Below are positions 1-64,000 of a DNA stretch of 64,000 nt, in pieces. Positions within the stretch are counted from its first letter, which is position 1; the number at the start of each line of letters is the position of its first letter. This DNA is from a virus. The notes beneath the pieces are model-generated. The model saw only the letters and a list, made by a program, of their open reading frames with translations, searched no databases and was not told the origin of the DNA. The position numbers were made by a program, and so were the translations under genes. The stretch lies in IMG/VR virus record IMGVR_UViG_3300043411_001777, positions 142,090-206,089 of that record. The stretch is one strand, 5' to 3'.

Positions 1-3000
1 TTGGAGCTGGCTATTCAGCACACCATTGGCAACAGAAGGGGCGTCCCGGTATTTGAAGCTAGCATAGATCCGTGGGAAAATCAGCGCCCCACGATCAACA
101 AAGGGCTCCAGATACCGCAACTTTGTGTAGTGCAGCAAAAGCTGCTCCCCACGAGTTACACCCGCCGCTAGTTGAATACCTTCAGGCGTGAAAGTGTAGT
201 CAACTTGAGACCTTAACTCCCGGCCTTCTGGGAAGGAAATAAGCCGGACATCCGTCCCAAATGTCTGGGCACCGACTGCAATGGCTGTATCCTGCTCATA
301 ATAGAGCGGTAAGTAGGAGCATTTGACAGGCTCCGTTCCAGCCAAATCAAGGCGGACCGGCGAGGACAAGGTCACAAAAGTCTTAGACCCGTCCTCTGCC
401 AGAGCTGTTCTCCGCACAATGTACGGCTGCCCAGCAACTTCTAGGAGGTGGCCGGGTTTGGCGAAGGCCGACACATCCCCAACGAAAGCAAGTGTCACAG
501 CTCCGCGGGAAACAGCATTAAATGCAAAGGCTTGGGGGAAAGACTGCAACACACCAAAGTTTGCGGACGTTGCTGTGCCATCAACACTGGCCGTAAAGGC
601 TATGTCAGATAGCCACATCCCTACATCATTTACAGGCGCACGACTACCAAGTTCACTTGCAGTTGCAGGGTAGAGGGTCACCGCCGTAATGTCCTCGGCC
701 GCAAACAGCTCCACGGATTTAATGTAGTGGCAAACCTCTCCAATCTTTAGGATTTGACCCGGCGTAAACTCAGACGCGCGATCACCACGCACACCAAAGC
801 GATTCTTTCCGGAAGGAATGTAGAAAGGAGGACGGTATATCGGATAGGCACCGCTTCGAAAAGTGACCTCCCCACCAAAAGCAACGGGAACAGAACTGAT
901 CGCCTTGACCTCAGCTTGCTCCGGGACCTCCCGGTAAAACTTGATATTGGACCCCTCCACATAGAAATCCCGAGCGCCGCCATAATTCAAACGACGACCC
1001 CCGAGAGTAACAATTGGGTCCGCCCCTCCCAAGTACCCGTAAACTGTAGCTGAAACTCGCGTGGCTACTTCTGTGTGGGTGAAACTGACAATTTCCGTTA
1101 TGGCATCTCCGACCTTCCGGCCTTCCATATCCGCCTGGAAGTACGTCAACTCTAGGACCTGTTCCGCTTGGAGAGGCTCTCTCAAAGAACAAGCTCCCGT
1201 TTGGGCGGACACCATCACATCGGCGCCCAAGAGCAACTGCTCTGCGAAATAGAGCTGCCCTTCTCCGGCCTGCACATTCAGCTCGCCAGAGAAGGGGTCA
1301 AATTCAGCAGCACCGTCCAAATCTGCCAATTCCAGGAAGGTCTCCTCCAAGTAGACTTGGGAAGTACCGTAAGCATCCAACACACTTTGTGGGAAGCGCA
1401 GAGTGCCTTTAGTAAGGCCCTCTCCCAGAACCTCGACAACCACAGGTGTCGTGCTCCATGCACTTACGATAGAGGGCTCGAAATAGGTGTCCCCAACGCG
1501 GATTTGGAATTTACCCGTGGAGAGCCGAATGTCCGAAACGGACACCACCAAAGTGTCTTGAGACAAGACCCCAAGCTTTACCGTTCGCAGAGGGCTAAGA
1601 AGAATGTCAAGCCCTTCTATGCCGTACCGGAGAGAAACACCACGACCACGCTCGATTGCTTGTGCAACCGGGGCCGTCTCAGAAACCTGAGTAAGCTGCT
1701 TAACAATGAAAGTCTCGGAAGGAAGATGGCTAAAGGGCCGCAGCACACCCCGGACTAACAACGAAGGGTCGTATACATTTGGCGAGAACCCCTCATAGAG
1801 GGCCCAGCTCAATTCCGTGCTATCCTCCAACGTAGGGGTTAAGGTGATACCCCCATCAACCGACGTAACCATGAACCAAGAGCCGTCGATCTTAAACAGA
1901 CTGCCCTCAACCACCACACTCAGATCGGCATTCGAATCAGTAAAGATTCCCGAAGACACCTGACCCGTCTGCCCCGAGGAAACGAAAGCCCCGAAAGTCT
2001 CGGTCAAGAGCATCTGCCCAGTCTGACCCCCTTGGGGGAGGTTGAAGTCTTCCTCATAGGTAAGAGGCGTAAGTGCTCCGCCCTCTTCTGCCAGCGAGAT
2101 ATGTCCGAGCCCGTCTATGTTCCGGACAGTTGGAGTGACCACGGAGGACACCCCCAAATCAAAGGAAAAGGTCTTCTTCTCAACAAGAATCTCAGTTTCC
2201 TTAGAAGAGAGCCAAGCTAGCTTGCTTTCCCCAAACAGGTATTCCACTTCCTCGAAATTGGAAACTGGGGTGTCCAGTAAAACTGGCTCACCCTCCGCGT
2301 CCAACGTACTGTTTCGCAGGTAGAAGAATACGTCCGTATCCAACCCAGGCCGGTCCTCTAACGGGATTGCCGGTAGAAACTGAAACGGAGCACTAGAAAC
2401 CTTGTCCTGAATGACGCCATTGTATTTAGCGTGGGCCTTGAAATCCGAAACCTCAGCATCCAATTCTGTATTGCTGTGTGACCGATAAAACCCAAAGCTC
2501 ACACCCGAATCAGGATTCCAGGCCCCAACTTCTGCGTACCAGCCCTGAGCGAAACCGAGGGCCCGATTTCCAGTGTGGTTGGGACTCACCCGAATCAACA
2601 GCGGGTTCACATTAGAGTGCAGCACCACGCGCCCATTTTCCGCGGTAGCCGTGCCCCGAAGCGCGACGCTATAGCCGGTGCTTTGCGTAGCAATTTGCGC
2701 TTGGATACTTGCTGCAACTTCCTCAGCCGTATAAGTCCCGTCACTGCTAAACGCAGAAACCCAAGTAAACTCATACCCGCCTAGGGAAAAAGACAACTCC
2801 TCATCCCCCTCAAACCTAAAGACGTGCTGGACTCTAGAGTAGAGAGTGCTGTCACTCGCCCAGGTTGACGGAGTAAAAGTGCTTTGGAGAAAGTGTATGT
2901 CCTGACCATTGATGTTCTTCAGGTCTGCATTTGAAAATCGGACTAGACTCCCACTAGCCCCAAGCTCTTTTGCCACATAAGCCTCCCCCTTCTTGATCTT

Positions 3001-4689
3001 GTGGCGGGGTGGGATATCAGCCTCAAAGTCCACAACATTGATCGTATGGATTGTGAAGTCCCTAGAAAAAATCAGAGTGTCCCCAACACCATCCTCAATT
3101 GCCCTCACAGCACCAGAGGCGGCGGCAACTGCTGTATCTCCCCCAGGTCGCACGCCCACCAGTTCGTCCACAGGAGTCAGCCCCGTGCCATCAAACGCTG
3201 TCAACGTCCCAGAAACGCCCAACCCAGGAACAGGGCTCCCGGCCGGGATATAGTAATCCCCGGAATTCAAAACCAGTGCCTGTGCGGCCTTTAATGGCTG
3301 AGGAACCGCATTGAGCGCAACTCCATCATAGAAGACTCTGGCATCCAAATACGACCGGACAAACCCACTTGAGGTTGGCAAAGCCTTATTCAGATCGGTC
3401 TGGCTGAACCGAATCCGACCCGTCTCAAGGGAGACCCCGACTTCCCCTACAGCCAAAGAAAGTAGAGGAAGCTCCGCATCGGTATCCGTCAACGTAGGGG
3501 TTAAGTACCGCCGGTTTCCAATCCGAAGAAAGGGGTTGTCATTTTTCTCAGGAATTGGAGAAAGGAAAAGTGGGTCCGTTGAAGCCGATTCAAGAGATCC
3601 TAAGTCCCCGGTATTCTCTGCCGAGACTGCCTGGTAAACCCAAACCGTCTCCCCAATGTGATCGGACACAAACTCCGGATTAAAGCGCAACACCCCATCC
3701 TGACTAAGGGTCGCGTCTACAGTATCCGAACTCCAATCATACCGAGGCGCCTGCCCCTCGGTAACAACTCGGACATCTGCCCGTGTGCTTTGAGCCAACT
3801 CAAAACCAACCCGGAGGTGGAGCGGAGAAAGAACCCCCACAGGGAAAATTCTCGGCTTAGGGCTCAAAGGAATTGAATCGAGACCGATAACACCCAAAGA
3901 AGTTGGGGGAGCGCCTTTCCATGGCTCCCACCTTTGGGACTTCGCGCGCCAACCAAACCTCGTCTCGTATTTGTCGTTACGAGTCCACCAAAAGGTGGGC
4001 TCTTGCCGCTCAAAGCGGACTGCCACAATGGAATCGCCCCGAAGGGCGGATAAACCACCGTCCAAAAGGGACAACTGAGCACTGGAAAGAGTGACCAATC
4101 CAGCATAAGTATCTTGCGTGGCGACCTGAAAAACCAGATACGGAACAGTCCCCGCACGACCTGCCGAAGGGTCCTCTTCGTCTAACCAGCCCCCATCATC
4201 ATAGATGACATCACCGCGAGCCACTACGAGATATTCGATGTATTCCAGGGAGCGATTGTCATCATCGGACACCACCACTTGTGCCGTTCCGTCAGCATAG
4301 GTGCGGCCCTCTCCATCCACAACGGAGAGAGAACCCAATCCTAAGCTCCCAGACCCCGCCTCTGACCAAGAAGGGAAGTACGTCAGGCTAGCCTCATTAG
4401 CGGCCCAAACCAGATACTCGCTTTCAGAAGCCGAAGGGGCTTCCAAAACCATATCCCGATAGGCATGCCCATGCACGTCCTGCCAGGTAACTCCCGTAAC
4501 GGCCGGGGACCCGTCTCCTTCCTGAACGAAATCGACAACATCTGCCAAATTACGCAACACCCCGGAAGAGGCCTCGGCTGTCGTCGAAGCATTTGAGGTT
4601 GCCTGCCGTGCACCACAAATCACATGCCCAGAAAAGGGGTGCTTCTTGTCCGCAAATTCGGCGTCAGTAGGGTCGGGGTTGAAGCTCAT
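1..4689 (-). CDS. Giant baseplate or tail-fibre-like protein (C-terminus beyond window)
   Basis: One minus-strand frame stays open from an ATG at 4689 to base 1, which is 1563 codons with no stop, so the gene is cut by the left edge. The product is rich in Gly, Ser, Thr, Val and Asp with many short beta-type stretches and shows no enzyme motif. Around residues 620-715 it has a segment resembling domains in the tail sheath (a DG-or-GG-x-x-F strand, a helix with AEEVAASI, then a GNRALGF motif). It follows the small protein at 4693 by three bases and lies beyond the spike and hub genes, where tailed phages place baseplate wedge or fibre genes. I infer a large structural role; whether wedge, fibre or adhesin cannot be told. 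Confidence 0.75.
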   Translation of the reverse strand, partial: MSFNPDPTDAEFADKKHPFSGHVICGARQATSNASTTAEASSGVLRNLADVVDFVQEGDGSPAVTGVTWQDVHGHAYRDMVLEAPSASESEYLVWAANEASLTYFPSWSEAGSGSLGLGSLSVVDGEGRTYADGTAQVVVSDDDNRSLEYIEYLVVARGDVIYDDGGWLDEEDPSAGRAGTVPYLVFQVATQDTYAGLVTLSSAQLSLLDGGLSALRGDSIVAVRFERQEPTFWWTRNDKYETRFGWRAKSQRWEPWKGAPPTSLGVIGLDSIPLSPKPRIFPVGVLSPLHLRVGFELAQSTRADVRVVTEGQAPRYDWSSDTVDATLSQDGVLRFNPEFVSDHIGETVWVYQAVSAENTGDLGSLESASTDPLFLSPIPEKNDNPFLRIGNRRYLTPTLTDTDAELPLLSLAVGEVGVSLETGRIRFSQTDLNKALPTSSGFVRSYLDARVFYDGVALNAVPQPLKAAQALVLNSGDYYIPAGSPVPGLGVSGTLTAFDGTGLTPVDELVGVRPGGDTAVAAASGAVRAIEDGVGDTLIFSRDFTIHTINVVDFEADIPPRHKIKKGEAYVAKELGASGSLVRFSNADLKNINGQDIHFLQSTFTPSTWASDSTLYSRVQHVFRFEGDEELSFSLGGYEFTWVSAFSSDGTYTAEEVAASIQAQIATQSTGYSVALRGTATAENGRVVLHSNVNPLLIRVSPNHTGNRALGFAQGWYAEVGAWNPDSGVSFGFYRSHSNTELDAEVSDFKAHAKYNGVIQDKVSSAPFQFLPAIPLEDRPGLDTDVFFYLRNSTLDAEGEPVLLDTPVSNFEEVEYLFGESKLAWLSSKETEILVEKKTFSFDLGVSSVVTPTVRNIDGLGHISLAEEGGALTPLTYEEDFNLPQGGQTGQMLLTETFGAFVSSGQTGQVSSGIFTDSNADLSVVVEGSLFKIDGSWFMVTSVDGGITLTPTLEDSTELSWALYEGFSPNVYDPSLLVRGVLRPFSHLPSETFIVKQLTQVSETAPVAQAIERGRGVSLRYGIEGLDILLSPLRTVKLGVLSQDTLVVSVSDIRLSTGKFQIRVGDTYFEPSIVSAWSTTPVVVEVLGEGLTKGTLRFPQSVLDAYGTSQVYLEETFLELADLDGAAEFDPFSGELNVQAGEGQLYFAEQLLLGADVMVSAQTGACSLREPLQAEQVLELTYFQADMEGRKVGDAITEIVSFTHTEVATRVSATVYGYLGGADPIVTLGGRRLNYGGARDFYVEGSNIKFYREVPEQAEVKAISSVPVAFGGEVTFRSGAYPIYRPPFYIPSGKNRFGVRGDRASEFTPGQILKIGEVCHYIKSVELFAAEDITAVTLYPATASELGSRAPVNDVGMWLSDIAFTASVDGTATSANFGVLQSFPQAFAFNAVSRGAVTLAFVGDVSAFAKPGHLLEVAGQPYIVRRTALAEDGSKTFVTLSSPVRLDLAGTEPVKCSYLPLYYEQDTAIAVGAQTFGTDVRLISFPEGRELRSQVDYTFTPEGIQLAAGVTRGEQLLLHYTKLRYLEPFVDRGALIFPRIYASFKYRDAPSVANGVLNSQLQ

Positions 4690-4692
4690 CAG

Positions 4693-5274
4693 TTAACTCA
4701 CAGTGGAGGTGGTATTTCCGCTCGTCGCGAAAGTCGGTGTGGTGGTTACCCCAGCCACAACCCCAATGCCGGCTGACACGTTTAGAAGTGACGAAACGGT
4801 ATGGGCAAGCCCTATGGATAAGGATGGGACCAGTAATCCCGATCCTAGGGATCCAAGTAAGCTAGAATTGAGAATGGGTATCAACAAACTTGGATCCGCT
4901 GCGACTAGCGCAGTGTCTACCCCTGTCGCAACTAAAGGAGAAACACCGCTGTAGTCAGCCTGAATTGTAAAGACTTCCGAAATGATAGATGCTATCACAC
5001 GGGACAAGCTAGGCGAAGTAACCCCATTGAACCCTGCCGCCTGCATTTGCGCCTGGGCCAGTGTGAAATTAGCAGGAACCGCCAACTTACCTTGGACGCT
5101 GCCCACCCCAGCAAGACCGGAAGCGATCCCAGTTATACGGATAGTGGGGGTCCAAGCTAAAACGGCCTGGACAAAACCAATAGACAAGCGCTCGAAATTG
5201 ATTCCGAGCATTGGGATTTCGGCTACCTCACGTTTACTCAGGCACGTCGTAAGGAACGTTGGAAAAGATAGCAC
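4693..5274 (-). CDS. Small structural protein in the baseplate cluster, start uncertain
   Basis: Up to 193 residues, low in charge and rich in Ala, Gly, Ser, Val and Leu, with no recognised family. Several alternating hydrophobic stretches suggest a beta-rich or membrane-interacting protein. A GTG at 5274 directly follows the spike stop codon (TGAGTG). The more typical overlapping ATG at 5278 lies in another frame and stops after 14 codons, and an internal ATG at residue 22 has a weak upstream GAGGT. Either translation starts internally or at GTG, or a frameshift joins the short leader to this frame. It lies between the spike and the giant baseplate protein, so a baseplate role is inferred. 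Confidence 0.6.
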   Translation of the reverse strand: MLSFPTFLTTCLSKREVAEIPMLGINFERLSIGFVQAVLAWTPTIRITGIASGLAGVGSVQGKLAVPANFTLAQAQMQAAGFNGVTSPSLSRVIASIISEVFTIQADYSGVSPLVATGVDTALVAADPSLLIPILNSSLLGSLGSGLLVPSLSIGLAHTVSSLLNVSAGIGVVAGVTTTPTFATSGNTTSTVS

Positions 5275-7662
5275 TCATACCCCAACAATATGGTTAGCAG
5301 CCCCCATGCCAAAAAAGGCAAAGGGCAGGCCCGTTAATGGGTCTAAGGACCCTGAACAGATAATACCACCCATATCAGGCCCTACGATAGGGGCACCCAA
5401 ATACACCGACCGTCCCCTTACGGTTGCAGTCCCCGTTTCCGAAGCCACAGTAACCCCCGTAAAGCCCCTAAATTCAGCCGACCCGGCCGATGCCACTAGG
5501 GTCATGTTCCCCACCGCTACCTGCGCGTTAAGGCCGTCTGGCTTCAATTCCGTGCTGTTCTGACCCGATTTGTGGGTTATCTTGCCAGTGGTCGCCTCAA
5601 AACGTGCATTACCTACATCAATCCTCGTTGTATGGTCCCCGAGCTGGAACAGCTCTTCCCGGGACCCCTGTACAAAAGTCGTCTTCTGGGCCACCATATT
5701 CGGTAAGGATGGGGCGTAGGTCACTTCATGTAAGGGCCCCGAGGTAGGCAGCCCCCACCTCGGACCAGAAAACAGTTCCGTCTTCCGCCCCGTTACATTC
5801 TCCACCATCTCCTGGGCGGACACATTCATCCGATTGCCAGAAAGCAGCTCGATAGTTTCCCCCATGACAACAGAGAGCGCGTTCCCCTGCATCTCTGTAT
5901 TCTGGGCTTGCGTCTTCAACTTACGTTGCGCTGACAACCGCATCCCGGAGGCTGCTTCAATCTCAACCGAAATGCCATCCTTTGCGATTGCTGATTCCGA
6001 TCCTTTTTTAGAGCCTCCGCCGAAAATACGCACGGACCCATGATCAGAACCCAAATCGAGGCCAACATTTGAAGCCGCATCCCCGCGAGACGACCTGAAT
6101 GCAATACCTTGGTCAAGAGAAAGCTCTAGCTTCCCGCCCACCGAAAGCCGCAACCCACCAGCCAAAGCGACCTCAGCCGAGGTTTCCCGGATAGCCCCAC
6201 CCACAAAAGCTTTGAGCTGGCCTTTTTTGTTCCAAGCGACAAAGGACGAAGCCGACCCGTCCAAGGGGGAAAGACGGAACAGACTAGCCATGTACTCCGA
6301 CACGGGTGTTGCTATCTGACTCCGGGTTCCAGAACCGATAACCGCAGCTTCTAGTCGTGGGTTTACCGTTGGACCATCAAACAGCTTCGCAACAAGTGGC
6401 ACCCCGTACTGGCGACGACCTTCAAGAGAAAAGGGGTCATTTCCGACCACGGTCCCAAGCACTGATTCTACGTGCGGGCGGTTCTGACTTTGCCCACCTC
6501 GGGTGTCTAAGTCAGACGTCGGTAGCCGGTCAGCGTCAAAAAGGTCAGTCTGCTCGGTAACGGGTAGGCGACCTTTAGACGTATTAGCAACCTCGATCCG
6601 ATATTCGGTGAACGTCTCAGCATCGGGGTCTAAGGCCCCATTCTGACCATTCTTGGCCACCCGAAAGAGAGGTTTGCCCCCATATGTGGGGAGACTTGGG
6701 TTCGTTGCAAACCCAGCCTCGTCAATGAAGCCTCCATTCTTAAGAAACACATAGGGATCTAGGTGCCCATCCGTCGAATGCAACGGGGCCCCCAAAAAAC
6801 CCTCCGCAGAAATCTTTTCACCACGAGCAAGAATTCTCGCGGGGGTGAGGAAACCCTCAGACTCAATTGAGTCCGGCAAATCTCGCTCGTGAAGGGGTGC
6901 CCCGTTGACCATTTGCAGAGGGCCATCCCACTGCTTGCCATCGGACACCATTGAGGCAGGAAGGGCCGTAGCGTCTCGCTGCACCATGCCGTGGTAAGAA
7001 CGCACACCAGCCATGGCGTGAAACTGTTGTAGAGACCGCGTGACCAGTGCGTTATCTTGATCACGCAGCCTTAGTTCTCCGCCCCGCCGATTTGCTAGAG
7101 TAACACTCTCGTCGAGAATGAGATCAGCACCCTGTGACGAGCACCCGATGATGTTGCCAGGCTGGCCGTGCCTTAGCTTATGTCGAACTCGATTATAGAC
7201 GCCGTCGACAATCCCGCGCTCTTTGACATTGCCTAGGTCTGCCTCTTCGATTGGGAATCCCACAACGGTTTCCCAATCTCGTGCGGTCCAGACCCCGGGC
7301 ACAATCCAATTGAGGATGATCGGGATCTTCGTCCCATTTGGGACGTCCGACTCTTGTGGCATGAACCCAACAACACAATAGTCCCCGACCTCGGGCAGGG
7401 ATCCAAAATAATGCCGGGCTCCGGCTCCGGGAGCGGGGAGCGGAACGGCAACGCGATCAAATTCATGTGGGGTGGCCCCGACAATCCGTAGGGAGACGAA
7501 GTGCTCTTCGTAATCCACCAACGTAACTCGGGCAATGCCAAAGTTGTTGTTTTTGGTTGACATCCGAGCAATGTCAACAGCGGCTTTACGAGAGGACACC
7601 CGGAATTTGGCCCTAATCCCAGCGGAATGAGCACTTACAGGAGCTTGTTCAAATCGCCTCAT
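5275..7662 (-). CDS. Baseplate spike protein with OB-fold-like domain
   Basis: About 795 residues. Residues roughly 45-125 have the look of a gpV/gp5-type OB-fold found in contractile-tail spikes, including GSLPEVGDYCVVGFMP followed by a strand reading PIILNWIVPG. The C-terminal 250 residues are short beta repeats rich in Gly, Thr and Val, as expected for a triple-stranded beta-helix needle. The gene follows the hub gene, the usual order for hub and spike. The ATG at 7662 is preferred over the TTG at 7668 because AAGGA lies six bases before it. No lysozyme domain is visible; the wall-degrading domain seems to sit in the neighbouring hub. Spike function is inferred from fold-like features and gene order. 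Confidence 0.7.
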   Translation of the reverse strand: MRRFEQAPVSAHSAGIRAKFRVSSRKAAVDIARMSTKNNNFGIARVTLVDYEEHFVSLRIVGATPHEFDRVAVPLPAPGAGARHYFGSLPEVGDYCVVGFMPQESDVPNGTKIPIILNWIVPGVWTARDWETVVGFPIEEADLGNVKERGIVDGVYNRVRHKLRHGQPGNIIGCSSQGADLILDESVTLANRRGGELRLRDQDNALVTRSLQQFHAMAGVRSYHGMVQRDATALPASMVSDGKQWDGPLQMVNGAPLHERDLPDSIESEGFLTPARILARGEKISAEGFLGAPLHSTDGHLDPYVFLKNGGFIDEAGFATNPSLPTYGGKPLFRVAKNGQNGALDPDAETFTEYRIEVANTSKGRLPVTEQTDLFDADRLPTSDLDTRGGQSQNRPHVESVLGTVVGNDPFSLEGRRQYGVPLVAKLFDGPTVNPRLEAAVIGSGTRSQIATPVSEYMASLFRLSPLDGSASSFVAWNKKGQLKAFVGGAIRETSAEVALAGGLRLSVGGKLELSLDQGIAFRSSRGDAASNVGLDLGSDHGSVRIFGGGSKKGSESAIAKDGISVEIEAASGMRLSAQRKLKTQAQNTEMQGNALSVVMGETIELLSGNRMNVSAQEMVENVTGRKTELFSGPRWGLPTSGPLHEVTYAPSLPNMVAQKTTFVQGSREELFQLGDHTTRIDVGNARFEATTGKITHKSGQNSTELKPDGLNAQVAVGNMTLVASAGSAEFRGFTGVTVASETGTATVRGRSVYLGAPIVGPDMGGIICSGSLDPLTGLPFAFFGMGAANHIVGV

Positions 7663-7664
7663 CT

Positions 7665-10600
7665 TCAATCCTTATCGAATGGGTCTAGCGTCGACTTCAA
7701 CACTGACTCACGCCGCTCCAAACTCTTACCACTGAAACTGTCTTCTGCTTGACGCCAAGCAACTGATTTCAATTCGGCTTGCTGGCGCATTACCTGTGCA
7801 TACTTATCGGTCGAATCCAGTTCCAAGAATTCCTCAGAGCCAAAAAGATCCAGCGTTATTGCCGCCTCGCTAGCTTTGCAGCTACAAACCTGGCCGTCAT
7901 GGGTCACTCGTATATCTGTAAGTGTCTTAGCCGCATTAACGATGGGGATCTTATCCAATGATCCCAACCCATTGGAGAACATATTGGCAAGCCCGATTTG
8001 GAAATGGTCGCCATCGGACCCTGGCTTCGCCCCAAACAGGTCCAGGATTTGAGTGTCCGATAGGTTCCGCTTTCGGAGCGCGTCAATTACCTTTTGCTCT
8101 AGAGCTGCACCAGCTTCCACGCCCACCAGCTTACGGTTTTCAAAGACCGGGACGCCATTATGCATCTTCTGGCGGCCTTTCTCGTCAAGGGCTGGCTGAG
8201 GGACTGAAACGGACACCCCGCGGGTCAGGAAATCCGTGACTTCTTCGACCAATTGACGATCAAGAAGGGACAGGGGGTCTTGCGCGTGAAGGTTAGCCCA
8301 CACCCCATCCGGGCTGATAGACACGTCGCGCCCATAACGAAAAGAGCCAATCACCTCAAAACCATTTGCGTCTGACACAGGGAAAATGGCGCTGTGTGTA
8401 CCGGCTTCGAAATTAGCTTGTGTCACCGTCTTTTTTGTGTAAGCCGCAGCAATCTTAATCCCCCAAGCCATTTCCAACTGTTGGGTGAAAAGGGACCACG
8501 CTTCCTCCACTTGCTCAGGGGTCCAATTAGCCTTAGTAATGGCCTCCAGCCAAGATCGCAGATTAGCGTTGAAGCTTTCAACAAGAGCTTTGGCAATAGG
8601 CTTAGCCAGCCGACTGGCAAACTCTGCCGTTGTCCAAGTTGATGCCTTAGGCGTTTGCAGTTGGATTCGGGGAGTCATTGGAACAGGAGCAAGCGAAGGT
8701 AAAGACTGCTCTATCGGAGGAACCGTTTGAATCGCTGTTGAGCCACGTTTGGGCACGTCAGCTAAGTCAAAGCTATCAAAAAGCTTTTGAAGATCGATTT
8801 CATCTTTACCCAGCCGGACCTTAAGAGGAACTGCCGGAGGACGGATGAGGATAGCCTGAGTTACCTGGGCCTCTGCCACATCAACCACTATGGGTTCGAT
8901 CGCCTTTTCATAGTAGTAGGAAAGACTGCGAAGCTCGTTCACTCCAACAAAAAAATCCGGTGCTGACCTCTGCACATAATCCGACAACACCGTCTCGAAA
9001 TAGTCTTGAGTCTCCACCCCAGCCTCACGACTTAACGAGTAGACCTTTTGTGAAGACGTTACGTTTTTCTTCCCCTTGATTAGTTGGGAGGAGAACCGAA
9101 TCTCCCGAATTTCAGACGTCGGGACAGACACACCACGGGGTCGGGACGGGTCTGCCGTTAGCACCCTAATACCCCGCGTTGGGCGCACTTTACCCAGCTC
9201 CGCTTCTGCCCTGTAAGCTCCAGGGTAGGGGAGACTCACTTCCTTCCGGAAGCCCTTCACCTCAATTCCAGCAAAGGCAGGGTCCAAGTCCAGAGGTGTT
9301 TCTATTATCTGTGTACCCCCCGAAGTGCTGTCATAGGTGATTTCGGCCTGGCCTTGAGACTCCGGATCAGGGTGCGAAGCAGAATAATAGCGGTATTCGC
9401 CTGGCTGAGAGGCATTTGACAAATGGGATTTCTTCTCAGACAACATCTCCAAAATGGAGATAGTCGAATCCAAATTGGCGAAATCAGAATTTTGGGCCTT
9501 GTAGCGTGAGCCCACCTGACGAATCAACTCCGCAATGAGGGCCACACCAGCACGTTCCGCCTCATTGAGCGTGGCCTCAAATGCCTTTAGGTCTCCGTCC
9601 TTTAAGGCCTGTAGGGTCGTGGCCCGATCCTGCAACTTCGTCCGCTCTTCTTCCAAGGCAAGCAGCGAGGTTCCTGCTTTCTTTGCAGCTTCGCGCTTCT
9701 CGTTTACGACGCCGAGGGCATTTGTAGCCTTTTCCAGCTCCTGGTCACTAGGCTTTGCTACACGATAGAGGTTCTCTCGTGCATTGATAGTACCTTCTGG
9801 GATTTGCTCTGACTTGCCGAAGTAGAACCGCACAGCCTTTGGGCTAGCCGTTCCGTCCCCACGAAGGGTTCCAGGCATATCCATAACATAAACGTCTTGA
9901 TCCGATCCATCCTTACGGAGGATGCCCAAATGCACTGCCATATCCAACATCCGGTCAAGCCCGGCTGCGTCCGTTATCGATAGATCCAAACCACTCACGT
10001 AATGCAGCGGGTTGATCTTTTTGGGGTCCAACGCCATCACCACATTAGGGAAGCCAACCTTACGCGGGCGGCCGTCATTGTCCAACACCTCAAGCAACCG
10101 CTCGGGAAGATCAGGACGGTCTAGCCGAATCGCCGAAATTCCACCCACCCCTTTGCCAATGAACCCTGGTGCGGCAAACTTTGACCGCTTCGCGATTAGA
10201 CTAAGCGTGGTTGTGGCTTGGGCTCCTGGTGCAAAGCTATGGCTGAAACTGTTGATGTAGTAAAAGCAGTCCCGATTAACAATGTACACGGGGTATCCGG
10301 GTCTTAGCTCCGGGCGTAGCGGGATCGTAAGGGTTGCACGTTTCGTGGGTGCATTCATTACGTCCAGACGATTAGCCCCAGAGTAGTAAAGAGCTTTAGC
10401 ATCATTCAGAAATGAGGTGCTGAAATCCGCAGGACGCCAACCATATTGGGCAACCAACCGGTAATCGATATACGTGCCAATGTTGCCATACTCACCTTCG
10501 CCAGCGCCAATCTGAATGTTAGCAAAAAGACCGTTCGTCCCTTTGATGTAGGTCGCCTGAGGCTCATCCTCCGAGGGGTTGAAGTTGATGATGTCAATTG

Positions 10601-12779
10601 GTTCAATGCGATAGGCCCGTGAGCCAGATGTGTCTAGGTTGTAGAAGGGGGGCTTGAAAACCAAATCCCCGTCCACATCCTGGTAGAACTCAAATCCCGT
10701 AACTGTCGTAACACTTTGGGCTACGTCGAGTTTGCTTTCGTAGGTGCTCTCAAAGAGAGAAATCGTACTTGTGGTCAAGTCCGCCGAAAAGGCGTGCATC
10801 TCCGAAAGGTTGATTTCGGGCACTTTGCTGTCACCGATACCCAAAGATTGGGTTAAGGCGCCACGGCGCAGCTTATCCGTAAGAGCCACGGCCTGAGAAG
10901 CTTCCAACAGGCCCTTCACATTGGGGTCCTTCGAGGCATTCACACCCGGGAACCGATTTTTCAAGAGCGTCGAAAGCTGAGATGCCGAAAGACGTGCTAA
11001 AAAGGCACTTTGCGCCGCAGAAAACAAGTCACCGTTCAACCCGTGGAGACGGAGTTTGGTTTCCCTAGCCTTAAAACGCTGTTCCCAATACTTGACGGTA
11101 TACGAGAAAAAAGACTCGTTTGTTCTTGTGGACTTAGCATCCTGATCACCAGCTTGCTGAAGAGCCCAAGCAACACCGCCAGCGGAACCCGCCATATCAT
11201 GGTGAAGGGTATACATAATCTGATAGGGGTGCTGCTTCGAGAACACGTGGGACATAACAGACATTCGCAGCTTGCCATTGTCTGGCTTCGCCCCCATCAC
11301 AGAGGCGTTCGTGCTCATCTTGTGGTATTCCCAAAAATGAAGCATGCTCCCACAGGAAACTTGAATTGTGCCCGATCCGGGAGCCCAAGAATGGTTGACG
11401 CTAGTGACCACCCCTCGAAAGGTGTGGTAATAGGGGTAGCCGATAAGCTCATCCAAACCTGAACCCGTCAGCCCTGTTTTATCCAGGAGGGAGGCACCGA
11501 TTTCGACAGGACGGTCGAAATTCAACTGGTCCAGCTCTTTTTTAGTCAATGGGTTCAGGGGAAGGTCACCCGCTGAAACTACCTCATTCACAGTAGCCTC
11601 AGGCACCACCTTGTTAATTTGGAGGTTGGCTACAGGGGGAGAAGGGTTACCCTTTGGACCTAGGAACACCTCATTTTTACTTGAGGAAGCTAATGCTATT
11701 GCCGTATTGTAGGCCTCTTCTTTCGACTTACCACGAGACCGTAAAGCCATATACAGGGTCGGGAAACCACCATCGGAGTGTGGATCCTCCCCGATTTTTT
11801 TGATGTGGCTCGCAGCATTGTAGTGGGAGACCACGCCCGAACTTTCAGGGTTTGCGCCTGAATTTGCGATATAAAAAGAGTCCCCCTTGACACCCGCAAA
11901 CTCTAATCCACCTGAGCCATCTGTATTTGACCCCATCCCATATGTAGCAGACACATAGGTTGTGAGCGCATACATGACCTCCAACTGATCCACTGGAGGC
12001 ACTACATACTGTCCGCCGTGGGCCCAAGGCGCAGGGATTACCTTAGCACCCTCTGCTGCTGCGCCTGGAGAATACGGGCTGATGAACTCGATTCCGACAG
12101 ACCCGTCATTTAACCCAGGAGTGTGAAACACCGTTTCAGTGGATGGGTCCGCAAACTGGTAAACAGTCCCATCCATCCCGACGGCATAATGCACACCAAG
12201 ATTCTGCTTAAGCAGTGCCCGTACGGCTCCGTCTACAGACGAACCCGTAGACTCGTGGACTATCATTTGATAAGGAGCCTCGGTCCGAGGAATGGACTTG
12301 AACCCTTTCAACACCTGAGGACCCGGCGAGGCACCCGAAAACTGCCGCTTCCTTTCATCGAAAGGATTATCCAAGGTCGCGAAATCCTCAGAAGCACCCT
12401 CAGGGACTTCGGCCTCCCCAATTGAAGACTCCGGTTCTGCCAAGTTGGCATACATTCCACGAGTAGGGAAGTACCCACGCATGTAAATCGTCACTTCCAA
12501 CCCGGGACGCATGATGTACTTGGCATCCCGAGCGAAGGAAGCCTCGTCATGGGCCGGAACCGAAAGCGAGAAATTAGCTGAGGCTGCACCGGGCTCCACA
12601 CCCGCTTCCACGCCCACGTCCGTAACGAACTTCTGGAGATCAACCTGCCCGTTGCAAGTCGCACACCCAGGCAGCATGATGTCCCCGTTTACGAGGACCA
12701 ACGCATCGGGGGTCATCTGTACGAACTTTCGCCCCCCTAGACGCCACGTCCCCGCATAGGGTCTGTTCTCAATTCCCAT
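7665..12779 (-). CDS. Baseplate hub protein with embedded amidase domain
   Basis: 1704 residues. Residues about 165-345 match an N-acetylmuramoyl-L-alanine amidase (amidase_2/PGRP-like) domain: MIVHEST with His175, HYAVGMDGTVYQ near 197, VFHTPG with His219, GSVGIEF with Glu232, and VVSHYN with His319 followed by DPHSDGGFP. These fit the family's zinc ligands and conserved glutamate. The region around residues 700-930 resembles a tail hub, with YPVYIVNRDCFYYINSFSHS. The C-terminal half contains helical segments and a late CSC motif, and CATC occurs near residue 39. The domain probably cuts peptidoglycan during DNA entry. It overlaps the spike gene, supporting a hub-spike pair. Amidase-domain confidence is high; the hub assignment is moderate. 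Confidence 0.8.
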   Translation of the reverse strand: MGIENRPYAGTWRLGGRKFVQMTPDALVLVNGDIMLPGCATCNGQVDLQKFVTDVGVEAGVEPGAASANFSLSVPAHDEASFARDAKYIMRPGLEVTIYMRGYFPTRGMYANLAEPESSIGEAEVPEGASEDFATLDNPFDERKRQFSGASPGPQVLKGFKSIPRTEAPYQMIVHESTGSSVDGAVRALLKQNLGVHYAVGMDGTVYQFADPSTETVFHTPGLNDGSVGIEFISPYSPGAAAEGAKVIPAPWAHGGQYVVPPVDQLEVMYALTTYVSATYGMGSNTDGSGGLEFAGVKGDSFYIANSGANPESSGVVSHYNAASHIKKIGEDPHSDGGFPTLYMALRSRGKSKEEAYNTAIALASSSKNEVFLGPKGNPSPPVANLQINKVVPEATVNEVVSAGDLPLNPLTKKELDQLNFDRPVEIGASLLDKTGLTGSGLDELIGYPYYHTFRGVVTSVNHSWAPGSGTIQVSCGSMLHFWEYHKMSTNASVMGAKPDNGKLRMSVMSHVFSKQHPYQIMYTLHHDMAGSAGGVAWALQQAGDQDAKSTRTNESFFSYTVKYWEQRFKARETKLRLHGLNGDLFSAAQSAFLARLSASQLSTLLKNRFPGVNASKDPNVKGLLEASQAVALTDKLRRGALTQSLGIGDSKVPEINLSEMHAFSADLTTSTISLFESTYESKLDVAQSVTTVTGFEFYQDVDGDLVFKPPFYNLDTSGSRAYRIEPIDIINFNPSEDEPQATYIKGTNGLFANIQIGAGEGEYGNIGTYIDYRLVAQYGWRPADFSTSFLNDAKALYYSGANRLDVMNAPTKRATLTIPLRPELRPGYPVYIVNRDCFYYINSFSHSFAPGAQATTTLSLIAKRSKFAAPGFIGKGVGGISAIRLDRPDLPERLLEVLDNDGRPRKVGFPNVVMALDPKKINPLHYVSGLDLSITDAAGLDRMLDMAVHLGILRKDGSDQDVYVMDMPGTLRGDGTASPKAVRFYFGKSEQIPEGTINARENLYRVAKPSDQELEKATNALGVVNEKREAAKKAGTSLLALEEERTKLQDRATTLQALKDGDLKAFEATLNEAERAGVALIAELIRQVGSRYKAQNSDFANLDSTISILEMLSEKKSHLSNASQPGEYRYYSASHPDPESQGQAEITYDSTSGGTQIIETPLDLDPAFAGIEVKGFRKEVSLPYPGAYRAEAELGKVRPTRGIRVLTADPSRPRGVSVPTSEIREIRFSSQLIKGKKNVTSSQKVYSLSREAGVETQDYFETVLSDYVQRSAPDFFVGVNELRSLSYYYEKAIEPIVVDVAEAQVTQAILIRPPAVPLKVRLGKDEIDLQKLFDSFDLADVPKRGSTAIQTVPPIEQSLPSLAPVPMTPRIQLQTPKASTWTTAEFASRLAKPIAKALVESFNANLRSWLEAITKANWTPEQVEEAWSLFTQQLEMAWGIKIAAAYTKKTVTQANFEAGTHSAIFPVSDANGFEVIGSFRYGRDVSISPDGVWANLHAQDPLSLLDRQLVEEVTDFLTRGVSVSVPQPALDEKGRQKMHNGVPVFENRKLVGVEAGAALEQKVIDALRKRNLSDTQILDLFGAKPGSDGDHFQIGLANMFSNGLGSLDKIPIVNAAKTLTDIRVTHDGQVCSCKASEAAITLDLFGSEEFLELDSTDKYAQVMRQQAELKSVAWRQAEDSFSGKSLERRESVLKSTLDPFDKD

Positions 12780-12782
12780 GGA

Positions 12783-14042
12783 TCAAAACCTTCTGAATGG
12801 AGACGGGTTCCTATCCAATACAGGAACAGTCGGGGCAACCTCTGGGGCACGGAAACCTGCTAATCCTACCGGACGCGTTACTGCAATCTGCCGGCTATCC
12901 CGCACCAGCCCAGCCTCAGCCTGCCGAGATTGAAGGAACGGCTGCAACTCACTCAGATTCGAGGCCCCGTCAGACACCGGATTGACCCGCGCAGCAAGAC
13001 GAGTATCCTCCACATAACGGTTGGGAGACCGAAGTGGGGAGGCCACATTCTGAGTATGCGTGTCAATGACATTTGACGCTGTGAACTCGATTTGGAATTC
13101 CATTCCGCCATTCTGCTGAGACTCTTCATATGAATACGTCAAGCTGTCCATCGAACCATAGTAGATCCAACCATCATAGTGGATGGAAATCCCACCCACG
13201 AAATGGTGTGCGTTAGAAGCCCCCAACGTATCGTACACATAACCGTTGTTCAAGTAGAACGTAAAGAGGTTCATCAGATTCTGCCAAGCGGCTGAATCCC
13301 GCTTAGAAGCAAACTGAACACCACGGCCGCCCGACATAAAGGCACCACACTTCGCGGTAAAAGACAGCTTAGGCTGATTCTCTCCCCACACGTGGAAAAC
13401 GTACCCGTGTCGAGTCTTATCGTTGAAGTTTTGGACCTTTTCGTAATTGATGGCCAACGTTGTTGGGTTGATCAATAGCACCAAGGGAGGTGCATTGCGA
13501 ATAGCGTCCAACTGCATTGCAATGTCGAGTGCCTGGTACAGGTCGTTATACGTGGGCTTGCCAATACGATTGGAATACCGACCGTCGAAGGTTGCAGACC
13601 CGCCCGTGACCCCCGCTTGAGACTGGACACGGTCCCCGGCATTACGCACAACATACTGTTCAGCACTGGCTGCATAGAAAGCGTTTGAGAGGGACGGGAT
13701 ACCTTCCGAAGTTGCCTGTTGAAGGAATCTCCCCGAGCGGGCCCCATCAAAAATGTCTCCACGTAGCACTTTCCGCTGACCTGGGGTTGCCTCATTGGTG
13801 AAGATGATAGGAAGCTCCAGCTTCAAAACGAAGGGGCTTAGGGCTCGTAAGTACGGGTCAGACCCGTCGATAGGGGCTGCTTGTGCGTCTTCATACTCGG
13901 CCGCCAACCTACCGGCTGTGCGGATGCCTCCATATGCTTTTGGAGCTATGGGGCTGGTGTTGAATCCCTCGGGCCGTTGCTCTTGTGGAGACACCGAGCC
14001 CCGGGACGAAAACCTTGTAGGGTTGCCGACTACAATGCTCAT
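12783..14042 (-). CDS. Baseplate or tail structural protein, paralog of the next gene upstream
   Basis: 419 residues. A central block starting LINPTTLAINYEKVQ and continuing HVWGENQPKLSFTAKCGAF aligns by eye with the 215-residue protein encoded immediately upstream on the minus strand, where HVNPSSMQFSYSKV is followed by HWGDAPTQMNFSA. Both then have a helix (LMNLFTFYLNNGYVYD here) and beta strands. This pattern, an NP strand followed by a WG strand and an aromatic helix, is common in small phage baseplate proteins next to the hub. The start codon overlaps the upstream gene stop as ATGA. The N- and C-terminal 100 residues are polar, Pro- and Arg-rich and likely flexible. Exact baseplate position is unknown. 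Confidence 0.6.
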   Translation of the reverse strand: MSIVVGNPTRFSSRGSVSPQEQRPEGFNTSPIAPKAYGGIRTAGRLAAEYEDAQAAPIDGSDPYLRALSPFVLKLELPIIFTNEATPGQRKVLRGDIFDGARSGRFLQQATSEGIPSLSNAFYAASAEQYVVRNAGDRVQSQAGVTGGSATFDGRYSNRIGKPTYNDLYQALDIAMQLDAIRNAPPLVLLINPTTLAINYEKVQNFNDKTRHGYVFHVWGENQPKLSFTAKCGAFMSGGRGVQFASKRDSAAWQNLMNLFTFYLNNGYVYDTLGASNAHHFVGGISIHYDGWIYYGSMDSLTYSYEESQQNGGMEFQIEFTASNVIDTHTQNVASPLRSPNRYVEDTRLAARVNPVSDGASNLSELQPFLQSRQAEAGLVRDSRQIAVTRPVGLAGFRAPEVAPTVPVLDRNPSPFRRF

Positions 14043-14686
14043 ATGGTGCCCCTCGGAGTTGAAATGAATGCGGGGGAACTTCCGTCTCGGACGGACTTCT
14101 CTTGCCGCTGATAGGGCTGAGACCGAATACGAGTAATCTCACGCTCAACGTTGAAAGACGCGCTCAATTGGAATTGAAACGGCTTAGTCGCATCTTCGGT
14201 CACCACAAAGGTCTGGAATCTGCCAATATAGATCCCACCATCGAAGGTGACCTTTAGTGAGCCACGAATTGCCAATTCCCCCCGATCATCGTAAATGTCT
14301 CCGTTGGAATGGAAAAGGGACAACAGGCTCAGGAATTTGTCATAGGCCAAAGTCTCTCTTCGAGTGCCCCCGATATTCAGCCCGCCACCCGTAGTGTTTG
14401 ACAACCCTGAGTAGACGCGTTTGAAGCCCCCTGTTGCAGCGGAGAAGTTCATCTGCGTTGGGGCGTCACCCCAATGCTGCTCGACAAACCCGCCTTCTGT
14501 TTGGATGCGCTCGATAACCTTGGAGTATGAGAACTGCATAGAGGACGGGTTGACGTGCAGAACCAAGCGCAACCCCTCGGGCAGAACCGAGGTGTAGCCG
14601 TCAGGGGCCAGCACGTCAAACACGACGGGCCTCTTACCTCCAAACTCATCGTCGACTGCTCGGAATGCTGACTTAAAGGTTGGCAT
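14039..14686 (-). CDS. Small baseplate structural protein, paralog of neighbour
   Basis: 215 residues made almost entirely of the shared domain described for the adjacent 419-residue protein: NPSSMQFSYSKVIERI, EQHWGDAPTQMNFSA, then a helical FLSLLSLFHSNGDIYDDRG and beta strands ending with FQFQLSASFNVE. It sits between the tape measure gene (one-base TAATG overlap with that stop) and its larger paralog, so a tail-tip or baseplate initiator role is likely. No enzymatic motif is present. Confidence 0.6.
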   Translation of the reverse strand: MPTFKSAFRAVDDEFGGKRPVVFDVLAPDGYTSVLPEGLRLVLHVNPSSMQFSYSKVIERIQTEGGFVEQHWGDAPTQMNFSAATGGFKRVYSGLSNTTGGGLNIGGTRRETLAYDKFLSLLSLFHSNGDIYDDRGELAIRGSLKVTFDGGIYIGRFQTFVVTEDATKPFQFQLSASFNVEREITRIRSQPYQRQEKSVRDGSSPAFISTPRGTI

Positions 14687-17556
14687 TAGCGTTTCCCATT
14701 TAGAAGCTCACCGATGAGCTTGTGGAGACCGGTTTCGCTTGGGATCGCGATGACACTATTGTTGTTAATGGTCACTCCTGCGGACTTCGCCAGGAGGCCC
14801 GTCAGGGTCCTCAACTCAAGTGCCCTCTCTTCCAGCTCTGGAGTAGGCGCCCGCATCGTTCCAGCCACCATTTGCTCTGCCTGGGTTCTGATTTCGGTCG
14901 GATGAATGTCTTTGAGCTTGCCAGAAGTTCTCAAATACTCTCGGTTGAGCTTTTCCATTTCCCCAACAGGGTCAAAGGTACCCCCGGGCTTCATTGCTGT
15001 AAGCCTAGCCGCCAAAGCCCCACTTAACGAATAACCCGCCGCCGCAATTAGTTCTTTAGAGCCTGGCCCCCACCCAACAGCTTCTTCGCCCGTAAAGTAT
15101 TCGTCTGTCGCCCCACCGCCAGAAACAGTTGTTCTTGTTGGAGACAAACCCATCATATCATATAAAGACCAAATGCCAGGGTGTGCCTTCAAAGCTTCTT
15201 GGGGGGTTGCTCCCATTGCAACCATTTTATGAGCCGCCTGACCGCTACGAAGCCGGTCTTCCAAACCGCGCCGAGCCGTCAGCCTGCGGGCCACAGCGGC
15301 ACGCTGTGCAATTAGCTCATCCCGCTCCCCTCCTAAAGGCGCATTTGCTATCAGACCATTAAGCCGCTCCATTTCCTTGGCTTCTGTGTCAATATCTTTG
15401 CGGGCGTTGCTTAGGGCCCCCACGAAATCAAATTTCCCCATTTGGGTAAAGAAATCGTCCTCTTTAAGACTGTCTTTAGTAAACCACTGGAAAAGGCCCT
15501 CAATTCCCGCCGCGATATCCGCAAAAACGCCACTTACTGCCCGACTCAAAGTATCAGACATTGTCGTTGTGGCACTAGCAATTTCACGCGCAAGCCTAGT
15601 GTTTTCATCCTCTAGCTTTGACAAATCCTGAAGGGCTGCCGCATGAGAATAGTAGTCTTCTACAGATCCAATAGGATCTCCATACTCAATGCTGTCCCCC
15701 GACATCCGGGCACCAACAACCTTACTATCCTTAATTCCAAGCCCCCATTTCCGAGCATGCCAAGCCGCTACTTCCGGGCTTAGTTCTTGACCAATCAACT
15801 TCTGCATGGCGGTAAAAGCGTCCGCAGCGCCTTTTGTAAATTCAGCCAAGGCCCGTATATCGGCTTCCGATTTTCCGGACATACCTTTCAGCCGCATCAC
15901 ACCCTCAACCCCTTCTTGGTTCATGACATCATGAAGTTGTCGATTACTGCCATGAGTGGCGGCTTTGATTTGCAGCGCGAGGAAGTCTGCCGGACTCAAC
16001 AGACTGATATTCGCAAGCCGCTGGCTTTCGTTATCCGTGTCGATGAATTGGGTTAGCCGGTCCAAGGCACGGCCAGTGCCATCCCCCGTAGCCTTGACAT
16101 AAGCACTAAATGCTGCAAGCTGATCCGGACTCATTGCCTTTAGTCGATCAACAAGATTTGCCGAAGTCATCCCCCCCTCAACTCCAGCATGGCGAGCCGC
16201 AGAGTCCAAAAAGGCAGGGTTATCACCTATGGCTTGGAAAAGCTCACGGACACTAGCATCCGTGGCACCCTTATACAACTTTTGCAGGAACTTGTCCCCG
16301 ACAATAGTACCCACCTTAACCGAATCTTCCGTTGAAAGCCCCGTACCCCACGAAACCAAGCCCTGCAATAGCTTACCGGCCTCTTTCGAGGACATAAACT
16401 TGCCCAATTTAGCTAGCAATCCAGCAGTCTCTTCCAACCGGATGTTGTACATGCTCATCCCAGCCGTGGCCTGCAACACCGTCGAAAAGAACCGCTTAGT
16501 GCCAAACCCACTGTCCACCGCATGAGCATATACAGCCGCCATCTTCTCGGATACTGAATCCAAGGAGACTGACAAATCATCCATGGCATCGGCCATATGC
16601 GTGGCGGCTTCTTCCGCAGACTCAAAACCCAACGTCCCATACACAACGGCACGCTCCGACACCTCTCGAAAACGCTCCATCCGCTCTGTAGCCGTCTCCA
16701 GCCCAGCAGTCATTTCCTTTAGGTCGTAGCCCGTCTTTTCGAATGACCCCAGGATGCCAAAATGCGTCTCAGCATCCATATTCCACTTATTCAGGAAGCC
16801 TAACGCCCCATCCCCGCCAATACCTGATTGGCGGACTTCACGGAAAGCCGCCCCAGCACCACCACCAGAGGCATACGAACCGATGCTGATACCTGCCTGC
16901 ATGATTGACTTGTTCAATGTGGCAAGCGAATCCGTAATGTCCATCACCACGTTGTAGAGGCCATAAGCGGCGGCCCCGATTACGCCAGCCTTCATCAGCC
17001 CGGCACCACCCAAGCCCATAACCGTATTGGCTTTGCCCCCCTTGCCCTCTTGCGTGTTATGGGCTGCCCTAGCCGCCAAGGCATTACCCATGCGGCTTAG
17101 CAGACTAAAATCGGCCCCGCGGACTGCTTGTGCTAATGTCCCCGGCGCCCCGAGTGCACCCGACAGACGGTCTGTCTTAGAGCGGCGCGCAGCAGAGGCC
17201 CCTTCTCGGGCCAAATCCTCTCGTGCCTGCGCGAGCCTCTCAATCCCTTGGATCTCCTGCTTTTGGAGCTTCAGAAGACGAACCCTATCCCGCTCAGCCC
17301 CCTTATCTGTGCGCCCTTTCAACGCCATCTCTTCTTTAGAGAACTGGCGTTGTTTAGCCATCATTTTCTCAACTTCGCGTTTGGAAAACTGCACCGAGTC
17401 ATGAATCGCCACTGCACCACGAACAAGGTTCTTTTTGAACGAATCAGAGGCCGCAGCCATTTCCTGTGCGATTTTGGGGTCAAAATCATACTCCTGAGTG
17501 ATCTTAATGACCGAATCCCACTGCTCGCTTGTGACACCTCCTTTTTTCTTGGCCAT
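14686..17556 (-). CDS. Tail tape measure protein
   Basis: 956 residues. The first 130 residues are charged and coiled-coil prone (Lys, Glu, Arg, Gln), followed near residues 180-210 by a Gly/Ala-rich hydrophobic stretch (GLGGAGLMKAGVIGAAAYGL), then long alternating helices and a second amphipathic region. This organisation, together with its place between the chaperone-like genes and the baseplate genes, is characteristic of tape measure proteins, which set tail length and sit in the tube lumen. The gene starts one base after the upstream stop. No peptidase or lysozyme domain is obvious. At about 1.5 angstrom per residue a tail near 140 nm would be expected, which is an inference from family behaviour. 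Confidence 0.75.
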   Translation of the reverse strand: MAKKKGGVTSEQWDSVIKITQEYDFDPKIAQEMAAASDSFKKNLVRGAVAIHDSVQFSKREVEKMMAKQRQFSKEEMALKGRTDKGAERDRVRLLKLQKQEIQGIERLAQAREDLAREGASAARRSKTDRLSGALGAPGTLAQAVRGADFSLLSRMGNALAARAAHNTQEGKGGKANTVMGLGGAGLMKAGVIGAAAYGLYNVVMDITDSLATLNKSIMQAGISIGSYASGGGAGAAFREVRQSGIGGDGALGFLNKWNMDAETHFGILGSFEKTGYDLKEMTAGLETATERMERFREVSERAVVYGTLGFESAEEAATHMADAMDDLSVSLDSVSEKMAAVYAHAVDSGFGTKRFFSTVLQATAGMSMYNIRLEETAGLLAKLGKFMSSKEAGKLLQGLVSWGTGLSTEDSVKVGTIVGDKFLQKLYKGATDASVRELFQAIGDNPAFLDSAARHAGVEGGMTSANLVDRLKAMSPDQLAAFSAYVKATGDGTGRALDRLTQFIDTDNESQRLANISLLSPADFLALQIKAATHGSNRQLHDVMNQEGVEGVMRLKGMSGKSEADIRALAEFTKGAADAFTAMQKLIGQELSPEVAAWHARKWGLGIKDSKVVGARMSGDSIEYGDPIGSVEDYYSHAAALQDLSKLEDENTRLAREIASATTTMSDTLSRAVSGVFADIAAGIEGLFQWFTKDSLKEDDFFTQMGKFDFVGALSNARKDIDTEAKEMERLNGLIANAPLGGERDELIAQRAAVARRLTARRGLEDRLRSGQAAHKMVAMGATPQEALKAHPGIWSLYDMMGLSPTRTTVSGGGATDEYFTGEEAVGWGPGSKELIAAAGYSLSGALAARLTAMKPGGTFDPVGEMEKLNREYLRTSGKLKDIHPTEIRTQAEQMVAGTMRAPTPELEERALELRTLTGLLAKSAGVTINNNSVIAIPSETGLHKLIGELLNGKR

Positions 17557-17557
17557 T

Positions 17558-18718
17558 TTAGTCCTCGCGATCAGTTAAGTGGATACGACGCTGGGATATC
17601 TGCTCCTGCAAAGATCCTTTGCCTCGGCTGACACCGTATTGCTCTTGCACTTCAGTAAGCAACTGCTCAGGGGGCCGATCGAAATTCGCGGCCTTTCGTG
17701 CAACCTTCTCATTATAGGGGTTGTCATAGAAGACTTTTCGGTTTCCAAGAGAGGAAACCAATTCTTCGATCTGAGATGGCAAGTATGCCACCAGACCCCC
17801 AGTCTCCTGCCCACGAACCTCCGCCTCCAAATCCTGTTCGTCGTAATACGACGAACGGGCCTCTTCAATCTCTCTGAGCCGATCCTCATGTTGCTGGCGC
17901 ATCCCATCCTTATAGGCCAGAACCATACGATCGTGATCGTCTAACTCGCCGCGAATCCAACGATGAACTTCCTCCCGCAAATCTTCCTCAGACTTGTTGC
18001 TGTGAGTTGCCGCCAGCTTGACTGTTTTACTGGGAGGTGCTCCCTTGGACGTCCAGTAAAACTCATCCAGCAAAGCCAGCCTTGCTTTCTGCTCTGTTTC
18101 CCGCCGCGTATTATCCCGTTCAATATGACCCTTAACCCACTTTGGGGCGTTCGTCATTGCTACAAACCGAAAGCGCAGCCATTCAAGCTCTTCCTTCTCC
18201 GATTTGTCCTCCAACTGATTGACCGTGATCCACAATTTCTGCACGTCATTCATGCCTAACACCGATGGGTCGGCCACTCCTGCATTGAACTTAGTGGTCC
18301 CCATTGCGGACCAAAGCTCCCGAGAGATCCTCTCAAGGGTGTAGGGGATAACTGCGTTCAGAGCTTTCCGACTTCGCTTAAAAAAGCCATTGATTTGTGT
18401 GGTCAAGATACTCAGCGCTTGTCGGGGTAACTGTCGCAACAAGGGCATTAGATCCGGGACATTATCCCGACCTGATTGGAAGAGGTTGACCCCATCAATC
18501 ATCCAAATGGATTGAGCCAACCACCACAACTGGAAATCCTCAGGAGAAGCATAGGCTGCCCGTTGCCGCAACAAAAACCTGTCCGCGCCACACAAGCTTC
18601 GCAACACAAGCTGCGTTTTACCGAGCTGGACCGGAGCTGATATGAACCCGGGAGAGATGAGATCCTCCACATCGTTATACAGCTCGTGTCTCTGCTCAAA
18701 GGTGGTTTGGGGCTTCAT
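17558..18718 (-). CDS. Probable second tail assembly chaperone or tape-measure-associated protein
   Basis: 386 residues, strongly helical and charged, with no catalytic motif. It lies directly upstream of the tape measure gene and overlaps the preceding chaperone-like gene by four bases (ATGA), the position held by the second tail assembly chaperone in many myophages. In many phages the second chaperone is made by ribosomal frameshift from the first; here the two frames simply overlap and the second has its own ATG, so separate translation is more likely. The C-terminal region includes a long Glu/Arg-rich helix around residues 255-310. The assignment rests mostly on position. Confidence 0.5.
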   Translation of the reverse strand: MKPQTTFEQRHELYNDVEDLISPGFISAPVQLGKTQLVLRSLCGADRFLLRQRAAYASPEDFQLWWLAQSIWMIDGVNLFQSGRDNVPDLMPLLRQLPRQALSILTTQINGFFKRSRKALNAVIPYTLERISRELWSAMGTTKFNAGVADPSVLGMNDVQKLWITVNQLEDKSEKEELEWLRFRFVAMTNAPKWVKGHIERDNTRRETEQKARLALLDEFYWTSKGAPPSKTVKLAATHSNKSEEDLREEVHRWIRGELDDHDRMVLAYKDGMRQQHEDRLREIEEARSSYYDEQDLEAEVRGQETGGLVAYLPSQIEELVSSLGNRKVFYDNPYNEKVARKAANFDRPPEQLLTEVQEQYGVSRGKGSLQEQISQRRIHLTDRED

Positions 18719-19719
18719 CTACGGGGACGGAATCTGGGGTTGACGTTCACGTCACTATCATTGAGAACAAGGTCTGAGCCATTATCCAACCCAACCGGGA
18801 TGTTGGGGTCTTCCGTATGTCGGACACTCACAGGGGCATTGTTTGCCCGCAACTGACGCTGGCGAAACAGCGCCAAATTGGCCTCTTGAAGTTGATCCGG
18901 ATCCGAGGCGTCAATGAACGAATCCATTTCCTGACGAGCCTTGGGCGGAGGCGGAACGTTTGACGGAATGCTAGGGGCAAAAGCCGTGGGGGGCGGGGCT
19001 ACTTCCTTAGGAACTAAAGGTTCTCGCTTCCCTACGGCTCGGGCATTACCGCTTAGGGGTGTCGTTGCCTTGGGGGCCGGGGGAGGCTCCACGGGCTCCG
19101 CGGGAGCTGTCTTAAACACTACGGTGGGTTCTGCCTCAGCAAGGCTCATCCCGCCTTGCTGCCGAAGTTGGTCGGTGTAAGACAATGAGAGCTTACGCTT
19201 TTCCTCCAAACGCTCAATCTGGGCCCTAAGACGATCAATTTCCAGATCGATATCAGCGGGTTCAAATTTGATTGCAGCCTCTACGCGCTTTTCCATCCGC
19301 TCAACAAGAGCAACGTACTTCGTATAGACTCTTGCCTGCAAAGGGGGACCCCATCTCTCAATCAGAGGACGGATTGCTTGCGAACGGGGCTGTTTAATAG
19401 GCCGTCCATTCTCGTCTTCTCCAACCTCCACAAATTCGACCCCGCTAAGATCAAGGGAGCCGATCTTGACAATCGAGGCTGCTAACGCGTGAATTCGGAA
19501 CAGTCGCGCCATTTTACCAAAAGCATCAGACACCTGATATCGGTCATCAGCGTCCTTTATGTCCTCCAGAGCTGTTGAGGCCATCTCTGTAGCCTCGTCA
19601 TGTTCCGTAGAGGACATAATGCGAAGAGTGACAGGAATGTCCTCAACATAGAAAGTTTCTTCGTCCTTACCAAGCTTTTCTAGCTTGGCAAAGGCCGCTT
19701 CAAGCACGTTTAGATTCAT
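18715..19719 (-). CDS. Probable tail assembly chaperone
   Basis: 334 residues from an ATG preceded by AAGGGA, better supported than earlier in-frame starts. The N-terminal 150 residues are a mixed fold beginning MNLNVLEAAFAKLEKLGKDE with a TLRIMSSTEHDEA segment, typical of phage proteins that read as tail chaperones. A coiled coil follows (LEIDRLRAQIERLEEKRK), then a long Pro/Ala-rich linker. It lies between the tube gene and the tape measure and is separated from the tube by a terminator, which would lower its dose relative to tube subunits. Confidence 0.5.
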   Translation of the reverse strand: MNLNVLEAAFAKLEKLGKDEETFYVEDIPVTLRIMSSTEHDEATEMASTALEDIKDADDRYQVSDAFGKMARLFRIHALAASIVKIGSLDLSGVEFVEVGEDENGRPIKQPRSQAIRPLIERWGPPLQARVYTKYVALVERMEKRVEAAIKFEPADIDLEIDRLRAQIERLEEKRKLSLSYTDQLRQQGGMSLAEAEPTVVFKTAPAEPVEPPPAPKATTPLSGNARAVGKREPLVPKEVAPPPTAFAPSIPSNVPPPPKARQEMDSFIDASDPDQLQEANLALFRQRQLRANNAPVSVRHTEDPNIPVGLDNGSDLVLNDSDVNVNPRFRPRR

Positions 19720-19751
19720 TGGGTTTCCCTTAAGTAGAGGCGCAAAACAAG

Positions 19752-19781
19752 ACGAGGCAGGGGGATTAGCCACTGCCTCGT
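19752..19781 (-). terminator. Rho-independent terminator after the tail tube gene
   Basis: Reading the minus strand, a nine-base stem (ACGAGGCAG with CTGCCTCGT) encloses a 12-base loop and is followed by CTTGTTTT. It lies between the tube stop at 19809 and the chaperone start at 19719, so it can uncouple high tube expression from the lower-copy downstream genes. Confidence 0.75.
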
Positions 19782-19808
19782 ACTTTACCGCCTACCTAGG
19801 GTCACCTA

Positions 19809-20642
19809 TTAGGTGTTAATTGCACCCAAGGCACTTAGAGCCGCAGAACCAAAGTTACCAGCACCTTGTCCAAGAGAGGCTAGGGCCTGGTTTGCATACC
19901 GGATGGAGCCCTTCTGACCAACGGTCGGGTCGTTACCGGAAGCGATGAACTCACCATAGGCACTTGCGAAATCATGAACATCAGTCATAACAAGCTGACC
20001 AGACTCCATAATCGCTGCGGAATCCTTTGAGAAGGTCACTTCATACGAAGTGAACCAGCAAGCCTCATACAGGGTAACAATGGCACTGTGCCCACGGTTT
20101 GCACCGGGACGGCTCTTACCGTCATTTGTCACTTGAGGGAAGGTTGCGACCTTAATACCACCGTCAAACTGGCCTGGCGTTCCACCTTGGCCGTTGTTGT
20201 AGCCAACGTTTGCACCGTCAAGGTCAAAGTCCGCTAGGGAGCTAAACACGATTTGCTGCTCGATATCGAACGGCCAACGGTGGTGAGCGATAGAACGAAC
20301 AGCACCGTCAACACCCGCGGCATAACCCGTTGCCTGCCAGAGGTTGCACAGATAAAGCATCGCCCGCTCACAACTTCCGGTGTAGTCCGTAACACCGACA
20401 ACCTGCTCAGCGATCTTATCGCCAAACCCGATTCCTCGAATCGTCTCCTGCTGGCGAGACTGCGAAGGGCTGAAGGTGCTCATCGCACCCATTTGATGGA
20501 GAGAGGTGCTATCCCCATAGTGCGGAGTAAGGATCTTCACCTTCTGCGAAATCGCCACGCGAGTTTCCGGAGAAGCGCCTCGATCATAAATTGGGGAAGT
20601 CCCGCCGACTCCGCCCTGTGGGTTCCTATCCTGATTTGGCAT
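19809..20642 (-). CDS. Tail tube protein (putative)
   Basis: 277 residues. It follows the sheath gene in transcription order and precedes the chaperones and tape measure, the canonical place for the tube subunit of a contractile tail. The sequence alternates beta strands and short helices with a Gly/Gln-rich loop near residues 150-165 and no catalytic motif. A GGAGA eight bases before the ATG gives good initiation. It is bracketed by hairpin terminators on both sides, consistent with a separately regulated high-copy structural gene. No clear family motif was recognised, so the name depends on context. Confidence 0.6.
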   Translation of the reverse strand: MPNQDRNPQGGVGGTSPIYDRGASPETRVAISQKVKILTPHYGDSTSLHQMGAMSTFSPSQSRQQETIRGIGFGDKIAEQVVGVTDYTGSCERAMLYLCNLWQATGYAAGVDGAVRSIAHHRWPFDIEQQIVFSSLADFDLDGANVGYNNGQGGTPGQFDGGIKVATFPQVTNDGKSRPGANRGHSAIVTLYEACWFTSYEVTFSKDSAAIMESGQLVMTDVHDFASAYGEFIASGNDPTVGQKGSIRYANQALASLGQGAGNFGSAALSALGAINT

Positions 20643-20671
20643 TTTGAATTCTCCGTTTGTGTTTCAACTAC

Positions 20672-20692
20672 AAAGCCGCTGAAACAGGCTTT
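20672..20692 (-). terminator. Short hairpin just upstream of the tube gene
   Basis: AAAGCC and GGCTTT pair around a nine-base loop about 30 bases before the tube start. On the minus strand the 5' arm is preceded by further A residues and the 3' flank is not T-rich, so it may be a weak terminator or leader structure rather than a strong stop. Confidence 0.4.
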
Positions 20693-20750
20693 TTGAGCTA
20701 ATTCTAGGGGTCCACCCCTCTAATATCTGCCACTCTATAGACTAATTACA

Positions 20751-20788
20751 TTCTCGGTTCCCGGCTGAATTCAACCGGGAACCGAGAA
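20751..20788 (-). terminator. Strong hairpin terminator after the tail sheath gene
   Basis: A perfect 14-base stem (TTCTCGGTTCCCGG with its complement) and a 10-base loop lie directly after the sheath stop. There is no long T run after the stem, but stability and position argue for termination or transcript-end protection. The rest of the 154-base sheath-tube gap holds a small CCCCT hairpin and no gene. Confidence 0.65.
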
Positions 20789-20796
20789 CACCCTTG

Positions 20797-23700
20797 TTAC
20801 AGGCGGCTTCTGATCGCGAGCACGACTCGAACGTATAGGAGGGGGAACACGGGGGCAAAAAATGCAGAAACCACAACCCTTGTTGGATCAACGGGGTCAA
20901 CGGTTGCCTTGATTCCCGTGTATGCCACGATGATTTGAGCCTGCACGAGACCCTTCAATAGGGCCGCGATTTCGCCTTCAATCTGGGGCAGAATTCCGGG
21001 AAGGAACTTGACACCGATGAACCTATCCAAGACCGAACGAATGCGCTTCTGCACATCATCAGCGATGAGCTGAATCTCGGGCAAGGTCTTAAGCTTCTCG
21101 TCCCGATTCTGGTGAGTCGTCCAAGCGTCACGGACCCGAATGAAGGGCGAGCGCTCTTCCAACACAACCATTCCGGACTGTGCGAGATTATTCATCTCGG
21201 GCACTGTTAGCCGACGAGGAAGCCGACTAAACCCACGAAGCCTACGCCCAACCCAAGGTGTTGCTACGTCCACCTGAGGTGCCGTCACCGAACCCACCAG
21301 AGCCGCAGCTACGTAGTAGCCGTCCAAGAAATGCTCACGCTGGGCACCCTGTGCATCCTCCAACACGATTGTCGCAGAATCTGGGTACACCACCCGCATA
21401 CGGGGGTCGTTCAGCGTACGAGCCGAAATCATGGCCCTGTCAGGGGTCATGCCGGCGCTGTAGCCGATAATGGAGGTCCGCTCCGACTCATACCGAGGGG
21501 ACGACATCTTGGCGTTGCTACGCTGTAGCAGCGTGAACAACGTATCGCTGTCTCCACGAAGAGGAGTGATAATGTCAGGGTTGGTATTGCCTGCAAGAGG
21601 CCCTTCCAACTCATCCAATGCCGCACGATACGAGGTAAGCGAAGCTTGCTGCGAGCCCGTCTCACGAGGAACTTGCTTAAGTCCGATGACCACCGCACCG
21701 TTCACGAAGGCCAAGTAAGCCGCCAGCGAAAGCGGGTTGTCCGGAGAAAGAGCACCGAAGGCCCTTTCCACGGCTGCCTGCTTGGAGTAGAACTTCGTCT
21801 TGAAGTCCTCCTTCGTGTAGCTGTAGGACACGTAGTAGAGATCCCCAACCGAAGGCTCGGACCCACCACGCTCATGCGTGGTGACAAGAGCCGTATCTCC
21901 GATAGTGGTATTGGCCGTATTTGCCACCTTCAATTCGACACCACCAAGAGCCCGATGAGGGATATTGGCATTTGTCAAAAATGACGTGGAGACCGTAAAC
22001 CGGAACGTGGCGTTACCGCCCGTTGGGTAAGCCTGCCATGGGCCCGAAGGATTAGCATTGAACCCACGAGGAAGAACCGTAAACGTCAAGCCTGTGACCG
22101 AGTCACGGTAGGTCTGACCAACAATACCATCCTGCCCGGTTCCATTGTTCAGCACCGACTCGTTGATAGAACCCGAACCGTCAGGATTCGAGCTGACCAC
22201 GAAGAACCCGTCAAGAGCAGCCTCGCCAACCGCACCATCCCCATCCTCTGCAAAGAGGCCCGTATTGTAGGAAAGAACGCTGTCCGTGACAACGCTTCCA
22301 ACCGTGGGGTCCTTGATAAGGACGATAGATGCCGCCCCAATTCCGCTAGCCGTCTCACCCAAGCTCTGAATGTGGAGGTACTCATTACCCGCATCGTCTG
22401 CCAAAACATCGGCCAATGCCAAAGTGGCAAAGGTCTCGTTTGGTGAGGCGTTCTCCGCACCGAAGTCGAAAGCCCAAGAGGCAAAAGTCGTGTGCCGATA
22501 CTCGTTCAAGGCCGAAGCCAGCACGCGAGCATCAACCAGAACCCGCTGGCCCGCCGCACCTTCAGTGAAGCCCAACTTGGTGTTTGCCACACCGTTACCG
22601 ATGACCACAGTCCCAGCAACCGTGGACTCGCCACTAACTAGGCGGATTCCAGCACCTTCCTGGACGACATAACCGGCTGCAAAAACTGCCGCCGCGTTTG
22701 CGCCGAAAGGAGAGCCCGCAATCCCTGCCATAGCATCGATGATCTGATCAATCACCGACCCATTGGAGGTTCCAGCGGCCGGGCCCAGAGGAGTTGCCGT
22801 GCCCGTGTCCGTAGACGTAAAGTTTACGGTGACTGCCGTCCCATCCAAGGTGAACTTGAAGGTGTCGTTGGCAGCTTGGGTCCCCGAACCATCATAGAAA
22901 GTGACCAGCGGCTGAGCATTGGAATTCATCCCACCAGCGAAGCCCACCTCTCCTAGGAGAGACGCCTTCTGGACAACAGCGCCAGCACCACCCATACCAA
23001 AGTCATTGACTGTCAAACCAGCCTTGGTGTTGCCCGAACCCGCGCGAACAACCAAAGCCATCTGGTCGAGTGCGTTCTGAGGGTGGATAGAACCACTTCC
23101 AAAAGCGTTCGGGACAATACGGTTACGGAGCATGAGCCGATCATAGGGCTTATTGCTCGTCCCAGACATAGTCTTTTCGTAAGACTTTGCGATGGGACCC
23201 TGGATCAAAATGGTCTGCCCAGCACCGAAGGTTGCTGCTGTGTCCAAACCTGCGAGGACACAGAAATCGACCGCTTCCGAAGCTCCCGTAAGGAACTGGA
23301 GAGCACCCGCGCTATCTACACCCGGAAGACGAACACTGAACTCCAAGCGCCCGTCGGCGTCGGCCACACAGTAAATCTTAAGTCCTGCGAGGGTTACGTC
23401 CCCACCAATTGCTGTTGCAACACTGGTGTCAATTGCGGACTGAACCTGAGCTGCCAACAGCGCCGCAGTTGCGAACGGACCGTTTCCGAGGTCAACAGTG
23501 TCACTGTAGGAGTGACCACTATCTCCCGTAAACTGTAGCTTCAGCTTGTCGTGCTTATTGACGGCCAGCGTAGTAGACCCGTTGAACTTCGTAGCACCCT
23601 TCAACACCGCAAGGGTGTCTGGATTGTAGATGCGATACTCGTCCGCAGAAGTAACAGCACCGCCGTCCCAAGCGGCTACGGTTGCCACTCCAGTGGAGGC

Positions 23701-26421
23701 GACATAATCCGTAACGGTACGAACCTGGCCCGCCGATGCCCGTAGCGCGAGAGCGATACGAATTGCGTTGCTGGAGGTCACCGTTGTTGGGTGTCCAGAC
23801 AAGGTCACAACAGCAAGGGTACCACCGCCATTTGTTGCAGTAACCGTTCCGCCATTAAGGGCTGTGTTGAACAACGCCTGAGCAGCAGCATGGTTAATTG
23901 CCGCCACCAGCGAGGTAGCATCCTGAATATCAGTGCCCGACTGGTCGAAAATTTGGCTCGCAAGGGTAGGAGCCCCAGCCGCTGTAAACACGACACCAGC
24001 AATAGTGATCGTATCTGCAACGCTGACGTTAGCAAGAGTTGCCGTTCCAATATCCGCACCCTCGCCAATTACCACCACCCAATCGTTGTAGTAATCGTCA
24101 ATCCCAGTTCGAACAGCCGCCTCAAGGGTAATGGTCGTCGTGGTTCCACCAGCCGCCGTTCCCTGGTGCCCGTTAGCAGCCTCATTCAAAGCGTCAACGA
24201 ACACACCGATGTCAACACCGTTCTGGGCTTCAACCCGAGCAGTAATCTCGACCCCGTCTACATTGAGGTTGACTTCCTCAGTTGCCGTCAAGGAGTACGA
24301 CTGACCTACCGTCGAACCGGTTCCACCTGTATAGGCAATCTCATCGGAGACGAGAACCGCAGGGAAACCTCCACCGTGAGTCGTGGGGTTGGAGAGATCC
24401 AAACCACCGACACCAGCAAGAAGCTCTTCCGAGTCCACCACAACCCGGAACTTATCCGACTGCCCCTCAATGATTTCGTAGGGGCCAGAACCAGGGAAGG
24501 TGTAACGGGCGGGCGAAGCATCACGCGCCGCAAACTGCACTGTCACAACTTCTGCAACCGGGCCCGTAAAGTCCGCACCCGAGACACCCTCAAAATGCAC
24601 GTCCGGGGTTAGTTCCGAACCACTGGGAAACTCCAACGTCACATTGGTGAGGGAGGAACCCTTCGTTGCCGTCGAGAAAGCAGCTCCGTAAAGCAGCTCC
24701 CCATCACTGTCCGCAATGGTGTACCGACCAGTTCCAGAAGCCCCCACCGCCGTAACAGCTAGGGTGAACTCCCCGTCGCCAAGCTCATTGTAGTAGAAGC
24801 TGGCATAGACGGTTGCGCCGACAGCCACTTCTTCGGCCAGGGTGATTGTGGAACCCTCAACCGAGATAACGTCCACCGGACCGCGCACAAGCGCATCCTG
24901 CACACCAAATCCCCAGTATGCCTTGACAACATCGGGACGGTTTGCAGGCACGTCGATACGATCATTTGCGACCGTCTGGAACAGACTGGAGCCCAATTCC
25001 GTTGCCCGACCATTTCCAAGAGTCGGCGTGAACGGGAGCAAGAATGCTGTCTTGCTCGCCACACTGCGCCCACTGCTAGAGGTGGTGGTTGCCGTGCAAG
25101 GCGTCAAATAGGTGCGGCTATCGATGAGGGTAGCCGTGATTTGCTGGCTGCCAAACTCAACCGAGCTTGTAGAAGCAGACTCATCCGCGTCTACAACAAC
25201 ACCCGTACCCCAAACGATCTTGTCGTCGCGCAGGATGAAATCCGCGCCCTGGATATAGTCACTCGACCCGGGGACTGTACCCACCCGCTCAACAGAGGTA
25301 ATTCCGTAGTTGGCGAGGTAATCAAACGTATCCTGCCACGTGTTGTGGTAATACGTGATCTTGACACTAGCCCCAACAGCCGGGGCGACTGCAAGGGTAA
25401 CCGCACGAGTTGCACCGTCCACGGACTCAACCGTGACCGTGACATTGTCAACCTTAGCCAAAACCTTCGTGGGGTCCGTAGTGGTCAGACCGCCATTAGA
25501 ACCATCAACGATAGGACCGTTGAACGTGTAGAATGTCCGACGACGAGTATCCCCCTGCCCGAAGGCGAACCCAAGGAGTGCATTAGCACTTCCGGAACCC
25601 ACCGACAAGCTCTGGTCTGCCTGCAAAAGCAAAGCTGACTTACCGAAGTTGTTGACAAAAGTGGAAGCCTCTAGTGTTCCAGCAGAGGCACTCGACAACA
25701 CCAGGGCAACCTCCGCCATCGTGTAATCAGCACGCTCGGGGATTTCAATGTCAAACTCAACCCCGTCAACAGTGATCGTAAAGACGTTGTTGTTTTCCAC
25801 AACAACGTTGTCATCCACGTCAAGCTGGTCGGCGTAAAAGTCTAAAGTCTCCGTGCCAGAAACGTCTTCGTCGGAAATGCCGCTCTGAGCCCGAACCTTT
25901 GCATTCTCAGGCGAGACCTGAGCAGAGACATCATCCGTCTGGAGAGTGTCTTTGCGGTTGAAGAAGTAGGTGCACCGCACCAAATCCGTCGATAGGATCG
26001 CCTGGGCCAACTCAACAACACCCGTCGCACCAGCAACGGAGCGAACGATAACCGGGTCGCCATTGACGGTGACCTTAACATTCTCCGCCGCATTCGTGGT
26101 AACCCCACGACCATTCCCCGTCACGATTGGGAAATTCGTTACCCGGAATTTGGTAGCTGTGCCATTCCAATTCCCAAGCGTCAACTGACCGGTCCCAGCA
26201 GCAACCGCAAGAACCGCGTGCCCAGTCTGGTCCTCACCCACAACCTGTTGGTCGACAGAGGAAGAAGACCCGCGAACGACTTCAAGGTCACGCTGGCTCA
26301 GCGTCTCCGAGCCCTCACCGATAAAAACAGGCAACTTGAGCGCATCGAGGGCACCGCTAATCGGGTTCTCGAAATTGGTCTCAGTCTTTACACCTGGGGA
26401 TTCGTACACTTCATTCGCCAT
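20797..26421 (-). CDS. Tail sheath protein with very large insertion
   Basis: 1874 residues. The first 65 residues (ending shortly after the VYESPGVKTE motif and PVFIGEGSETLS) and the last 330 or so (from AFGALSPDNPLSLAAY through MISARTLNDPRMRVVYPDS, VGRRLRGFSRLPRRLT and the end) look like the conserved core of contractile tail sheaths. Between them lie roughly 1450 residues of beta-rich segments, at least five of them variants of one module with a T-or-N-x-DGV strand followed by a helical VAAINHAA-type block. Sheaths usually have about 400-700 residues. The start has GGTGGG upstream. It is followed by a strong hairpin and then the tube gene. Extra domains probably decorate the tail surface. 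Confidence 0.85.
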   Translation of the reverse strand: MANEVYESPGVKTETNFENPISGALDALKLPVFIGEGSETLSQRDLEVVRGSSSSVDQQVVGEDQTGHAVLAVAAGTGQLTLGNWNGTATKFRVTNFPIVTGNGRGVTTNAAENVKVTVNGDPVIVRSVAGATGVVELAQAILSTDLVRCTYFFNRKDTLQTDDVSAQVSPENAKVRAQSGISDEDVSGTETLDFYADQLDVDDNVVVENNNVFTITVDGVEFDIEIPERADYTMAEVALVLSSASAGTLEASTFVNNFGKSALLLQADQSLSVGSGSANALLGFAFGQGDTRRRTFYTFNGPIVDGSNGGLTTTDPTKVLAKVDNVTVTVESVDGATRAVTLAVAPAVGASVKITYYHNTWQDTFDYLANYGITSVERVGTVPGSSDYIQGADFILRDDKIVWGTGVVVDADESASTSSVEFGSQQITATLIDSRTYLTPCTATTTSSSGRSVASKTAFLLPFTPTLGNGRATELGSSLFQTVANDRIDVPANRPDVVKAYWGFGVQDALVRGPVDVISVEGSTITLAEEVAVGATVYASFYYNELGDGEFTLAVTAVGASGTGRYTIADSDGELLYGAAFSTATKGSSLTNVTLEFPSGSELTPDVHFEGVSGADFTGPVAEVVTVQFAARDASPARYTFPGSGPYEIIEGQSDKFRVVVDSEELLAGVGGLDLSNPTTHGGGFPAVLVSDEIAYTGGTGSTVGQSYSLTATEEVNLNVDGVEITARVEAQNGVDIGVFVDALNEAANGHQGTAAGGTTTTITLEAAVRTGIDDYYNDWVVVIGEGADIGTATLANVSVADTITIAGVVFTAAGAPTLASQIFDQSGTDIQDATSLVAAINHAAAQALFNTALNGGTVTATNGGGTLAVVTLSGHPTTVTSSNAIRIALALRASAGQVRTVTDYVASTGVATVAAWDGGAVTSADEYRIYNPDTLAVLKGATKFNGSTTLAVNKHDKLKLQFTGDSGHSYSDTVDLGNGPFATAALLAAQVQSAIDTSVATAIGGDVTLAGLKIYCVADADGRLEFSVRLPGVDSAGALQFLTGASEAVDFCVLAGLDTAATFGAGQTILIQGPIAKSYEKTMSGTSNKPYDRLMLRNRIVPNAFGSGSIHPQNALDQMALVVRAGSGNTKAGLTVNDFGMGGAGAVVQKASLLGEVGFAGGMNSNAQPLVTFYDGSGTQAANDTFKFTLDGTAVTVNFTSTDTGTATPLGPAAGTSNGSVIDQIIDAMAGIAGSPFGANAAAVFAAGYVVQEGAGIRLVSGESTVAGTVVIGNGVANTKLGFTEGAAGQRVLVDARVLASALNEYRHTTFASWAFDFGAENASPNETFATLALADVLADDAGNEYLHIQSLGETASGIGAASIVLIKDPTVGSVVTDSVLSYNTGLFAEDGDGAVGEAALDGFFVVSSNPDGSGSINESVLNNGTGQDGIVGQTYRDSVTGLTFTVLPRGFNANPSGPWQAYPTGGNATFRFTVSTSFLTNANIPHRALGGVELKVANTANTTIGDTALVTTHERGGSEPSVGDLYYVSYSYTKEDFKTKFYSKQAAVERAFGALSPDNPLSLAAYLAFVNGAVVIGLKQVPRETGSQQASLTSYRAALDELEGPLAGNTNPDIITPLRGDSDTLFTLLQRSNAKMSSPRYESERTSIIGYSAGMTPDRAMISARTLNDPRMRVVYPDSATIVLEDAQGAQREHFLDGYYVAAALVGSVTAPQVDVATPWVGRRLRGFSRLPRRLTVPEMNNLAQSGMVVLEERSPFIRVRDAWTTHQNRDEKLKTLPEIQLIADDVQKRIRSVLDRFIGVKFLPGILPQIEGEIAALLKGLVQAQIIVAYTGIKATVDPVDPTRVVVSAFFAPVFPLLYVRVVLAIRSRL
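23791..24045 (-). repeat. Portable beta-module, sheath copy
   Basis: Codes for a segment beginning ANVSVADTITIAGVVFTAAG and running through GTDIQDATSLVAAINHAAAQ to TNGGGTLAVVTLSG. It is closely similar, also visibly at DNA level, to segments at 44430-44700 and 45565-45815. The boundaries are approximate. It is one of several related modules inserted into the sheath. Confidence 0.8.
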
Positions 26422-26442
26422 GATCCCACCTCTGAAGGAAAC

Positions 26443-26865
26443 TTAGGGCTCTCTACGTTTTATCTGACTCATAGCCAGAGAATTGACACGATCCTTAATA
26501 GGCATTTCATGCGACTGCATAATCCGATAGGAACCGTCCGCTGATTTAGCTAAATCCTCTTTTGTCTTTCCTGGGTTTCCACGCAGAATACGTTGCTTCT
26601 CCACGTTCCTCTTTTCGATGGTTTCCCATCCCTGTTCACTAGAACGACCAATAACACGATCAATGTGTGTGTCTAAATCGTGTATCCCGGTGTTCTGAGG
26701 GCCTGCCCCTTTAACCGCTTGGTTAAACACCCCTGAAATCGTATCCGGCATAAGAGGTTCCAGGACGGTTTTACAGCTTGGGCAGGGCTTACTGCGTGCT
26801 GAGATAGGAGCAGCCTTTTCCCACTTAACTCCACATGCTTCACATTTGTAATTGTAGACTGGCAT
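26443..26865 (-). CDS. FmdB-like zinc-ribbon protein
   Basis: 140 residues. The N-terminus MPVYNYKCEACGVKWEKA with CPSC about 20 residues later forms a four-cysteine zinc ribbon like the FmdB family. The rest is charged and helical without a known domain. A paralog with the same N-terminal design is encoded at 46144-46515. It lies between sheath and a neck-like gene in a morphogenesis operon; family members are widespread in phage genomes but their role is not settled. AAGGTGCGAA precedes the ATG and gives a plausible ribosome-binding site. Confidence 0.7.
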   Translation of the reverse strand: MPVYNYKCEACGVKWEKAAPISARSKPCPSCKTVLEPLMPDTISGVFNQAVKGAGPQNTGIHDLDTHIDRVIGRSSEQGWETIEKRNVEKQRILRGNPGKTKEDLAKSADGSYRIMQSHEMPIKDRVNSLAMSQIKRREP

Positions 26866-26873
26866 TTCGCACC

Positions 26874-28076
26874 TTACCGGAGCATTTCAAAGGTTCCGGT
26901 CCGCCCAGACCAGAATGGATCTTCCCACGTCTCTAGCCCCAATGCTTCTAAAGCCTGAAGACGGCCTTCTGAATAAGCATATGCAGCAAGCTGGTCGTCA
27001 TTCAGACCTGCAATCTGAGCCATTTCTAGCGCAGTATGCCACCCAGCAGAACGGATGTATTTGTCTAGAGGGACGTGGAGGGACCAATGTGCCTCTACAC
27101 TAACTGACACCGCCGACACGTAAAGATAGTCGTCTCCAGCCTCATCGTACACTTCTTCAGACTCACCAGAGAACTGCACGTCTATAATGTTGAGACCTTG
27201 TGCTGCCAATTCAGACCGGCGCACTGCCCACAAGTACATCGTGGTTTCATCGGCTAGTACGGACCTATCATGTAAGTCCGTGGACGTGATATCCAGATCC
27301 AAATTGATCTGCCACAACCCACCAAACTCCAAAGCCGTTGGTTGTCGGACAGAAGACACCACAACAGCGGCTTGATCTCCTACCTCAATCTTTCTGCCAA
27401 AAGCCAGCACCACACCCGGCAATGCTTGATTATTGGCATTCATGGGGTAAAGCTTGATCGGGTCCGTCGTCCCAGCGAAATACCGGTAATCGGCTTCCAA
27501 ATATCGATTCGCAGGTAATGCCTCGGCAAGGGTAACCCTCCCAGTTGGCTTACCTTGCCCATCCTTCTCGATAGTGTAGTTCACTCCTTCGTAGAGGAGA
27601 AACCGCGCCGGCATCTCATACAGCCGCAATGAGCCCGCATGAGGAGCCTGGGCAAGCTGAACTTCCAGTACATCAGGAATCAAAGGTTCCGCGTATACGT
27701 CATAGAATTTGTCTATCACGTACTCATCATCACTGATTACCTCAATGTAATAGGCGCCTGGAGGTGTGGGGAAAGCACCGTCATTGTTTTGGATGGCTCT
27801 AGCGTCTTCGCGAACCCATTCCAAAAAAACACCCGGCTTGTTCCGTATCTTAGTGGCCTGGCAATAGGAGTAGATGACCCCAAGGTAATTGTCCGCACTC
27901 AGATCAACCCGTGATCCACCAGACACACGGACGATAATTGAAGACTGTGGCCGCGTATCAAACCGATAGGAGCCAGAAATGACCAAACGATCCCTGAAAT
28001 TGGGATCATGAGACCAATAGCGCCTCAACTCTTCGATTATGCGCCTTTTTACGGCCTCTGTTAGCTGGAAGTACAA
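26874..28076 (-). CDS. Virion-associated protein upstream of the tail sheath, TTG start
   Basis: 400 residues with mixed helix and beta content and no enzyme signature. The N-terminal helix (EAVKRRIIEELRRYW) and following strands, plus the location immediately before the zinc-ribbon and sheath genes, suggest a tail-terminator or neck protein. The only in-frame initiator near the 5' end is TTG at 28076, which lies at the very edge of a 14-base perfect hairpin whose loop carries GGGAGAGG. Initiation from TTG behind that structure may keep expression low or regulated. Confidence 0.5.
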   Translation of the reverse strand: MYFQLTEAVKRRIIEELRRYWSHDPNFRDRLVISGSYRFDTRPQSSIIVRVSGGSRVDLSADNYLGVIYSYCQATKIRNKPGVFLEWVREDARAIQNNDGAFPTPPGAYYIEVISDDEYVIDKFYDVYAEPLIPDVLEVQLAQAPHAGSLRLYEMPARFLLYEGVNYTIEKDGQGKPTGRVTLAEALPANRYLEADYRYFAGTTDPIKLYPMNANNQALPGVVLAFGRKIEVGDQAAVVVSSVRQPTALEFGGLWQINLDLDITSTDLHDRSVLADETTMYLWAVRRSELAAQGLNIIDVQFSGESEEVYDEAGDDYLYVSAVSVSVEAHWSLHVPLDKYIRSAGWHTALEMAQIAGLNDDQLAAYAYSEGRLQALEALGLETWEDPFWSGRTGTFEMLR

Positions 28077-28116
28077 ATCGAGTTATCCCTCTCCCTTCCA
28101 AGGGGATAACTCGATT
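28076..28116 (-). promoter_or_regulatory. Intercistronic hairpin with purine-rich loop
   Basis: AATCGAGTTATCCC pairs perfectly over 14 bases with its complement around a 13-base loop. On the minus strand the loop carries a Shine-Dalgarno-like purine run and the 3' arm ends at the TTG start of the next gene. It may terminate transcription after the 53-residue gene, regulate translation of the neck-like gene, or both. No T run follows. Confidence 0.6.
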
Positions 28117-28118
28117 AT

Positions 28119-28280
28119 TCAAGAGGCCTTGCTCTTCCGCTTCTTAGGCTCTTGAGCGGGCTCCCCCACCACTTCGGGTGCTGGCTGTGTCTTAGGGCGT
28201 AGAGGTGCCCCCTTAACGTCTTCGGCTGCCACAACAGGCCGGGTCAACTGATCTGCCTTACGATGCTTACGAACTTTCAT
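28119..28280 (-). CDS. Small basic protein of 53 residues
   Basis: An ATG at 28280 overlaps the stop of the upstream gene as ATGA and opens a 53-codon frame ending at 28119. The peptide starts MKVRKHRKADQLTR, has a Pro-rich middle and ends in a Lys-rich PKKRKSKAS tail. It is positively charged and probably unstructured, so nucleic-acid or virion binding is possible. It lies last in the helicase-containing operon, just ahead of a strong hairpin. No family was recognised. Confidence 0.6.
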   Translation of the reverse strand: MKVRKHRKADQLTRPVVAAEDVKGAPLRPKTQPAPEVVGEPAQEPKKRKSKAS

Positions 28281-28909
28281 TTCCTGAGCCCCTTTTTAAC
28301 GGACGCGTGTATCTGAGCTATCAGCTCATTCCTTACTAACTGAAATATACGCTGTTTAGCTTTGGCAATCGCTCGTGGCAGAAAGGTGAACTTAGCGATC
28401 CCCGGGTGAATCCAGGCATCCGACATCTTCATCGGCGCTGAGCGAAAAATGATTTGACCATTCCGACCCTTAAGTGGGACGATCAAAGGCAGGCGATTAC
28501 CCCGCCCAATACGCCCCCGTCTTCGTTCGGAGGGTGTTATCCGATAACGTTCAGGGTGCTGCTTCTTAGCCTCTTGTGTGAGCCAAGGCATTTTCCTGGA
28601 AGGAATGTTGCTTTTCGTCAACTGTACAATCCCCCAGAAATTGGATTTGATGGTGACCGTCCGCTCTCCAGTAATCTCATACCAGAATGCCTTATTCAAA
28701 GCGAGAGGGCGCTTTATCGGCTTTGTGGGGTCAGCGCCTTCCCGAGGCGCACGCTTTAGTGACCACCCGCGTTTAGCGAAGTCAGCTTTGATCTCCGCAA
28801 TCAGAGTGCTAATCAACACCTTGCCTATACGGTGTAACAGCTCATCCCCAAGGTCAATGTCTAACTTACCTGACCACTGGCCCGCATAAACCGAGCGGAG
28901 GGTGCTCAC
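28277..28909 (-). CDS. Putative tail-completion (HK97 gp10-like) protein
   Basis: 210 residues from GTG at 28909, chosen because it overlaps the upstream stop as GTGA and has AGAAGGA seven bases before it; longer in-frame starts would overlap the neighbour by 55 bases. The protein is basic with a C-terminal pattern of AWIHPGIAKFTFLPRAIAKA followed by an amphipathic helix, reminiscent of HK97 gp10-type tail-completion proteins, which share an HPG-x-x-x-x-x-FL pattern. The resemblance is short, so the call is tentative. Its operon position near other neck proteins supports a head-tail joining role. Confidence 0.4.
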   Translation of the reverse strand: MSTLRSVYAGQWSGKLDIDLGDELLHRIGKVLISTLIAEIKADFAKRGWSLKRAPREGADPTKPIKRPLALNKAFWYEITGERTVTIKSNFWGIVQLTKSNIPSRKMPWLTQEAKKQHPERYRITPSERRRGRIGRGNRLPLIVPLKGRNGQIIFRSAPMKMSDAWIHPGIAKFTFLPRAIAKAKQRIFQLVRNELIAQIHASVKKGLRK

Positions 28910-29187
28910 CCATGGTCCTTCTGCCACGTTGGCATAGCTTTTTTGGTGATCTGCATGCAATATGCAGAGTTGTACTTGCCATGGATCTTTTGCACCATCT
29001 CAAACAAAGCCTCACCCGGAGAATCACCCTCTCCTGAAAAGGAGCTATGGGTTCCATGCGTGCCGAAAGCGGCAAACCACCGCCCATTCTTAAACTCAAA
29101 CGTGGTCCCGCCCAAAATGCTAGTATCGTAAGGAACCCCAGCTCGTCGGGCCATAAAGGCATTTGCCACTTTTACTGCCATTTTCAT
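28906..29187 (-). CDS. Hypothetical 93-residue protein
   Basis: A compact mixed protein with the pattern FKNGRWFAAFGTHGTHSSFS followed by an amphipathic helix (GEALFEMVQKIHGK). It overlaps genes on both sides by four bases, so it is translated within the helicase operon. No family was recognised and no function is proposed. Confidence 0.65.
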   Translation of the reverse strand: MKMAVKVANAFMARRAGVPYDTSILGGTTFEFKNGRWFAAFGTHGTHSSFSGEGDSPGEALFEMVQKIHGKYNSAYCMQITKKAMPTWQKDHG

Positions 29188-29933
29188 AGCCCCCCCAGAT
29201 CATATTGATGATAGGCACTTCTCAGACGAGAAATATCCTGAGGGGGCAAATCCCCTCCCTTTTTAATGGTCGCCGCACTCGCTTCTATGAAGGTCAGCAA
29301 AGCCCTATCATTTTTGGCCCTAGCAGCACGCCAAAGCTCGCGCAAACCTTCCAAAAAGTTCGGCACGTTGTCGATCTTAGTTGAAGGCTTAGGAGCTGGC
29401 TTCTGTGCCCGTGCAACTAACGTCTCAAGCAATTGAACTTGCTTGAGAGTCAAAATCCCACCCCCCGTAAGCTTCTGGTGGAAATCACATAGAATTGGCT
29501 CATTCTGCCAATCTGCACGGCTTTCGATACGCTTCTTCAAGTCCGAAATGTAGCGGTCCTGGTCCTCAATCAAGGCCAAAGCATCGTAAAAGCCGGCCGA
29601 CTTGGTGTAGGCTTCCTGCATTCGATCGAAACCATCCCGCCACGTCTTCTTCCAGTTGATGGTGCGCTTGAAATGCCCCTGGCCCTGGGCCTTTCTGTTG
29701 AGGGTCCGCTTGGTCGCCGTACTGACCAAAGCCAGCTTCATAGAAGCATCCCCTCGACCCATGGCGTCATCCTTTGACCCAATGGTACTGGACAGCGCCA
29801 CCGCTACATCCGGGGCTATAGGAAGCCAGTAAACACCCGTGGTTCCCGGCTTCATTTTGACAGGCCCCTTGAGGGGGAGTGTCTTAATCCATAGCTCCAA
29901 CTCTTCTCTGGTGATTTGAACGTAAGTGCTCAT
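29184..29933 (-). CDS. Hypothetical 249-residue protein in the helicase operon
   Basis: The N-terminal half has a start of TYVQITREELELWIKTLP followed by strands with conserved-looking Trp and Asp residues (WRDGFDRMQEAY), and the C-terminal half is helical (LTLKQVQLLETLVARAQ). It overlaps the helicase gene stop by four bases (ATGA) and the 93-residue gene at its other end. No catalytic motif is visible. Translational coupling to the helicase suggests co-expression, which does not by itself show shared function. Confidence 0.65.
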   Translation of the reverse strand: MSTYVQITREELELWIKTLPLKGPVKMKPGTTGVYWLPIAPDVAVALSSTIGSKDDAMGRGDASMKLALVSTATKRTLNRKAQGQGHFKRTINWKKTWRDGFDRMQEAYTKSAGFYDALALIEDQDRYISDLKKRIESRADWQNEPILCDFHQKLTGGGILTLKQVQLLETLVARAQKPAPKPSTKIDNVPNFLEGLRELWRAARAKNDRALLTFIEASAATIKKGGDLPPQDISRLRSAYHQYDLGGL

Positions 29934-32900
29934 CGCGAACCCCTGATAAACAGTGATGCCAAGCGGCGGGCAAGCTCCTCACCATTTTCATACTGAGCCA
30001 GCTCGTCTTCCTCTTCGTATCCAGTCGGTGGCTCTTCCTCAGGGGGCTCCCAGCCCTCCAAAGACCGTGCAATATCCTCAGGTGCTTCGTCCGCAGGATC
30101 CCAACCGTCTTCATCTTCCCACGGGCCCGAACGCTCCCGAACCCCTTCCTGGGGAGCCGCATCCGTAATTGGAGCCCCGTCCGGAATTAGAGTGCCATCC
30201 GGCGTAGCATATGGGATACATGCCTCATACAGGAACTGCGAGCTAATCCCAAGCGTGGGGTGCGGAATGTCTAACAAGGTACAGCGATTCTCAGCTCTAG
30301 TGATTGCCACATAGGCAAGGCGACGCTCACCCCACAAATCCGGGCCTTCTCCCGCCGTGCCGGATTTCCCACATCTCGGGAACCGACCGCCCACAACAGG
30401 GACGTACATATGAGGAACCTCCAGACCCTTCCAGCCGTGCATGGTCAGGATCTGAACAGCATCCCGGCTATAGGTCTCTTCGTCTTCCTCTGTGCCAACG
30501 GACAGTTTCTCATTTGCACGCTGTAGCTTGCGGACATAATCCATCGCCGAAGCCATGGACTCATGGTTCTCAAGCAGGCCGATTAGAGGCTCGACAGGAC
30601 CGAGGGCTAGGGTTCTAATCTGCTCCTCCGTGACCTGAACCACCTCGCTCTCAGCCAAGAGCAATGCCATCTTCTCTTCGTCCTCAGAAACAGCCTCCAT
30701 CATCGATTCGATGATGGTTTTGCCCTCAAAACCCCTTAGATCCAGAATTTGATTGAGGATTTCTTTGGGGGTGCCTTGGAAAGAGGCAACCTTTGCCAGA
30801 TTCTCGGTGTACTCCGCAAGTAGGTCATTGTAAGACCAACCACGATCGCCACGATTCTTGGAGGGGTAAATCACATTGACCCCTCCGTTAATCAACCACT
30901 TCAACCAATTCTGAGACTGGGCTTTATCCAACAGATTTTGAAGTAGGGAATCTCCGGAAATGCGCGTCTTGGGGAACTTGGTTGCGGAAACAACGATCTC
31001 GTTAACTTCTTCCTTCGGGCCGTCCACACCCAACTCCGCCAAAGTCAACCACTGCACGAGCCCCTTGGTGAGAGGATCTCCGAAGAAAGACACTGGGGAA
31101 CGGAAAGGAATGCCTTTCTTAAGCATTTCCAGCCCGTAGTGGAAAGCCTCAGCATTAGTCCGAACCGCTATACCGAAGTCAGAATACCGGGTGTGCCCAG
31201 AGGACTCGTCCTGAACCAACTCAGCAACCTGAGAGGCCACGTACTTTGCAGCATCTTCAACGGCCGGCTGACGGACCGTTTCAACACGCCCCTCGTCCTT
31301 ACGCTCAGGATTTGCCTTGCAGACAAGGGGGATCCTGTTTTTATTGTGCTGAACAAGACGCTGCGCCGCCTCGACAATCTGCTTACCAGAACGGTAATTC
31401 GTATCCAAAGACTTGGTGACGAAATCACCCCCCTTAAGATCCGAAAGTGCTGTAAATTGCTCAGGATTTGCCCCGCGGAAGGCATAAATTGCCTGCGAAT
31501 CGTCCCCGATCCATGCGTAGGTATCCGCAGTCATCTTCCCATCAGCGCGAGGCTTCAAAGTAGCTGGATCCAGGTAGCCAGCAAGCAAGCCATATAGGTA
31601 ATACTGAACAGTATTAGAGTCTTGCGCCTCATCCACGAGGATGACCTTGAACTTGCGCTGTAGGTTAGCCAGCAGCTCAGGTTGCCCGATTAGGGCCTGA
31701 ACCGTGTCAATGAGAATATCGTTCATATCCCCAATGCCCTGGAAAGCAGCCTCGCCATGTGGGCCTTTTAGCCACTCGTATGCGGCATACACCGCAGCGT
31801 GGACATTCTCCTCTCCGCTGTAGTCTACGGTATCCCCGCCCTCAGAATCTCCCGTCGAAGAAGCGACGTCCTTACCGTGCCAGGCCTCCGTAGGCGAGAT
31901 TGCCAAACCCTTCATTCGTGTAATGTAGGTCTTGAACTCAGATGGGGGGATCGGCTCCTCACCCTTATCCGTCTTACGGACAAGAGGATTACCTAAGTTG
32001 AACCACTCTCCCGCAGGCTGCTTGAAATAGACATACTCGTCTGCCCGACGACCCTTCTTTAGGTCCGGACCCGTGCTTTCTTCTGCCGAAAGACGCTCCA
32101 TTGGATGGTCAACAGCAGCCCTCTTGGGCATCCCACCCACACCGATGTCAAACTGAACCCCCGTCATGTTGAAAATGTCCTGCATCTGCACTTTCTGCAC
32201 AGCAGAAAGACGCGCGGGACTCTTCAGATTGTCCGTCAACTTCCGGTTAATGGCAAACCACTTGCCATCATCCTCGAAATACGACCGGAGAACCCCCTTC
32301 AAGAAAGGATTCTTCATGAGGTGGAGATTTTGGTAAGCCTTGGAAAGGGCCTGGGAAAAGGTCAGCGTATTTGCCGAAGTGTCAAGGGAGTTGTTAGGAG
32401 CTGCCCGTTGCTGGACCTTAGGATTACGTGCCTGACGGGGATCACCCATATGATGGGGGCGGCCCGTCGCGAAGATGTTGGCAAACATGCTCGTTTCAGG
32501 CGGAGGGTTTGGAGCCGCATCATCCGTCATCTTAACCTGCGCCATCGCAAGCTTCAGCAAGGTGGACTCAATCCACTTTTCCCGCACACCCGCGTAACGC
32601 TTCCGTTTGAACGAACCGCCCTGCCGGTTGATGATGTTTCCAGCAATGCTGTGGGAGGTGCCGAAATTGCGTAGCGCCTCACTGTCAATGTTAGACCCGA
32701 AAGTCTGAATGCGTTTGATAAGCTCGTGAGCCGCCTTCCGTGTAAAGCTCGTGGCCAGAATAGCCGTGGAAGGAACCCCCAGCTCAGTCATGTGGTATTT
32801 GACTTTGGAGGCCAGAACACGAGTCTTACCCGATCCTGCGGTAGCTGCGATGAGCGCCTTCCCCCGCACCATCATGGCCTCTTCCTGCATCGGAGAGTGT

Positions 32901-33715
32901 CCAAGCTGCTTACCCGTCTCGGTACGCCAGCCCGCATGTTGCGGGGTGCCTGACACGGCCGCCGACATAACCGCTGAAGGGTCGGGGGACGAGTCCGCGA
33001 TTTGCTGGATAGACTTGATCAGGTCGATCTTCCGGGACTCTAGCTCAGCAGCCTGAGGGGTATTAGGGTCGGTAACACCCAAAGAAGAAGTGACTTCTGC
33101 CAACTCAGAGGCGACGCCCTTAGCGGTTTCTGCACCAGCCATGATTTGCTCGGTCTCCGATACCGGGGTGCCTGCAAAGGCGGCTGCATCGATTAGCCAA
33201 TTACGGATAGTGGACAAATCGCCTGAAACGAACCTAGAACCGGCTGCCTTATTCAAGCGACTTGCGGGGTTCTCCTCTTGAGAGACGGCACTTAGAGAAT
33301 GTGCCAGAGCGGTTTCGCGACCGGAAGAGAAAATCTCACGCAGTAGACCAACCCGGCTCGAAAGCCAGGGGAAAATTTCCATTCCCGCCTGTGAGATATT
33401 CCGAGCCCTTTGAAAGACTGGGGCCGGCAAACGCGTAACACGCACCGCAGGCATCAGAACCGGGTTCTTGTCAGCAAGCGGGGCCAAGTGCTGCTCGAAA
33501 CCTGCAATCACCTGGGGCAGCCACCGACGGAAAACAGACTCGATTCGATTGTTGAGCAGCTTTAACGTTTTGGTGTCTGAGGGATTAACGATCTCCACCC
33601 ACTCCATAAACGCGTCATAGCCGATGCTCACAACCATCAGGTCAAGCAGACGGGCCGGCAGAACTTCATCCCCGTCCTTAAAGGTACGGCCTACAGCGAT
33701 TTTGTTACGTGTCAA
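29930..33715 (-). CDS. UvrD/PcrA-like superfamily 1 DNA helicase
   Basis: About 1261 residues. From residue 285 the helicase motifs run in order: SPMQEEAM (Q motif), AATAGSGKTR (Walker A), GTSHSIAG, VILVDEAQDSN (Walker B), YAWIGDDSQAIYAFRGA (motif III), LDTNYRSGKQI (IV), VQILTMHGWKGLEVP (V) and YVAITRAENRC (VI). It probably unwinds DNA 3' to 5'. An N-terminal extension of about 285 residues has no recognised domain, and an acidic Asp/Glu/Pro tail follows motif VI. TTG at 33715 is chosen because AGGGAGA sits six bases before it; a TTG 30 bases upstream is an alternative. It lies among neck genes, an unusual place for a replicative or repair helicase. Confidence 0.9.
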   Translation of the reverse strand: MTRNKIAVGRTFKDGDEVLPARLLDLMVVSIGYDAFMEWVEIVNPSDTKTLKLLNNRIESVFRRWLPQVIAGFEQHLAPLADKNPVLMPAVRVTRLPAPVFQRARNISQAGMEIFPWLSSRVGLLREIFSSGRETALAHSLSAVSQEENPASRLNKAAGSRFVSGDLSTIRNWLIDAAAFAGTPVSETEQIMAGAETAKGVASELAEVTSSLGVTDPNTPQAAELESRKIDLIKSIQQIADSSPDPSAVMSAAVSGTPQHAGWRTETGKQLGHSPMQEEAMMVRGKALIAATAGSGKTRVLASKVKYHMTELGVPSTAILATSFTRKAAHELIKRIQTFGSNIDSEALRNFGTSHSIAGNIINRQGGSFKRKRYAGVREKWIESTLLKLAMAQVKMTDDAAPNPPPETSMFANIFATGRPHHMGDPRQARNPKVQQRAAPNNSLDTSANTLTFSQALSKAYQNLHLMKNPFLKGVLRSYFEDDGKWFAINRKLTDNLKSPARLSAVQKVQMQDIFNMTGVQFDIGVGGMPKRAAVDHPMERLSAEESTGPDLKKGRRADEYVYFKQPAGEWFNLGNPLVRKTDKGEEPIPPSEFKTYITRMKGLAISPTEAWHGKDVASSTGDSEGGDTVDYSGEENVHAAVYAAYEWLKGPHGEAAFQGIGDMNDILIDTVQALIGQPELLANLQRKFKVILVDEAQDSNTVQYYLYGLLAGYLDPATLKPRADGKMTADTYAWIGDDSQAIYAFRGANPEQFTALSDLKGGDFVTKSLDTNYRSGKQIVEAAQRLVQHNKNRIPLVCKANPERKDEGRVETVRQPAVEDAAKYVASQVAELVQDESSGHTRYSDFGIAVRTNAEAFHYGLEMLKKGIPFRSPVSFFGDPLTKGLVQWLTLAELGVDGPKEEVNEIVVSATKFPKTRISGDSLLQNLLDKAQSQNWLKWLINGGVNVIYPSKNRGDRGWSYNDLLAEYTENLAKVASFQGTPKEILNQILDLRGFEGKTIIESMMEAVSEDEEKMALLLAESEVVQVTEEQIRTLALGPVEPLIGLLENHESMASAMDYVRKLQRANEKLSVGTEEDEETYSRDAVQILTMHGWKGLEVPHMYVPVVGGRFPRCGKSGTAGEGPDLWGERRLAYVAITRAENRCTLLDIPHPTLGISSQFLYEACIPYATPDGTLIPDGAPITDAAPQEGVRERSGPWEDEDGWDPADEAPEDIARSLEGWEPPEEEPPTGYEEEDELAQYENGEELARRLASLFIRGSR

Positions 33716-33771
33716 ATCACGTCTCCCTAATGAAAACAGTTCCAACCTGAGGGCGGAATAACCACATTACC

Positions 33772-34026
33772 CTAATCGTCCTGGTATCTTTCTAGCGCTT
33801 TGGGCAATAGAGAATGACGCTTCACCATGGGGTGAACCCTATCGATGATGAAAAGCTCAGCAAATTGCTGTAGCTCCTCAGGAAGCTCCCGAATGTCTTC
33901 CACAAGATGGTTACGCTCAATTTCCCAACGCAGATTTTCCAAAACGGACACCCAATGGTTGACCGCTTCCCTATCCCAAGAAGCTTTCTTCAACCTTTGA
34001 TTCAAAGCCCCAATTGACTTTACCAT
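33772..34026 (-). CDS. Hypothetical 84-residue helical protein
   Basis: ATG at 34026 overlaps the stop of the preceding gene (ATGGTAA) and has GGGAGA seven bases upstream; earlier in-frame starts lack this. The protein is amphipathic and helical with charged residues and no known motif. It lies just ahead of the SF1 helicase gene. Confidence 0.55.
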   Translation of the reverse strand: MVKSIGALNQRLKKASWDREAVNHWVSVLENLRWEIERNHLVEDIRELPEELQQFAELFIIDRVHPMVKRHSLLPKALERYQDD

Positions 34027-35426
34027 GTAATGTTCTCCCAAGCCTTTGTTCTACCGCGAGGCTCATCCGCATCAGGGACGTTTGCCTTCTCAGTCCCCAT
34101 CGGCGTGGTGTTCAGCTCGCCAGAAGGGAATGGGCCCTGAGGATCCTGCCAGCCCTCCACCTCTTCTCGGGATGGGCCCCCATCGATAGGCATCCTAGGC
34201 ATATCGATGAACGAAGGCCTAGACTCTGGGTACACCAAATCCGAAGTTCCGTCAATAGGAACCGAATACCGGATGTCAGCCTCGTCGATATAGCCTATCG
34301 TGAAATGCTGTTGCAAAATGTTACCGCGATTAGTAGGTCGACGAACAGGTCCGATCGAATACCGTTCGTTGGTCTGCTTAACAACGAAATCTCGCTGGGT
34401 TAGTAGGGGGCTTGGGCCCATCCACACCTCATAGGAGTGCTGCTTAACACGCCCGCCCGCCAATTGAGTAATCCGACGTTCAGCATCATCCGGAGCGATA
34501 ATAGCATCGAAAGGACCGTCAAACCCACCCACATATGAAGTGCCGTAGCACGTGGGGCAATTCTTTTTAGGCTGCCCTAGGTAATCCCGCTGCCGAGGAT
34601 CCAGCCCACAATCACAGGGGACCCCGCAAACCTTCCGAGTGAAAAGCTTGACCCGCTCCCCACCTTGCTGGAGGATCCAAGCATTACGCCGAACACCCTC
34701 CCGCCAAATGTAATCCAGCTTCTCAATTTCGTGGTTGGAGGTCGGTTGGCTATAACCAAACGGCGTTTCAACCAAATACCCGTCGACATTCGCGACGGTT
34801 GTCAACCGGTAATGGAGATACCGATCCAACCCGGAAACTACAAAGTTCTTCGGGGTGTAGTACACCACCTCCACCGAAGAAGCCGCATTCGGAATAGAGG
34901 CGTTGGTTTCCGTCTCGGTCACAACCTCCCAATCGGGTTGATTTATGAGCGTGATCTCTCCAGATCGGCCGAAAACCGAATCGACGGGGACTTCAACCCC
35001 GTCGATATACAACTCGACATCTTTAGGAGCATTCGCCCACTGTGGCCCATCACCGGGGAGGTGGTGATAGCGTTTGACAATAGTCCCGCGGGTTCGGATC
35101 ACCCAACGGCGATTGTTAGGGGCGTCCCCTTTGTGAACCCAGCCCGTAGACCAATCCACAACCTCACGAATCTCAGCATAATCGAGGCGGTCCCGGAACA
35201 TCGTCCCCTGAACAGGGAATTCGTTGATCCGATGGAAAGGGCCCCGGTCGGAAGACTCCGACCGGTAAATGTTAACCCCCAGGATGTTGAACTTAGCGTT
35301 CTTTGCCAGTGCGGTCGGAGTATCCCAACGGATGTCTAGAATCCCAGGCAAAAAGGGGGAGACCACTACCACGTTTGGGGGTGGTAGTGGGAATTCATCA
35401 CTTGCGGGCTCCCAACCTGTTGCCAA
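34020..35426 (-). CDS. Structural protein with Fn3-like N-terminus and Cys cluster
   Basis: 468 residues from a TTG with GAGG five bases upstream. The first 90 residues read like a fibronectin-III or similar beta-sandwich domain (ILDIRWDTP, then FNILGVNIYRSES). Near residues 265-300 there is a cysteine cluster, CGVPCDCGLD and NCPTCYGTSYVGG, suggestive of zinc binding. The C-terminus is Pro-rich and acidic. Placement among neck genes suggests a virion or head-tail joining role. No enzymatic activity can be assigned. Confidence 0.5.
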   Translation of the reverse strand: MATGWEPASDEFPLPPPNVVVVSPFLPGILDIRWDTPTALAKNAKFNILGVNIYRSESSDRGPFHRINEFPVQGTMFRDRLDYAEIREVVDWSTGWVHKGDAPNNRRWVIRTRGTIVKRYHHLPGDGPQWANAPKDVELYIDGVEVPVDSVFGRSGEITLINQPDWEVVTETETNASIPNAASSVEVVYYTPKNFVVSGLDRYLHYRLTTVANVDGYLVETPFGYSQPTSNHEIEKLDYIWREGVRRNAWILQQGGERVKLFTRKVCGVPCDCGLDPRQRDYLGQPKKNCPTCYGTSYVGGFDGPFDAIIAPDDAERRITQLAGGRVKQHSYEVWMGPSPLLTQRDFVVKQTNERYSIGPVRRPTNRGNILQQHFTIGYIDEADIRYSVPIDGTSDLVYPESRPSFIDMPRMPIDGGPSREEVEGWQDPQGPFPSGELNTTPMGTEKANVPDADEPRGRTKAWENITW

Positions 35427-35460
35427 TGTAACCTCTTATCTGAGGCCAATTATCGGCATT

Positions 35461-35724
35461 CTAACGCAGCTCTTTACGCACCGTTCCGTCGGCCTCTACT
35501 ACGAAAGGCACGCCGTCTGGGATACCAAGACGGGTAATCCCAGACTCCACCCACGCCCGCTCTTGCTTTCGCGCTTCCTGTAAAGCCAGTCGAAGCTGGC
35601 CTTCCCGCTCCGAAATCAGCCCCAGCTCGTGCACAAACTGTTCAGCTTTGGCATGTGCCTGCCAATAGCCTTCCATTTCTGCCTCGGACAACTGCCCCAT
35701 AACCTCGCCAAGTTTTGGATTCAT
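35461..35724 (-). CDS. Hypothetical 87-residue helical protein
   Basis: ATG at 35724 shares a base with the MazG-like gene stop (TGATG) and has AGGAAGG a few bases before; a GTG three bases upstream is possible. A heptad-rich charged helix occupies the first 60 residues, followed by a short beta-type end. No family recognised. Confidence 0.55.
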   Translation of the reverse strand: MNPKLGEVMGQLSEAEMEGYWQAHAKAEQFVHELGLISEREGQLRLALQEARKQERAWVESGITRLGIPDGVPFVVEADGTVRKELR

Positions 35725-36350
35725 CACGCCTTCCTATTCAGTGAATCGGCTTCCGTAAAGCCTTGAGGATAACGGGCCTTAAGCTTTGCGATGTTGCTGG
35801 CAAGCACTTCCTCTAGGGCCTCCGAAAAAGGCTTGTCGGGGAAGAGGGCCAAAGTCCCCTGAGCCAACATATCCGCGATGACAGAAAGCCGATCGCCAAT
35901 ATCAAACAGCCCAGCCGGATGTCCATGAAAGAATACCTTCTTCTGATAGTCCACATAGCCGGACACAGACACAATCAACTGAGCAACCAACTTAGGAAAC
36001 TCAATTGTCCAAGGAAAAGGCTCCCTGGGAGTGCTTTCCACAAATAGGTGCTTGAGCTTCTTGGTTAAGTTAGCACAAACGTCAGAGAGCTTTAACCCCC
36101 AAGAATCAGCGCAGGTTGCGGCATACCACCACAAGTCGCCCATCTCCAACCGAGCCTTAGCCTTCAGGCTAGAAATTTCCTCCGTACCCATTGGGTCGGG
36201 CCCGAACATCAAAGGCAACACCAGCTCCATCAACTCGCCCGACTCACCGGACAACCCAGTATAAGTCATAATGCGGTAATCCCGCTCCGACAAGTCCTTA
36301 TTCTTGGTCACAATTGCCAATTGCTGATAGCGATCAAAATCTACTGTCAA
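35724..36350 (-). CDS. MazG-like nucleoside triphosphate pyrophosphohydrolase
   Basis: 208 residues. GLSGESGELMELV and, about 40 residues on, LEMGDLWWYAATCADSWG supply the acidic E-x-x-E and E-x-x-D pairs that bind Mg in MazG-type all-alpha pyrophosphatases. A late AKLKARYPQGF...NR segment matches the phage MazG-like C-terminal pattern. The enzyme would hydrolyse NTPs or dNTPs, or lower alarmone effects in some phages. It starts at TTG overlapping the SLOG gene stop, next to ThyX-like and SLOG genes, forming a small nucleotide-metabolism cluster. Substrate cannot be deduced. Confidence 0.8.
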   Translation of the reverse strand: MTVDFDRYQQLAIVTKNKDLSERDYRIMTYTGLSGESGELMELVLPLMFGPDPMGTEEISSLKAKARLEMGDLWWYAATCADSWGLKLSDVCANLTKKLKHLFVESTPREPFPWTIEFPKLVAQLIVSVSGYVDYQKKVFFHGHPAGLFDIGDRLSVIADMLAQGTLALFPDKPFSEALEEVLASNIAKLKARYPQGFTEADSLNRKA

Positions 36351-36778
36351 GACTTACCCCCATAAGGAACCCGAACTACATGAGTAAGACCTTCCCACTC
36401 AGATTTAGCTAACGGGCCCACAACTAATACACGAATCTCGCTGTTAAGCATTTTTGCGACCATGTCTTTGGTCCCCTTTCCGCCCGGAAAGGCCACCCCA
36501 ATAATCGTATGGCCCTCTTCACGAAAGACCAAAAGCTTGTCGAGCATAGCGGAATTGCGCACCAGACCCGCAGCGTTACCCAACCGGTCCCATTCAGCCA
36601 TGACCGTAAGAAACGGATACCCCCTTTCCTTAGCCCATAGCTGTGCGAGTCTGTCTGCCCCTTTAGCCCCACCTTCTTGGATAGTGAATGGGGTTTTTGC
36701 ATAAAGCCGATCTAACAGACCCCACACAAAAGACTTATCCGCAAAGTTACGGCCTCCCGTAATCTGACAGTACAACAT
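36347..36778 (-). CDS. SLOG (DUF2493/YspA-like) nucleotide-binding protein
   Basis: 143 residues from ATG at 36778, which overlaps the ThyX-like stop by one base (TAATG). The Rossmann-like motifs ITGGRNFADKSFVW, IQEGGAKGADRLAQLWAKER and FPGGKGTKDMV match the SLOG/YspA family, with a conserved AEWDRLGNAAGLVRNSAML block between them. Family members bind nucleotides or ADP-ribose-type ligands. It lies between the MazG-like and ThyX-like genes. The ligand is unknown. Confidence 0.8.
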   Translation of the reverse strand: MLYCQITGGRNFADKSFVWGLLDRLYAKTPFTIQEGGAKGADRLAQLWAKERGYPFLTVMAEWDRLGNAAGLVRNSAMLDKLLVFREEGHTIIGVAFPGGKGTKDMVAKMLNSEIRVLVVGPLAKSEWEGLTHVVRVPYGGKS

Positions 36779-38070
36779 TACCGGGCCGTAATGGTCTGGT
36801 CGCCACGCCGAACATCCCAATCATCCGGGTCCATATCCACGTGGAGTAACACTTCAGGATGGGTGAATGCGAGATCGCCGATCATATTGTGGATGGCTTT
36901 ACGAAGAGTTGGGTGTACAGCTTTTCCAGACCGTAGCTCCAAAACATACACCGCCGCTGGTAGTCCATACGTGACCTGGAAAGGTACTTTGAACCCGAGG
37001 GGGATGAGATACTGAGAGGCAACATCATCCTCAATCGAGGAAATCAACTCAACCTGCTCAGAAATCAGCGCCTCAGCCTCTGCACGCATTGGCCCGAGCT
37101 GCTCTAGATACCAGGACTCAAACCCCAGATCCGTCGTCAACTTAGGGACTCGGCAGACACCATTTCGGTGGCGCTGAATGTCGCGCCAGGACCCGTAATC
37201 CAACTCCCCTCGGAACGATAGGGATCCAAGCTCCGCCATATGCGCTGGCAATGCCGAACCTCTGGGCCTCGTAATCAGCATTTCGTAGTAGGGCTTTAGA
37301 GCGCCATCATCAATAGTGGACCGGATATCCCACTTCTTTGGAGGGAGAGGCTTATAGCTCCCGTAAGTGGACGCCTCCCAGACAACTCGATCCGGGTACA
37401 ACTTCTCCCCAAAGCTTGATGGGTATTGCTCACGCAATAGTGCCAGGGCGCCAGAAGCCAGCTCCCGCACTTCCTGCAAAGGATGCTGGATCAACAGCCC
37501 TAAATGGTCAGAGGCCTGCCGTAGGTTTGTATGCCAGGAGAGCTGGGTGGTTTTACCAGCCGGAAGGAACCCCCGCAAAATGTCAAAGGTACGAGCTTTG
37601 ATCGCTCGCTCGTATGTGTCCTCTTTCTCAGAGGACTTACGCGGGTATTGAGACCGAACCCACTCCAAAACCGGAGCTTGCTTTTCCGCATAAAAGCGCT
37701 CCCACCTATCAATAATCGTCGTAGCCGTTTGCCCAATCGGGTTAACCACAGGGCGATTCGCCATATCGATATAGCGGGTGGAAGTTTCCTGTCCGGAATA
37801 GAGCGACCAATCCTGAATAGCCTTAGCGGCTAGAATGGAAACGTTCTCGAAAAACAGCGTCGTGGAGCCACAATCCGCAATGGACTTATGCCCATAACCG
37901 ACAACATACTTTTCGACGAATTTGCCCGATCCGACCTTACGGACCTTCTCTAGGTGAGTCTCCACACTCTCTCCGGAACGAGAGTAGAGTGCCTGCACCA
38001 TAGCCAAATCTTCGGAATGAAGGCCGTCCTCAAGAAAGAGGACGGCCTTACCAACTTGCTTCTTGAGCAT
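36778..38070 (-). CDS. ThyX-like flavin-dependent thymidylate synthase, two-part fold
   Basis: 430 residues from ATG at 38070, two bases after the preceding stop. The N half has WSLYSGQETSTRYIDM, like the N-E-x-S-x-R-Y part of the ThyX motif, and FLPAGKTTQLSWHTNLRQ. The C half has a second ThyX-like stretch, LDYGSWRDIQRHRNGVCRVP, containing RHR. In classical ThyX (about 200-250 residues) these residues form one RHRxxS(x)NExSxRY block, so this looks like a tandem ThyX fold with signature residues split between halves. It would methylate dUMP if active, but that is uncertain. Confidence 0.7.
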   Translation of the reverse strand: MLKKQVGKAVLFLEDGLHSEDLAMVQALYSRSGESVETHLEKVRKVGSGKFVEKYVVGYGHKSIADCGSTTLFFENVSILAAKAIQDWSLYSGQETSTRYIDMANRPVVNPIGQTATTIIDRWERFYAEKQAPVLEWVRSQYPRKSSEKEDTYERAIKARTFDILRGFLPAGKTTQLSWHTNLRQASDHLGLLIQHPLQEVRELASGALALLREQYPSSFGEKLYPDRVVWEASTYGSYKPLPPKKWDIRSTIDDGALKPYYEMLITRPRGSALPAHMAELGSLSFRGELDYGSWRDIQRHRNGVCRVPKLTTDLGFESWYLEQLGPMRAEAEALISEQVELISSIEDDVASQYLIPLGFKVPFQVTYGLPAAVYVLELRSGKAVHPTLRKAIHNMIGDLAFTHPEVLLHVDMDPDDWDVRRGDQTITAR

Positions 38071-38072
38071 CG

Positions 38073-38234
38073 TTACTTCGTTTCCTTTGGAATGCCATTC
38101 TCGACAAGAGAACGCAACCACTGCTTGGTGGAAATAGGATTGTCTAACCGTTCAATGTGTTGAAGTAACATCACAACATGCTGTTTGCATTGCAGCAAAC
38201 AGAGCTGCTTTATTTGCTCTCTATCCTCATCCAT
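38073..38234 (-). CDS. Small helical protein of 53 residues
   Basis: ATG at 38234 follows the previous stop by nine bases with GTGAGG as a possible ribosome-binding site, and the frame ends TAA two bases before the ThyX-like start. The peptide begins MDEDREQIKQLC and contains LLQHIERL and SLVENGIP; it looks like a short helical protein. It fits exactly into the gap and has the same tight spacing as real genes around it. Function unknown. Confidence 0.55.
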   Translation of the reverse strand: MDEDREQIKQLCLLQCKQHVVMLLQHIERLDNPISTKQWLRSLVENGIPKETK

Positions 38235-38243
38235 GACAGAGCC

Positions 38244-38543
38244 TCACTTCTGGCAAGGGCAAGAAGTAGCCAGGGTAAACCAATTCCCGCACTTCAAACA
38301 TACTTGAGGTTGTTGGGCAAACGGTGTAAAGGTGGACGTTTGGACAAACGGCACATTAACCGAGGTTAGGTTAAAGAAGCTGTTGAATTTGTCTGCATAA
38401 TCCAGCAGTATCCGTAGGATATCGGGATTCACATCCCTATTCTCCTTCATCAAAGCCAACTGGGCCCCGACAGCCTCAAACCAAAGAGTGTGGTGCTCGG
38501 ACAAAGACCGAAACACCGTCCCCGAAGACTTTTCATCCGCCAT
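38244..38543 (-). CDS. Small protein with C-terminal zinc ribbon
   Basis: 99 residues. The N-terminal 70 residues are helical and polar; the C-terminus carries CLKCGNWFTLATSCPC, a four-cysteine zinc ribbon. It follows the von Willebrand A gene and precedes the small helical ORF. No family beyond the ribbon was recognised. Confidence 0.65.
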   Translation of the reverse strand: MADEKSSGTVFRSLSEHHTLWFEAVGAQLALMKENRDVNPDILRILLDYADKFNSFFNLTSVNVPFVQTSTFTPFAQQPQVCLKCGNWFTLATSCPCQK

Positions 38544-38552
38544 ACAAACCCC

Positions 38553-40883
38553 TTACTTTTCAACCGTGAAATACGCCGAGGAAGCAAAGACGGAAACGAG
38601 CCCGCCATCAGGAACCTCGAAAAAGGTCCCCTCCTTCTCCTCTTTCGAGAGCGCCAAGGCCGGATACTTCTGAGCCAATTCCTCAGCATTCATCACTGCT
38701 ACCCCATCCGGAACCAGCCCCGTTGCCCCAACCTGGAAAACAAGATCCCTAAACCCGGCGTAACAAGAATCGATCCAATTACCGATCTGGCGAAGCTCCT
38801 CATTAAGAGCGAGGACCCGATCGTCAGCGGACATAGCCTTTAGCGCCACGTATTCCTTGTCGAAAAAGGATGCGAATTCCTTATCCATGATGTCGTCCGC
38901 AGCATTAGGCTTGCCCTTCTTAGGAGGCCCCTTTTCTACCGAAACATCAGCATCCCAAATACCGTCCAACGTCGCCTTAACGGGCCCGCCACCCCGCTTC
39001 ATTACATAGCGAGCATCGAAGAAGGCATTACCCGACTTCATCTTGGATGCAGCCGTAAGCTCAACAGTACCCACCACAACCTCAAAAGAGGTACGGGCGT
39101 CCACCTCACCATTAGCGATCGCGTCCTCCAACTTAACGTAAGTATTAGTCGTCGGGAACGAAACGTAAAGGGAGGGGCTCAAGTAATGAGCCTTCAGCTC
39201 GGCAATCTGCTCCGCCGTGTATTCCGTGGACGAACCCTTCAAGGTCGCCTTCAAGAGCTTTTGACGAGCGGTCATCCTGAACAGCTCACGAACATCGTTA
39301 CCAGATGGGAGCTGGGCTGCCTTATCACCCACCACAGGGAATTCAGACAGCGCGATCTTTACGGGCGCGTTCGGGTCAAACCCATCCACAGGCACGAACC
39401 CAGCCTTCGCTAGACAGGCCCAGGCTCGCTTGTTAGACACCTTCACCATTAGGTGAGAAGCATTGACCGCACCATCACCCACAATCGTGTAGGCGCGGAA
39501 ATCCGACAGCTTTAGAGGGATGCCCGCAACCTCATGGATGGGCTTGCCGGTCTTCCGGTTCACCAGCTCAATCGCTTGAGCGATTGTGATGTTTGCCGTC
39601 GGGCTACTGCGGTTCACATCTACAGACGTGACCGACACCCACTCATCAGTCCCAACGGGCTCCGTTTTGAGCGTGGGCTCTTCCAAAGAACCGTCCTCTT
39701 TCCGGATACCCGCAACCCGCTTTAACCCACGACGCTTATAGATAGACTGCAAGTCGGGCAGGTTAATCCGGATGGAATCCTTGTTAGCTTCCAAGATATC
39801 CAGGAAGTCCAACACAGAGGACCCGCCGAACCCAGGAACCCCATAATTACACACCTCGTCGAGAACCGTGTTGAAGACACGGAACTCGCAAGCCTCAGCA
39901 AAGGCCGCCAAATCTGGGTTGGTCAACGCCCGATAATTGTCCAGGGTGAACTTCTTATTCCGAGTCGAACACAGGGCAAACTTAGCCTGATTGATCAGGC
40001 CTTCCGACAAGGAAGCCTTAATGAAGGCACATAGCGCCTTCATATCGATATCCTGAGCGTCGGAAGTTGTTCCCGTCACCTTATAGAAGCGCAGGATTCG
40101 AGCCCCTTCTGGGCTGGCACCCCTAACGGTCAGGGCATTACGGCTTCCAAGAATCTTCTTATCCGCATTTGACACATACACCACAAAATCGGCACCCTCA
40201 GTAGGGATTTCGATTGTGGGTACAGTCTTACCTGCCAACTGACTAAACCCAGCGTGCAAGCCCTCGTATACCTGCTTCGCATTTTTGGCCCGAATCGTCG
40301 ACCCACTCAGCTTGTTACTGATGCTCGCGAGGAACTGAAAATCACAGTAGTCACTGTAACCTATGGTATTGACGAATACTCCGGGGTGCTTTTGGAGAGC
40401 CTGGACGTATAGATCCACGTCCCTACGCTCTGTCGTAGGGGAATAGTCGTTAGCATAACCATCCGTGTGGAGAGAAATGCACGTCAGCTCACCCTCCCGA
40501 ACAAGAGATTCCGCAAGCTTTAGGCTCTGCGAGATACAGGTCATTGCCGTTGCACGAATGCTACGAAGTTCCTTTAGGAAGGAACTGCCCGCCTGCACAA
40601 TTTCGGCTACGGGAACACGGGAGAAATGAAGCTTGACGTCCCCATGAGACGAATAGGAAATGAGGGAGACTAGCATTTCCGGCGTGTGGAATTCTTCCAA
40701 CGTCAGGAGCTTTTCGATCATAACCTTTGCATCATCGATAGAGCCATACATCGAACCAGAACGGTCGATATCGATGATATGGTGGCCGGGTTGAGCCGTT
40801 GCCTGGAGCTGTGGGACAGGCGACTCCACCGCCTGCCAAAAAGAATGGATCTGCCCATCGTACTTCCGAAGTGTAAACTGCAT
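38553..40883 (-). CDS. von Willebrand factor A domain protein
   Basis: 776 residues. Residues about 30-235 form a vWA domain: IIDIDRSGSMYGS gives the metal-binding D-x-S-x-S (Asp40, Ser42, Ser44), ATAMTCIS supplies the conserved Thr and SLHTDGYAND the later Asp. The remainder has beta-rich and helical segments without a known enzyme motif. vWA proteins usually act in metal-dependent protein-protein assembly, often with AAA+ partners; no AAA+ partner is visible next to it. It is flanked by a zinc-ribbon gene and a neck-like gene. A virion or assembly role is inferred from context only. Confidence 0.85.
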   Translation of the reverse strand: MQFTLRKYDGQIHSFWQAVESPVPQLQATAQPGHHIIDIDRSGSMYGSIDDAKVMIEKLLTLEEFHTPEMLVSLISYSSHGDVKLHFSRVPVAEIVQAGSSFLKELRSIRATAMTCISQSLKLAESLVREGELTCISLHTDGYANDYSPTTERRDVDLYVQALQKHPGVFVNTIGYSDYCDFQFLASISNKLSGSTIRAKNAKQVYEGLHAGFSQLAGKTVPTIEIPTEGADFVVYVSNADKKILGSRNALTVRGASPEGARILRFYKVTGTTSDAQDIDMKALCAFIKASLSEGLINQAKFALCSTRNKKFTLDNYRALTNPDLAAFAEACEFRVFNTVLDEVCNYGVPGFGGSSVLDFLDILEANKDSIRINLPDLQSIYKRRGLKRVAGIRKEDGSLEEPTLKTEPVGTDEWVSVTSVDVNRSSPTANITIAQAIELVNRKTGKPIHEVAGIPLKLSDFRAYTIVGDGAVNASHLMVKVSNKRAWACLAKAGFVPVDGFDPNAPVKIALSEFPVVGDKAAQLPSGNDVRELFRMTARQKLLKATLKGSSTEYTAEQIAELKAHYLSPSLYVSFPTTNTYVKLEDAIANGEVDARTSFEVVVGTVELTAASKMKSGNAFFDARYVMKRGGGPVKATLDGIWDADVSVEKGPPKKGKPNAADDIMDKEFASFFDKEYVALKAMSADDRVLALNEELRQIGNWIDSCYAGFRDLVFQVGATGLVPDGVAVMNAEELAQKYPALALSKEEKEGTFFEVPDGGLVSVFASSAYFTVEK

Positions 40884-40904
40884 ATTGGTGCCTTGTAAGT
40901 TGAG

Positions 40905-40982
40905 TTATGTCCTTAAGTGGACTTTCAACTTTACCGGACACCCACCACAATCGCACTCAGAACGTTGGTTTTTCAGAGCCAC
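40905..40982 (-). CDS. Possible 25-residue cysteine-rich microprotein
   Basis: In the 100-base gap upstream of the vWA gene, a GTG at 40982 opens a 25-codon frame containing SECDCGGCPVKLKV. The C-x-C-x-x-C spacing is zinc-binding in character. The start lacks a well-spaced ribosome-binding site, so this could be chance. The same gap holds an imperfect AAGTTGA inverted repeat. Confidence 0.25.
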   Translation of the reverse strand: MALKNQRSECDCGGCPVKLKVHLRT

Positions 40983-40983
40983 C

Positions 40984-41877
40984 TCAAATGTAAGACCGCG
41001 GAGAAAGTACCCCACGACCCAATCTTGGGCCCATCGCGCTCGTTAATCCGATTCCAAACCGAGGTTGTGAGAGACCCTTAATGTACTTGACGGTCTCTTT
41101 CTTCGTCTCTTTAGCTGATTCCATTCGGCCGTTTGCCAGCTCAGCCAAAGATTGGAATTTGTCTGCCTTAGAGATGTCAAGGCTAACCCCTCCAATACTG
41201 TACGAAAATTCGTCCTGGACCCAATTTACAGCCAAAGCAAACATGGCCCAATGAACAGCGCTCCAAAAGACGGGTGTACGCCACGCAGCTTGCTGTTGAA
41301 CCAATTGGTCAAGTCCGGGGATAAAAGTCCTCGGAGCCTCCATATTCCACCAATCTAAGCCCATCCGCAGGTACAGCTCTAACTCGTAATCCTCCCAGAC
41401 ACGACCGAAAATGCGGTTGTAGCTGCCGATCCTAGCCTCGTGCTCGGGAGGTCTGAAATGATAAAACTGATCAGGCGCCTGGTCCCGAATTAGGATCCTC
41501 AAATCCCTTATAAGTTGAGTAGTTGCAGCGCTATAGCCAACCGTGGATAGCTGCCCCTCTCCAACAACGGTGAATTCCTGAGCCACCAATTGAACCGTGG
41601 ACCCGGCATTCTGTTTGAACGTCCACTTAATCCGATATGTCCCTGATTGGGCGGTAGAAGGCACATGGAAATGCGCGTAGTATTCTCCAACGATTGGATT
41701 TTCCGGAGTCCGAGTTGCGGACCCAATCAACACTTCTGCCTCAGGGGGCCCTACATCCACGAGATAGATCGCATAGGTTATCTCATAAGCGTTTGTGGGG
41801 TTGTCATCGGAATCCTCCAAAAAGATGGTGAGGTCTCCGCGTTCCGTGGTGTCTCCTGGTTCAAACGAGCTGGCCAT
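40984..41877 (-). CDS. Neck-type protein with Ig-like N-terminal domain
   Basis: 297 residues from ATG at 41877 with GGGGGAAGA directly upstream; a longer ORF start is not supported. Residues 1-110 look like an Ig-like beta sandwich (GDLTIFLED, then EYYAHFHVP and GTYRIKWTF), and the rest is helical with many aromatic residues (DWWNMEAP, FWSAVHWAMFALAVNW). This two-part layout is common in head-tail connector or tail-associated proteins. A hairpin separates it from the decoration-like genes. Specific role unknown. Confidence 0.5.
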   Translation of the reverse strand: MASSFEPGDTTERGDLTIFLEDSDDNPTNAYEITYAIYLVDVGPPEAEVLIGSATRTPENPIVGEYYAHFHVPSTAQSGTYRIKWTFKQNAGSTVQLVAQEFTVVGEGQLSTVGYSAATTQLIRDLRILIRDQAPDQFYHFRPPEHEARIGSYNRIFGRVWEDYELELYLRMGLDWWNMEAPRTFIPGLDQLVQQQAAWRTPVFWSAVHWAMFALAVNWVQDEFSYSIGGVSLDISKADKFQSLAELANGRMESAKETKKETVKYIKGLSQPRFGIGLTSAMGPRLGRGVLSPRSYI

Positions 41878-41891
41878 TCTTCCCCCTAAAC

Positions 41892-41928
41892 GGAAAAGGC
41901 TTTGTTGGTTCAAAACAAAGCCTTTTCC
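41892..41928 (-). terminator. Hairpin terminator after the decoration-like genes
   Basis: GGAAAAGGCTTTGTT and its exact complement form a 15-base stem around a seven-base loop. Because the stem ends in A-rich and T-rich stretches it could function in either direction. It sits between the 299-residue paralog and the neck-type gene and probably separates their expression. Confidence 0.7.
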
Positions 41929-41952
41929 AGCAATTCCTTATGTCAGTCGGTC

Positions 41953-42852
41953 TTAGATTTCGTTACCGAGATAATCGTATACTACCAGCACTTCATGGGC
42001 TCCCGTAGCTGGGAGCGCATTACCTGCCAAGTCCGTAGCACGGGGCCGTAGGGAGGTAACCTCACCAGCCGCATATGCGAAATTCGGATTCTTGAAGGTC
42101 ATGGACCCCTTCATCACAGAAAGATCCCCAACCGCAGCCGACGCATTCAACGAGGTGTTGCGGTAAAAGCGGGGAATGTTTCGGAACCCGGACTCATCCA
42201 CCGCTATGAAGCGGCCTGCTTCATAGTAGGTTGAAGTTGCGTTATCGACGGCCGTAGCCCGTTCCGCAGCCGTACGGAACGTCCCACCGTTTGTTGCAAT
42301 GATGGTGTTCTTGGCGACGATATAAACTTCACCAGAAAGGATGCGTAGGATTTCTTCTACGGTCCCAAAAGAGTCTCCCTCAGCAAGGCCGGAAGAAGCT
42401 ACAACACCAGCGAGCGCGGCATCGATAGCAGCTTCAGTTAGCGGGGTTCCCGCCTCAACAAGCGCAAGGATAGCTTCCGCCATATCCAGAGCTTGTGCTG
42501 GGGTGCATACAGCACCCGCTGCGCCAGCGTCAATACGCTCCCGTAGGTACGCGACCAACCCGTAATCAGCACGGGTCGTGACGTCACTGTCCGCACCGCC
42601 ACCATCAGTATCAGCATCCGCCAATACGACTAGCGTCCGGGTCATCCGGCTTCCCGAAACATAGGCCACCCCAGTGCTATCGAGCACCGTAGCACCAAGT
42701 TGGTCAGCGCCTTGTGGCAGGTATCCGGACTGACCGACGGGGTCGATCGAAGAATTACGCTGTGAGGTGTTGGGCTGAAGATCCTTCAAATGGATATTCA
42801 TTCCCACCACATCATTCCGGCGTGGAACAATGTAGGCCCGTAGAACTGACAT
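41953..42852 (-). CDS. Decoration-like structural protein, paralog A
   Basis: 299 residues, one of three adjacent paralogs. The shared signatures are an N-terminal LKDLQPNTSQRNSSIDP motif and a mid-protein EEILRILSGEVYIV helix-turn. The rest is beta-rich with no enzyme motif. A strong GGAGG precedes the ATG, and the gene begins at the stop of paralog B (TAATG). Tandem expansion and high-expression ribosome-binding sites suit abundant surface or decoration subunits, but a tail-fibre role is not excluded. Confidence 0.6.
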   Translation of the reverse strand: MSVLRAYIVPRRNDVVGMNIHLKDLQPNTSQRNSSIDPVGQSGYLPQGADQLGATVLDSTGVAYVSGSRMTRTLVVLADADTDGGGADSDVTTRADYGLVAYLRERIDAGAAGAVCTPAQALDMAEAILALVEAGTPLTEAAIDAALAGVVASSGLAEGDSFGTVEEILRILSGEVYIVAKNTIIATNGGTFRTAAERATAVDNATSTYYEAGRFIAVDESGFRNIPRFYRNTSLNASAAVGDLSVMKGSMTFKNPNFAYAAGEVTSLRPRATDLAGNALPATGAHEVLVVYDYLGNEI

Positions 42853-43745
42853 TAGACACCTCCAATGACATTGCCGTCATCATCGTAAACAACAACACCG
42901 CGCGCAATTCCTGTAGCAGGGATATGCCCTCCCCCAATATCAAGAGCGGTTCCAGCAGCACCATAGGTGAAACCTTCATTGATCCAGGCGAAGCCATCAT
43001 CAACAAGGTGGCTTAGCTGCCCCTCTGCAACGGACATATGCAGCTCACCACAATCGATAATCGTCCGCAACTTACGGAAAGTAACATCCTGGGTTCCGGA
43101 CTGTGTTGCCGCAGGAATGCTGACAATGCTAGTCTTATTGTACTTGAACCCGCCAGCAATGGACTTAGTCAAGTTCGGCGCTGTTACGAAAAAGCCGACG
43201 GGTGTATGAGTTGCGCCAGTGCCGGGGAAGGCCCCGCCAGCCCCGGAAACTGCCGAACTTGCAGGAAGCTTGTACACTTCACCACGAAGAATTCGCAGAA
43301 CGCCAGCAACCGAACCCGTGGACTCGGAGTTAGCCACCGTGCCGTCAAGGTCCGAGTTGGAGACACCCGCAAACGCATTGATTGCGGTGTTGATGTCGCT
43401 AAGCGTGAGGGGGTTGCCCGCAGCAACCTCATCCAAGATGAGGGCGGCAATTCCATTTGCCATAGTCGCGGTTAGCGTATCATTTGCACCGGCCCCGACC
43501 ATCTCGACATTATCGATCAAGTAAGCGGCGAGGCCGTAGTAGTCCGCATTGGTCTCCAATGCGCCACCACCGGCATCTGTAGTCGCTACTGTGTCATTCT
43601 GAACATAGTGCGACAGATACCCTGTCTGAGGGACAGGAGAGTATGCTGGAATACACTGACTGGAGTTAGGCACCAGATCAGTAATTTGGAGGTCATTTGC
43701 ATCCAAATCATTTCTAGCAAGGACGATATAGGCAAGATCCGCCAT
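42852..43745 (-). CDS. Decoration-like structural protein, paralog B
   Basis: 297 residues. It shares with its neighbours ITDLVPNSSQ near the start and VLRILRGEVYKL in the middle. AAGGAGAA precedes the ATG, giving a strong initiation site. The C-terminal 100 residues end with a beta strand pattern (GVVVYDDDGNVIGG) closely resembling the ends of paralog A (VLVVYDYLGNEI) and paralog C (RLVTVYADDGTLIA). The three genes therefore came from tandem duplication. Confidence 0.6.
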   Translation of the reverse strand: MADLAYIVLARNDLDANDLQITDLVPNSSQCIPAYSPVPQTGYLSHYVQNDTVATTDAGGGALETNADYYGLAAYLIDNVEMVGAGANDTLTATMANGIAALILDEVAAGNPLTLSDINTAINAFAGVSNSDLDGTVANSESTGSVAGVLRILRGEVYKLPASSAVSGAGGAFPGTGATHTPVGFFVTAPNLTKSIAGGFKYNKTSIVSIPAATQSGTQDVTFRKLRTIIDCGELHMSVAEGQLSHLVDDGFAWINEGFTYGAAGTALDIGGGHIPATGIARGVVVYDDDGNVIGGV

Positions 43746-43756
43746 GGAAATTCTCC

Positions 43757-44935
43757 TTATGCGATGAGGGTGCCGTCATCCGCATAGACGGTGACAAGCC
43801 GTTGGCTGGCCAAATTGACACCAGAAACAGTCAAAGCCTTCTGATACTGGCTAGGAATGAAATTCTGTACGTCACTATCGGGGAAGAGGGTCACGCCCGC
43901 AGTGAACCGTGCTAGATACCCAGCGCTCAGGCTCATTTGAAATGAAGTGCCATCCACAGTGCCGCGGATCGGCTTGCGCTCAACGGACTCGGTATCACCA
44001 GTAGCGAGCAACGGCCGAATCTCACCCTGAACCATCTGGCTGTCCCAAACAGTGCGGGTACGGGTAAAGGAACCCTGAACCACCGTGTTAAAAATGGTTA
44101 GAGGAAGGTCGGCCGCAACCAAAACTTGGCTGCCCTTGGGGAGGAAGTATTCCCGACCTGCAAGGATCGAAAGGATGTCTGCAACCGTTGCTGTAGATCC
44201 ACCACCAGTTAGACTGGTCCCGGCCACCACCGCTGCAAGAACAGTGTTGATATTCGAGGCCGCGAGGGCCTGGCCCGCGTCTACACGCGCAATCAGAGCC
44301 GCAGCAGCTTCGGCAAGGTCCGCAGCAGACCAGGCCATTGTTGCCTTTGTCAGGACTGCACTAGAAACCGCCAAACGGGTTCCGTTGGACGAAACCACCG
44401 TACCCTCTGTGAGGTACGTATTGTCCGAGCCACCCGCCGTGAGGGTAACCACCGCCAGGGTACCACCACCGTTAGTTGCAGTAATAGTCCGACCACCGCC
44501 AAGGGCCGCTGTGATTAGTGCCTGAGTTGCAGCGTGCTGCACCGCAGCAACAAAAGAGGTTGCGTCCTGGATGTCTGTCCCGTTCTGAGCAAACACCTGA
44601 TTTGGTAGGTCAGCCGCACCAGCCGCAGTGATTTCAACCCCGGCAATTGTTACCGTATCAGCAACGGATACGTTGGCGAGGGTGACCGTTGCAGTAGGAG
44701 CAACCGTTCCAGCGGGAACAACATTGTCTAGCAAATACGCCTGTAGGCCTCGCGCGTCAGCGACCGTCTTACCCGTTGTGGCACTGTAGCGGACGTTGTT
44801 GTTCTGAGCGCGGTTTACATACCGGTTCTGTGGGGGTGGATCAATAGACCCATTCCGCTGGGAAGCATTGGGGAGCAAGTCCCACAAATGGACAATTCCG
44901 TCGGGAAGATCATGTGCTAGACAAATGTATGGCAT
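43757..44935 (-). CDS. Decoration-like structural protein, paralog C, with inserted module
   Basis: 392 residues. It shares LWDLLPNASQRNGSIDPP and ADILSILAGREYFL with paralogs A and B but is about 95 residues longer because it carries the portable beta-module at residues about 80-170, beginning ANVSVADTVTIAGVEITAAG. TAGGAGTGG precedes the ATG. Removing the module would leave a protein of about 300 residues, the size of A and B, which shows that the module is an insertion. Confidence 0.65.
   Translation of the reverse strand: MPYICLAHDLPDGIVHLWDLLPNASQRNGSIDPPPQNRYVNRAQNNNVRYSATTGKTVADARGLQAYLLDNVVPAGTVAPTATVTLANVSVADTVTIAGVEITAAGAADLPNQVFAQNGTDIQDATSFVAAVQHAATQALITAALGGGRTITATNGGGTLAVVTLTAGGSDNTYLTEGTVVSSNGTRLAVSSAVLTKATMAWSAADLAEAAAALIARVDAGQALAASNINTVLAAVVAGTSLTGGGSTATVADILSILAGREYFLPKGSQVLVAADLPLTIFNTVVQGSFTRTRTVWDSQMVQGEIRPLLATGDTESVERKPIRGTVDGTSFQMSLSAGYLARFTAGVTLFPDSDVQNFIPSQYQKALTVSGVNLASQRLVTVYADDGTLIA
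44430..44700 (-). repeat. Portable beta-module, paralog C copy
   Basis: Encodes the segment starting ANVSVADTVTIAG and running through GTDIQDATSFVAAVQHAATQ to TNGGGTLAVVTLTAG. Closest relatives in the window are the sheath copy at 23791-24045 and the copy at 45565-45815. Boundaries are approximate. Confidence 0.8.
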
Positions 44936-44995
44936 ATTCCACTCCTATCAGCTCTCTAACCTAAGAGAAAGCTATAAACCGAAAAGCGCAGGTTT

Positions 44996-46147
44996 TTACT
45001 GCGAAGTCGAAGAATCGAGATTCGCCTGTACCGAAAATGACATTGGGGAAGCCCCCGCCGCAGCCAACACGATTTCCTTGAACCTCCCAAGAATTTCGAC
45101 GGTCTCACCTTGACCAATAGAGTACATGGGCAAACCCAACCCTAAGGAATACAAAAGGGTGCCAGACGTTTCGTTGTTCCGGATAAAGCCTTCTCGGCTT
45201 CCTCGTGGAAGAACAATATGAAGCGGGGGTGGGGTAGCAGAGGTCAAATCATACGCCGGGTAATTTCCTGAAGAACATCCCGTATTGGCGGGAGCCGTTC
45301 CGCCAAACGTATACGACGCCTCCGGCATCGTGAAAAAGTGCGCTGGAGGAACTACGTGAACCGGGCCCCAAATCGGGACACCTGTATTGACAGTGCCACC
45401 AACCGTTCTGGGAGACGTTAACACTTCCTGGAGACGGTAAAAGGCCATCTGGTCGTCGAACGGGACGTTACGGACAAAATCCAAGGTTCCACTAGAAACC
45501 GCTAACCGAACTCCGTTAGAGCTGACCACAGTTACGGCGTCGTAAGCCGCAGCCGTTGACCCTGCATAGAGAGTCACAACAGCCCCATCAGCAACAGCAG
45601 TAACGACCAAACCGCCGCCAATAGCCGCAGTGATTAACGCCTGACTTGCGGCGTGGTTAATAGCAGCAGCAAGGGATGTGGCATCTGCCGTATCCGTACC
45701 CCCCTGTGAGAAAATCTGATTCGGTAAGTCAGCAACACCCGCGGCTACAAAGTCAACCCCCTGAATGGTTACCGTGTCAGCGACGTTAACCGAAGCCAAC
45801 GTTACACTAGCTTTTGCCACAGAGCTGTTGTTTCCAATGAAATCTTCTACGTTGAACAGTGCCCGTGCTAAGCCCTTATTTCCCTCTCCGTATAGACCAA
45901 GCTTACGGTTGATGAAAGTCCTGCTCCGATAGTAACCGGACTTCGCCACCTGAAAAAGCTTAGTCGGGGTTCCAGTGCCCACTCCCGAAGTGATGAAATT
46001 GCCGTAGGCTTGATTGCAAGAATTAGCCACATACACATTCCAAGCCCTAACATTGGCTGGCTGTGCCTTGATGGTAATATCCAACCAATTGTTTTTACGG
46101 TCAATTAGACTGAACCCTTTCCCTATCGGCCCCCAATTATCATTCAT
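44996..46147 (-). CDS. Structural protein carrying the portable beta-module
   Basis: 383 residues. Residues about 112-195 are the shared module (SVNVADTVTIQGVDFVAAG, then DATSLAAAINHAASQ). N-terminal residues have an aromatic beta pattern and the C-terminus a Gly/Pro-rich barrel-like pattern (IVLPRGSREGFIRNN, TLLYSLGLGLPMYSIGQG). After the module it shares SSNGVRLAVSSGTL with paralog C. It overlaps the zinc-ribbon gene as ATGA. A virion surface role is inferred. Confidence 0.6.
   Translation of the reverse strand: MNDNWGPIGKGFSLIDRKNNWLDITIKAQPANVRAWNVYVANSCNQAYGNFITSGVGTGTPTKLFQVAKSGYYRSRTFINRKLGLYGEGNKGLARALFNVEDFIGNNSSVAKASVTLASVNVADTVTIQGVDFVAAGVADLPNQIFSQGGTDTADATSLAAAINHAASQALITAAIGGGLVVTAVADGAVVTLYAGSTAAAYDAVTVVSSNGVRLAVSSGTLDFVRNVPFDDQMAFYRLQEVLTSPRTVGGTVNTGVPIWGPVHVVPPAHFFTMPEASYTFGGTAPANTGCSSGNYPAYDLTSATPPPLHIVLPRGSREGFIRNNETSGTLLYSLGLGLPMYSIGQGETVEILGRFKEIVLAAAGASPMSFSVQANLDSSTSQ
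45565..45815 (-). repeat. Portable beta-module, third copy
   Basis: Encodes ASVNVADTVTIQGVDFVAAG through ATSLAAAINHAASQALITA to TLYAG. It is slightly more diverged than the sheath and paralog C copies. Boundaries are approximate. Confidence 0.75.
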
Positions 46148-46515
46148 TTGGCACTCTCTTTCGCAACAAAGCGATCATAGCTGCTAGTGTCTTTCCCCTT
46201 GGAAGCAGCGAGAGACTTAGCCTCTCGCCAAGAATCCACACGCTCCCCGTCAACGTTAGGGGCAAGAGAAACTTGCCCCCCATACCGTTCTTTCTGGCGG
46301 GTTTCCAGAACCCTATTCTTTTCTTCCATTTGCCGTTTGATAGTCAAATTCTTGCCGAACCAACCATCCCCCCTCAAGACAAAGGCTACTTCTGTCGCTA
46401 TTTTCGGAGACTCCGAAGAACAGCTAGGGCAGAATTGGGCCTCATCTCTCTTGGAAATAGGCAAGGTACGGGAGAATTTCTCTCCACACGGACATGCATA
46501 ATCAAAAGCCGGCAT
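46144..46515 (-). CDS. FmdB-like zinc-ribbon protein, second copy
   Basis: 123 residues, with MPAFDYACPCGEKFSRTLPI followed by CPSC about 15 residues later. It has the same N-terminal ribbon layout as the protein at 26443-26865 and a charged helical C-terminus. It overlaps the SWIM gene by 14 bases and the next gene by four. Presence of two copies in separate morphogenesis operons suggests that the family has a useful virion or assembly role here. Confidence 0.7.
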   Translation of the reverse strand: MPAFDYACPCGEKFSRTLPISKRDEAQFCPSCSSESPKIATEVAFVLRGDGWFGKNLTIKRQMEEKNRVLETRQKERYGGQVSLAPNVDGERVDSWREAKSLAASKGKDTSSYDRFVAKESAK

Positions 46516-47821
46516 ATTTCCTCATGTAAGCAGCCGCAACCTTATTCACGGAGCGGATTTTACTGTACCGGTCAATTAGGACGTTAAGAGCTGCCACCGT
46601 ATGCTTACAGGCACCGTTTCTATGCTCCGGATCTCGGATAATCGGAAAAGACGCCGTACCCTGCAACGGGCCGTACTGATAATCCTCCGTTGTCCCCCAA
46701 TGCTCAGGACCCTGCCACCGCCAAAAGGGGCATGAACAACTGAGATCCACCTCAGCATCCTGAATTTGGGCAATCTTGTTCGGCATCTTAACCCGAACTC
46801 GATAGTTGTCACCTTTGGAGCCCGTGACATTAAACAGCCAAACGCCGTTTTTACGATCTACGCGAGCAACTCTCACCCCAAGCTTAGAAGCCTTGTCAAG
46901 GATTGCCTTTTGGCAATTGGACAGTACGGAACCTACCGAGCTAGCAAACCGAAACTTAACCTCAGGAACCTTCCCCGGGACCGCCTTAAAGGCTTGAGTA
47001 CGAAGGGCACGCCATTCTGGAACGGTGAGGGGGTAGCCATTCTCAGAGAACCAATCTGCCACCTTAGCATCCCCAACCGACCCATCGCGATACCTCTTCC
47101 AAAGCGGGCTCCGGATGAGGGCTGTAAACAAGTCCGCTAATTGGCGAGGCAGGCTGCTTAGCCAATTAGAGCGGCGATCTTTCCAGCGTTCGATATGAAT
47201 CATTGGGAATTCCCTATTTTGGTACATGGGATCCGCAACCCCATCATCGCCCCCGTATGGGGTTGCACGGTCGATTTTCTCCAGCCCCTTCTGAACTACT
47301 CGATAGAACAACTCCGCCTGCTTACGCCGATCGTCCTTGGAGCGCTCTTTATTGGTGGAGTACCCCCCCGCTGGGAGCCGGTCAAACTTCTCTGGGCGGT
47401 CCCTTCGCAATTGCTGGTCCCTCTTAAAGGTGCCTCGGTTTTTTTTGCGGTCATACCATTTGTCAGACCGACGCTTGACCTTGTTCTTGTTCTTCCGGTA
47501 ATTCTTCTCGTGGTATCTCTTAGCCGGCCCGCGCTGTTCCCGCTGCCTATCCCCATAGGACGGGATTCTAGGCTTATCCGCAGTAGCCTCTACCGACTTA
47601 TGTGTGGGAGGGCTCCACCTATTATTAGGGGCGTCTGTAGGTCGGGGCATTCGAGACGCTGGGTCCGATGGATCGTTAAAGCGAACCCGACCCCCCCATA
47701 GTTGGGGCTGGACATCCGGAGTTTCCCCACCGGGCTTAGGGCTGTTCAGGTCCTTATCTGCCTGATTTAGGGTATCCGGATCCGATTGATACGACACCCA
47801 TCCTGGTTGGTTAGTAATCAT
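46502..47821 (-). CDS. SWIM zinc-finger protein
   Basis: 439 residues. The C-terminal part has DLSCSCPFWRWQG and, about 35 residues on, GACKHTVAALN, giving the C-x-C...C-x-H pattern of a SWIM zinc domain, which binds nucleic acid or protein. The first 180 residues are extremely basic and disordered (KNYRKNKNKVKRRSDKWYDR). Such proteins occur in phage structural clusters. It could bind packaged DNA or act in head assembly; no further claim is possible. It overlaps its neighbours by short ATG overlaps. Confidence 0.7.
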   Translation of the reverse strand: MITNQPGWVSYQSDPDTLNQADKDLNSPKPGGETPDVQPQLWGGRVRFNDPSDPASRMPRPTDAPNNRWSPPTHKSVEATADKPRIPSYGDRQREQRGPAKRYHEKNYRKNKNKVKRRSDKWYDRKKNRGTFKRDQQLRRDRPEKFDRLPAGGYSTNKERSKDDRRKQAELFYRVVQKGLEKIDRATPYGGDDGVADPMYQNREFPMIHIERWKDRRSNWLSSLPRQLADLFTALIRSPLWKRYRDGSVGDAKVADWFSENGYPLTVPEWRALRTQAFKAVPGKVPEVKFRFASSVGSVLSNCQKAILDKASKLGVRVARVDRKNGVWLFNVTGSKGDNYRVRVKMPNKIAQIQDAEVDLSCSCPFWRWQGPEHWGTTEDYQYGPLQGTASFPIIRDPEHRNGACKHTVAALNVLIDRYSKIRSVNKVAAAYMRKYAGF

Positions 47822-48660
47822 CCGCGCCGCCTAGAACAGGTCTGAGGGCCTGGATCAACCTCACCTTTCCAATACGTGGTGACCAATCGAACCGATCCAC
47901 GCCCATCCGACCGAAAAACGATCGTCAATCCAATTTTAGGATCCGTCCACTCAACAGCATCCGTCATGAGTTGCTTGGTGAGAAAGTCAAACATCGGGCT
48001 TCTAGTTGACTTTAGGTCACTCAACTTCTTGCTAAAGGACTGCAAGGCCAGTCGGATTTCAGGGACCGTAATGCCGCGTAAATCCATTCTGAACTGCACA
48101 TGCGAGCTTAGGCTCATCTCTCGAAAAAGCCCAGCCCCCCGTTCGCCTTCTATCTTGTAGATACGAGCGGCTTCCTGATTGCCTAAATCGTCACCGTCTT
48201 CTACCTTTTCGATTAGGAATGCTCTTTCTGAAGGTTGGCGAACCTTGTCCTCGATCCGATCAGTAACAAAGCACGTCCCGCCCGGATAACCCAACGGTGG
48301 GCTCAGGTCGGCTTTACGCAAAAAAGACGCCGCAACCTTACTGGCCGAGGGCGTCTCTAATGCCTGCTCTACTACGTTTCGGTCTTCAATCGAAAGACGT
48401 GTCTTGAGTGAGGATTTCCCAGAAAGCACCAAAGCGTAGGAGAGGCGCTCCAAATGGCGCTCCAACTTATCCAACCTCTGAGGCACATCCATAATAAGGT
48501 CTCCAGCAATTTGGTAGACCTTTTCCTTTTCCTCGGAAGCCTCGATCAACTGGGTTACCCTGTTTAAGGCCAACCGCAATCTATGGGCTTCAATGCTGGC
48601 CGCAGAAACCCCTTCCGTTAGGAGTGACCATTCCGCTGGGCTTTCTGCCATTTTCTTCAT
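47818..48660 (-). CDS. Virion-cluster protein with DUF4258-like C-terminus
   Basis: 280 residues from ATG at 48660; an upstream ATG at 48693 would place a hairpin inside the gene. Residues about 40-110 are helical. The C-terminal 100 residues have a pattern of SSHVQFRMDLRGITVPEI, then TIVFRSDG and VRLVTTYWKGE, resembling DUF4258/RelE-like small nuclease folds (H-x-x-x-RM-x-x-RGI). Whether it is a nuclease, an assembly protein, or both is unclear. It overlaps the SWIM gene by four bases. Confidence 0.5.
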   Translation of the reverse strand: MKKMAESPAEWSLLTEGVSAASIEAHRLRLALNRVTQLIEASEEKEKVYQIAGDLIMDVPQRLDKLERHLERLSYALVLSGKSSLKTRLSIEDRNVVEQALETPSASKVAASFLRKADLSPPLGYPGGTCFVTDRIEDKVRQPSERAFLIEKVEDGDDLGNQEAARIYKIEGERGAGLFREMSLSSHVQFRMDLRGITVPEIRLALQSFSKKLSDLKSTRSPMFDFLTKQLMTDAVEWTDPKIGLTIVFRSDGRGSVRLVTTYWKGEVDPGPQTCSRRRG

Positions 48661-48667
48661 AACTGAC

Positions 48668-48690
48668 GAATCCCCTCGTGGAGGGGATTC
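48668..48690 (-). promoter_or_regulatory. Hairpin covering the ribosome-binding site
   Basis: GAATCCCCTC pairs over ten bases with GAGGGGATTC around a three-base loop. On the minus strand the 3' arm contains GAGGGGA, the likely ribosome-binding site for the ATG at 48660, eight bases away. It can act as an attenuator of translation, as a terminator of the upstream 292-residue gene, or both. Confidence 0.55.
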
Positions 48691-48709
48691 CATCAACTAG
48701 AAACCGAAA

Positions 48710-49588
48710 TCAAGGCTTCTTAGCCAAGTGTGCCTTAATACCACGGACCACGCCCGGGGTTTCAATGTCACAGATAGCCTTCAACACAGACTTATCGTGC
48801 CCCCATGAGTCCACGGCTTCCTTAAGGCGCATTTGCCAATGCTGACCCTTATCCCAGCCTTCAATGACCGCTGAAATTCGATCAGGATCGTTTCGCTGGC
48901 TCTTAGCCCGCTGCCCACGGACCGTTGCCACAGTAGGATGGCCCTCTTCTAGAAGAACCTCAGGCACTTCCGACTCGATAATCCGAGCGTGACCTTCCTT
49001 AACCGTCTTGGCAGTCTTGTTCCGAATCACCTTAGGGGGTTCCTCCCCAACAGGCTTGCCCCGAGCCATAGGATTGAAGGTCCCCTTAGCGCCAACATCC
49101 GGATCTCCTACAGCAGCAGAAGACTTAGCGAGGCGACCTACCTCCACACCCTCTCCAAAATCATCAGAAGCGAGCGCGAACTTCTTCTGTGCGGGTGCAG
49201 GACGGACCTTAGGGGCCTCAGCCTTAGAGGTGACCGCCTTTCGCTTCGCCATGGACCTTGAGACGTCCCCAACTTCTTGCTGGTCCTCAACCGTCTGATA
49301 GCCCGACTTCTTCACCGGCTTCGAGGAAACCGAACTGGATTTAGCGGCAGGCTTTGCCACCTTAGCTGCTCTGCGAGTATCCGCCTCAAACCACCCTCGC
49401 TCAATAGCGCTACGAAGCTCTGGGACAGCAATCTCATCCCCACCATAGCGGAGCGACTGGCCATCATACTCCACCATCTCACCCTCATCAATCTTAACCT
49501 CAGAGCGCTTACCGTTCGCACCAATAAAAACCGCCTGGTTTGCACGGTAACCAGCAAAGGACCCGCGCACGTACTGAATCTTCTCCAC
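48710..49588 (-). CDS. Virion-cluster protein, low-complexity
   Basis: 292 residues from GTG at 49588, chosen because GGAGG sits six bases before it. The first 75 residues form a small beta fold with MVEYDGQSLRYGGDEI and AIERGWFEAD, followed by an Ala/Lys/Ser/Pro-rich disordered middle and a short helical C-terminus (ISAVIEGWDKGQHWQMRLKEA). Proteins with this layout occur near phage head genes. It is the first gene of the minus-strand operon that starts at the divergent region. No enzyme motif. Confidence 0.5.
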   Translation of the reverse strand: MEKIQYVRGSFAGYRANQAVFIGANGKRSEVKIDEGEMVEYDGQSLRYGGDEIAVPELRSAIERGWFEADTRRAAKVAKPAAKSSSVSSKPVKKSGYQTVEDQQEVGDVSRSMAKRKAVTSKAEAPKVRPAPAQKKFALASDDFGEGVEVGRLAKSSAAVGDPDVGAKGTFNPMARGKPVGEEPPKVIRNKTAKTVKEGHARIIESEVPEVLLEEGHPTVATVRGQRAKSQRNDPDRISAVIEGWDKGQHWQMRLKEAVDSWGHDKSVLKAICDIETPGVVRGIKAHLAKKP

Positions 49589-49664
49589 TGACAACCTCCC
49601 GTCTGAACGTGGACTTGCGGTAGTATACCGCAGTTATGCGAATTACCGCATGGAGAATCTTAGT
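49589..49664. promoter_or_regulatory. Divergent promoter/operator region with inverted repeats
   Basis: The 76 bases between the minus-strand operon and the plus-strand phosphoesterase contain GCGGTAGTATACCGC, a perfect six-base inverted repeat, plus a nearby ATGCGAATTACCGCAT imperfect repeat that again has the TACCGCA core. Minus-strand TATACT and plus-strand TTATGC are possible -10 elements, without good -35 matches. It likely holds divergent promoters and a binding site for a regulator. Confidence 0.5.
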
Positions 49665-51122
49665 ATGACTAAGCGAATGGGAAGGCTTCTTGAAAAATTC
49701 GGGCAGCGGATCGCCACCTCCAGACCAAGCATGACGCGAATTATCCGTTGGACTGGTCTTGAAGAAGAGGATGCCCGAGAACTCGCTAAGCTTAGTCGAG
49801 AAAAGTACCGGACCCCGAAGGAGGAGCCCGCCAAGCCTGAGCCTAAGGCTAAAGAGCCTGACGGCGGGGAGTTGCTCCTACACGCCAAGTATGTCTACAA
49901 CCCCCAAACAGACACGTACATCACATTCCTGGATCAGGTTCCAAAGCCCATTTCGTTATCCGGACCTACACACCGAGAGATTGTTCGTGCCTACTCCAAT
50001 TTTGACGGGAACCCCGCCTCTCTAAACGAAATTGCCCGCTCCGTTGGGATGCCCCGTCCTTGGCTCATCAAATACCTGCGCGCCCATGAGATCACCCACG
50101 ATCGGGAACCCTTCACACCCGAAGAGTTGATGTCTCGGTCCGACGATGACCTTATCCAGGACTCCCTACAGCTTCGCCGAGCAGCGGTTTACAAAGCCCT
50201 AGAAAAGGCAAAGTGGCAGGAGATCCAGCGCGATGCCACGAAATGGCGCAACTGGGAAGACCACACCCTACGTGCAATTATTACCCGTCTCGGGGACCGG
50301 GCCTCAAGCGAACCCCCTACCTTAGATATCAACCAAGCAGCAGCTCCCTTTGCTTGCGTGTTTGGGCTCACCGATTTCCATTGGGGCAAATACTCGGACG
50401 CACAAGAAAACGGAGAGGCTTACTCCCGTGAACAGGCCCGCTCTATCCTTTTTGACTGCGTTTCAGATGTCATGAGTCGAGTTGCCACTTATGGGGCACC
50501 GGAGAAAATCTATATCCCGGTCGGCTCTGACTTTTTCCATGTAGACAACTCAGAGGGGAAGACCACCTCTGGTACTCCCCAGGACATAGACGGGACCCCA
50601 GCAGAAATCCTTGTCAGCGGGTGCCATTTGATGGAGGATCTTATCACCTCCCTCATCACCATAGCACCCGTCGAGCTAGTTTTGATGTCAGGCAACCACG
50701 ATCGTATGCTTGGAGTTTCTTTGCTCTTGTACCTGGAGGCGGTCTTCCGTGGTAATTCCCGTGTTACCGCCAACCTAGACCGGACACATCGGATCTACAA
50801 GACCTACGGAAAGAACCTCATCGGCTTTGTACACAGCGACGGGGTCAAGAAAACCGTAGATTTGGCAGGACATATGGCTAGGGAAGCCTCAGACGTGTGG
50901 GGGGCTTGCCCTCACCGGACGATCTATACCGGCCATTTGCATTTCGAAAAGACCGAGACCGACACGGCCTTTTCAGTCGTGCGTCGCCAGATCCCTTCGC
51001 TATCAACTACCGATCGCTGGCACAGCTTAAACGGGTTCATTGGTTCCCCAAGGTCGCTCCCGGTTTACCTGCACGACAAAGAGAAAGGGTTGGTAGCTAT
51101 CTTCCACGCCCCCGCCGAATAA
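49665..51122 (+). CDS. Calcineurin-like metallophosphoesterase with HTH
   Basis: 485 residues from ATG at 49665, preferred because GGAGA lies eight bases upstream. Residues 117-147 have helix-turn-helix character (ASLNEIARSVGMPRPWLIKYL). The phosphoesterase core follows with all expected metal motifs: GLTDFHWG (about 235), GSDFFHVDN (about 287), SGNHDRM (about 342), GFVHSDG (about 388) and YTGHLHFE (about 422). It is likely a dinuclear-metal phosphodiesterase or nuclease. The N-terminal HTH suggests DNA binding. It is followed by a strong terminator hairpin and then the STAS-like gene. Confidence 0.85.
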   Translation: MTKRMGRLLEKFGQRIATSRPSMTRIIRWTGLEEEDARELAKLSREKYRTPKEEPAKPEPKAKEPDGGELLLHAKYVYNPQTDTYITFLDQVPKPISLSGPTHREIVRAYSNFDGNPASLNEIARSVGMPRPWLIKYLRAHEITHDREPFTPEELMSRSDDDLIQDSLQLRRAAVYKALEKAKWQEIQRDATKWRNWEDHTLRAIITRLGDRASSEPPTLDINQAAAPFACVFGLTDFHWGKYSDAQENGEAYSREQARSILFDCVSDVMSRVATYGAPEKIYIPVGSDFFHVDNSEGKTTSGTPQDIDGTPAEILVSGCHLMEDLITSLITIAPVELVLMSGNHDRMLGVSLLLYLEAVFRGNSRVTANLDRTHRIYKTYGKNLIGFVHSDGVKKTVDLAGHMAREASDVWGACPHRTIYTGHLHFEKTETDTAFSVVRRQIPSLSTTDRWHSLNGFIGSPRSLPVYLHDKEKGLVAIFHAPAE

Positions 51123-51128
51123 TACGCT

Positions 51129-51180
51129 AAAAGCCCCTTAGGGTATGGGTAGTACGATTACCATACCCTAAGGGGCTTTT
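51129..51180 (+). terminator. Strong terminator overlapping the next ribosome-binding site
   Basis: A perfect 20-base stem (AAAAGCCCCTTAGGGTATGG with its complement) and a 12-base loop follow the phosphoesterase stop. The 3' arm ends AAGGGGCTTTT, so the ribosome-binding site AAGGGG for the next ATG, at 51183, lies inside the stem. T-rich ends suit termination on the plus strand. Confidence 0.85.
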
Positions 51181-51182
51181 CC

Positions 51183-51512
51183 ATGCTTACCATTCGAGTG
51201 CGCGATTTCACCACAACTCCAGGCCCTGGATTCAAAACCGAAGGTCCGTTTTCCGGGGAAGAGTTTCGTGAACGCTATTTACAGCCAGCCCTTCTTTCTT
51301 GGCAGAAGGCCCGTTGCGCTACACCGATTACCGTCAATATGGACGGTTCCGAATACGGTTATAGCTCCGCCTTTCTACGCGAAAGTTTCGGACCGCTCGC
51401 CCAGCGTTACGGGACTCGATTCGTCCAACGAGCTTTCCGCATCGTGACAGAAGAAGAGCCTGGGCTTGAAATGGAGGTGTGGTTCTGCGTGGAGAACTAC
51501 TGGGTCAATTGA
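51183..51512 (+). CDS. STAS-like DUF4325 protein
   Basis: 109 residues. The pattern IRVRDFTTTPGPGFKTEGPF, then SGEEFRERYLQPAL, ITVNMDGSEYGYSSAFLRES and a late FRIVTEEEP strand match the DUF4325 STAS-like family. Members are small signalling or regulatory domains often next to kinases or ATPases; no kinase is adjacent here. It is preceded by the strong hairpin that contains its ribosome-binding site and converges with a small minus-strand ORF. Confidence 0.8.
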   Translation: MLTIRVRDFTTTPGPGFKTEGPFSGEEFRERYLQPALLSWQKARCATPITVNMDGSEYGYSSAFLRESFGPLAQRYGTRFVQRAFRIVTEEEPGLEMEVWFCVENYWVN

Positions 51513-51675
51513 CTGGATCCATTTCTGTAACCGCCCCAATCATGCTCAGGTGCGTTAACATAGCGCGTACAGCACGCTCACGGGCTTCTACGAAGCCCTC
51601 GCTTTTCTGAAAAAGGCAATCCCTTGGGCCCACACATGGGCACTCCCCCTTCTCGGAACCACCCTCGCAAGTCAA
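51505..51675 (-). CDS. Small cysteine-rich ORF in frame after a UGA
   Basis: From TTG at 51675 to TGA at 51505 (56 residues), containing CEGGSEKGECPCVGPRDC and a helical FVEARERAVRAMLTHL. It lies in the same frame as the zinc-ribbon protein at 51703-51897, directly after that gene's TGA, and no ATG precedes it. It may be a TTG-started protein, a readthrough extension of the zinc ribbon, or the result of a stop mutation. Cysteine spacing argues that the sequence has been selected as protein. Confidence 0.4.
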   Translation of the reverse strand: MTCEGGSEKGECPCVGPRDCLFQKSEGFVEARERAVRAMLTHLSMIGAVTEMDPVN

Positions 51676-51702
51676 CTTGCAAAACTTAGCATACGGTCGA
51701 AA

Positions 51703-51897
51703 TCATGCACGGGAGCGCTCCGGTTGTTCGGTCAAAGTCAAAAAGCCCTGCAAGCCTGAATAGCAGACATCACAGAATAGCTGGTCCTCGAACGCCACAG
51801 TCTCCCCACAACGGGAGCACTCTGGAACCCAAAGCCCACGTTCACGTTCTGGCCGCGTGTCCCGTTGAGGCAACGGCCCGAGATACCGGAATTTCAC
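51703..51897 (-). CDS. Small zinc-ribbon protein
   Basis: 64 residues. CSRCGETVAFEDQLFCDVC is a C-x-x-C...C-x-x-C zinc ribbon. GTG at 51897 overlaps the HD gene stop (GTGA). It is followed in frame by a cysteine-rich ORF after its TGA. Probable operon member; function unknown. Confidence 0.65.
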   Translation of the reverse strand: MKFRYLGPLPQRDTRPERERGLWVPECSRCGETVAFEDQLFCDVCYSGLQGFLTLTEQPERSRA

Positions 51898-52499
51898 TGC
51901 CCCAAAGCCATCATTAGGCTTGCCGCACGAATCAGAAACGCAGACTCCACTTCTTCAGGTGGGAGCTTCTCAATCTGAATCGTAGGGTCAGGCTCGGGAA
52001 GAGCCCCCCAAGGGGGGAAGGGGACCTTCAAAAGAGCACGAGCCTCTGTTGCACAAAGGATCATGTCCGCCTTATGAACTTCTGGGGGTGGGGGCCAGTC
52101 AAACCCAAACCTGTCCGCGATTACACACATCAATGTGTGCTCGTAATCCCGATACCCACCAAAGGCGCTTTTAATCGGCGAGGGTACGTCCACCAGCGCA
52201 TACTCACTAGCATCATGAAGAAGCCCAGTCAACTGCAACCTCTTGTTCTCTGGCTGCCAACGCTCAAGCAGTTGAGATACGAGGATACTGTGGTATCCGA
52301 CAGAGTAATGCCATTTACAATGTCCAGCAAACCGGCATTGTAAAGACAATGCATGCGCAATATCCTCCATTGCAATTTGCTCAGGCTTGGGGTTTAGTGG
52401 GTGAAGCTTCAGCCCGCTGTAGGTCTGAATCCAGGCATTGTCCATTGCCTCTCGGGACATAAGAGGCCTAGCAATCACTTCTCGGGACATAAGAGTCAA
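51894..52499 (-). CDS. HD-domain phosphohydrolase (YfbR-like)
   Basis: 201 residues from TTG at 52499, with AAAGGAG seven bases upstream; ATGs 9 and 39 bases later are alternatives. The HD pattern is clear: FAGHCKWHYSVGYHSILVSQ supplies the first His residues, LTGLLHDASEYALVDVPSP the HD pair, then KSAFGGYRDYEH. YfbR-like members are 5'-deoxyribonucleotidases or related hydrolases. It follows the kinase gene in one operon. The start region has a 30-base tandem duplication repeating LMSRE, so the start choice affects whether both copies are translated. Confidence 0.8.
   Translation of the reverse strand: MTLMSREVIARPLMSREAMDNAWIQTYSGLKLHPLNPKPEQIAMEDIAHALSLQCRFAGHCKWHYSVGYHSILVSQLLERWQPENKRLQLTGLLHDASEYALVDVPSPIKSAFGGYRDYEHTLMCVIADRFGFDWPPPPEVHKADMILCATEARALLKVPFPPWGALPEPDPTIQIEKLPPEEVESAFLIRAASLMMALGQ
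52450..52495 (-). repeat. Tandem 30-base duplication at the HD-gene start
   Basis: A 16-base unit, TCTCGGGACATAAGAG on the plus strand, occurs at 52450-52465 and 52480-52495. In the minus-strand frame it gives LMSRE twice, ten residues apart. Each copy carries an ATG, so either could be used. Confidence 0.75.
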
Positions 52500-52503
52500 G
52501 ATG

Positions 52504-52520
52504 ACGCTCCTTTAGAGCGT
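52504..52520 (-). promoter_or_regulatory. Small hairpin over the HD-gene ribosome-binding site
   Basis: On the minus strand ACGCTC and GAGCGT pair around a five-base loop. The ribosome-binding site AAAGGAG occupies the loop and 3' arm, about seven bases before the TTG start at 52499. Confidence 0.5.
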
Positions 52521-52527
52521 ACTACCC

Positions 52528-52986
52528 TTAAAACCGAACGCGGATCACCCGAACAAAGCCCTCCCGAACAGAAGGAGGCTCCATCGTCAGCTTTTGCGCC
52601 ATCGTAAGGATGACCTCGTCAGGTACCCTGCGATCAACCGTACGCGCCTCGTTGCGCTCCAACGCCACCAGAATCGGGGTTTCCATCAGGACCGCCTCAA
52701 CCGGCACACGTGCGCGCCAGGCAGCCCGCAAAAGCGGTGCCCGACTCATGCGTGTGGTAAAGGTGGCGTCGAAGTACACTGCACCGGCTTCCTTGTTTTT
52801 GGAAACCCAAGTGCTCTTACCTGAGGCCGGGATGCCCACCAGCAAAACCAGCTTACGGACCCGTCGATCAGTCAGCACAGCATCCAACTTGGCCATGCTC
52901 TTACGCCATGCGCTCGCCGCACGCTCTTGCGACCAGACGTACTGGCCGTCCTCAGTATAGAGGTAATGGTCAGGGGAAATGATCAC
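52528..52986 (-). CDS. P-loop polynucleotide kinase-like protein
   Basis: 152 residues from GTG at 52986, which overlaps the HAD gene stop (GTGA). Walker A GIPASGKST is at about 51-59. Before it is a block with SPDHYLYTEDGQYVWSQERA, and after it VYFDATFTTRMSR, ALERNEARTVDRRVP and PPSVREGFVRV, the last parts of which match T4 Pnkp-type or AAA_33 kinases. In those enzymes the D-x-Y-x-Y-x-W block normally comes after Walker A, so the order here may be permuted. It probably phosphorylates RNA or DNA 5' ends. It lies next to an HAD phosphatase and a CCA-type enzyme. Confidence 0.7.
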   Translation of the reverse strand: MIISPDHYLYTEDGQYVWSQERAASAWRKSMAKLDAVLTDRRVRKLVLLVGIPASGKSTWVSKNKEAGAVYFDATFTTRMSRAPLLRAAWRARVPVEAVLMETPILVALERNEARTVDRRVPDEVILTMAQKLTMEPPSVREGFVRVIRVRF

Positions 52987-53456
52987 GTACGCACCAAATG
53001 AGGAACACACTCAACCCCGGTGCCCTCCACGAACTTGCAGAAGGACACCAGATGGTCGGGCCGATCCTCCCAAATGTGAACCACGCCAAAATCGAACTTG
53101 CTCAGATAACTCCTGAGTACCGCCAGCTTGAACGTTTCCGTTCTCGTGGAACCTCCAGGAGCTAAATGGACACGATCGAATACCAGCCCGACCGACTTCA
53201 TTAGCTCAGGAACACGCCACCGGAAATTCTTGTCTGTCCTCCCCGTTGCTAGAACGGCCAACACGTTCTGGTCTGCAATAGACCTACGGGCTGCCCGTAC
53301 CGTGGATTGGATCCACATCGGCTCAGGAGGCTCAGGTGGCATGAAGGGCTCTTCCAAGGAATGAGGGTGGGACCACCAATCGCCCTTCCAATCCTCGGGT
53401 TGAGGTGGGGACCGAAGCAATGTACTGTCCATATCATATAGGTGCAATTCAAGCAT
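52983..53456 (-). CDS. HAD-superfamily phosphatase, RNA-repair type
   Basis: 157 residues. HLYDMDSTLLRSP holds motif I (Asp8, Asp10), LATGRTDKNF motif II-like, FK (Lys110) the basic residue, and HIWEDRPDH (Asp131 region) motif IV. The WWSHPHSLEEPFMPPEPPEP block and overall layout match Swiss-Army-Knife HAD proteins predicted to act in RNA repair, possibly as 3'-phosphatases. It overlaps the CCA-type gene by eight bases and the kinase gene by four, so phosphatase, kinase and nucleotidyltransferase are translated together. Confidence 0.75.
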   Translation of the reverse strand: MLELHLYDMDSTLLRSPPQPEDWKGDWWSHPHSLEEPFMPPEPPEPMWIQSTVRAARRSIADQNVLAVLATGRTDKNFRWRVPELMKSVGLVFDRVHLAPGGSTRTETFKLAVLRSYLSKFDFGVVHIWEDRPDHLVSFCKFVEGTGVECVPHLVRT

Positions 53457-54657
53457 GGTCCCTCAGCAATCTTTCAGTCAACCCCCGGTCAAAAAGGGAG
53501 GGGTCCTCTAACAGGAAATCACGAGCTTTCGAAGTCAAAACCCCAATCTGGGGGCCTTTTAGGCTCAATTCTTTGATCAGCCTTGGAAAATCAGCCACTT
53601 TTGCAGGCTGCTTCAACGCATCTAGAAAGGCTTCTGGGCTTTTCAAGCGTGGGAGAATCCTCTGTAACTCGCGTTGCTGCTCGGCAGACAGGAACTTGAT
53701 CCGGTCGTTTAGGGGGACCCCAAGATCCAACAGGTCGAACAGGAGCCCGAGCCGTTGGTTGTTTGACCACCCGGCCAGTGTGGCACGGAAAGCTGGGATC
53801 TCAGTCACCATTTCTGCAACCACATCCAACAGGCCAAGCCGCTTCATTTCAAGCAGCGCCTTTTTAGCGGTCGGCTCCACCAACAAGGTGTGGATTAGTA
53901 GGTCGGAAATCGCGTTGTACGGGACTTTCTTGATAAAAGGCGCGTTTCGTCGAATAGAGGTTTCTGTCTCTTTATCCGCTTTTAGGTTGTATTTGCAGTA
54001 GAATTTGACGGCTCGAATCATCCTTGAGGGGTCATCTCGGAAAGTGATATCGGGGTCCATAGGACATCGAAGCACCCCCTCCTTGATGTCCTGAACCCCG
54101 CACCCCGTGAGATCAATAATGTCGGCCAAATCCGCTTTGTCCGCTACTGAAATCAATTTCATCAAAAGGGTATTGGTGCGAAATTCGCGACGCAAAACGT
54201 CTTGTTCAATCGTGGCAGGCTGAACCTCGGACGGTTTGTACCCCTTGCCTCCCGAACCCCCATATGATTCGGAGCGGGCATTTGCAATTTCGATGTTCTC
54301 CCCGCGCAAATTCGATGAACCGAGGAACCAATCCTCGGTTACAGTTAAGATAGCCACCCCGTAATTATTGGTTGCCAAATTACACTTGGCTGGAATAGCC
54401 AGCATTAACTGTCGAGCCACCCACTCTGAGTCATGCCCCATGGCGATAGAATCAACCACAAGGTCCAAGTCCTTAATGTCCAATCCCAGGATGAGGTTTC
54501 TGGGAGCACCCCCCACCAAGTACACGTACTCTCCGACGGGCTCCCCGGTTTTTGAGCGAGTTTTTTTGGACCACTGCCCTAAAAACCTCATCAATGCACG
54601 AGAGGCATCATCCGTCATCCCCTGCTTTAGGTAGGCATCCGCGACTTTTTTAGGCAT
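53449..54657 (-). CDS. CCA-adding/poly(A) polymerase-type nucleotidyltransferase
   Basis: 402 residues from ATG at 54657, with GAGAGGG about five bases upstream. YLVGGAPRNLILG (Gly-Gly about 49-50), DLDLVVDS (catalytic Asp about 63 and 65), RREFRTNTLLMKL, and DPSRMIRAVKFYCKY match class II CCA-adding enzymes and poly(A) polymerases, with a helical C-terminal half. It likely extends or repairs tRNA 3' ends, though poly(A) or other tail addition cannot be excluded. It overlaps the endonuclease-like gene by eight bases and the HAD gene by eight. Confidence 0.85.
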   Translation of the reverse strand: MPKKVADAYLKQGMTDDASRALMRFLGQWSKKTRSKTGEPVGEYVYLVGGAPRNLILGLDIKDLDLVVDSIAMGHDSEWVARQLMLAIPAKCNLATNNYGVAILTVTEDWFLGSSNLRGENIEIANARSESYGGSGGKGYKPSEVQPATIEQDVLRREFRTNTLLMKLISVADKADLADIIDLTGCGVQDIKEGVLRCPMDPDITFRDDPSRMIRAVKFYCKYNLKADKETETSIRRNAPFIKKVPYNAISDLLIHTLLVEPTAKKALLEMKRLGLLDVVAEMVTEIPAFRATLAGWSNNQRLGLLFDLLDLGVPLNDRIKFLSAEQQRELQRILPRLKSPEAFLDALKQPAKVADFPRLIKELSLKGPQIGVLTSKARDFLLEDPSLFDRGLTERLLRDHA

Positions 54658-55492
54658 GTAACCCTCTCTTCGCATAACACTTGGAACATTGACCCCTCAC
54701 TTGCCTGTTTCGGTTAACAGAAGGGCAAGAGGAGCACTTAAATTGAGAATTCTGGGTCAATCGGGGAGTGACAGGGCTCTTTAGGTCAACCCCGGAGCGT
54801 TTACGCCCAACACATCGAGAACAAAGCCCAAAGGCGTGGTGCTTTACGTCCGTTCGATTGCAGCCTGAACAAACAAATCGACCTAGGCTATGAATGGCGG
54901 TTAAATCTACCCCACTCTTAAAGACCCCTATCTCGGACGTATGGATCCCTCTTACAGAGAACCCGAGGGATTCCAAATATGTCAATTTTTTGGCAAAGTT
55001 AGTTTGATATTCGGGGCCGTAAATCTGGTGGTCCCACATGCCCAGGTATTCCCATATTTCATTACCCGCTAACAGCCAATCCACTCGGAAAGGACCGATC
55101 TGTTTTTGGAACTCGTGTGGGACGTTCCTTGCGTGTAACCACGCGTCTATTATTGCCTCATCGTAATACGCCCCTTGGTTTTCGGATGTTCGATACAACA
55201 TCCCATAGGGCGGGATATTGCGACGACGGCGTTCCTTATGTACAAGCCCTTTACTACACCCTAGTATATCCGCCAAGTGTTGATCTGTTAAGTCCCCTAA
55301 CCCTACAGAATCCCATTCGATATTGTAGCTGGGAATGGTCCTGAACGGCGGGATACCTCTCGATCTACGAGCATTCAGCACAGCGGTTTGCGAAACCTCA
55401 AACCGACGAGCAATGTCACAATCAGGGACTTTTCCGAGGTCCGCAACCGAATCCCACTCCACCATATCAACTTTGAGCGGACCGCCCCTCAC
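54650..55492 (-). CDS. HTH and zinc-ribbon protein with endonuclease-like core
   Basis: 280 residues from GTG at 55492. Two helix-turn-helix-like repeats come first (DIARRFEVSQTAVLNARRSR and LADILGCSKGLVHKERRRR). Residues about 120-200 have FRVDWLLAGNEIWEYLGMWD, an Asp and Glu pattern compatible with a PD-(D/E)XK or related nuclease active site. The C-terminus has two zinc ribbons (CSGC...CSRC, CSSC...CSKC). This combination resembles freestanding homing endonucleases of phages. It sits between a 28-residue ORF and the CCA-type gene within an overlapping operon, so it has either been domesticated or recently inserted. Catalysis is unproven. Confidence 0.55.
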   Translation of the reverse strand: MRGGPLKVDMVEWDSVADLGKVPDCDIARRFEVSQTAVLNARRSRGIPPFRTIPSYNIEWDSVGLGDLTDQHLADILGCSKGLVHKERRRRNIPPYGMLYRTSENQGAYYDEAIIDAWLHARNVPHEFQKQIGPFRVDWLLAGNEIWEYLGMWDHQIYGPEYQTNFAKKLTYLESLGFSVRGIHTSEIGVFKSGVDLTAIHSLGRFVCSGCNRTDVKHHAFGLCSRCVGRKRSGVDLKSPVTPRLTQNSQFKCSSCPSVNRNRQVRGQCSKCYAKRGLHA

Positions 55493-55575
55493 AGCACCCT
55501 CCGCTCAAATTCAGCTTTGGCATCCAGCTTAAGCGTAGCCAACAAGTAAAACGTGCATTTTTCAAAAGCCCTCAT
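55489..55575 (-). CDS. 28-residue ORF joined to both neighbours
   Basis: ATG at 55575 overlaps the upstream stop as ATGA and its TGA overlaps the next start as GTGA, so both ends use four-base overlaps. The peptide is MRAFEKCTFYLLATLKL plus eleven charged residues ending RRVL. Its exact fit argues that it is translated; it may simply serve as a coupling bridge. Confidence 0.5.
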   Translation of the reverse strand: MRAFEKCTFYLLATLKLDAKAEFERRVL

Positions 55576-56114
55576 CGGTCAAACCCCAAGGCCTCGTAGT
55601 TGTACTTTGGGACGAAAACTTCCCAGAAATCTCTGTTGTACCGGCCATTTGCTCGGGAAACCTTCTTAGCCCAACGCAATAGGTCCGAACTATGTACCAA
55701 GAACCAACTGTTAACACGCCCCCGTACTGCACGGGGCCCTAAATCAAAATGCGTCCACAGGAAACCTTGGTACCGGAACTTACGCAAACCTTCGTGCTTT
55801 AGTTGGTCTAAGCGTGTTACAACCCCCGGACGGCCCTTAGCCTTCAAGCGTTCCCGTCGGTTATCTAGACTTCGGGGGGACGAGTGTTCTTCCGCCAGCT
55901 CCTCAAAGTTACCCGACACAGGATTCGACCCCAAAAGGAAAGGCTCTATCATCGGCCACAGGAAGGCGTAATAGCCGGTCTCTGGTGGCGCATGGAACCC
56001 ACCCTTCCCAGTGGGGGGCCGTGAATTCAGACCCCCTACACGGGCCAGAATAAGGGTCCCCTGAGAAGGTGGGAGCACCCCTTTGAAAGACAGACCTTCC
56101 CCAGAGCGACTCAT
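55572..56114 (-). CDS. Hypothetical basic protein of 180 residues
   Basis: Basic and aromatic-rich, with FLWPMIEPFLLGS, LDNRRERLKAKGRPGV, FRYQGFLWTHFDLGP and a C-terminal YNRDFWEVFVPKYNYEALG. No known motif was seen. It shares an operon with the end-healing genes. Function unknown. Confidence 0.55.
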   Translation of the reverse strand: MSRSGEGLSFKGVLPPSQGTLILARVGGLNSRPPTGKGGFHAPPETGYYAFLWPMIEPFLLGSNPVSGNFEELAEEHSSPRSLDNRRERLKAKGRPGVVTRLDQLKHEGLRKFRYQGFLWTHFDLGPRAVRGRVNSWFLVHSSDLLRWAKKVSRANGRYNRDFWEVFVPKYNYEALGFDR

Positions 56115-56158
56115 TTACAGCCCCACCACTTCTGCATAGAAACCATGCCAACTCTAAT

Positions 56159-56755
56159 CTATAGCTGGCTTACCGCTGAGGGTCGGAACTCCGCATGCTC
56201 GGGATAAACCCCCGGCGCGAACACGAACCCGAACTCCCCCTGAACGTACTCTGCCTTCGGCACCAGGAAGTAGCTCTGAAGAGTATCCGCCCCCCGACCT
56301 CCGACCTTGGCGCAGACAGCCACGAACCCAGCCGGCACGTCCGGATGCCAGTCCCCCCAAGCCGCCAACACGTCGTAAAGGCGAGGGCTATCCTCCTGAA
56401 ACTTACGACGACGAAGCTCGCGGCTATCCTCCAACGTGAGGACCACACCCGTGACAGCCTGATATGTGTCCGGGTCACCATCCTTCATCGTGCTGTGAGC
56501 CGCCGCCAGCGAATCCTCATCCCACACAGCGGGGAACTTCGAGGCGAAGGTGATGGCGACGATCGCCCAATCACAATCCTCCTCATACCAACCGCCACGA
56601 CGGCGCCAGTGGGCGTCCACCTTGGAATTGGCGAGACGGTCCAGCTTGTATCCGCCATGGCCCGGAGTGTTCACGAGGATGATGCCAGGGGCAACTTCAC
56701 GAGCGAAGTCAACCACGCCCCAAGGACTACGCTTACCAACAAGATTCTCAGTCAT
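56159..56755 (-). CDS. DUF7007-like protein
   Basis: 198 residues from ATG at 56755, seven bases after AGGGAGA; earlier in-frame ATGs have poorer spacing. SPWGVVDFAREVAPGIILVN, TPGHGGYKLDR and WYEEDCDWAIVAITFA match the phage/plasmid DUF7007 family, whose function is unknown. The C-terminal part has alternating strands. It reads from the minus strand downstream of the 56-base repeats. Confidence 0.65.
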   Translation of the reverse strand: MTENLVGKRSPWGVVDFAREVAPGIILVNTPGHGGYKLDRLANSKVDAHWRRRGGWYEEDCDWAIVAITFASKFPAVWDEDSLAAAHSTMKDGDPDTYQAVTGVVLTLEDSRELRRRKFQEDSPRLYDVLAAWGDWHPDVPAGFVAVCAKVGGRGADTLQSYFLVPKAEYVQGEFGFVFAPGVYPEHAEFRPSAVSQL

Positions 56756-56769
56756 CTTCATTCTCCCTG

Positions 56770-56886
56770 TTACAGGGTAAATACCCGTGAACCCATAATC
56801 CTTAGGGCCTATTTTCACTATAGGCCCCGTTACAGGGTAGATACCCGTGAACCCATAATCTTTAGGGTCATATTTTCACTATAGGC
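56770..56886. repeat. Tandem 56/57-base repeat with promoter-like core
   Basis: Two copies, 56770-56825 and 56830-56886, share GTTACAGGGTA, ATACCCGTGAACCCATAAT and an identical TATTTTCACTATAGG. That last block contains CACTATAGG, the core of T7-class promoters, on the plus strand, and TATAGT, a -10-like element, on the minus strand. Each copy also has GGGTA...TACCC self-complementarity. It lies between divergent genes at 56755 and 56917 and most likely carries promoters and regulatory sites. Confidence 0.65.
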
Positions 56887-56916
56887 TTAGGGTCATAGTA
56901 CCAAGGAGGAGGAGCA

Positions 56917-57162
56917 GTGAAATCCTATACTGAATTGAACCAAAGAATTGCGGCCAAATCGGGATCAAACCTGCAAACAGCAGCAATCGATGATGCTTTA
57001 ACCCAAATTACTTGGATGCATCGACGCTTACAGCTTTTGGAAGAGAGCTTAACTAAAGCGCAATCGGCTTTAGAAAAAGGCGAACGTCCAAGTATGGGGC
57101 AGATAGTGTCGCTTTCAGCCGATGTGAAATCGTTTCATTCAACTTTGGAGAAATGTGTGTGA
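56917..57162 (+). CDS. Small helical coiled-coil protein
   Basis: 81 residues from GTG with an extended AAGGAGGAGGAG site. It is almost all helix (LNQRIAAKSG, DALTQITWMHRRLQLLEESL, VKSFHSTLEK) and likely dimeric. It is the first plus-strand gene after the tandem repeat. No family recognised. The following 106 bases before the SNF2 gene end have no convincing gene. Confidence 0.6.
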   Translation: MKSYTELNQRIAAKSGSNLQTAAIDDALTQITWMHRRLQLLEESLTKAQSALEKGERPSMGQIVSLSADVKSFHSTLEKCV

Positions 57163-57268
57163 GCATGAACCAGAGCAAACTTTCCCGGCGCTCCCTCCCC
57201 CTTGACCTCACCTGAACGATAAAAACAAGAAGCGTATCCTATCTGCGGTCTACACCGAATTGAGCTGA

Positions 57269-59311
57269 TTACATCAGCGCCAAATGAGCTGTGCTGATAA
57301 CGTGTACCGACTTGCCGTCAATCTCAAAATCGTTCAACATCCACGGGCACAGTAGGATGATCGAATCCAAATGAGCCAGATACCGGCGAACCTGCCGGTA
57401 TACCTCAGACTTATCCCCCTGGATCTTACACTCCAAACCAACCCGACCAAACTTGAAATCGATCGTGCTATCCTCATCTAGGACCGCTTCCCTAGTAAAC
57501 TCCCAGCCCTCCGTCAAAGCCAAAGCTTTCAACCTAGGCTCCAAAGCGTCCTGCATTACCTTTTCATCCATAGTCGGATAGGTGGCACTCGCAATGCTAG
57601 CCTCGATCTTAGCAATAGCCTCTGACTTCGCCGTCTGACCCGCGAACATCCCCAGCTTATGCTTTTGCAGGAAATCAGCCGCTAGATTTAGAATGCGAGA
57701 CTGCGGAACTTCCGTAGACTCAGCCCCAATAAGGTCATTGATTCCATTGAGTTGGTCTTTCTTGACCCCGAGAATCTCCAACATAGGAGGGTCTGACCCG
57801 TCATTCACCACCACAAAGATAGCGTTGACCGTATTAGCCTGCCGGTCCCGTAAGAGCCGGGCAATACACTGCCGAATTACTGACGGGCTCCAATCCAGCT
57901 CCCCGAACACACAGGTGCTAGCCACTTCCTGTAGCCCGTCCAACCCCTGCCCAGAGCGCAGTGACATAACGAAAACGCGGCAGTTCGGATCATCCCGGAA
58001 CTTCTCAAAACTCTTCTGCTTTTCAGCCGGACTCTCTGCCCCAGTGTAAAAGACCGGATTGAACGCTTTTAGCTCTTTACGCCACACGGAATAGCAATCA
58101 TGATGCCATCCAAAGAGGACCACTTTCTTCTCTGAATCCAAGAGCCCAGAGACAACCTCCGCAGTGGCCTTAGCTTTGGCGATCCCGGTTGCTTGGCGCA
58201 GCTTCAAATCGAATTCACGGGCCGCGCGCCCAGCTTCCTCAAAGCCCCCTAGAAGACTTCTCTGGGCCAGGGCCGCTGCAACAGCTTCCATAGCCTTCAA
58301 TGCGTCAAGATCCGCATCTACAGTCAGAACGATTTGATTGATCGGGTCCAGCTCACGGCCGACATCCACACGGGTACGCCGAATCATCATTCCGTTGTTC
58401 CGGAGAAAAGCCCCCAACACCTCAGGTTCCCGGACATATTTCTCGTACCGACACCACTCTGTCAAGAATTCTTGACGGGTCCCCAGAGCCCCAGGACGGA
58501 TAATGTCCATTACCGCCCAAATCTCTTCCCCGTAATTGATAATGGGGGTGCCACTCAATCCAGTAACGCGGGTTGCGGCCTCGCTTAACCGGGAGGAAGC
58601 ATCGTATTTCTTAGTGCCAAGACGCCTCAGATCGTGGACTTCATCAAAGATGAGGGTTTTTATCCCCAGCCGGTGTAGCTCATCCGCCCAAGCGGCTATT
58701 CGGCTATAGGTCGTTATGTAGTGGGTCCGATCCTCAGGAAGAGCGGAGGTCTTAACCCCATAGATGATATGAGCCTTTGTTGAAGGCATGAAGCGCTGAA
58801 GCTCGGACTCCCATTGACGACAAAGGTGGGTGGGGCAGACAATGAGGGCAGGTAAAGCCTCGGGTAGAGCCGTAATACCAATAGCGGACGCCGTCTTACC
58901 CAAGCCCAAATCGTCGCCGATTAGCAGGCGCCCAACCCCTTGCGCAAGGGCAACAGCCTCTAACTGATAGGTCCGAAGAGGGATAGCCAACTCAACAGGC
59001 TCGTAATCCCCCTTACGGATGCGGTCTAACGCCAATGCGGCCTTATCATATTCTTCCACACCCGAGGAAAGGAATTCTCGGTCCTTGTCCTCCATATCGA
59101 TCGTAAAGCGGGATAGGAACCAATGGATATCCTTGGCGGAATTAGCGTTGTGACGGATAGCTTTCTTGTTCTTGGTGTACTTACCCGGGCCTTTATTGAG
59201 GGCTTTCGGGAAAATACGGCCGAACAAACCCATGACGTAGGGGTCAGCATCCAAAATCCAATCGAAGGTCTTGCCGACCTTGTGTTTGTATATCCGACCA
59301 CTAACTTGCAT
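57269..59311 (-). CDS. SNF2-family helicase with C-terminal nuclease-like domain
   Basis: 680 residues from ATG at 59311 with GAGG five bases before. Motifs: LRTYQLEAVALA, GDDLGLGKTASAI (Walker A), IVCPTHLCRQW, LIFDEVHDLRRLG (DEVH), GLSGTPIINYGEE, then C-terminal VFVMSLRSGQGLDGLQ and SVIRQCIARLLRDRQ. The last 60 residues hold STIDFKFGRVGLECKIQGD, a D...E-x-K pattern expected of PD-(D/E)XK nucleases, followed by YRQVRRYLA. A helicase-nuclease fusion is inferred; nuclease activity is not proven. It is divergent from the 142-residue gene. Confidence 0.8.
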   Translation of the reverse strand: MQVSGRIYKHKVGKTFDWILDADPYVMGLFGRIFPKALNKGPGKYTKNKKAIRHNANSAKDIHWFLSRFTIDMEDKDREFLSSGVEEYDKAALALDRIRKGDYEPVELAIPLRTYQLEAVALAQGVGRLLIGDDLGLGKTASAIGITALPEALPALIVCPTHLCRQWESELQRFMPSTKAHIIYGVKTSALPEDRTHYITTYSRIAAWADELHRLGIKTLIFDEVHDLRRLGTKKYDASSRLSEAATRVTGLSGTPIINYGEEIWAVMDIIRPGALGTRQEFLTEWCRYEKYVREPEVLGAFLRNNGMMIRRTRVDVGRELDPINQIVLTVDADLDALKAMEAVAAALAQRSLLGGFEEAGRAAREFDLKLRQATGIAKAKATAEVVSGLLDSEKKVVLFGWHHDCYSVWRKELKAFNPVFYTGAESPAEKQKSFEKFRDDPNCRVFVMSLRSGQGLDGLQEVASTCVFGELDWSPSVIRQCIARLLRDRQANTVNAIFVVVNDGSDPPMLEILGVKKDQLNGINDLIGAESTEVPQSRILNLAADFLQKHKLGMFAGQTAKSEAIAKIEASIASATYPTMDEKVMQDALEPRLKALALTEGWEFTREAVLDEDSTIDFKFGRVGLECKIQGDKSEVYRQVRRYLAHLDSIILLCPWMLNDFEIDGKSVHVISTAHLALM

Positions 59312-59330
59312 CGCCACCTCACGCACGCTA

Positions 59331-59366
59331 TGCTGCGGTGTATAATACCCCGGAGGGAGGTGCGCG
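59331..59366 (+). promoter_or_regulatory. Divergent promoter-like site
   Basis: TGCGGTGTATAATACC includes a consensus -10 TATAAT on the plus strand, followed by GGAGGGAGG and the ATG at 59367. A related TGCGGTAGTATA occurs upstream of the phosphoesterase gene at 49615-49628. No good -35 is visible at normal distance. Confidence 0.5.
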
Positions 59367-59795
59367 ATGAATCACGAACGGACGGTCCGATCAATACTGG
59401 AAGAAGCGTTGGACAACCTGGGGGACGCTGCCAGAGAGGCGGGCGGAGACTACATCAAAACTCTTCCGAATGAGGAGTTTGACGAACAGGATCTGATCGT
59501 CTCAGACGACCCCGTTCTCATCGCTATCGGCAAGGCTATGCTTTCCGTCTTTGGAGTGCTCGACACCCTGCCAGAAGAACCTCCCGAAGAATGGATAAGG
59601 GAACACATCCATCCGATTTGGCATCCGGATGAGGAGCCCCCGCCCAGGGCGGTTCTAAGGGGTGCCTTAGAGGCTGCAAGGCTACAAGGGGCCCTGCCGA
59701 GTCCTGTGATCGCTGTAGAACTGCCGGAAATCCCCAGCCTTATAGGCGCTGACGTTCTACGGGCGAAGCTAAAGGCAGACGAAAATGTTAATTGA
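59367..59795 (+). CDS. Hypothetical acidic protein
   Basis: 142 residues, acidic, with a helical N-terminus (VRSILEEALDNLGDAAREAG) and Pro/Glu-rich middle (LPEEPPEEWI, DEEPPPRA). No known family. A GGAGGGAGG site precedes the ATG. It is followed by a short hydrophobic ORF that overlaps its end. Confidence 0.6.
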   Translation: MNHERTVRSILEEALDNLGDAAREAGGDYIKTLPNEEFDEQDLIVSDDPVLIAIGKAMLSVFGVLDTLPEEPPEEWIREHIHPIWHPDEEPPPRAVLRGALEAARLQGALPSPVIAVELPEIPSLIGADVLRAKLKADENVN

Positions 59796-59916
59796 CCTTA
59801 TCATGGTGAGCGTTTACATCCTAGACAATCGAGCTTGGGTAGCACTACTATGGCGTAACCTGTTGTTGCGACAGCAAGCTAAAGGCCCACAGTACGGTAG
59901 CTTCATGATAGGATAA
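59785..59916 (+). CDS. Small 43-residue hydrophobic protein
   Basis: ATG at 59785 overlaps the preceding gene by 11 bases and the frame ends just before the receiver-domain gene. The sequence MLIDLIMVSVYIL and AWVALLWRNLLL suggests a short transmembrane or membrane-associated helix. It fills the 124-base gap exactly and is probably translated. Confidence 0.5.
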   Translation: MLIDLIMVSVYILDNRAWVALLWRNLLLRQQAKGPQYGSFMIG

Positions 59917-59919
59917 GCC

Positions 59920-60273
59920 GTGATCATTTTTCTTGACGACAATCCGGAACGGCACAAGAGGTTCCTACGCGCCCACATTGGGGAATGTGTTTGGCAAGCC
60001 TACACCGCCCCTCAAGCTATCGAGCTGCTCTCTAAGCACAAGACCACCGAGAGTGACGAAATCTGGCTAGACCACGACCTTAACGGAGAGGTTTTCGTCG
60101 ACTCCAATCGGTCGGATACCGGATTTGAAGTCGTACGCTGGATTTGCAGCAACCTACCCAATATCAAGTGCCCAATTTTCGTCCACTCACTAAACGATGA
60201 AGCTGCACCGCGTATGGTGCAAGCTCTTCAAGCCGTTGGCTACGAATCTGATTGGATCCCCTTTCACTTCTGA
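59920..60273 (+). CDS. Cyclic-phosphate-type receiver (cREC) domain protein
   Basis: 117 residues from GTG. IIFLDDNPERHK (Asp6, Asp7), EIWLDHDLNGEV (51-54) and IFVHSLNDEAAPRMVQALQAVG match the cyclic-phosphate processing receiver-like family, in which these positions form a non-canonical active site rather than a phospho-acceptor. The family is predicted to act on 2',3'-cyclic phosphates in RNA repair. The kinase, HAD and CCA-type genes lie 3-7 kb away on the other strand. No DNA-binding domain is attached. Confidence 0.75.
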   Translation: MIIFLDDNPERHKRFLRAHIGECVWQAYTAPQAIELLSKHKTTESDEIWLDHDLNGEVFVDSNRSDTGFEVVRWICSNLPNIKCPIFVHSLNDEAAPRMVQALQAVGYESDWIPFHF

Positions 60274-60281
60274 GGAAATGA

Positions 60282-60641
60282 ATGCTTACTTTCCAGTATG
60301 AAGCTAGCACCCAGCTCGCCAAAGGCACAGACGGAACCCTTTACCCCCTTGTGAAGTTCACCGTCCTAGTCCCTTGCGAAACCCACCCTCTATGGGCATT
60401 CTTCAAACTCAGAAGTGAGGGCTTCCTCTTCTGGGCTGATGCGCTCTCTTGCGGGAAAAGGTGGGAAGCTCAATTTGAACCCGACCTTCCGGCAACAGGT
60501 CTCATGGGCTACGTTTGGTTAGTCCCCCAACCAAACGTTGAACGGTTCCTGAAGCTATTTACCGAGGATGATGACCTAGAATCAGGCATAAGCTTGGAGC
60601 CGGATTTTCCAAAGCTCAACAAGGAAATGACGCTAGCTTAG
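60282..60641 (+). CDS. Hypothetical 119-residue protein
   Basis: GAGGAA precedes the ATG closely. The protein is beta-rich with aromatic residues (LYPLVKFTVLVPCETHPLWA, GYVWLVPQPN). It ends nine bases inside the convergent minus-strand gene. No family recognised. Confidence 0.6.
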   Translation: MLTFQYEASTQLAKGTDGTLYPLVKFTVLVPCETHPLWAFFKLRSEGFLFWADALSCGKRWEAQFEPDLPATGLMGYVWLVPQPNVERFLKLFTEDDDLESGISLEPDFPKLNKEMTLA

Positions 60642-61241
60642 TGCCTGTGTATCCATGCCGGCTGCTTGAAGCCGGTCCTCCCAGCTAAGAACTGCCTCGA
60701 ACGGAGGCAACACATTATCACGCCATTCACGCAGAACCTGTTCTAAAGCTGCAAAATGCGCCGACAGATACGCCCCTCCGTTAAGACACATATCAACATC
60801 GGCCAGGAGAACGATCGGATGGGCAGCCCGATTATCCTCATGCATGAGGGACTGTATTGACCACACCCACTGCCGCCACTTTTCAGTAGAAGGCTCAGGG
60901 GTTAGAATTGATAGGCCAACATCGATCTGGGCACGCAGAATCTTGCCAAAAAGCAGGACCTCCCCGTCCTTGCGGCAGGCAGGGCCGCAAACCCAGACAG
61001 TTTGTGGTAACTCTCCCGCAAACCTAGTCAATTGTAGGCGGCCACCACTCCAGAGTACCGTCCTGCAAACCTCACAGCGATCTTTATCGATCAACTCGAA
61101 CGCCGAGGCCGCCTCGTCCAACAAATCGGCCAGTCTATCCGGCCGATTTTCAATCACAGACTTACGGCCTGGAATCTGACGCCTTATCTGAGCGCGAATC
61201 CTTAGCCGTTCGATCAGATCAACAAGCTCTGACGGAGTCAT
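60633..61241 (-). CDS. Hypothetical protein with Cys pair
   Basis: 202 residues from ATG at 61241 overlapping the upstream stop (ATGA). RCEVCRTVLWSGG and WVCGPACRKD may coordinate zinc. A Trp-rich helical part follows (KWRQWVWSIQSLMHED). Family unknown. Confidence 0.6.
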   Translation of the reverse strand: MTPSELVDLIERLRIRAQIRRQIPGRKSVIENRPDRLADLLDEAASAFELIDKDRCEVCRTVLWSGGRLQLTRFAGELPQTVWVCGPACRKDGEVLLFGKILRAQIDVGLSILTPEPSTEKWRQWVWSIQSLMHEDNRAAHPIVLLADVDMCLNGGAYLSAHFAALEQVLREWRDNVLPPFEAVLSWEDRLQAAGMDTQALS

Positions 61242-61516
61242 TGCCACCATATGCCGATTCGTGGGCCTTTACCATTACGCCACCAGCGCTGGATACGCAA
61301 GCCCCAACCCTGATACCACCGTAACCGCCTGAACGTGACACTCCCAGGCACCCATTGTCTGGAATCAGTGCCACTCTTATCATTCGGCTTCGTTTCCACC
61401 ACTTCGGCCCAGCCGAAATAGCTCATCTTATGTCGTTCGCCGACTTTTGAATTATGGAAGTGGACGGAATGGTAGAACCAATCCTTTCCGTCCGTATACT
61501 GACGAACTTGATCCAT
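61238..61516 (-). CDS. Hypothetical basic protein
   Basis: 92 residues from ATG at 61516, five bases after the upstream stop; earlier starts overlap the neighbour extensively. Beta-rich with Trp and Arg residues (RRLRWYQGWGLRIQRWWRNG). No family. Confidence 0.5.
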   Translation of the reverse strand: MDQVRQYTDGKDWFYHSVHFHNSKVGERHKMSYFGWAEVVETKPNDKSGTDSRQWVPGSVTFRRLRWYQGWGLRIQRWWRNGKGPRIGIWWQ

Positions 61517-61521
61517 AGGAA

Positions 61522-61698
61522 TCACCGAGCTTCCGAGGGCTTGCGGTTGCGGTTCCAATCAGCAGCACATGATTGACACATCGGAATCTTACGATTCGGA
61601 CGAATCTCAATCATCGCCTCGTTTCCAGGCGGGAAACCCTTCGTGTTCTCGCAAACCTCACAACCACTTGGACCCTTAACAACCTTGACCTTCTGCAT
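61522..61698 (-). CDS. Small zinc-finger protein
   Basis: 58 residues from ATG at 61698, sharing one base with the upstream stop (TAATG). CEVCENTKGFPPGN and MCQSCAADWNRNRK give a C-x-x-C/C-x-x-C zinc finger. Function unknown. Confidence 0.65.
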   Translation of the reverse strand: MQKVKVVKGPSGCEVCENTKGFPPGNEAMIEIRPNRKIPMCQSCAADWNRNRKPSEAR

Positions 61699-62048
61699 TA
61701 GACTACATTCCTGTTCAATGGATAGCGTTTCCGCCACCACTTACGCCAAAAGGGATACGCCAAAAATAGCGCAACTCCCACAAGCGCAGCATAGCTTGCC
61801 TGCAACAGAAAATATACCAGCCAAAAAGCCTCTTTACCTATCCAAAATTTGTTCATCTTGCGATAGCACTCTACAGTCGGCTTTGTCGGCTCCTGGCGCT
61901 CCGCCAGCCGATCTGCAATCTGCGCATGACAGAAACTTAGCAGTACGGCAAGGGAGCCCACAAACTCTACAAAGGCCCCTCCTGTGAGGACTGCCACCGA
62001 AAAAAGCACGACGCCAACCACAAGGGCTTCAAATTGATAGGTTTTCAA
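61698..62048 (-). CDS. Putative membrane protein
   Basis: 116 residues with a hydrophobic N-terminal pair of helices (ALVVGVVLFSVAVL and FVGSLAVLLSF) and another near the C-terminus (FWLVYFLLQASYAALVGVAL), followed by RKWWRKRY. It may be an inner-membrane protein or part of a host interaction or lysis system, but no motif says which. Confidence 0.65.
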   Translation of the reverse strand: MKTYQFEALVVGVVLFSVAVLTGGAFVEFVGSLAVLLSFCHAQIADRLAERQEPTKPTVECYRKMNKFWIGKEAFWLVYFLLQASYAALVGVALFLAYPFWRKWWRKRYPLNRNVV

Positions 62049-62062
62049 GACCCTTAGACCTT

Positions 62063-62419
62063 TTACGTGTATAGGCTCAGCCGGTGCTTTTTCAACCAGG
62101 CAAGAGCCTCGTTTCCTACTTCAAGGGCCGCAGCGATATCTTGCCGAACCTTAGTCACCCGATTCAAAATCGTAAGCGGGTTTCCAGTCTCATCTGGATA
62201 TGCCACCGTTATGGTGCCGAGTCCGGATTGGCCAACTTCCAATTCAGATACCCAACCCCCACCAAGCTTATCCAAGCCCAGACCAAACTTCGTCCCCAAG
62301 GCATAGACATCCCCAACGGGGATACCTATTGACAGTAGGTACTCTTCCAGAGCCCGAGCTTGGGCCTGTTCCCCAACTTCTACCCTTTGAGCCACCTTAC
62401 GGATTAGTTTTCGCATCAT
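62063..62419 (-). CDS. Small protein coupled to the ADP-ribosyltransferase
   Basis: 118 residues, starting ATGATG that overlaps the transferase stop. N-terminal helices (KVAQRVEVGEQAQARALEEY) and a beta part (WVSELEVGQSGLGTITVAYP). Tight coupling suggests a partner or regulator of the transferase, but this is inference. Confidence 0.6.
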   Translation of the reverse strand: MMRKLIRKVAQRVEVGEQAQARALEEYLLSIGIPVGDVYALGTKFGLGLDKLGGGWVSELEVGQSGLGTITVAYPDETGNPLTILNRVTKVRQDIAAALEVGNEALAWLKKHRLSLYT

Positions 62420-63549
62420 CGTCTCCTCATTCTGCGATAGATAACCGTAAAATCGTCAACCCACTCTCCATAGTAGAGGTTTTTGCTAAGGGCAGACTTG
62501 ACTTCATCAGCAATAAGGAAACGCGGGAGGTTAGGCTTCCCTTTAGTCTCCCAGTCATTAAGGGGGCTGAAAACCAACTCGCCAGAGTTGGCATCCCCAT
62601 TCTGGCGAAAAGTGTATCGGAAATAGTTCCCCAAAGGAGAGTCTGGAGCCTTACGCTCATTGAACTCTGCTATTTCTCGCTCAATATCCCCGAAAATGCT
62701 ATAGACTTTGGTGGTCAATCGGACATCCGGCATAAGAATGATCTCGCCCTCATTGCCGTGCTGAAACTCCACCTTCTCCAATCCTGGATGAGTTAGGTCT
62801 ACAAGAATCTGACTAGGAGCAATCTTCGCCCCGATTACGTAACCACCCCAGCCGTCATAATCTTTCTTCGCCTTCATACGGCTCAGAAACCCGAACATGG
62901 CCGTATTCTGGGTTTCTGAAGCAGAATACCTTCCGAACCTCTCCGCCACAACCTTAGACGTTGTCCAAGACGAGAACCGCTTTGACTCGAACGGAAAAGC
63001 CTTCCCAGAAGCAAACCTTTCATGGAACGCCACCATGGACCCTATATCTGAAAACCGAATCCCACGGTAATAAATACGGGCGCCGGGAGGGCGGAAAGGC
63101 TCAAGCTCGGCAATCTCATCCGTGGAGAACCTGCCCGAGGGCCCACTGTTATTGCTTACCCACGCTGTCAACAGCTTTCGGGTTGAGGCAGTAAGCTTGG
63201 CTGGCTTAAGCCTAAGCTGGCGAGCCATAAGCTTCTTTAGGGTATCAAAATCCCAAATCCAGGAGCGCAACCAAGGCAGAAGGTCATTGGGTCGGTAATT
63301 CACAAAGAAGCGATCCCAATATGGACTCTGAGCCCCCCCCAAGACTTGCTTAAAAGCTTGCGATTGAGCCATCATGTGGATAGCAGGAACCACAGACGGC
63401 CACAACTCGGCTATCTCAGGAGTCATGGTGACCGATGAAGGCAGCAGCAGCGGGGACAGCTTGCGTATTGCTTTTGCTGATTTGGTTGACCCGAAAAGCG
63501 CGTTGTATACGTCAATTAGGGGTCTGCCTATTCCGGCTGTCAGTTCCAT
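62416..63549 (-). CDS. Predicted mono-ADP-ribosyltransferase
   Basis: 377 residues. The R-S-E type motifs are in order: RIYYRGIRF (Arg162), SKRFSSWTTSKVVAERFG (Ser193/Ser194, Thr196/Thr197) and HGNEGEIILMPDVR (Glu267 and Glu269). The final E-x-E is the hallmark of arginine-type transferases such as T4 Alt/ModA and bacterial toxins. The N-terminal 140 residues are helical and may be a targeting domain. Phage enzymes of this kind modify host RNA polymerase or other proteins; the target here is unknown. The gene lies between an M16 peptidase and a coupled small ORF. Confidence 0.75.
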   Translation of the reverse strand: MELTAGIGRPLIDVYNALFGSTKSAKAIRKLSPLLLPSSVTMTPEIAELWPSVVPAIHMMAQSQAFKQVLGGAQSPYWDRFFVNYRPNDLLPWLRSWIWDFDTLKKLMARQLRLKPAKLTASTRKLLTAWVSNNSGPSGRFSTDEIAELEPFRPPGARIYYRGIRFSDIGSMVAFHERFASGKAFPFESKRFSSWTTSKVVAERFGRYSASETQNTAMFGFLSRMKAKKDYDGWGGYVIGAKIAPSQILVDLTHPGLEKVEFQHGNEGEIILMPDVRLTTKVYSIFGDIEREIAEFNERKAPDSPLGNYFRYTFRQNGDANSGELVFSPLNDWETKGKPNLPRFLIADEVKSALSKNLYYGEWVDDFTVIYRRMRRR

Positions 63550-63579
63550 ATAACCGGATCAGGCATTAACGAATTACCG

Positions 63580-64000
63580 CTACTTGCCAATAAGACCCAA
63601 GGTCTTCGGTGCCGCAACAACACGTCGAGCGATAGTCCGGATATCCTCCGCAGTGACATCCAAAATGTCGTCAATCGACGACTGCCAGTAATTGGGGCAC
63701 AACGTGTCCTCCAAAGTAGCCTCCAGCAGCATGTTGAACCGCGACCCCGTACTGTCCAAAGCCATCTTGAGCTTATTGACCGCCTTAACCTTGTTGCGCC
63801 GCAGCTCTTCCTCTGAAATCAGATTCGTTGCCAAGTCAGACATCTGACCCAGAATCAGTTCATGGGCCTCTTCTGCCTGCCATTTGCCAAGCCCGGCCAT
63901 CACCGACAACACCTTGGGGGACGCATCTGTCAATCCAGCATGTACGGAGTACACCAACCCACGCTTTTCGCGAAGCTCCTGGAACAGACGGGACGAGAAA
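63580..64000 (-). CDS. M16-family zinc peptidase, C-terminal part only
   Basis: The frame is open to the right edge, so only about 140 C-terminal residues are visible. The upstream bases encode FSSRLFQELREKRGLVYSV, the highly conserved second-domain motif of M16 peptidases, with the key Arg and Tyr. The HxxEH zinc motif should lie in the missing N-terminal domain. M16 enzymes form clam-shell chambers and cut extended peptides. Presence in a phage is uncommon; maturation of a virion or host-directed protein is possible. Confidence 0.8.
   Translation of the reverse strand, partial: FSSRLFQELREKRGLVYSVHAGLTDASPKVLSVMAGLGKWQAEEAHELILGQMSDLATNLISEEELRRNKVKAVNKLKMALDSTGSRFNMLLEATLEDTLCPNYWQSSIDDILDVTAEDIRTIARRVVAAPKTLGLIGK

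Follow-up and report, generated by a model that had tools for sequence, protein, structure and literature searches.

An inserted alpha/beta add-on domain in the tail sheath and two other proteins of an uncultured 206-kb phage

Outer add-on domains and the fold of the module

Several phage tail sheaths carry domains beyond the conserved core. The sheath extension domain of Milano spans residues 91–203 (PMC10811340), domain III of the Mu sheath reaches outward (PMC11915804), and the insertion domain of the XM1 sheath, which resembles FliD D3, was described as unique to XM1 and guessed to derive from the host flagellar cap (PMC10457771). Adhesion and stabilisation have both been discussed as roles for these extra domains (PMC9230969). 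A further class of add-on is formed by Ig-like domains, which are portrayed, where PMC9230969 and PMC10684548 cite Fraser et al. (2006), as promiscuous units that are swapped among phage structural proteins and thought to be placed on the surface.

The module analysed here lies in three proteins encoded in the window, which comprises the final 64,000 nucleotides of the virus record IMGVR_UViG_3300043411_001777 (206,089 bases; positions 142,090 to 206,089) from an uncultured phage. The three copies are one domain inserted in three proteins of one phage. Host genes, their paralogs and the copies are, in window positions:

20797–26421, minus strand: tail sheath gene (1874 aa), carrying module copy 1, assigned by tblastn homology
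20800–21846, minus strand: conserved sheath core, C-terminal part (residues 1526–1874), without module, assigned by tblastn to annotated sheaths
23749–24054, minus strand: module copy 1, sheath (P0001) residues 790–891, HMM E 3e-49
41953–42852, minus strand: paralog A, without module, a natural empty site by alignment
42852–43745, minus strand: paralog B, without module, a natural empty site by alignment
43757–44935, minus strand: paralog C (392 aa), carrying module copy 2, recognised by alignment with A, B and its counterparts in other phages
44351–44695, minus strand: module copy 2, C residues 81–195, HMM E 5e-59, with a predicted fold
44996–46147, minus strand: 383-aa protein, carrying module copy 3, with module-bearing and module-free homologues in L016, L029, L031 and LR745208.1
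45482–45814, minus strand: module copy 3, residues 112–222 of the 383-aa protein, HMM E 8e-55, pLDDT mostly 86–97

AlphaFold models of the module reach a pLDDT mostly of 86–97 in the 383-aa protein and of 66–96 in C, and the order of elements is the same in both hosts: three strands, a short strand, a helix of 17 residues, a helix of 5–6 residues, and further strands. Structure prediction thus gives one fold in two hosts, as the original prediction anticipated, although the fold is alpha/beta and not purely beta as its name for the module implied. With VIA-align, for which matches below Z 8 may reflect merely a common arrangement, the module matches the A-1(L) sheath (8kee) at Z 10.5/10.6 over 88–89 residues and 2.2–2.3 Å, followed by the sheaths of PhiTE (9cba, Z 9.7), Sf14 (8.9), Mu (8.2) and Milano (7.5). 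On these models the module is predicted to have the same fold as the solved outer add-on domains of sheaths (SED, domain III or InD), and, like them, it is inserted in a sheath. The solved examples sit in the body domain near residues 90–200; the module occupies residues 790–891 of the giant sheath, inside another add-on. Unlike these domains, it is also found in two non-sheath proteins, and a sequence search of the PDB with three module profiles returned no relevant match, the solved sheath domains included.

Other known domains resemble the module to varying degrees. Region 141–249 of the T7-type nozzle (tail tubular protein B, gp12) has the module fold over ~85 residues (Z 8.4–9.1), but with 10–14% identity and in a different host protein. 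The XM1 insertion domain matches weakly (Z 4.7), and the outer domains of FliD and flagellin give Z 5–8, a range in which a common arrangement may suffice; the module, moreover, is found in phage proteins and not in flagella. The sole match to PF07196 (Flagellin_IN) in the record falls on a module copy, and membership of that family was rejected as its 11.5 bits miss the gathering cut-off of 22.7. An Ig-like domain was likewise rejected, given the helices of 17 and 5–6 residues between the strands and the lack of any Ig family match; the module resembles phage Ig-like domains in behaviour, not in fold. In the isolated Rhodobacter phage RcTitan, gp13 and gp17, two proteins of the structural gene block, have the same predicted fold but belong to a different sequence branch (HHalign probability 35). 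A viral structure-model library also yielded matches to proteins named major tail protein and major capsid protein. Because of its fold match to sheath outer domains, the module is best regarded not as an Ig domain but as a new sequence branch, and an unusually clear case, of a known type of phage add-on domain.

Host genes and likeness of the three copies

The first host, P0001, is a contractile tail sheath, as judged from the homology of its C-terminal core to annotated sheaths. By tblastn it is 43% identical to a sheath in LR745208.1 and matches the annotated Tunturi_5 tail sheath (E 7e-34, with 46% of the query aligned), and for its residues 1526–1838 there are matches to sheaths annotated in phages of Mycobacterium, Rhodococcus and Gordonia, including that of Phabba (E 2e-5). 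Paralogs A, B and C lie with the 383-aa protein in a block that is kept in the IMG/VR phages L016, L029 and L031 and is partly present in LR745208.1 (485 kb). None of these four proteins matched a known family, and for C and the 383-aa protein no annotated homologue turned up. For A, B and C, labelled decoration-like in the original prediction, no family match pointed to a known decoration protein, and outside the module the model of C is poor (mean pLDDT 56); the C-terminal part of the 383-aa protein is predicted to be jelly-roll/cupin-like (AF2 model, VIA-align). The original prediction placed the module in three virion proteins. The three hosts are borne out, and homology identifies the sheath as part of the virion, with C and the 383-aa protein as putative virion proteins.

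The neighbourhood of the block holds further genes of interest. Beside it lies a 776-aa von Willebrand A-type protein (38553–40883; phrog_2426 E 7e-24, VWA_2 just below cut-off). A SWIM zinc-finger-type protein adjoins the block in the window (46502–47821, with a Pfam match), L029 (3689–6577), L031 (4060–6516) and L038 (5540–7105), its length varying from 439 to 963 aa. Elsewhere in the window, a 1704-aa protein (7665–12779) has an Amidase_2 domain embedded near its N-terminus (residues 172–297) and is perhaps a tail-associated cell-wall hydrolase. L031 also carries an ORF with a sub-threshold intein-splicing match (14055–15032) adjoining a TnsA-like endonuclease ORF (13315–14055).

A profile scan of all six frames of the whole 206-kb record returned exactly three matches (E 3e-49 to 5e-59, the next at E 0.7), in the sheath, C and the 383-aa protein and nearly at the coordinates first given, and shuffled ORFs produced nothing below E 4.9. 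The module measures ~100–115 residues, longer than the 80–90 originally estimated. The protein copies share 57–64% identity when aligned together and 58–68% when compared in pairs, the latter with z of 25–34 over composition shuffles. The similarity in DNA that had also been pointed out amounts to 59–63% nucleotide identity, but codons at identical residues agree at 0.33–0.42 versus the 0.33–0.34 predicted from codon usage. Because this agreement is about what codon usage predicts, the DNA likeness adds nothing beyond that of the proteins, and the near-background codon identity indicates that the copies parted long ago and that selection has acted on the protein. More diverged copies had been suspected elsewhere in the sheath and at residues 620–715 of a giant protein at the left edge of the window, but they are unsupported: neither gave an HMM match, and HHalign against the module gave probabilities of 0.1 for giant-protein residues 600–740, 2.2 for sheath residues 195–300 and 6.3 for sheath residues 650–790, with a control at 99.9.

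Insertion sites, occurrence in other phages and descent

The insertions have sharp borders, which the original prediction had named as a sign in its favor, and each of the three genes has natural counterparts in which the site is empty. In the sheath, the module splits a second add-on domain into two parts:

24055–24144, minus strand: N-terminal half of the split add-on domain (TTTTITLEAAVRTGIDDYYNDWVVVIGEGA), sheath residues 760–789, unbroken in L054 and L055 and absent from LR745208.1
23617–23748, minus strand: C-terminal half of the split add-on domain (ALRASAGQVRTVTDYVASTGVATV...), sheath residues 892–935, from alignment with L054 and L055

The sheaths of the related phages L054 and L055 are 50–51% identical to P0001 over ~1745 residues, and the single difference of at least 15 residues is the module, with residues 790–878/891 missing. 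The insertion site is a loop within the receiving domain, whose unbroken form reads ...DDYYNGWLVVVGNGA / TAITAGSVGEVLDY..., and the junctions show no obvious conserved border DNA. The module is absent from all six other sheaths compared (L054, L055, LR745208.1, L013, L014 and L015). Because the LR745208.1 sheath is also without the outer add-on domain, the additions in the sheath are nested. A weak relative of the split DDYYN...AGQVRTVTDY domain (23617–24144 minus the module) in Mae-JY22, a Microcystis phage (E 4e-3), hints that portability may extend to the receiving domain.

Paralog C exceeds A and B by 93–95 residues, and the extra stretch is the module, in agreement with the earlier reading that C is about one module longer than its sisters. 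The insert comes after a conserved helix (GLxAYLxDxV) and before the next one; in alignments A and B lack it, as does the LR745208.1 relative of C. Taking the module out of C lifts the alignment score from 115.5 to 207.5 against B and from 81.5 to 188.5 against the LR745208.1 relative. The L016 relative of C contains about three module copies in tandem. The 383-aa family has five empty relatives (both L031 paralogs, P0010, the second L029 paralog and that of LR745208.1). Its insert stands before a DDQ motif in the window protein and after it in L016 and L029; these two sites imply at least two insertions in the family.

The module also occurs in other proteins of unrelated phages. In L041 it is inserted, between AKAHLRMD and DDALL, in a protein that matches TIGR02215 (93.8 bits against a cut-off of 39, E 1e-26) and phrog_442 (E 1.8e-17) and can be classed from these matches as an HK97 gp6-like head-tail connector. 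Another connector site is occupied in L026, L045 and L046, where the connectors were recognised by PHROG. In L025, L026 and others, the gene that immediately follows the major capsid gene encodes a module-bearing protein. The capsid genes of all these phages were labelled HK97-type from a reading of the sequence. Searches of Pfam, PHROGs and NCBIfam with module-bearing proteins gave no module family, only the weak leads phrog_7702 (E 0.31, sheath) and phrog_28344 (L049). A tblastn search of cultured phages found no match, although the low-complexity filter may mask one, and two pattern scans that covered 84,980 genomes of bacteria and archaea gave no confirmed module, though prophage copies may exist. 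In L049 (3300022690_000056), positions 3599–5944 encode 782 aa in which about seven related modules are arrayed. TGT accounts for 60 of the 61 Cys codons there, located where sister repeats have Ser, Ala, Asn or others, and these may be real cysteines, a sequence artefact or unusual decoding.

A 23-row module tree placed long rows poorly, and clade tests were therefore run on a 16-row set, in which rows were grouped by host protein only after the first tree had been viewed. Descent of the module with its host protein predicts clustering by host family, which was rejected for both families tested: p-AU was 8.7e-6 for the modules of the 383-aa family as one clade and 2.1e-4 for those of the C family. 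The module of L031 C instead joins the 383-type modules of L016 and L029 with support of 100/100. A clade of the three window copies is neither rejected nor supported (p 0.275); as they are not a supported clade, an origin of all three inside this genome is allowed but unproven.

Spread and possible role of the module

The module, with one predicted fold, has been inserted into, and reused in, unrelated host proteins. We favor an explanation in which this self-contained alpha/beta domain, inserted whole into loops of the sheath, C and the 383-aa protein, would have spread by recombination and would serve as a surface accessory, and taken as a whole we find this account reasonably probable. Within it, old recombination that spread copies between genes of one genome, or let them replace one another, followed by retention through selection on the protein, is quite probable. 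More tentatively, we suggest that the module may be an accessory present in many copies on the particle's exterior, where it could adhere weakly to surface polymers of the host or of the environment. It is also conceivable, at slightly less than an even chance, that the module is an exchangeable surface cassette that follows the genome and not the protein, moving repeatedly among the sheath, neck connector and capsid-associated proteins of a single phage, to several sites and even into other add-ons.

The same insertions could instead have a structural role, with neighboring modules packing together to cement the sheath or capsid surface. Stabilisation is offered as the alternative role for extra sheath domains in PMC9230969, two of the three host proteins come from families without known receptor roles, and a kept protein sequence with saturated synonymous sites is what packing surfaces would give. 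However, one packing interface is hard to fit to hosts as different in geometry as a sheath, a connector and capsid-adjacent proteins, and the tandem modules of L016 C favor display over packing; we consider cementing the main alternative, somewhat less likely than adhesion.

The remaining alternatives concern how the copies arose. Three copies in one genome at 59–63% nucleotide identity might suggest that the DNA was duplicated recently, or that a mobile in-frame element copied the module among the three genes, but synonymous positions near background, the lack of a nuclease-like part in the module and sheath junctions without obvious conserved border DNA make this very improbable. About as improbable is an ancestral module that each host protein had from the start and that sisters and relatives have since lost, with no insertion or spread. 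The single site across four phages in the C family would fit such losses; the six module-free sheaths, the two insertion sites in the 383-aa family, the clade tests and the presence of the module in three unrelated host proteins do not. Chance likeness of Ala/Thr-rich low-complexity sequence has some basis in the biased composition, but given the scores over shuffles, the empty scan of shuffled ORFs and structure models that are confident and consistent, its probability is practically negligible.

Extra sheath domains have so far been treated mostly protein by protein, and here a single sequence family turns up in several proteins that are unrelated to one another and for which clean empty sites exist. 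Because such sites exist across unrelated hosts, acquisition can be ordered, sites can be compared and function can be tested. Virus-particle proteins without common descent can take up one and the same add-on domain, and for annotators, a domain common to phage structural proteins need not imply common ancestry of those proteins.

Follow-up and report, generated by a model that had tools for sequence, protein, structure and literature searches.

A segment-swapped polynucleotide kinase, a HAD phosphatase and a CCA-type nucleotidyltransferase encoded in one viral operon: candidate components of an RNA end-healing kit

Anticodon breaks are the best-known case of phage repair of host tRNAs, and the CCA tail is needed by every tRNA. 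The phage T4 enzymes Pnkp and Rnl1 provide one system with which a new repair locus can be compared. Phage defences also hit tRNA CCA tails, as described for Cas12a3 (PMC12851939) and toxSAS (PMC11559606), and the authors of the Cas12a3 study state that viral tRNAs cannot readily evade cleavage of this universal tail and that viruses would have to resist it by means not yet known (PMC12851939). A repair toolkit is already known from jumbo phages, and in the parts of Iyer et al. (2021; PMC7824862) drawn on here it comprises RtcB, ATP-type RNA ligases, PNK, Swiss-Army-Knife HAD, cREC, 2H and CCA enzymes. In polyvalent phage proteins, which are large, multidomain, carry 2H domains and are encoded near virion genes, RNase or nucleotide-degrading roles have been proposed for the 2H domains (Iyer et al. 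2017; PMC5512222).

The DNA analysed here (the window) is a stretch of 64,000 nucleotides, positions 142,090 to 206,089 of the 206,089-base IMG/VR virus record IMGVR_UViG_3300043411_001777, and no near-identical phages were found in INPHARED. The record shares these enzyme classes, and IF3, with the jumbo-phage set of Iyer et al. (2021), but it is without tRNA genes; in the parts of that account drawn on here the CCA and HAD enzymes are itemised separately and neither a CCA-HAD-2H polypeptide nor a segment-swapped kinase is described. The phage resembles T4 in its expected kinase and HAD-type phosphatase activities and in having a ligase in the same genome. It departs from T4 Pnkp and Rnl1 in encoding kinase and phosphatase in two genes, in the swapped segments of the kinase, in the SAK-family type of its HAD protein, in the Rnl5-like character of its clear ligase and in having a CCA enzyme as well.

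A preliminary description had placed PNK-like, Swiss-Army-Knife HAD and CCA-type genes in one overlapping operon, and this observation was confirmed, with all three genes recovered at their positions by Pfam and PHROG matches (Table 1). They form a single minus-strand operon in which the CCA and HAD genes overlap by 8 bases and the HAD and kinase genes by 28 bases, whilst the HTH_17 gene and the CCA gene share 26 bases. The co-oriented run ends, after the kinase gene, with an HD-domain gene for which Pfam HD and YfbR-like matches were below cut-off and which looks like a nucleotide metabolism gene. The cREC gene listed with the set is present (PF20274), but lies outside the operon on the other strand. 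Elsewhere in the window, an ART-like reading of positions 62416-63549 was given no support by Pfam or PHROG.

Table 1. Positions of the operon, neighbouring and distant features (window coordinates unless marked as record)
Feature	Position	Strand	Evidence and remarks
HTH_17 protein with Cys motifs	54650..55492	-	PF12728, E 1.5e-6; upstream of CCA gene
Class II CCA-adding/poly(A) polymerase-type nucleotidyltransferase, 408 aa	53449..54675	-	PF01743, E 2.6e-12; phrog_2244 tRNA nucleotidyltransferase, 5e-28
HAD_SAK_1 phosphatase, 157 aa	52983..53456	-	PF10307 HAD_SAK_1, E 1.1e-18, 68 bits (cut-off 25.6)
Segment-swapped polynucleotide kinase, 160 aa	52528..53010	-	PF13671, E 4.5e-12
Relocated acceptor/Asp segment, kinase residues 6-41	52888..52995	-	N-terminal to P-loop; D14 presumed general base
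Kinase P-loop GIPASGKSTW, residues 59-68	52807..52836	-	Matches P-loops of phrog_505, phrog_2071 and CthPnkp
HD-domain 5'-deoxynucleotidase-like gene	51894..52499	-	phrog_318 deoxyribonucleoside 5' monophosphate phosphatase, E 4e-58
cREC (cyclic-phosphate processing receiver), 117 aa	59920..60273	+	PF20274, E 3.4e-16, 60 bits (cut-off 27); 4.4 kb from operon
Rnl5-type RNA ligase	record 4612-5592		PF09414, E 2.6e-14; N-terminal OB domain
RtcB	record 69043-70353		PF01139, E 1.8e-124, profile 1-426
2H phosphoesterase	record 94642-95082		Pfam match below cut-off; two HxT motifs

The CCA-type protein contains the class II motifs GGxxR...DxD, RRxF..N and [E/D]DxxR, as judged at key positions across 22 homologues, among which D69 and D71 (DxD) and D214, D215 and R218 (DDxxR) were invariant. 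Its best PDB match by phmmer was the Thermotoga maritima CCA enzyme (3h37, 4e-16), and the top Foldseek matches to an AF2 model (pLDDT 85) were CCA-adding enzymes (E 1e-12). In head-domain motifs and overall fold the protein resembles class II CCA-adding enzymes such as 3h37 and a psychrophilic CCA enzyme (6qy6), but it belongs to a phage-specific family; among 40 viral loci, most members share 43-54% identity with it, and they often lie within very long open reading frames. Poly(A) polymerases of the E. coli type were matched too and share the head domain, so that CCA addition is a predicted activity only. The HAD_SAK_1 protein carries the DxDxT, T and K motifs, with D8, D10, T71 and K110 invariant among 19 homologues; its profile gave no useful match in the PDB, and RNA 2'/3'-phosphatase activity is a prediction. 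Loss of key residues on alignment had been named as evidence against the earlier proposal: those of the HAD and CCA proteins are kept, whilst the kinase carries its Asp35/Arg38 segment at the N-terminus and not, as usual, behind the P-loop.

The kinase P-loop, GIPASGKST, conforms to GxxxxGK[S/T], but the catalytic segment of the T4 Asp35/Arg38 type is missing downstream of it. A dead enzyme was at first suggested by the alignments to AAA_33 and to the kinase domain of Clostridium thermocellum Pnkp (CthPnkp; PDB 4gp6), which break into two parts around a gap of some 40 residues. A dead, internally deleted kinase was ruled out by homology of the N-terminal segment to the "missing" part: kinase residues 6-41 are identical at 18 of 36 positions to residues 33-67 of a Pseudomonas phage IQPL kinase (permutation p ~2e-4), where the segment comes after a P-loop at residue 11, and positions 40-83 of phrog_2071, whose P-loop is at 14-45, also match the N-terminal segment (E 4.6e-4). 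A PDB search with residues 1-52 returned nothing relevant. CthPnkp residues ~31-76 follow the P-loop and have no counterpart there in the phage kinase, in which the equivalent precedes the P-loop. These alignments indicate that the Asp segment is present and has moved ahead of the P-loop. In the permuted group 11 residues separate the P-loop from DxT, versus 48-62 in most others. At least five diverged viral contigs have the swapped order in common; it recurs in L015, L099, L100 and L010 at 39-51% identity, and because these show the same order, a frameshift or assembly error was rejected as its source. L101, which also matches the permuted kinase end to end, is a candidate further member, and no permuted kinase was found in genome_contigs with the sequence patterns used. 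The idea that L010 derives from a stop-reassigned phage (table 15) was rejected, as table 11 yields one long open frame. CthPnkp was the best match in both sequence (E 2e-12 with a three-member kinase profile) and fold, with Foldseek of the AF2 model (pLDDT 88.7, pTM 0.84) ranking 4gp6 first (E 3.6e-7, prob 1.0) and mammalian PNKP next. The model has a PNK fold, and 5'-OH kinase activity on RNA is predicted.

It had been remarked that no ligase was visible. This holds for the window, where PF09414 had no matches, but not for the whole record, in which a genome-wide search of the kind then proposed found RtcB (PF01139), an Rnl5-like ligase (PF09414) and a third, marginal ligase of 206 aa (27.2 bits against a cut-off of 27). 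The DIGCG, GNHF, HSGSR and HGAGR motifs of RtcB, containing metal and His residues, align to Pyrococcus horikoshii RtcB, and the Rnl5-type ligase, whose closest solved relative is NgrRnl, retains the motif I Lys (EKINGKSG). The 2H motifs H37xT39 and H94xT96 are invariant in five proteins (the phage 2H and those of L017, L019, L021 and L052). The record also encodes one further cREC and one further kinase; no KptA/Tpt1 was found in it. Kinase, phosphatase and ligase classes are thus all in the record, spread beyond one operon; the 2H protein, the ligases and RtcB lie far from the operon, and we therefore infer their co-action with it.

Comparison with other viral contigs revealed fusions of the same domains. 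L017 encodes a 1550-aa protein with the domain order 2H-CCA-HAD, and L201 a 927-aa CCA-HAD-2H protein with all three domains above Pfam cut-offs. HAD-2H fusions occur in L019 and L021, adjacent HAD and 2H genes in L052, and HAD followed by cREC in L032; a CCA-type gene lies upstream of HAD in a diverged group (L033, L034, L037, L041, L043 and L045), and the CCA family was present in 9 of 13 contigs picked by HAD. No recognised ligase domain was found in the CCA/HAD/2H fusion proteins of these unrelated viral contigs, which suggests a ligase-free reset of tRNA 3' ends. Unlike in the polyvalent proteins of Iyer et al. (2017), 2H is here fused to a CCA transferase and HAD, and RNA end healing is therefore favoured.

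These data are consistent with the operon belonging to a phage kit for healing and sealing RNA ends, with a branch resetting 3' ends and a branch for internal breaks, that serves counter-defence; our confidence in this reading is moderate. It is also favoured by the lack of tRNA genes in the record and by the RNA ligase genes found next to canonical relatives of the kinase N-terminal segment. Counting against it are the topoisomerase IB and ClpS-like associations, the tRNA genes of other CCA/HAD contigs and the permuted kinases that stand apart from repair genes, all detailed below, together with the HD gene's likeness to nucleotide metabolism. Within the operon, HAD phosphatase and CCA transferase would form the core pair; a cyclic phosphodiesterase supplied in trans (the phage's 2H, or cREC) would work with them on tRNA 3' ends left by metal-independent nucleases. 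The 2',3'-cyclic phosphate would be opened by 2H or cREC, the phosphate then removed by HAD to give a 3'-OH and CCA finally rebuilt by the CCA transferase, a branch that would need no ligase. At internal breaks the kinase would phosphorylate the 5'-OH before sealing by the Rnl5-type or small ligase, whilst RtcB could directly link a cyclic-phosphate end to a 5'-OH end. All this would probably serve to keep host tRNAs usable when they are cut by host immunity. A more specific version is offered tentatively: ligase-free tail repair by 2H (or cREC), HAD_SAK and CCA transferase in turn, sometimes as one fused enzyme, would reverse host attack on tRNA 3' ends, in a kit whose kinase is perhaps the first of its segment-swapped kind to be recognised. 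The earlier proposal of tRNA healing against anticodon nucleases is upheld as regards gene identities and RNA end healing, given the ligases, 2H and second cREC of the record and the CCA/HAD/2H fusions, but anticodon nucleases are not established as the specific opponent; the CCA-HAD-2H association indicates damage to the tRNA 3' end (CCA tail) at least as much.

Repair of anticodon breaks in the manner of T4 would make HAD and kinase a split Pnkp, sealed behind by the Rnl5-like or small ligase, with the CCA enzyme an extra for exonuclease-nibbled ends. The 28 shared bases of the HAD and kinase genes, kinship of the kinase to CthPnkp and T4 Pnk, the two ATP-type ligases and RtcB of the record, and the RNA ligase genes that adjoin canonical relatives of the kinase N-terminal segment all fit this scheme, yet the operon and its surroundings are without a ligase, HAD recurs most tightly with CCA or 2H rather than with kinase or ligase, and the permuted kinases of L099, L100 and L015 have no repair genes beside them, making it a rather unlikely account. 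Alternatively, the CCA enzyme and its partners might finish or maintain the 3' ends of tRNAs made during infection, with no answer to host attack involved; in favour of this, tRNA genes were present in 11 of 14 CCA/HAD contigs tested, many with 17-70. However, ARAGORN and Rfam detected none in the 206-kb record, and the 297-kb G003 and 257-kb G022 contigs also had none; the record thus offers no known phage tRNAs for the CCA enzyme to finish. Maturation would also have no obvious need for 2H and HAD, and this account is considered unlikely.

Action of HAD and kinase on DNA ends or nucleotides, tied to topoisomerase IB and the dNMP phosphatase and possibly involving virion-delivered polyvalent proteins in relatives, was judged very unlikely. 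Topoisomerase IB is a fusion partner or neighbour of HAD_SAK and CCA domains in several contigs (L011, L038, L020, L161, L165, L166, L182 and L202), the run ends in the HD dNMP phosphatase-like gene and DNA is also a possible PNK substrate; against this, no DNA role is known for CCA transferases, the cyclic phosphates on which 2H and cREC act do not arise in DNA, and the window phage has no topoisomerase IB match. Chance grouping in a gene-dense early region is highly improbable since CCA and HAD are fused or neighbouring in several diverged lineages, even though HAD lay nearby in only 1 of 40 CCA loci (within fetched flanks), most HAD loci in huge phages have no adjacent repair gene and about 31 adjoin a small ClpS-like gene without one.

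The kinase shows that a P-loop polynucleotide kinase can have its Asp-bearing segment moved to the front of the chain, and the swapped order is a trap for motif-based annotation, by which the enzyme would be called dead. If the proposed tail repair is correct, 2H, HAD and CCA enzymes could answer defences such as Cas12a3. The CCA enzyme next to a 3'-phosphatase, in a record without tRNA genes and with fused relatives elsewhere, is a concrete candidate for resisting tRNA-tail cutting, and the gene set suggests how phages could undo host tRNA-cutting defences.

Genes for the HTH_17 protein, the CCA-adding-type nucleotidyltransferase (CCA), the HAD_SAK phosphatase (HAD) and the polynucleotide kinase overlap in that order on the minus strand, with the HD gene next, and matches of the operon gene families to Pfam and PHROG far exceed chance. 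The preliminary description had placed CCA, HAD and kinase in one operon, which holds; the cyclic-phosphate processing receiver (cREC) gene is 4.4 kb away on the plus strand and is therefore only a loose member of the gene set. Both nucleophile-site aspartates, the threonine and the lysine of HAD are conserved (19 homologues), as are the DxD pair, RR...N and DDxxR motifs of the CCA enzyme (22 homologues). An AF2 model of the latter (pLDDT 85) had CCA-adding enzymes as top PDB matches at global TM-scores of only ~0.5, and the CCA-type assignment, made from sequence, embraces CCA and poly(A) addition alike.

Features of the operon and of the 206,089-base virus record (the window is record positions 142090-206089)
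Feature	Position	Strand	Remark
HTH_17 protein	window 55492-54650	-	heads overlapping gene run
CCA-type nucleotidyltransferase	window 54675-53449	-	Pfam and PHROG
HAD_SAK phosphatase	window 53456-52983	-	Pfam and PHROG
Polynucleotide-kinase-like protein	window 53010-52528	-	Pfam and PHROG
HD dNMP-phosphatase-like protein	window 52499-51894	-	downstream of kinase gene
cREC	window 59920-60273	+
M16-like C-terminus	window 63580-63957
RtcB	record 69043-70353		E 1.8e-124; catalytic residues conserved
Rnl5-type ligase	record 4612-5592		N-terminal OB domain
206-aa ligase	record 18040-18660		barely above its cut-off
Second cREC	record 96356-96673		E 1.8e-22
2H protein	record 94642-95082		two HxT motifs, both conserved
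Second small kinase	record 47842-48240
HD_4 protein	record 16168-16782	-	L002:16168-16782
Translation initiation factor IF3	record 90187-90720
Peptide deformylase	record 14013-14489
YqeY-like	record 55674-56153
ADP-ribosylglycohydrolase	record 19499-20380
NADAR	record 73602-74354
Macro	record 74874-75413
Adenylosuccinate synthetase homologue	record 71893-73095	+	E 2e-77
Proteasome-like Ntn hydrolase	record 95744-96283	-	PF00227, E 5e-7

Alignment of the kinase with that of Clostridium thermocellum Pnkp (CthPnkp) by phmmer fell into two pieces, leaving unpaired ~40 CthPnkp residues, a stretch known to include the general base (Asp38; Asp35 in T4 Pnk). N-terminal residues 6-41 aligned with residues 33-67 of the Pseudomonas phage IQPL kinase, with 18/36 identical (permutation p ~2e-4); in the latter this segment lies downstream of the P-loop, and the P-loop regions of the two kinases align separately. 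The comparison with phrog_2071 agreed: kinase residues 7-50 corresponded to its positions 40-83 (E 4.6e-4) and residues 50-81 to its P-loop at positions 14-45. Homologues in contigs L015, L099, L100 and L010 have the same swapped order, those of L010 and L100 with poorer fit to the canonical segment, and P-loop-to-DxT spacing is 11 residues in the swapped group versus 48-62 in most others. A kinase model built from only three sequences (pLDDT 88.7, pTM 0.84) gave CthPnkp as top match. Because the relocated segment aligns, homologues share its order and the model finds CthPnkp first, the window kinase is, judged by sequence, a conserved segment-swapped enzyme (B-A-C for A-B-C), with D14 its presumed general base. 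The loss of key kinase residues contemplated earlier thus gives way to relocation of the catalytic segment to the N-terminus, in a protein not dead by sequence.

With HAD as bait, its closer relatives in other viral contigs were fused to or adjoined RNA-end enzymes. Single frames combine 2H (cyclic phosphodiesterase family), CCA and HAD (L017, 1550 aa) or CCA, HAD and 2H, each above its Pfam cut-off (G005, locus L201, 927 aa); HAD occurs together with 2H in L019 and L021, and adjoins 2H in L052 and cREC in L032. The members of a diverged group (L033, L034, L037, L041, L043, L045) have a CCA-type gene upstream of HAD, either immediately adjoining or one gene away, and such genes were present in 9 of the 13 contigs picked by HAD. 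No ligase or kinase domain was seen in the fused triads. The toolkit class is already described for jumbo phages (PMC7824862, PMC9503650); neither the CCA-HAD-2H triad nor the swapped kinase was found in the searchable, mostly open-access literature. The 2H domains of polyvalent proteins were reported never to have been observed alongside RNA ligases and were proposed to have RNase or nucleotide-degrading roles (Iyer 2017, PMC5512222), whereas here 2H is fused to CCA transferase and HAD, suggesting a different, ligase-free role. Elsewhere, a 1233-aa huge-phage ORF (L012:3538-7239) ends in a C-terminal CCA transferase; several of its neighbours begin with a common leader resembling M-x-K-F-K-L-F-E, possibly a signal for capsid targeting.

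tRNA maturation is a possible role in relatives, since 11 of 14 contigs tested carry tRNA genes; against this, tRNA genes are absent from G003 (297 kb) and G022 (257 kb), as they are from the window phage record searched by ARAGORN and Rfam. Counting against a repair reading, topoisomerase IB is fused to or adjoins HAD or CCA in several contigs, many huge-phage HAD genes have no repair neighbours, and the swapped kinase elsewhere is not beside repair genes. Very long phage ORFs (L166, L161, L165, L182, L202, L011, L038) carry CCA or HAD_SAK with a topoisomerase IB catalytic domain in frame or beside. At ~31 huge-phage loci (L013, L014, L046-L094) a conserved ClpS-like gene of 93 aa, beside a terminase-like gene, comes after HAD_SAK.

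The window holds no ligase, as first described, and the RNA ligase search proposed for the remaining genome recovered RtcB, an Rnl5-type ligase, whose nearest solved relative is Naegleria RNA ligase, and a marginal third candidate. An ORF with a peptidase M16-like C-terminus, recognized by eye, runs nearly to the record end, so the record may stop short of the full phage genome, or the genome may be circularly permuted. The record also encodes translation-related and proteasome-like proteins, three ADP-ribose-processing classes in one phage, and an adenylosuccinate synthetase homologue that could be PurZ-like.

Phage defence attacks the tRNA CCA end through Cas12a3, which cuts with a RuvC domain (PMC12851939), and toxSAS (PMC11559606). 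Family membership, conserved residues and co-occurrence are established here, and on these grounds we favour a tRNA 3'-end reset as the role of the operon core, because the triad activities are exactly those needed: with activities, substrates and step order as we infer them, 2H, HAD and CCA would turn a cyclic-phosphate tRNA 3' end back into CCA-OH, while the kinase, ligases and RtcB would deal with internal breaks. RuvC-domain cleavage is known to leave a 3'-OH, so in the putative counter-defence the CCA enzyme alone could suffice against Cas12a3 cuts. The HD_4 protein resembles small alarmone hydrolases and, because one phage enzyme of that class (SAH) is known to reverse toxSAS pyrophosphorylation of tRNA CCA ends, may be a further guard of the tRNA 3' end.
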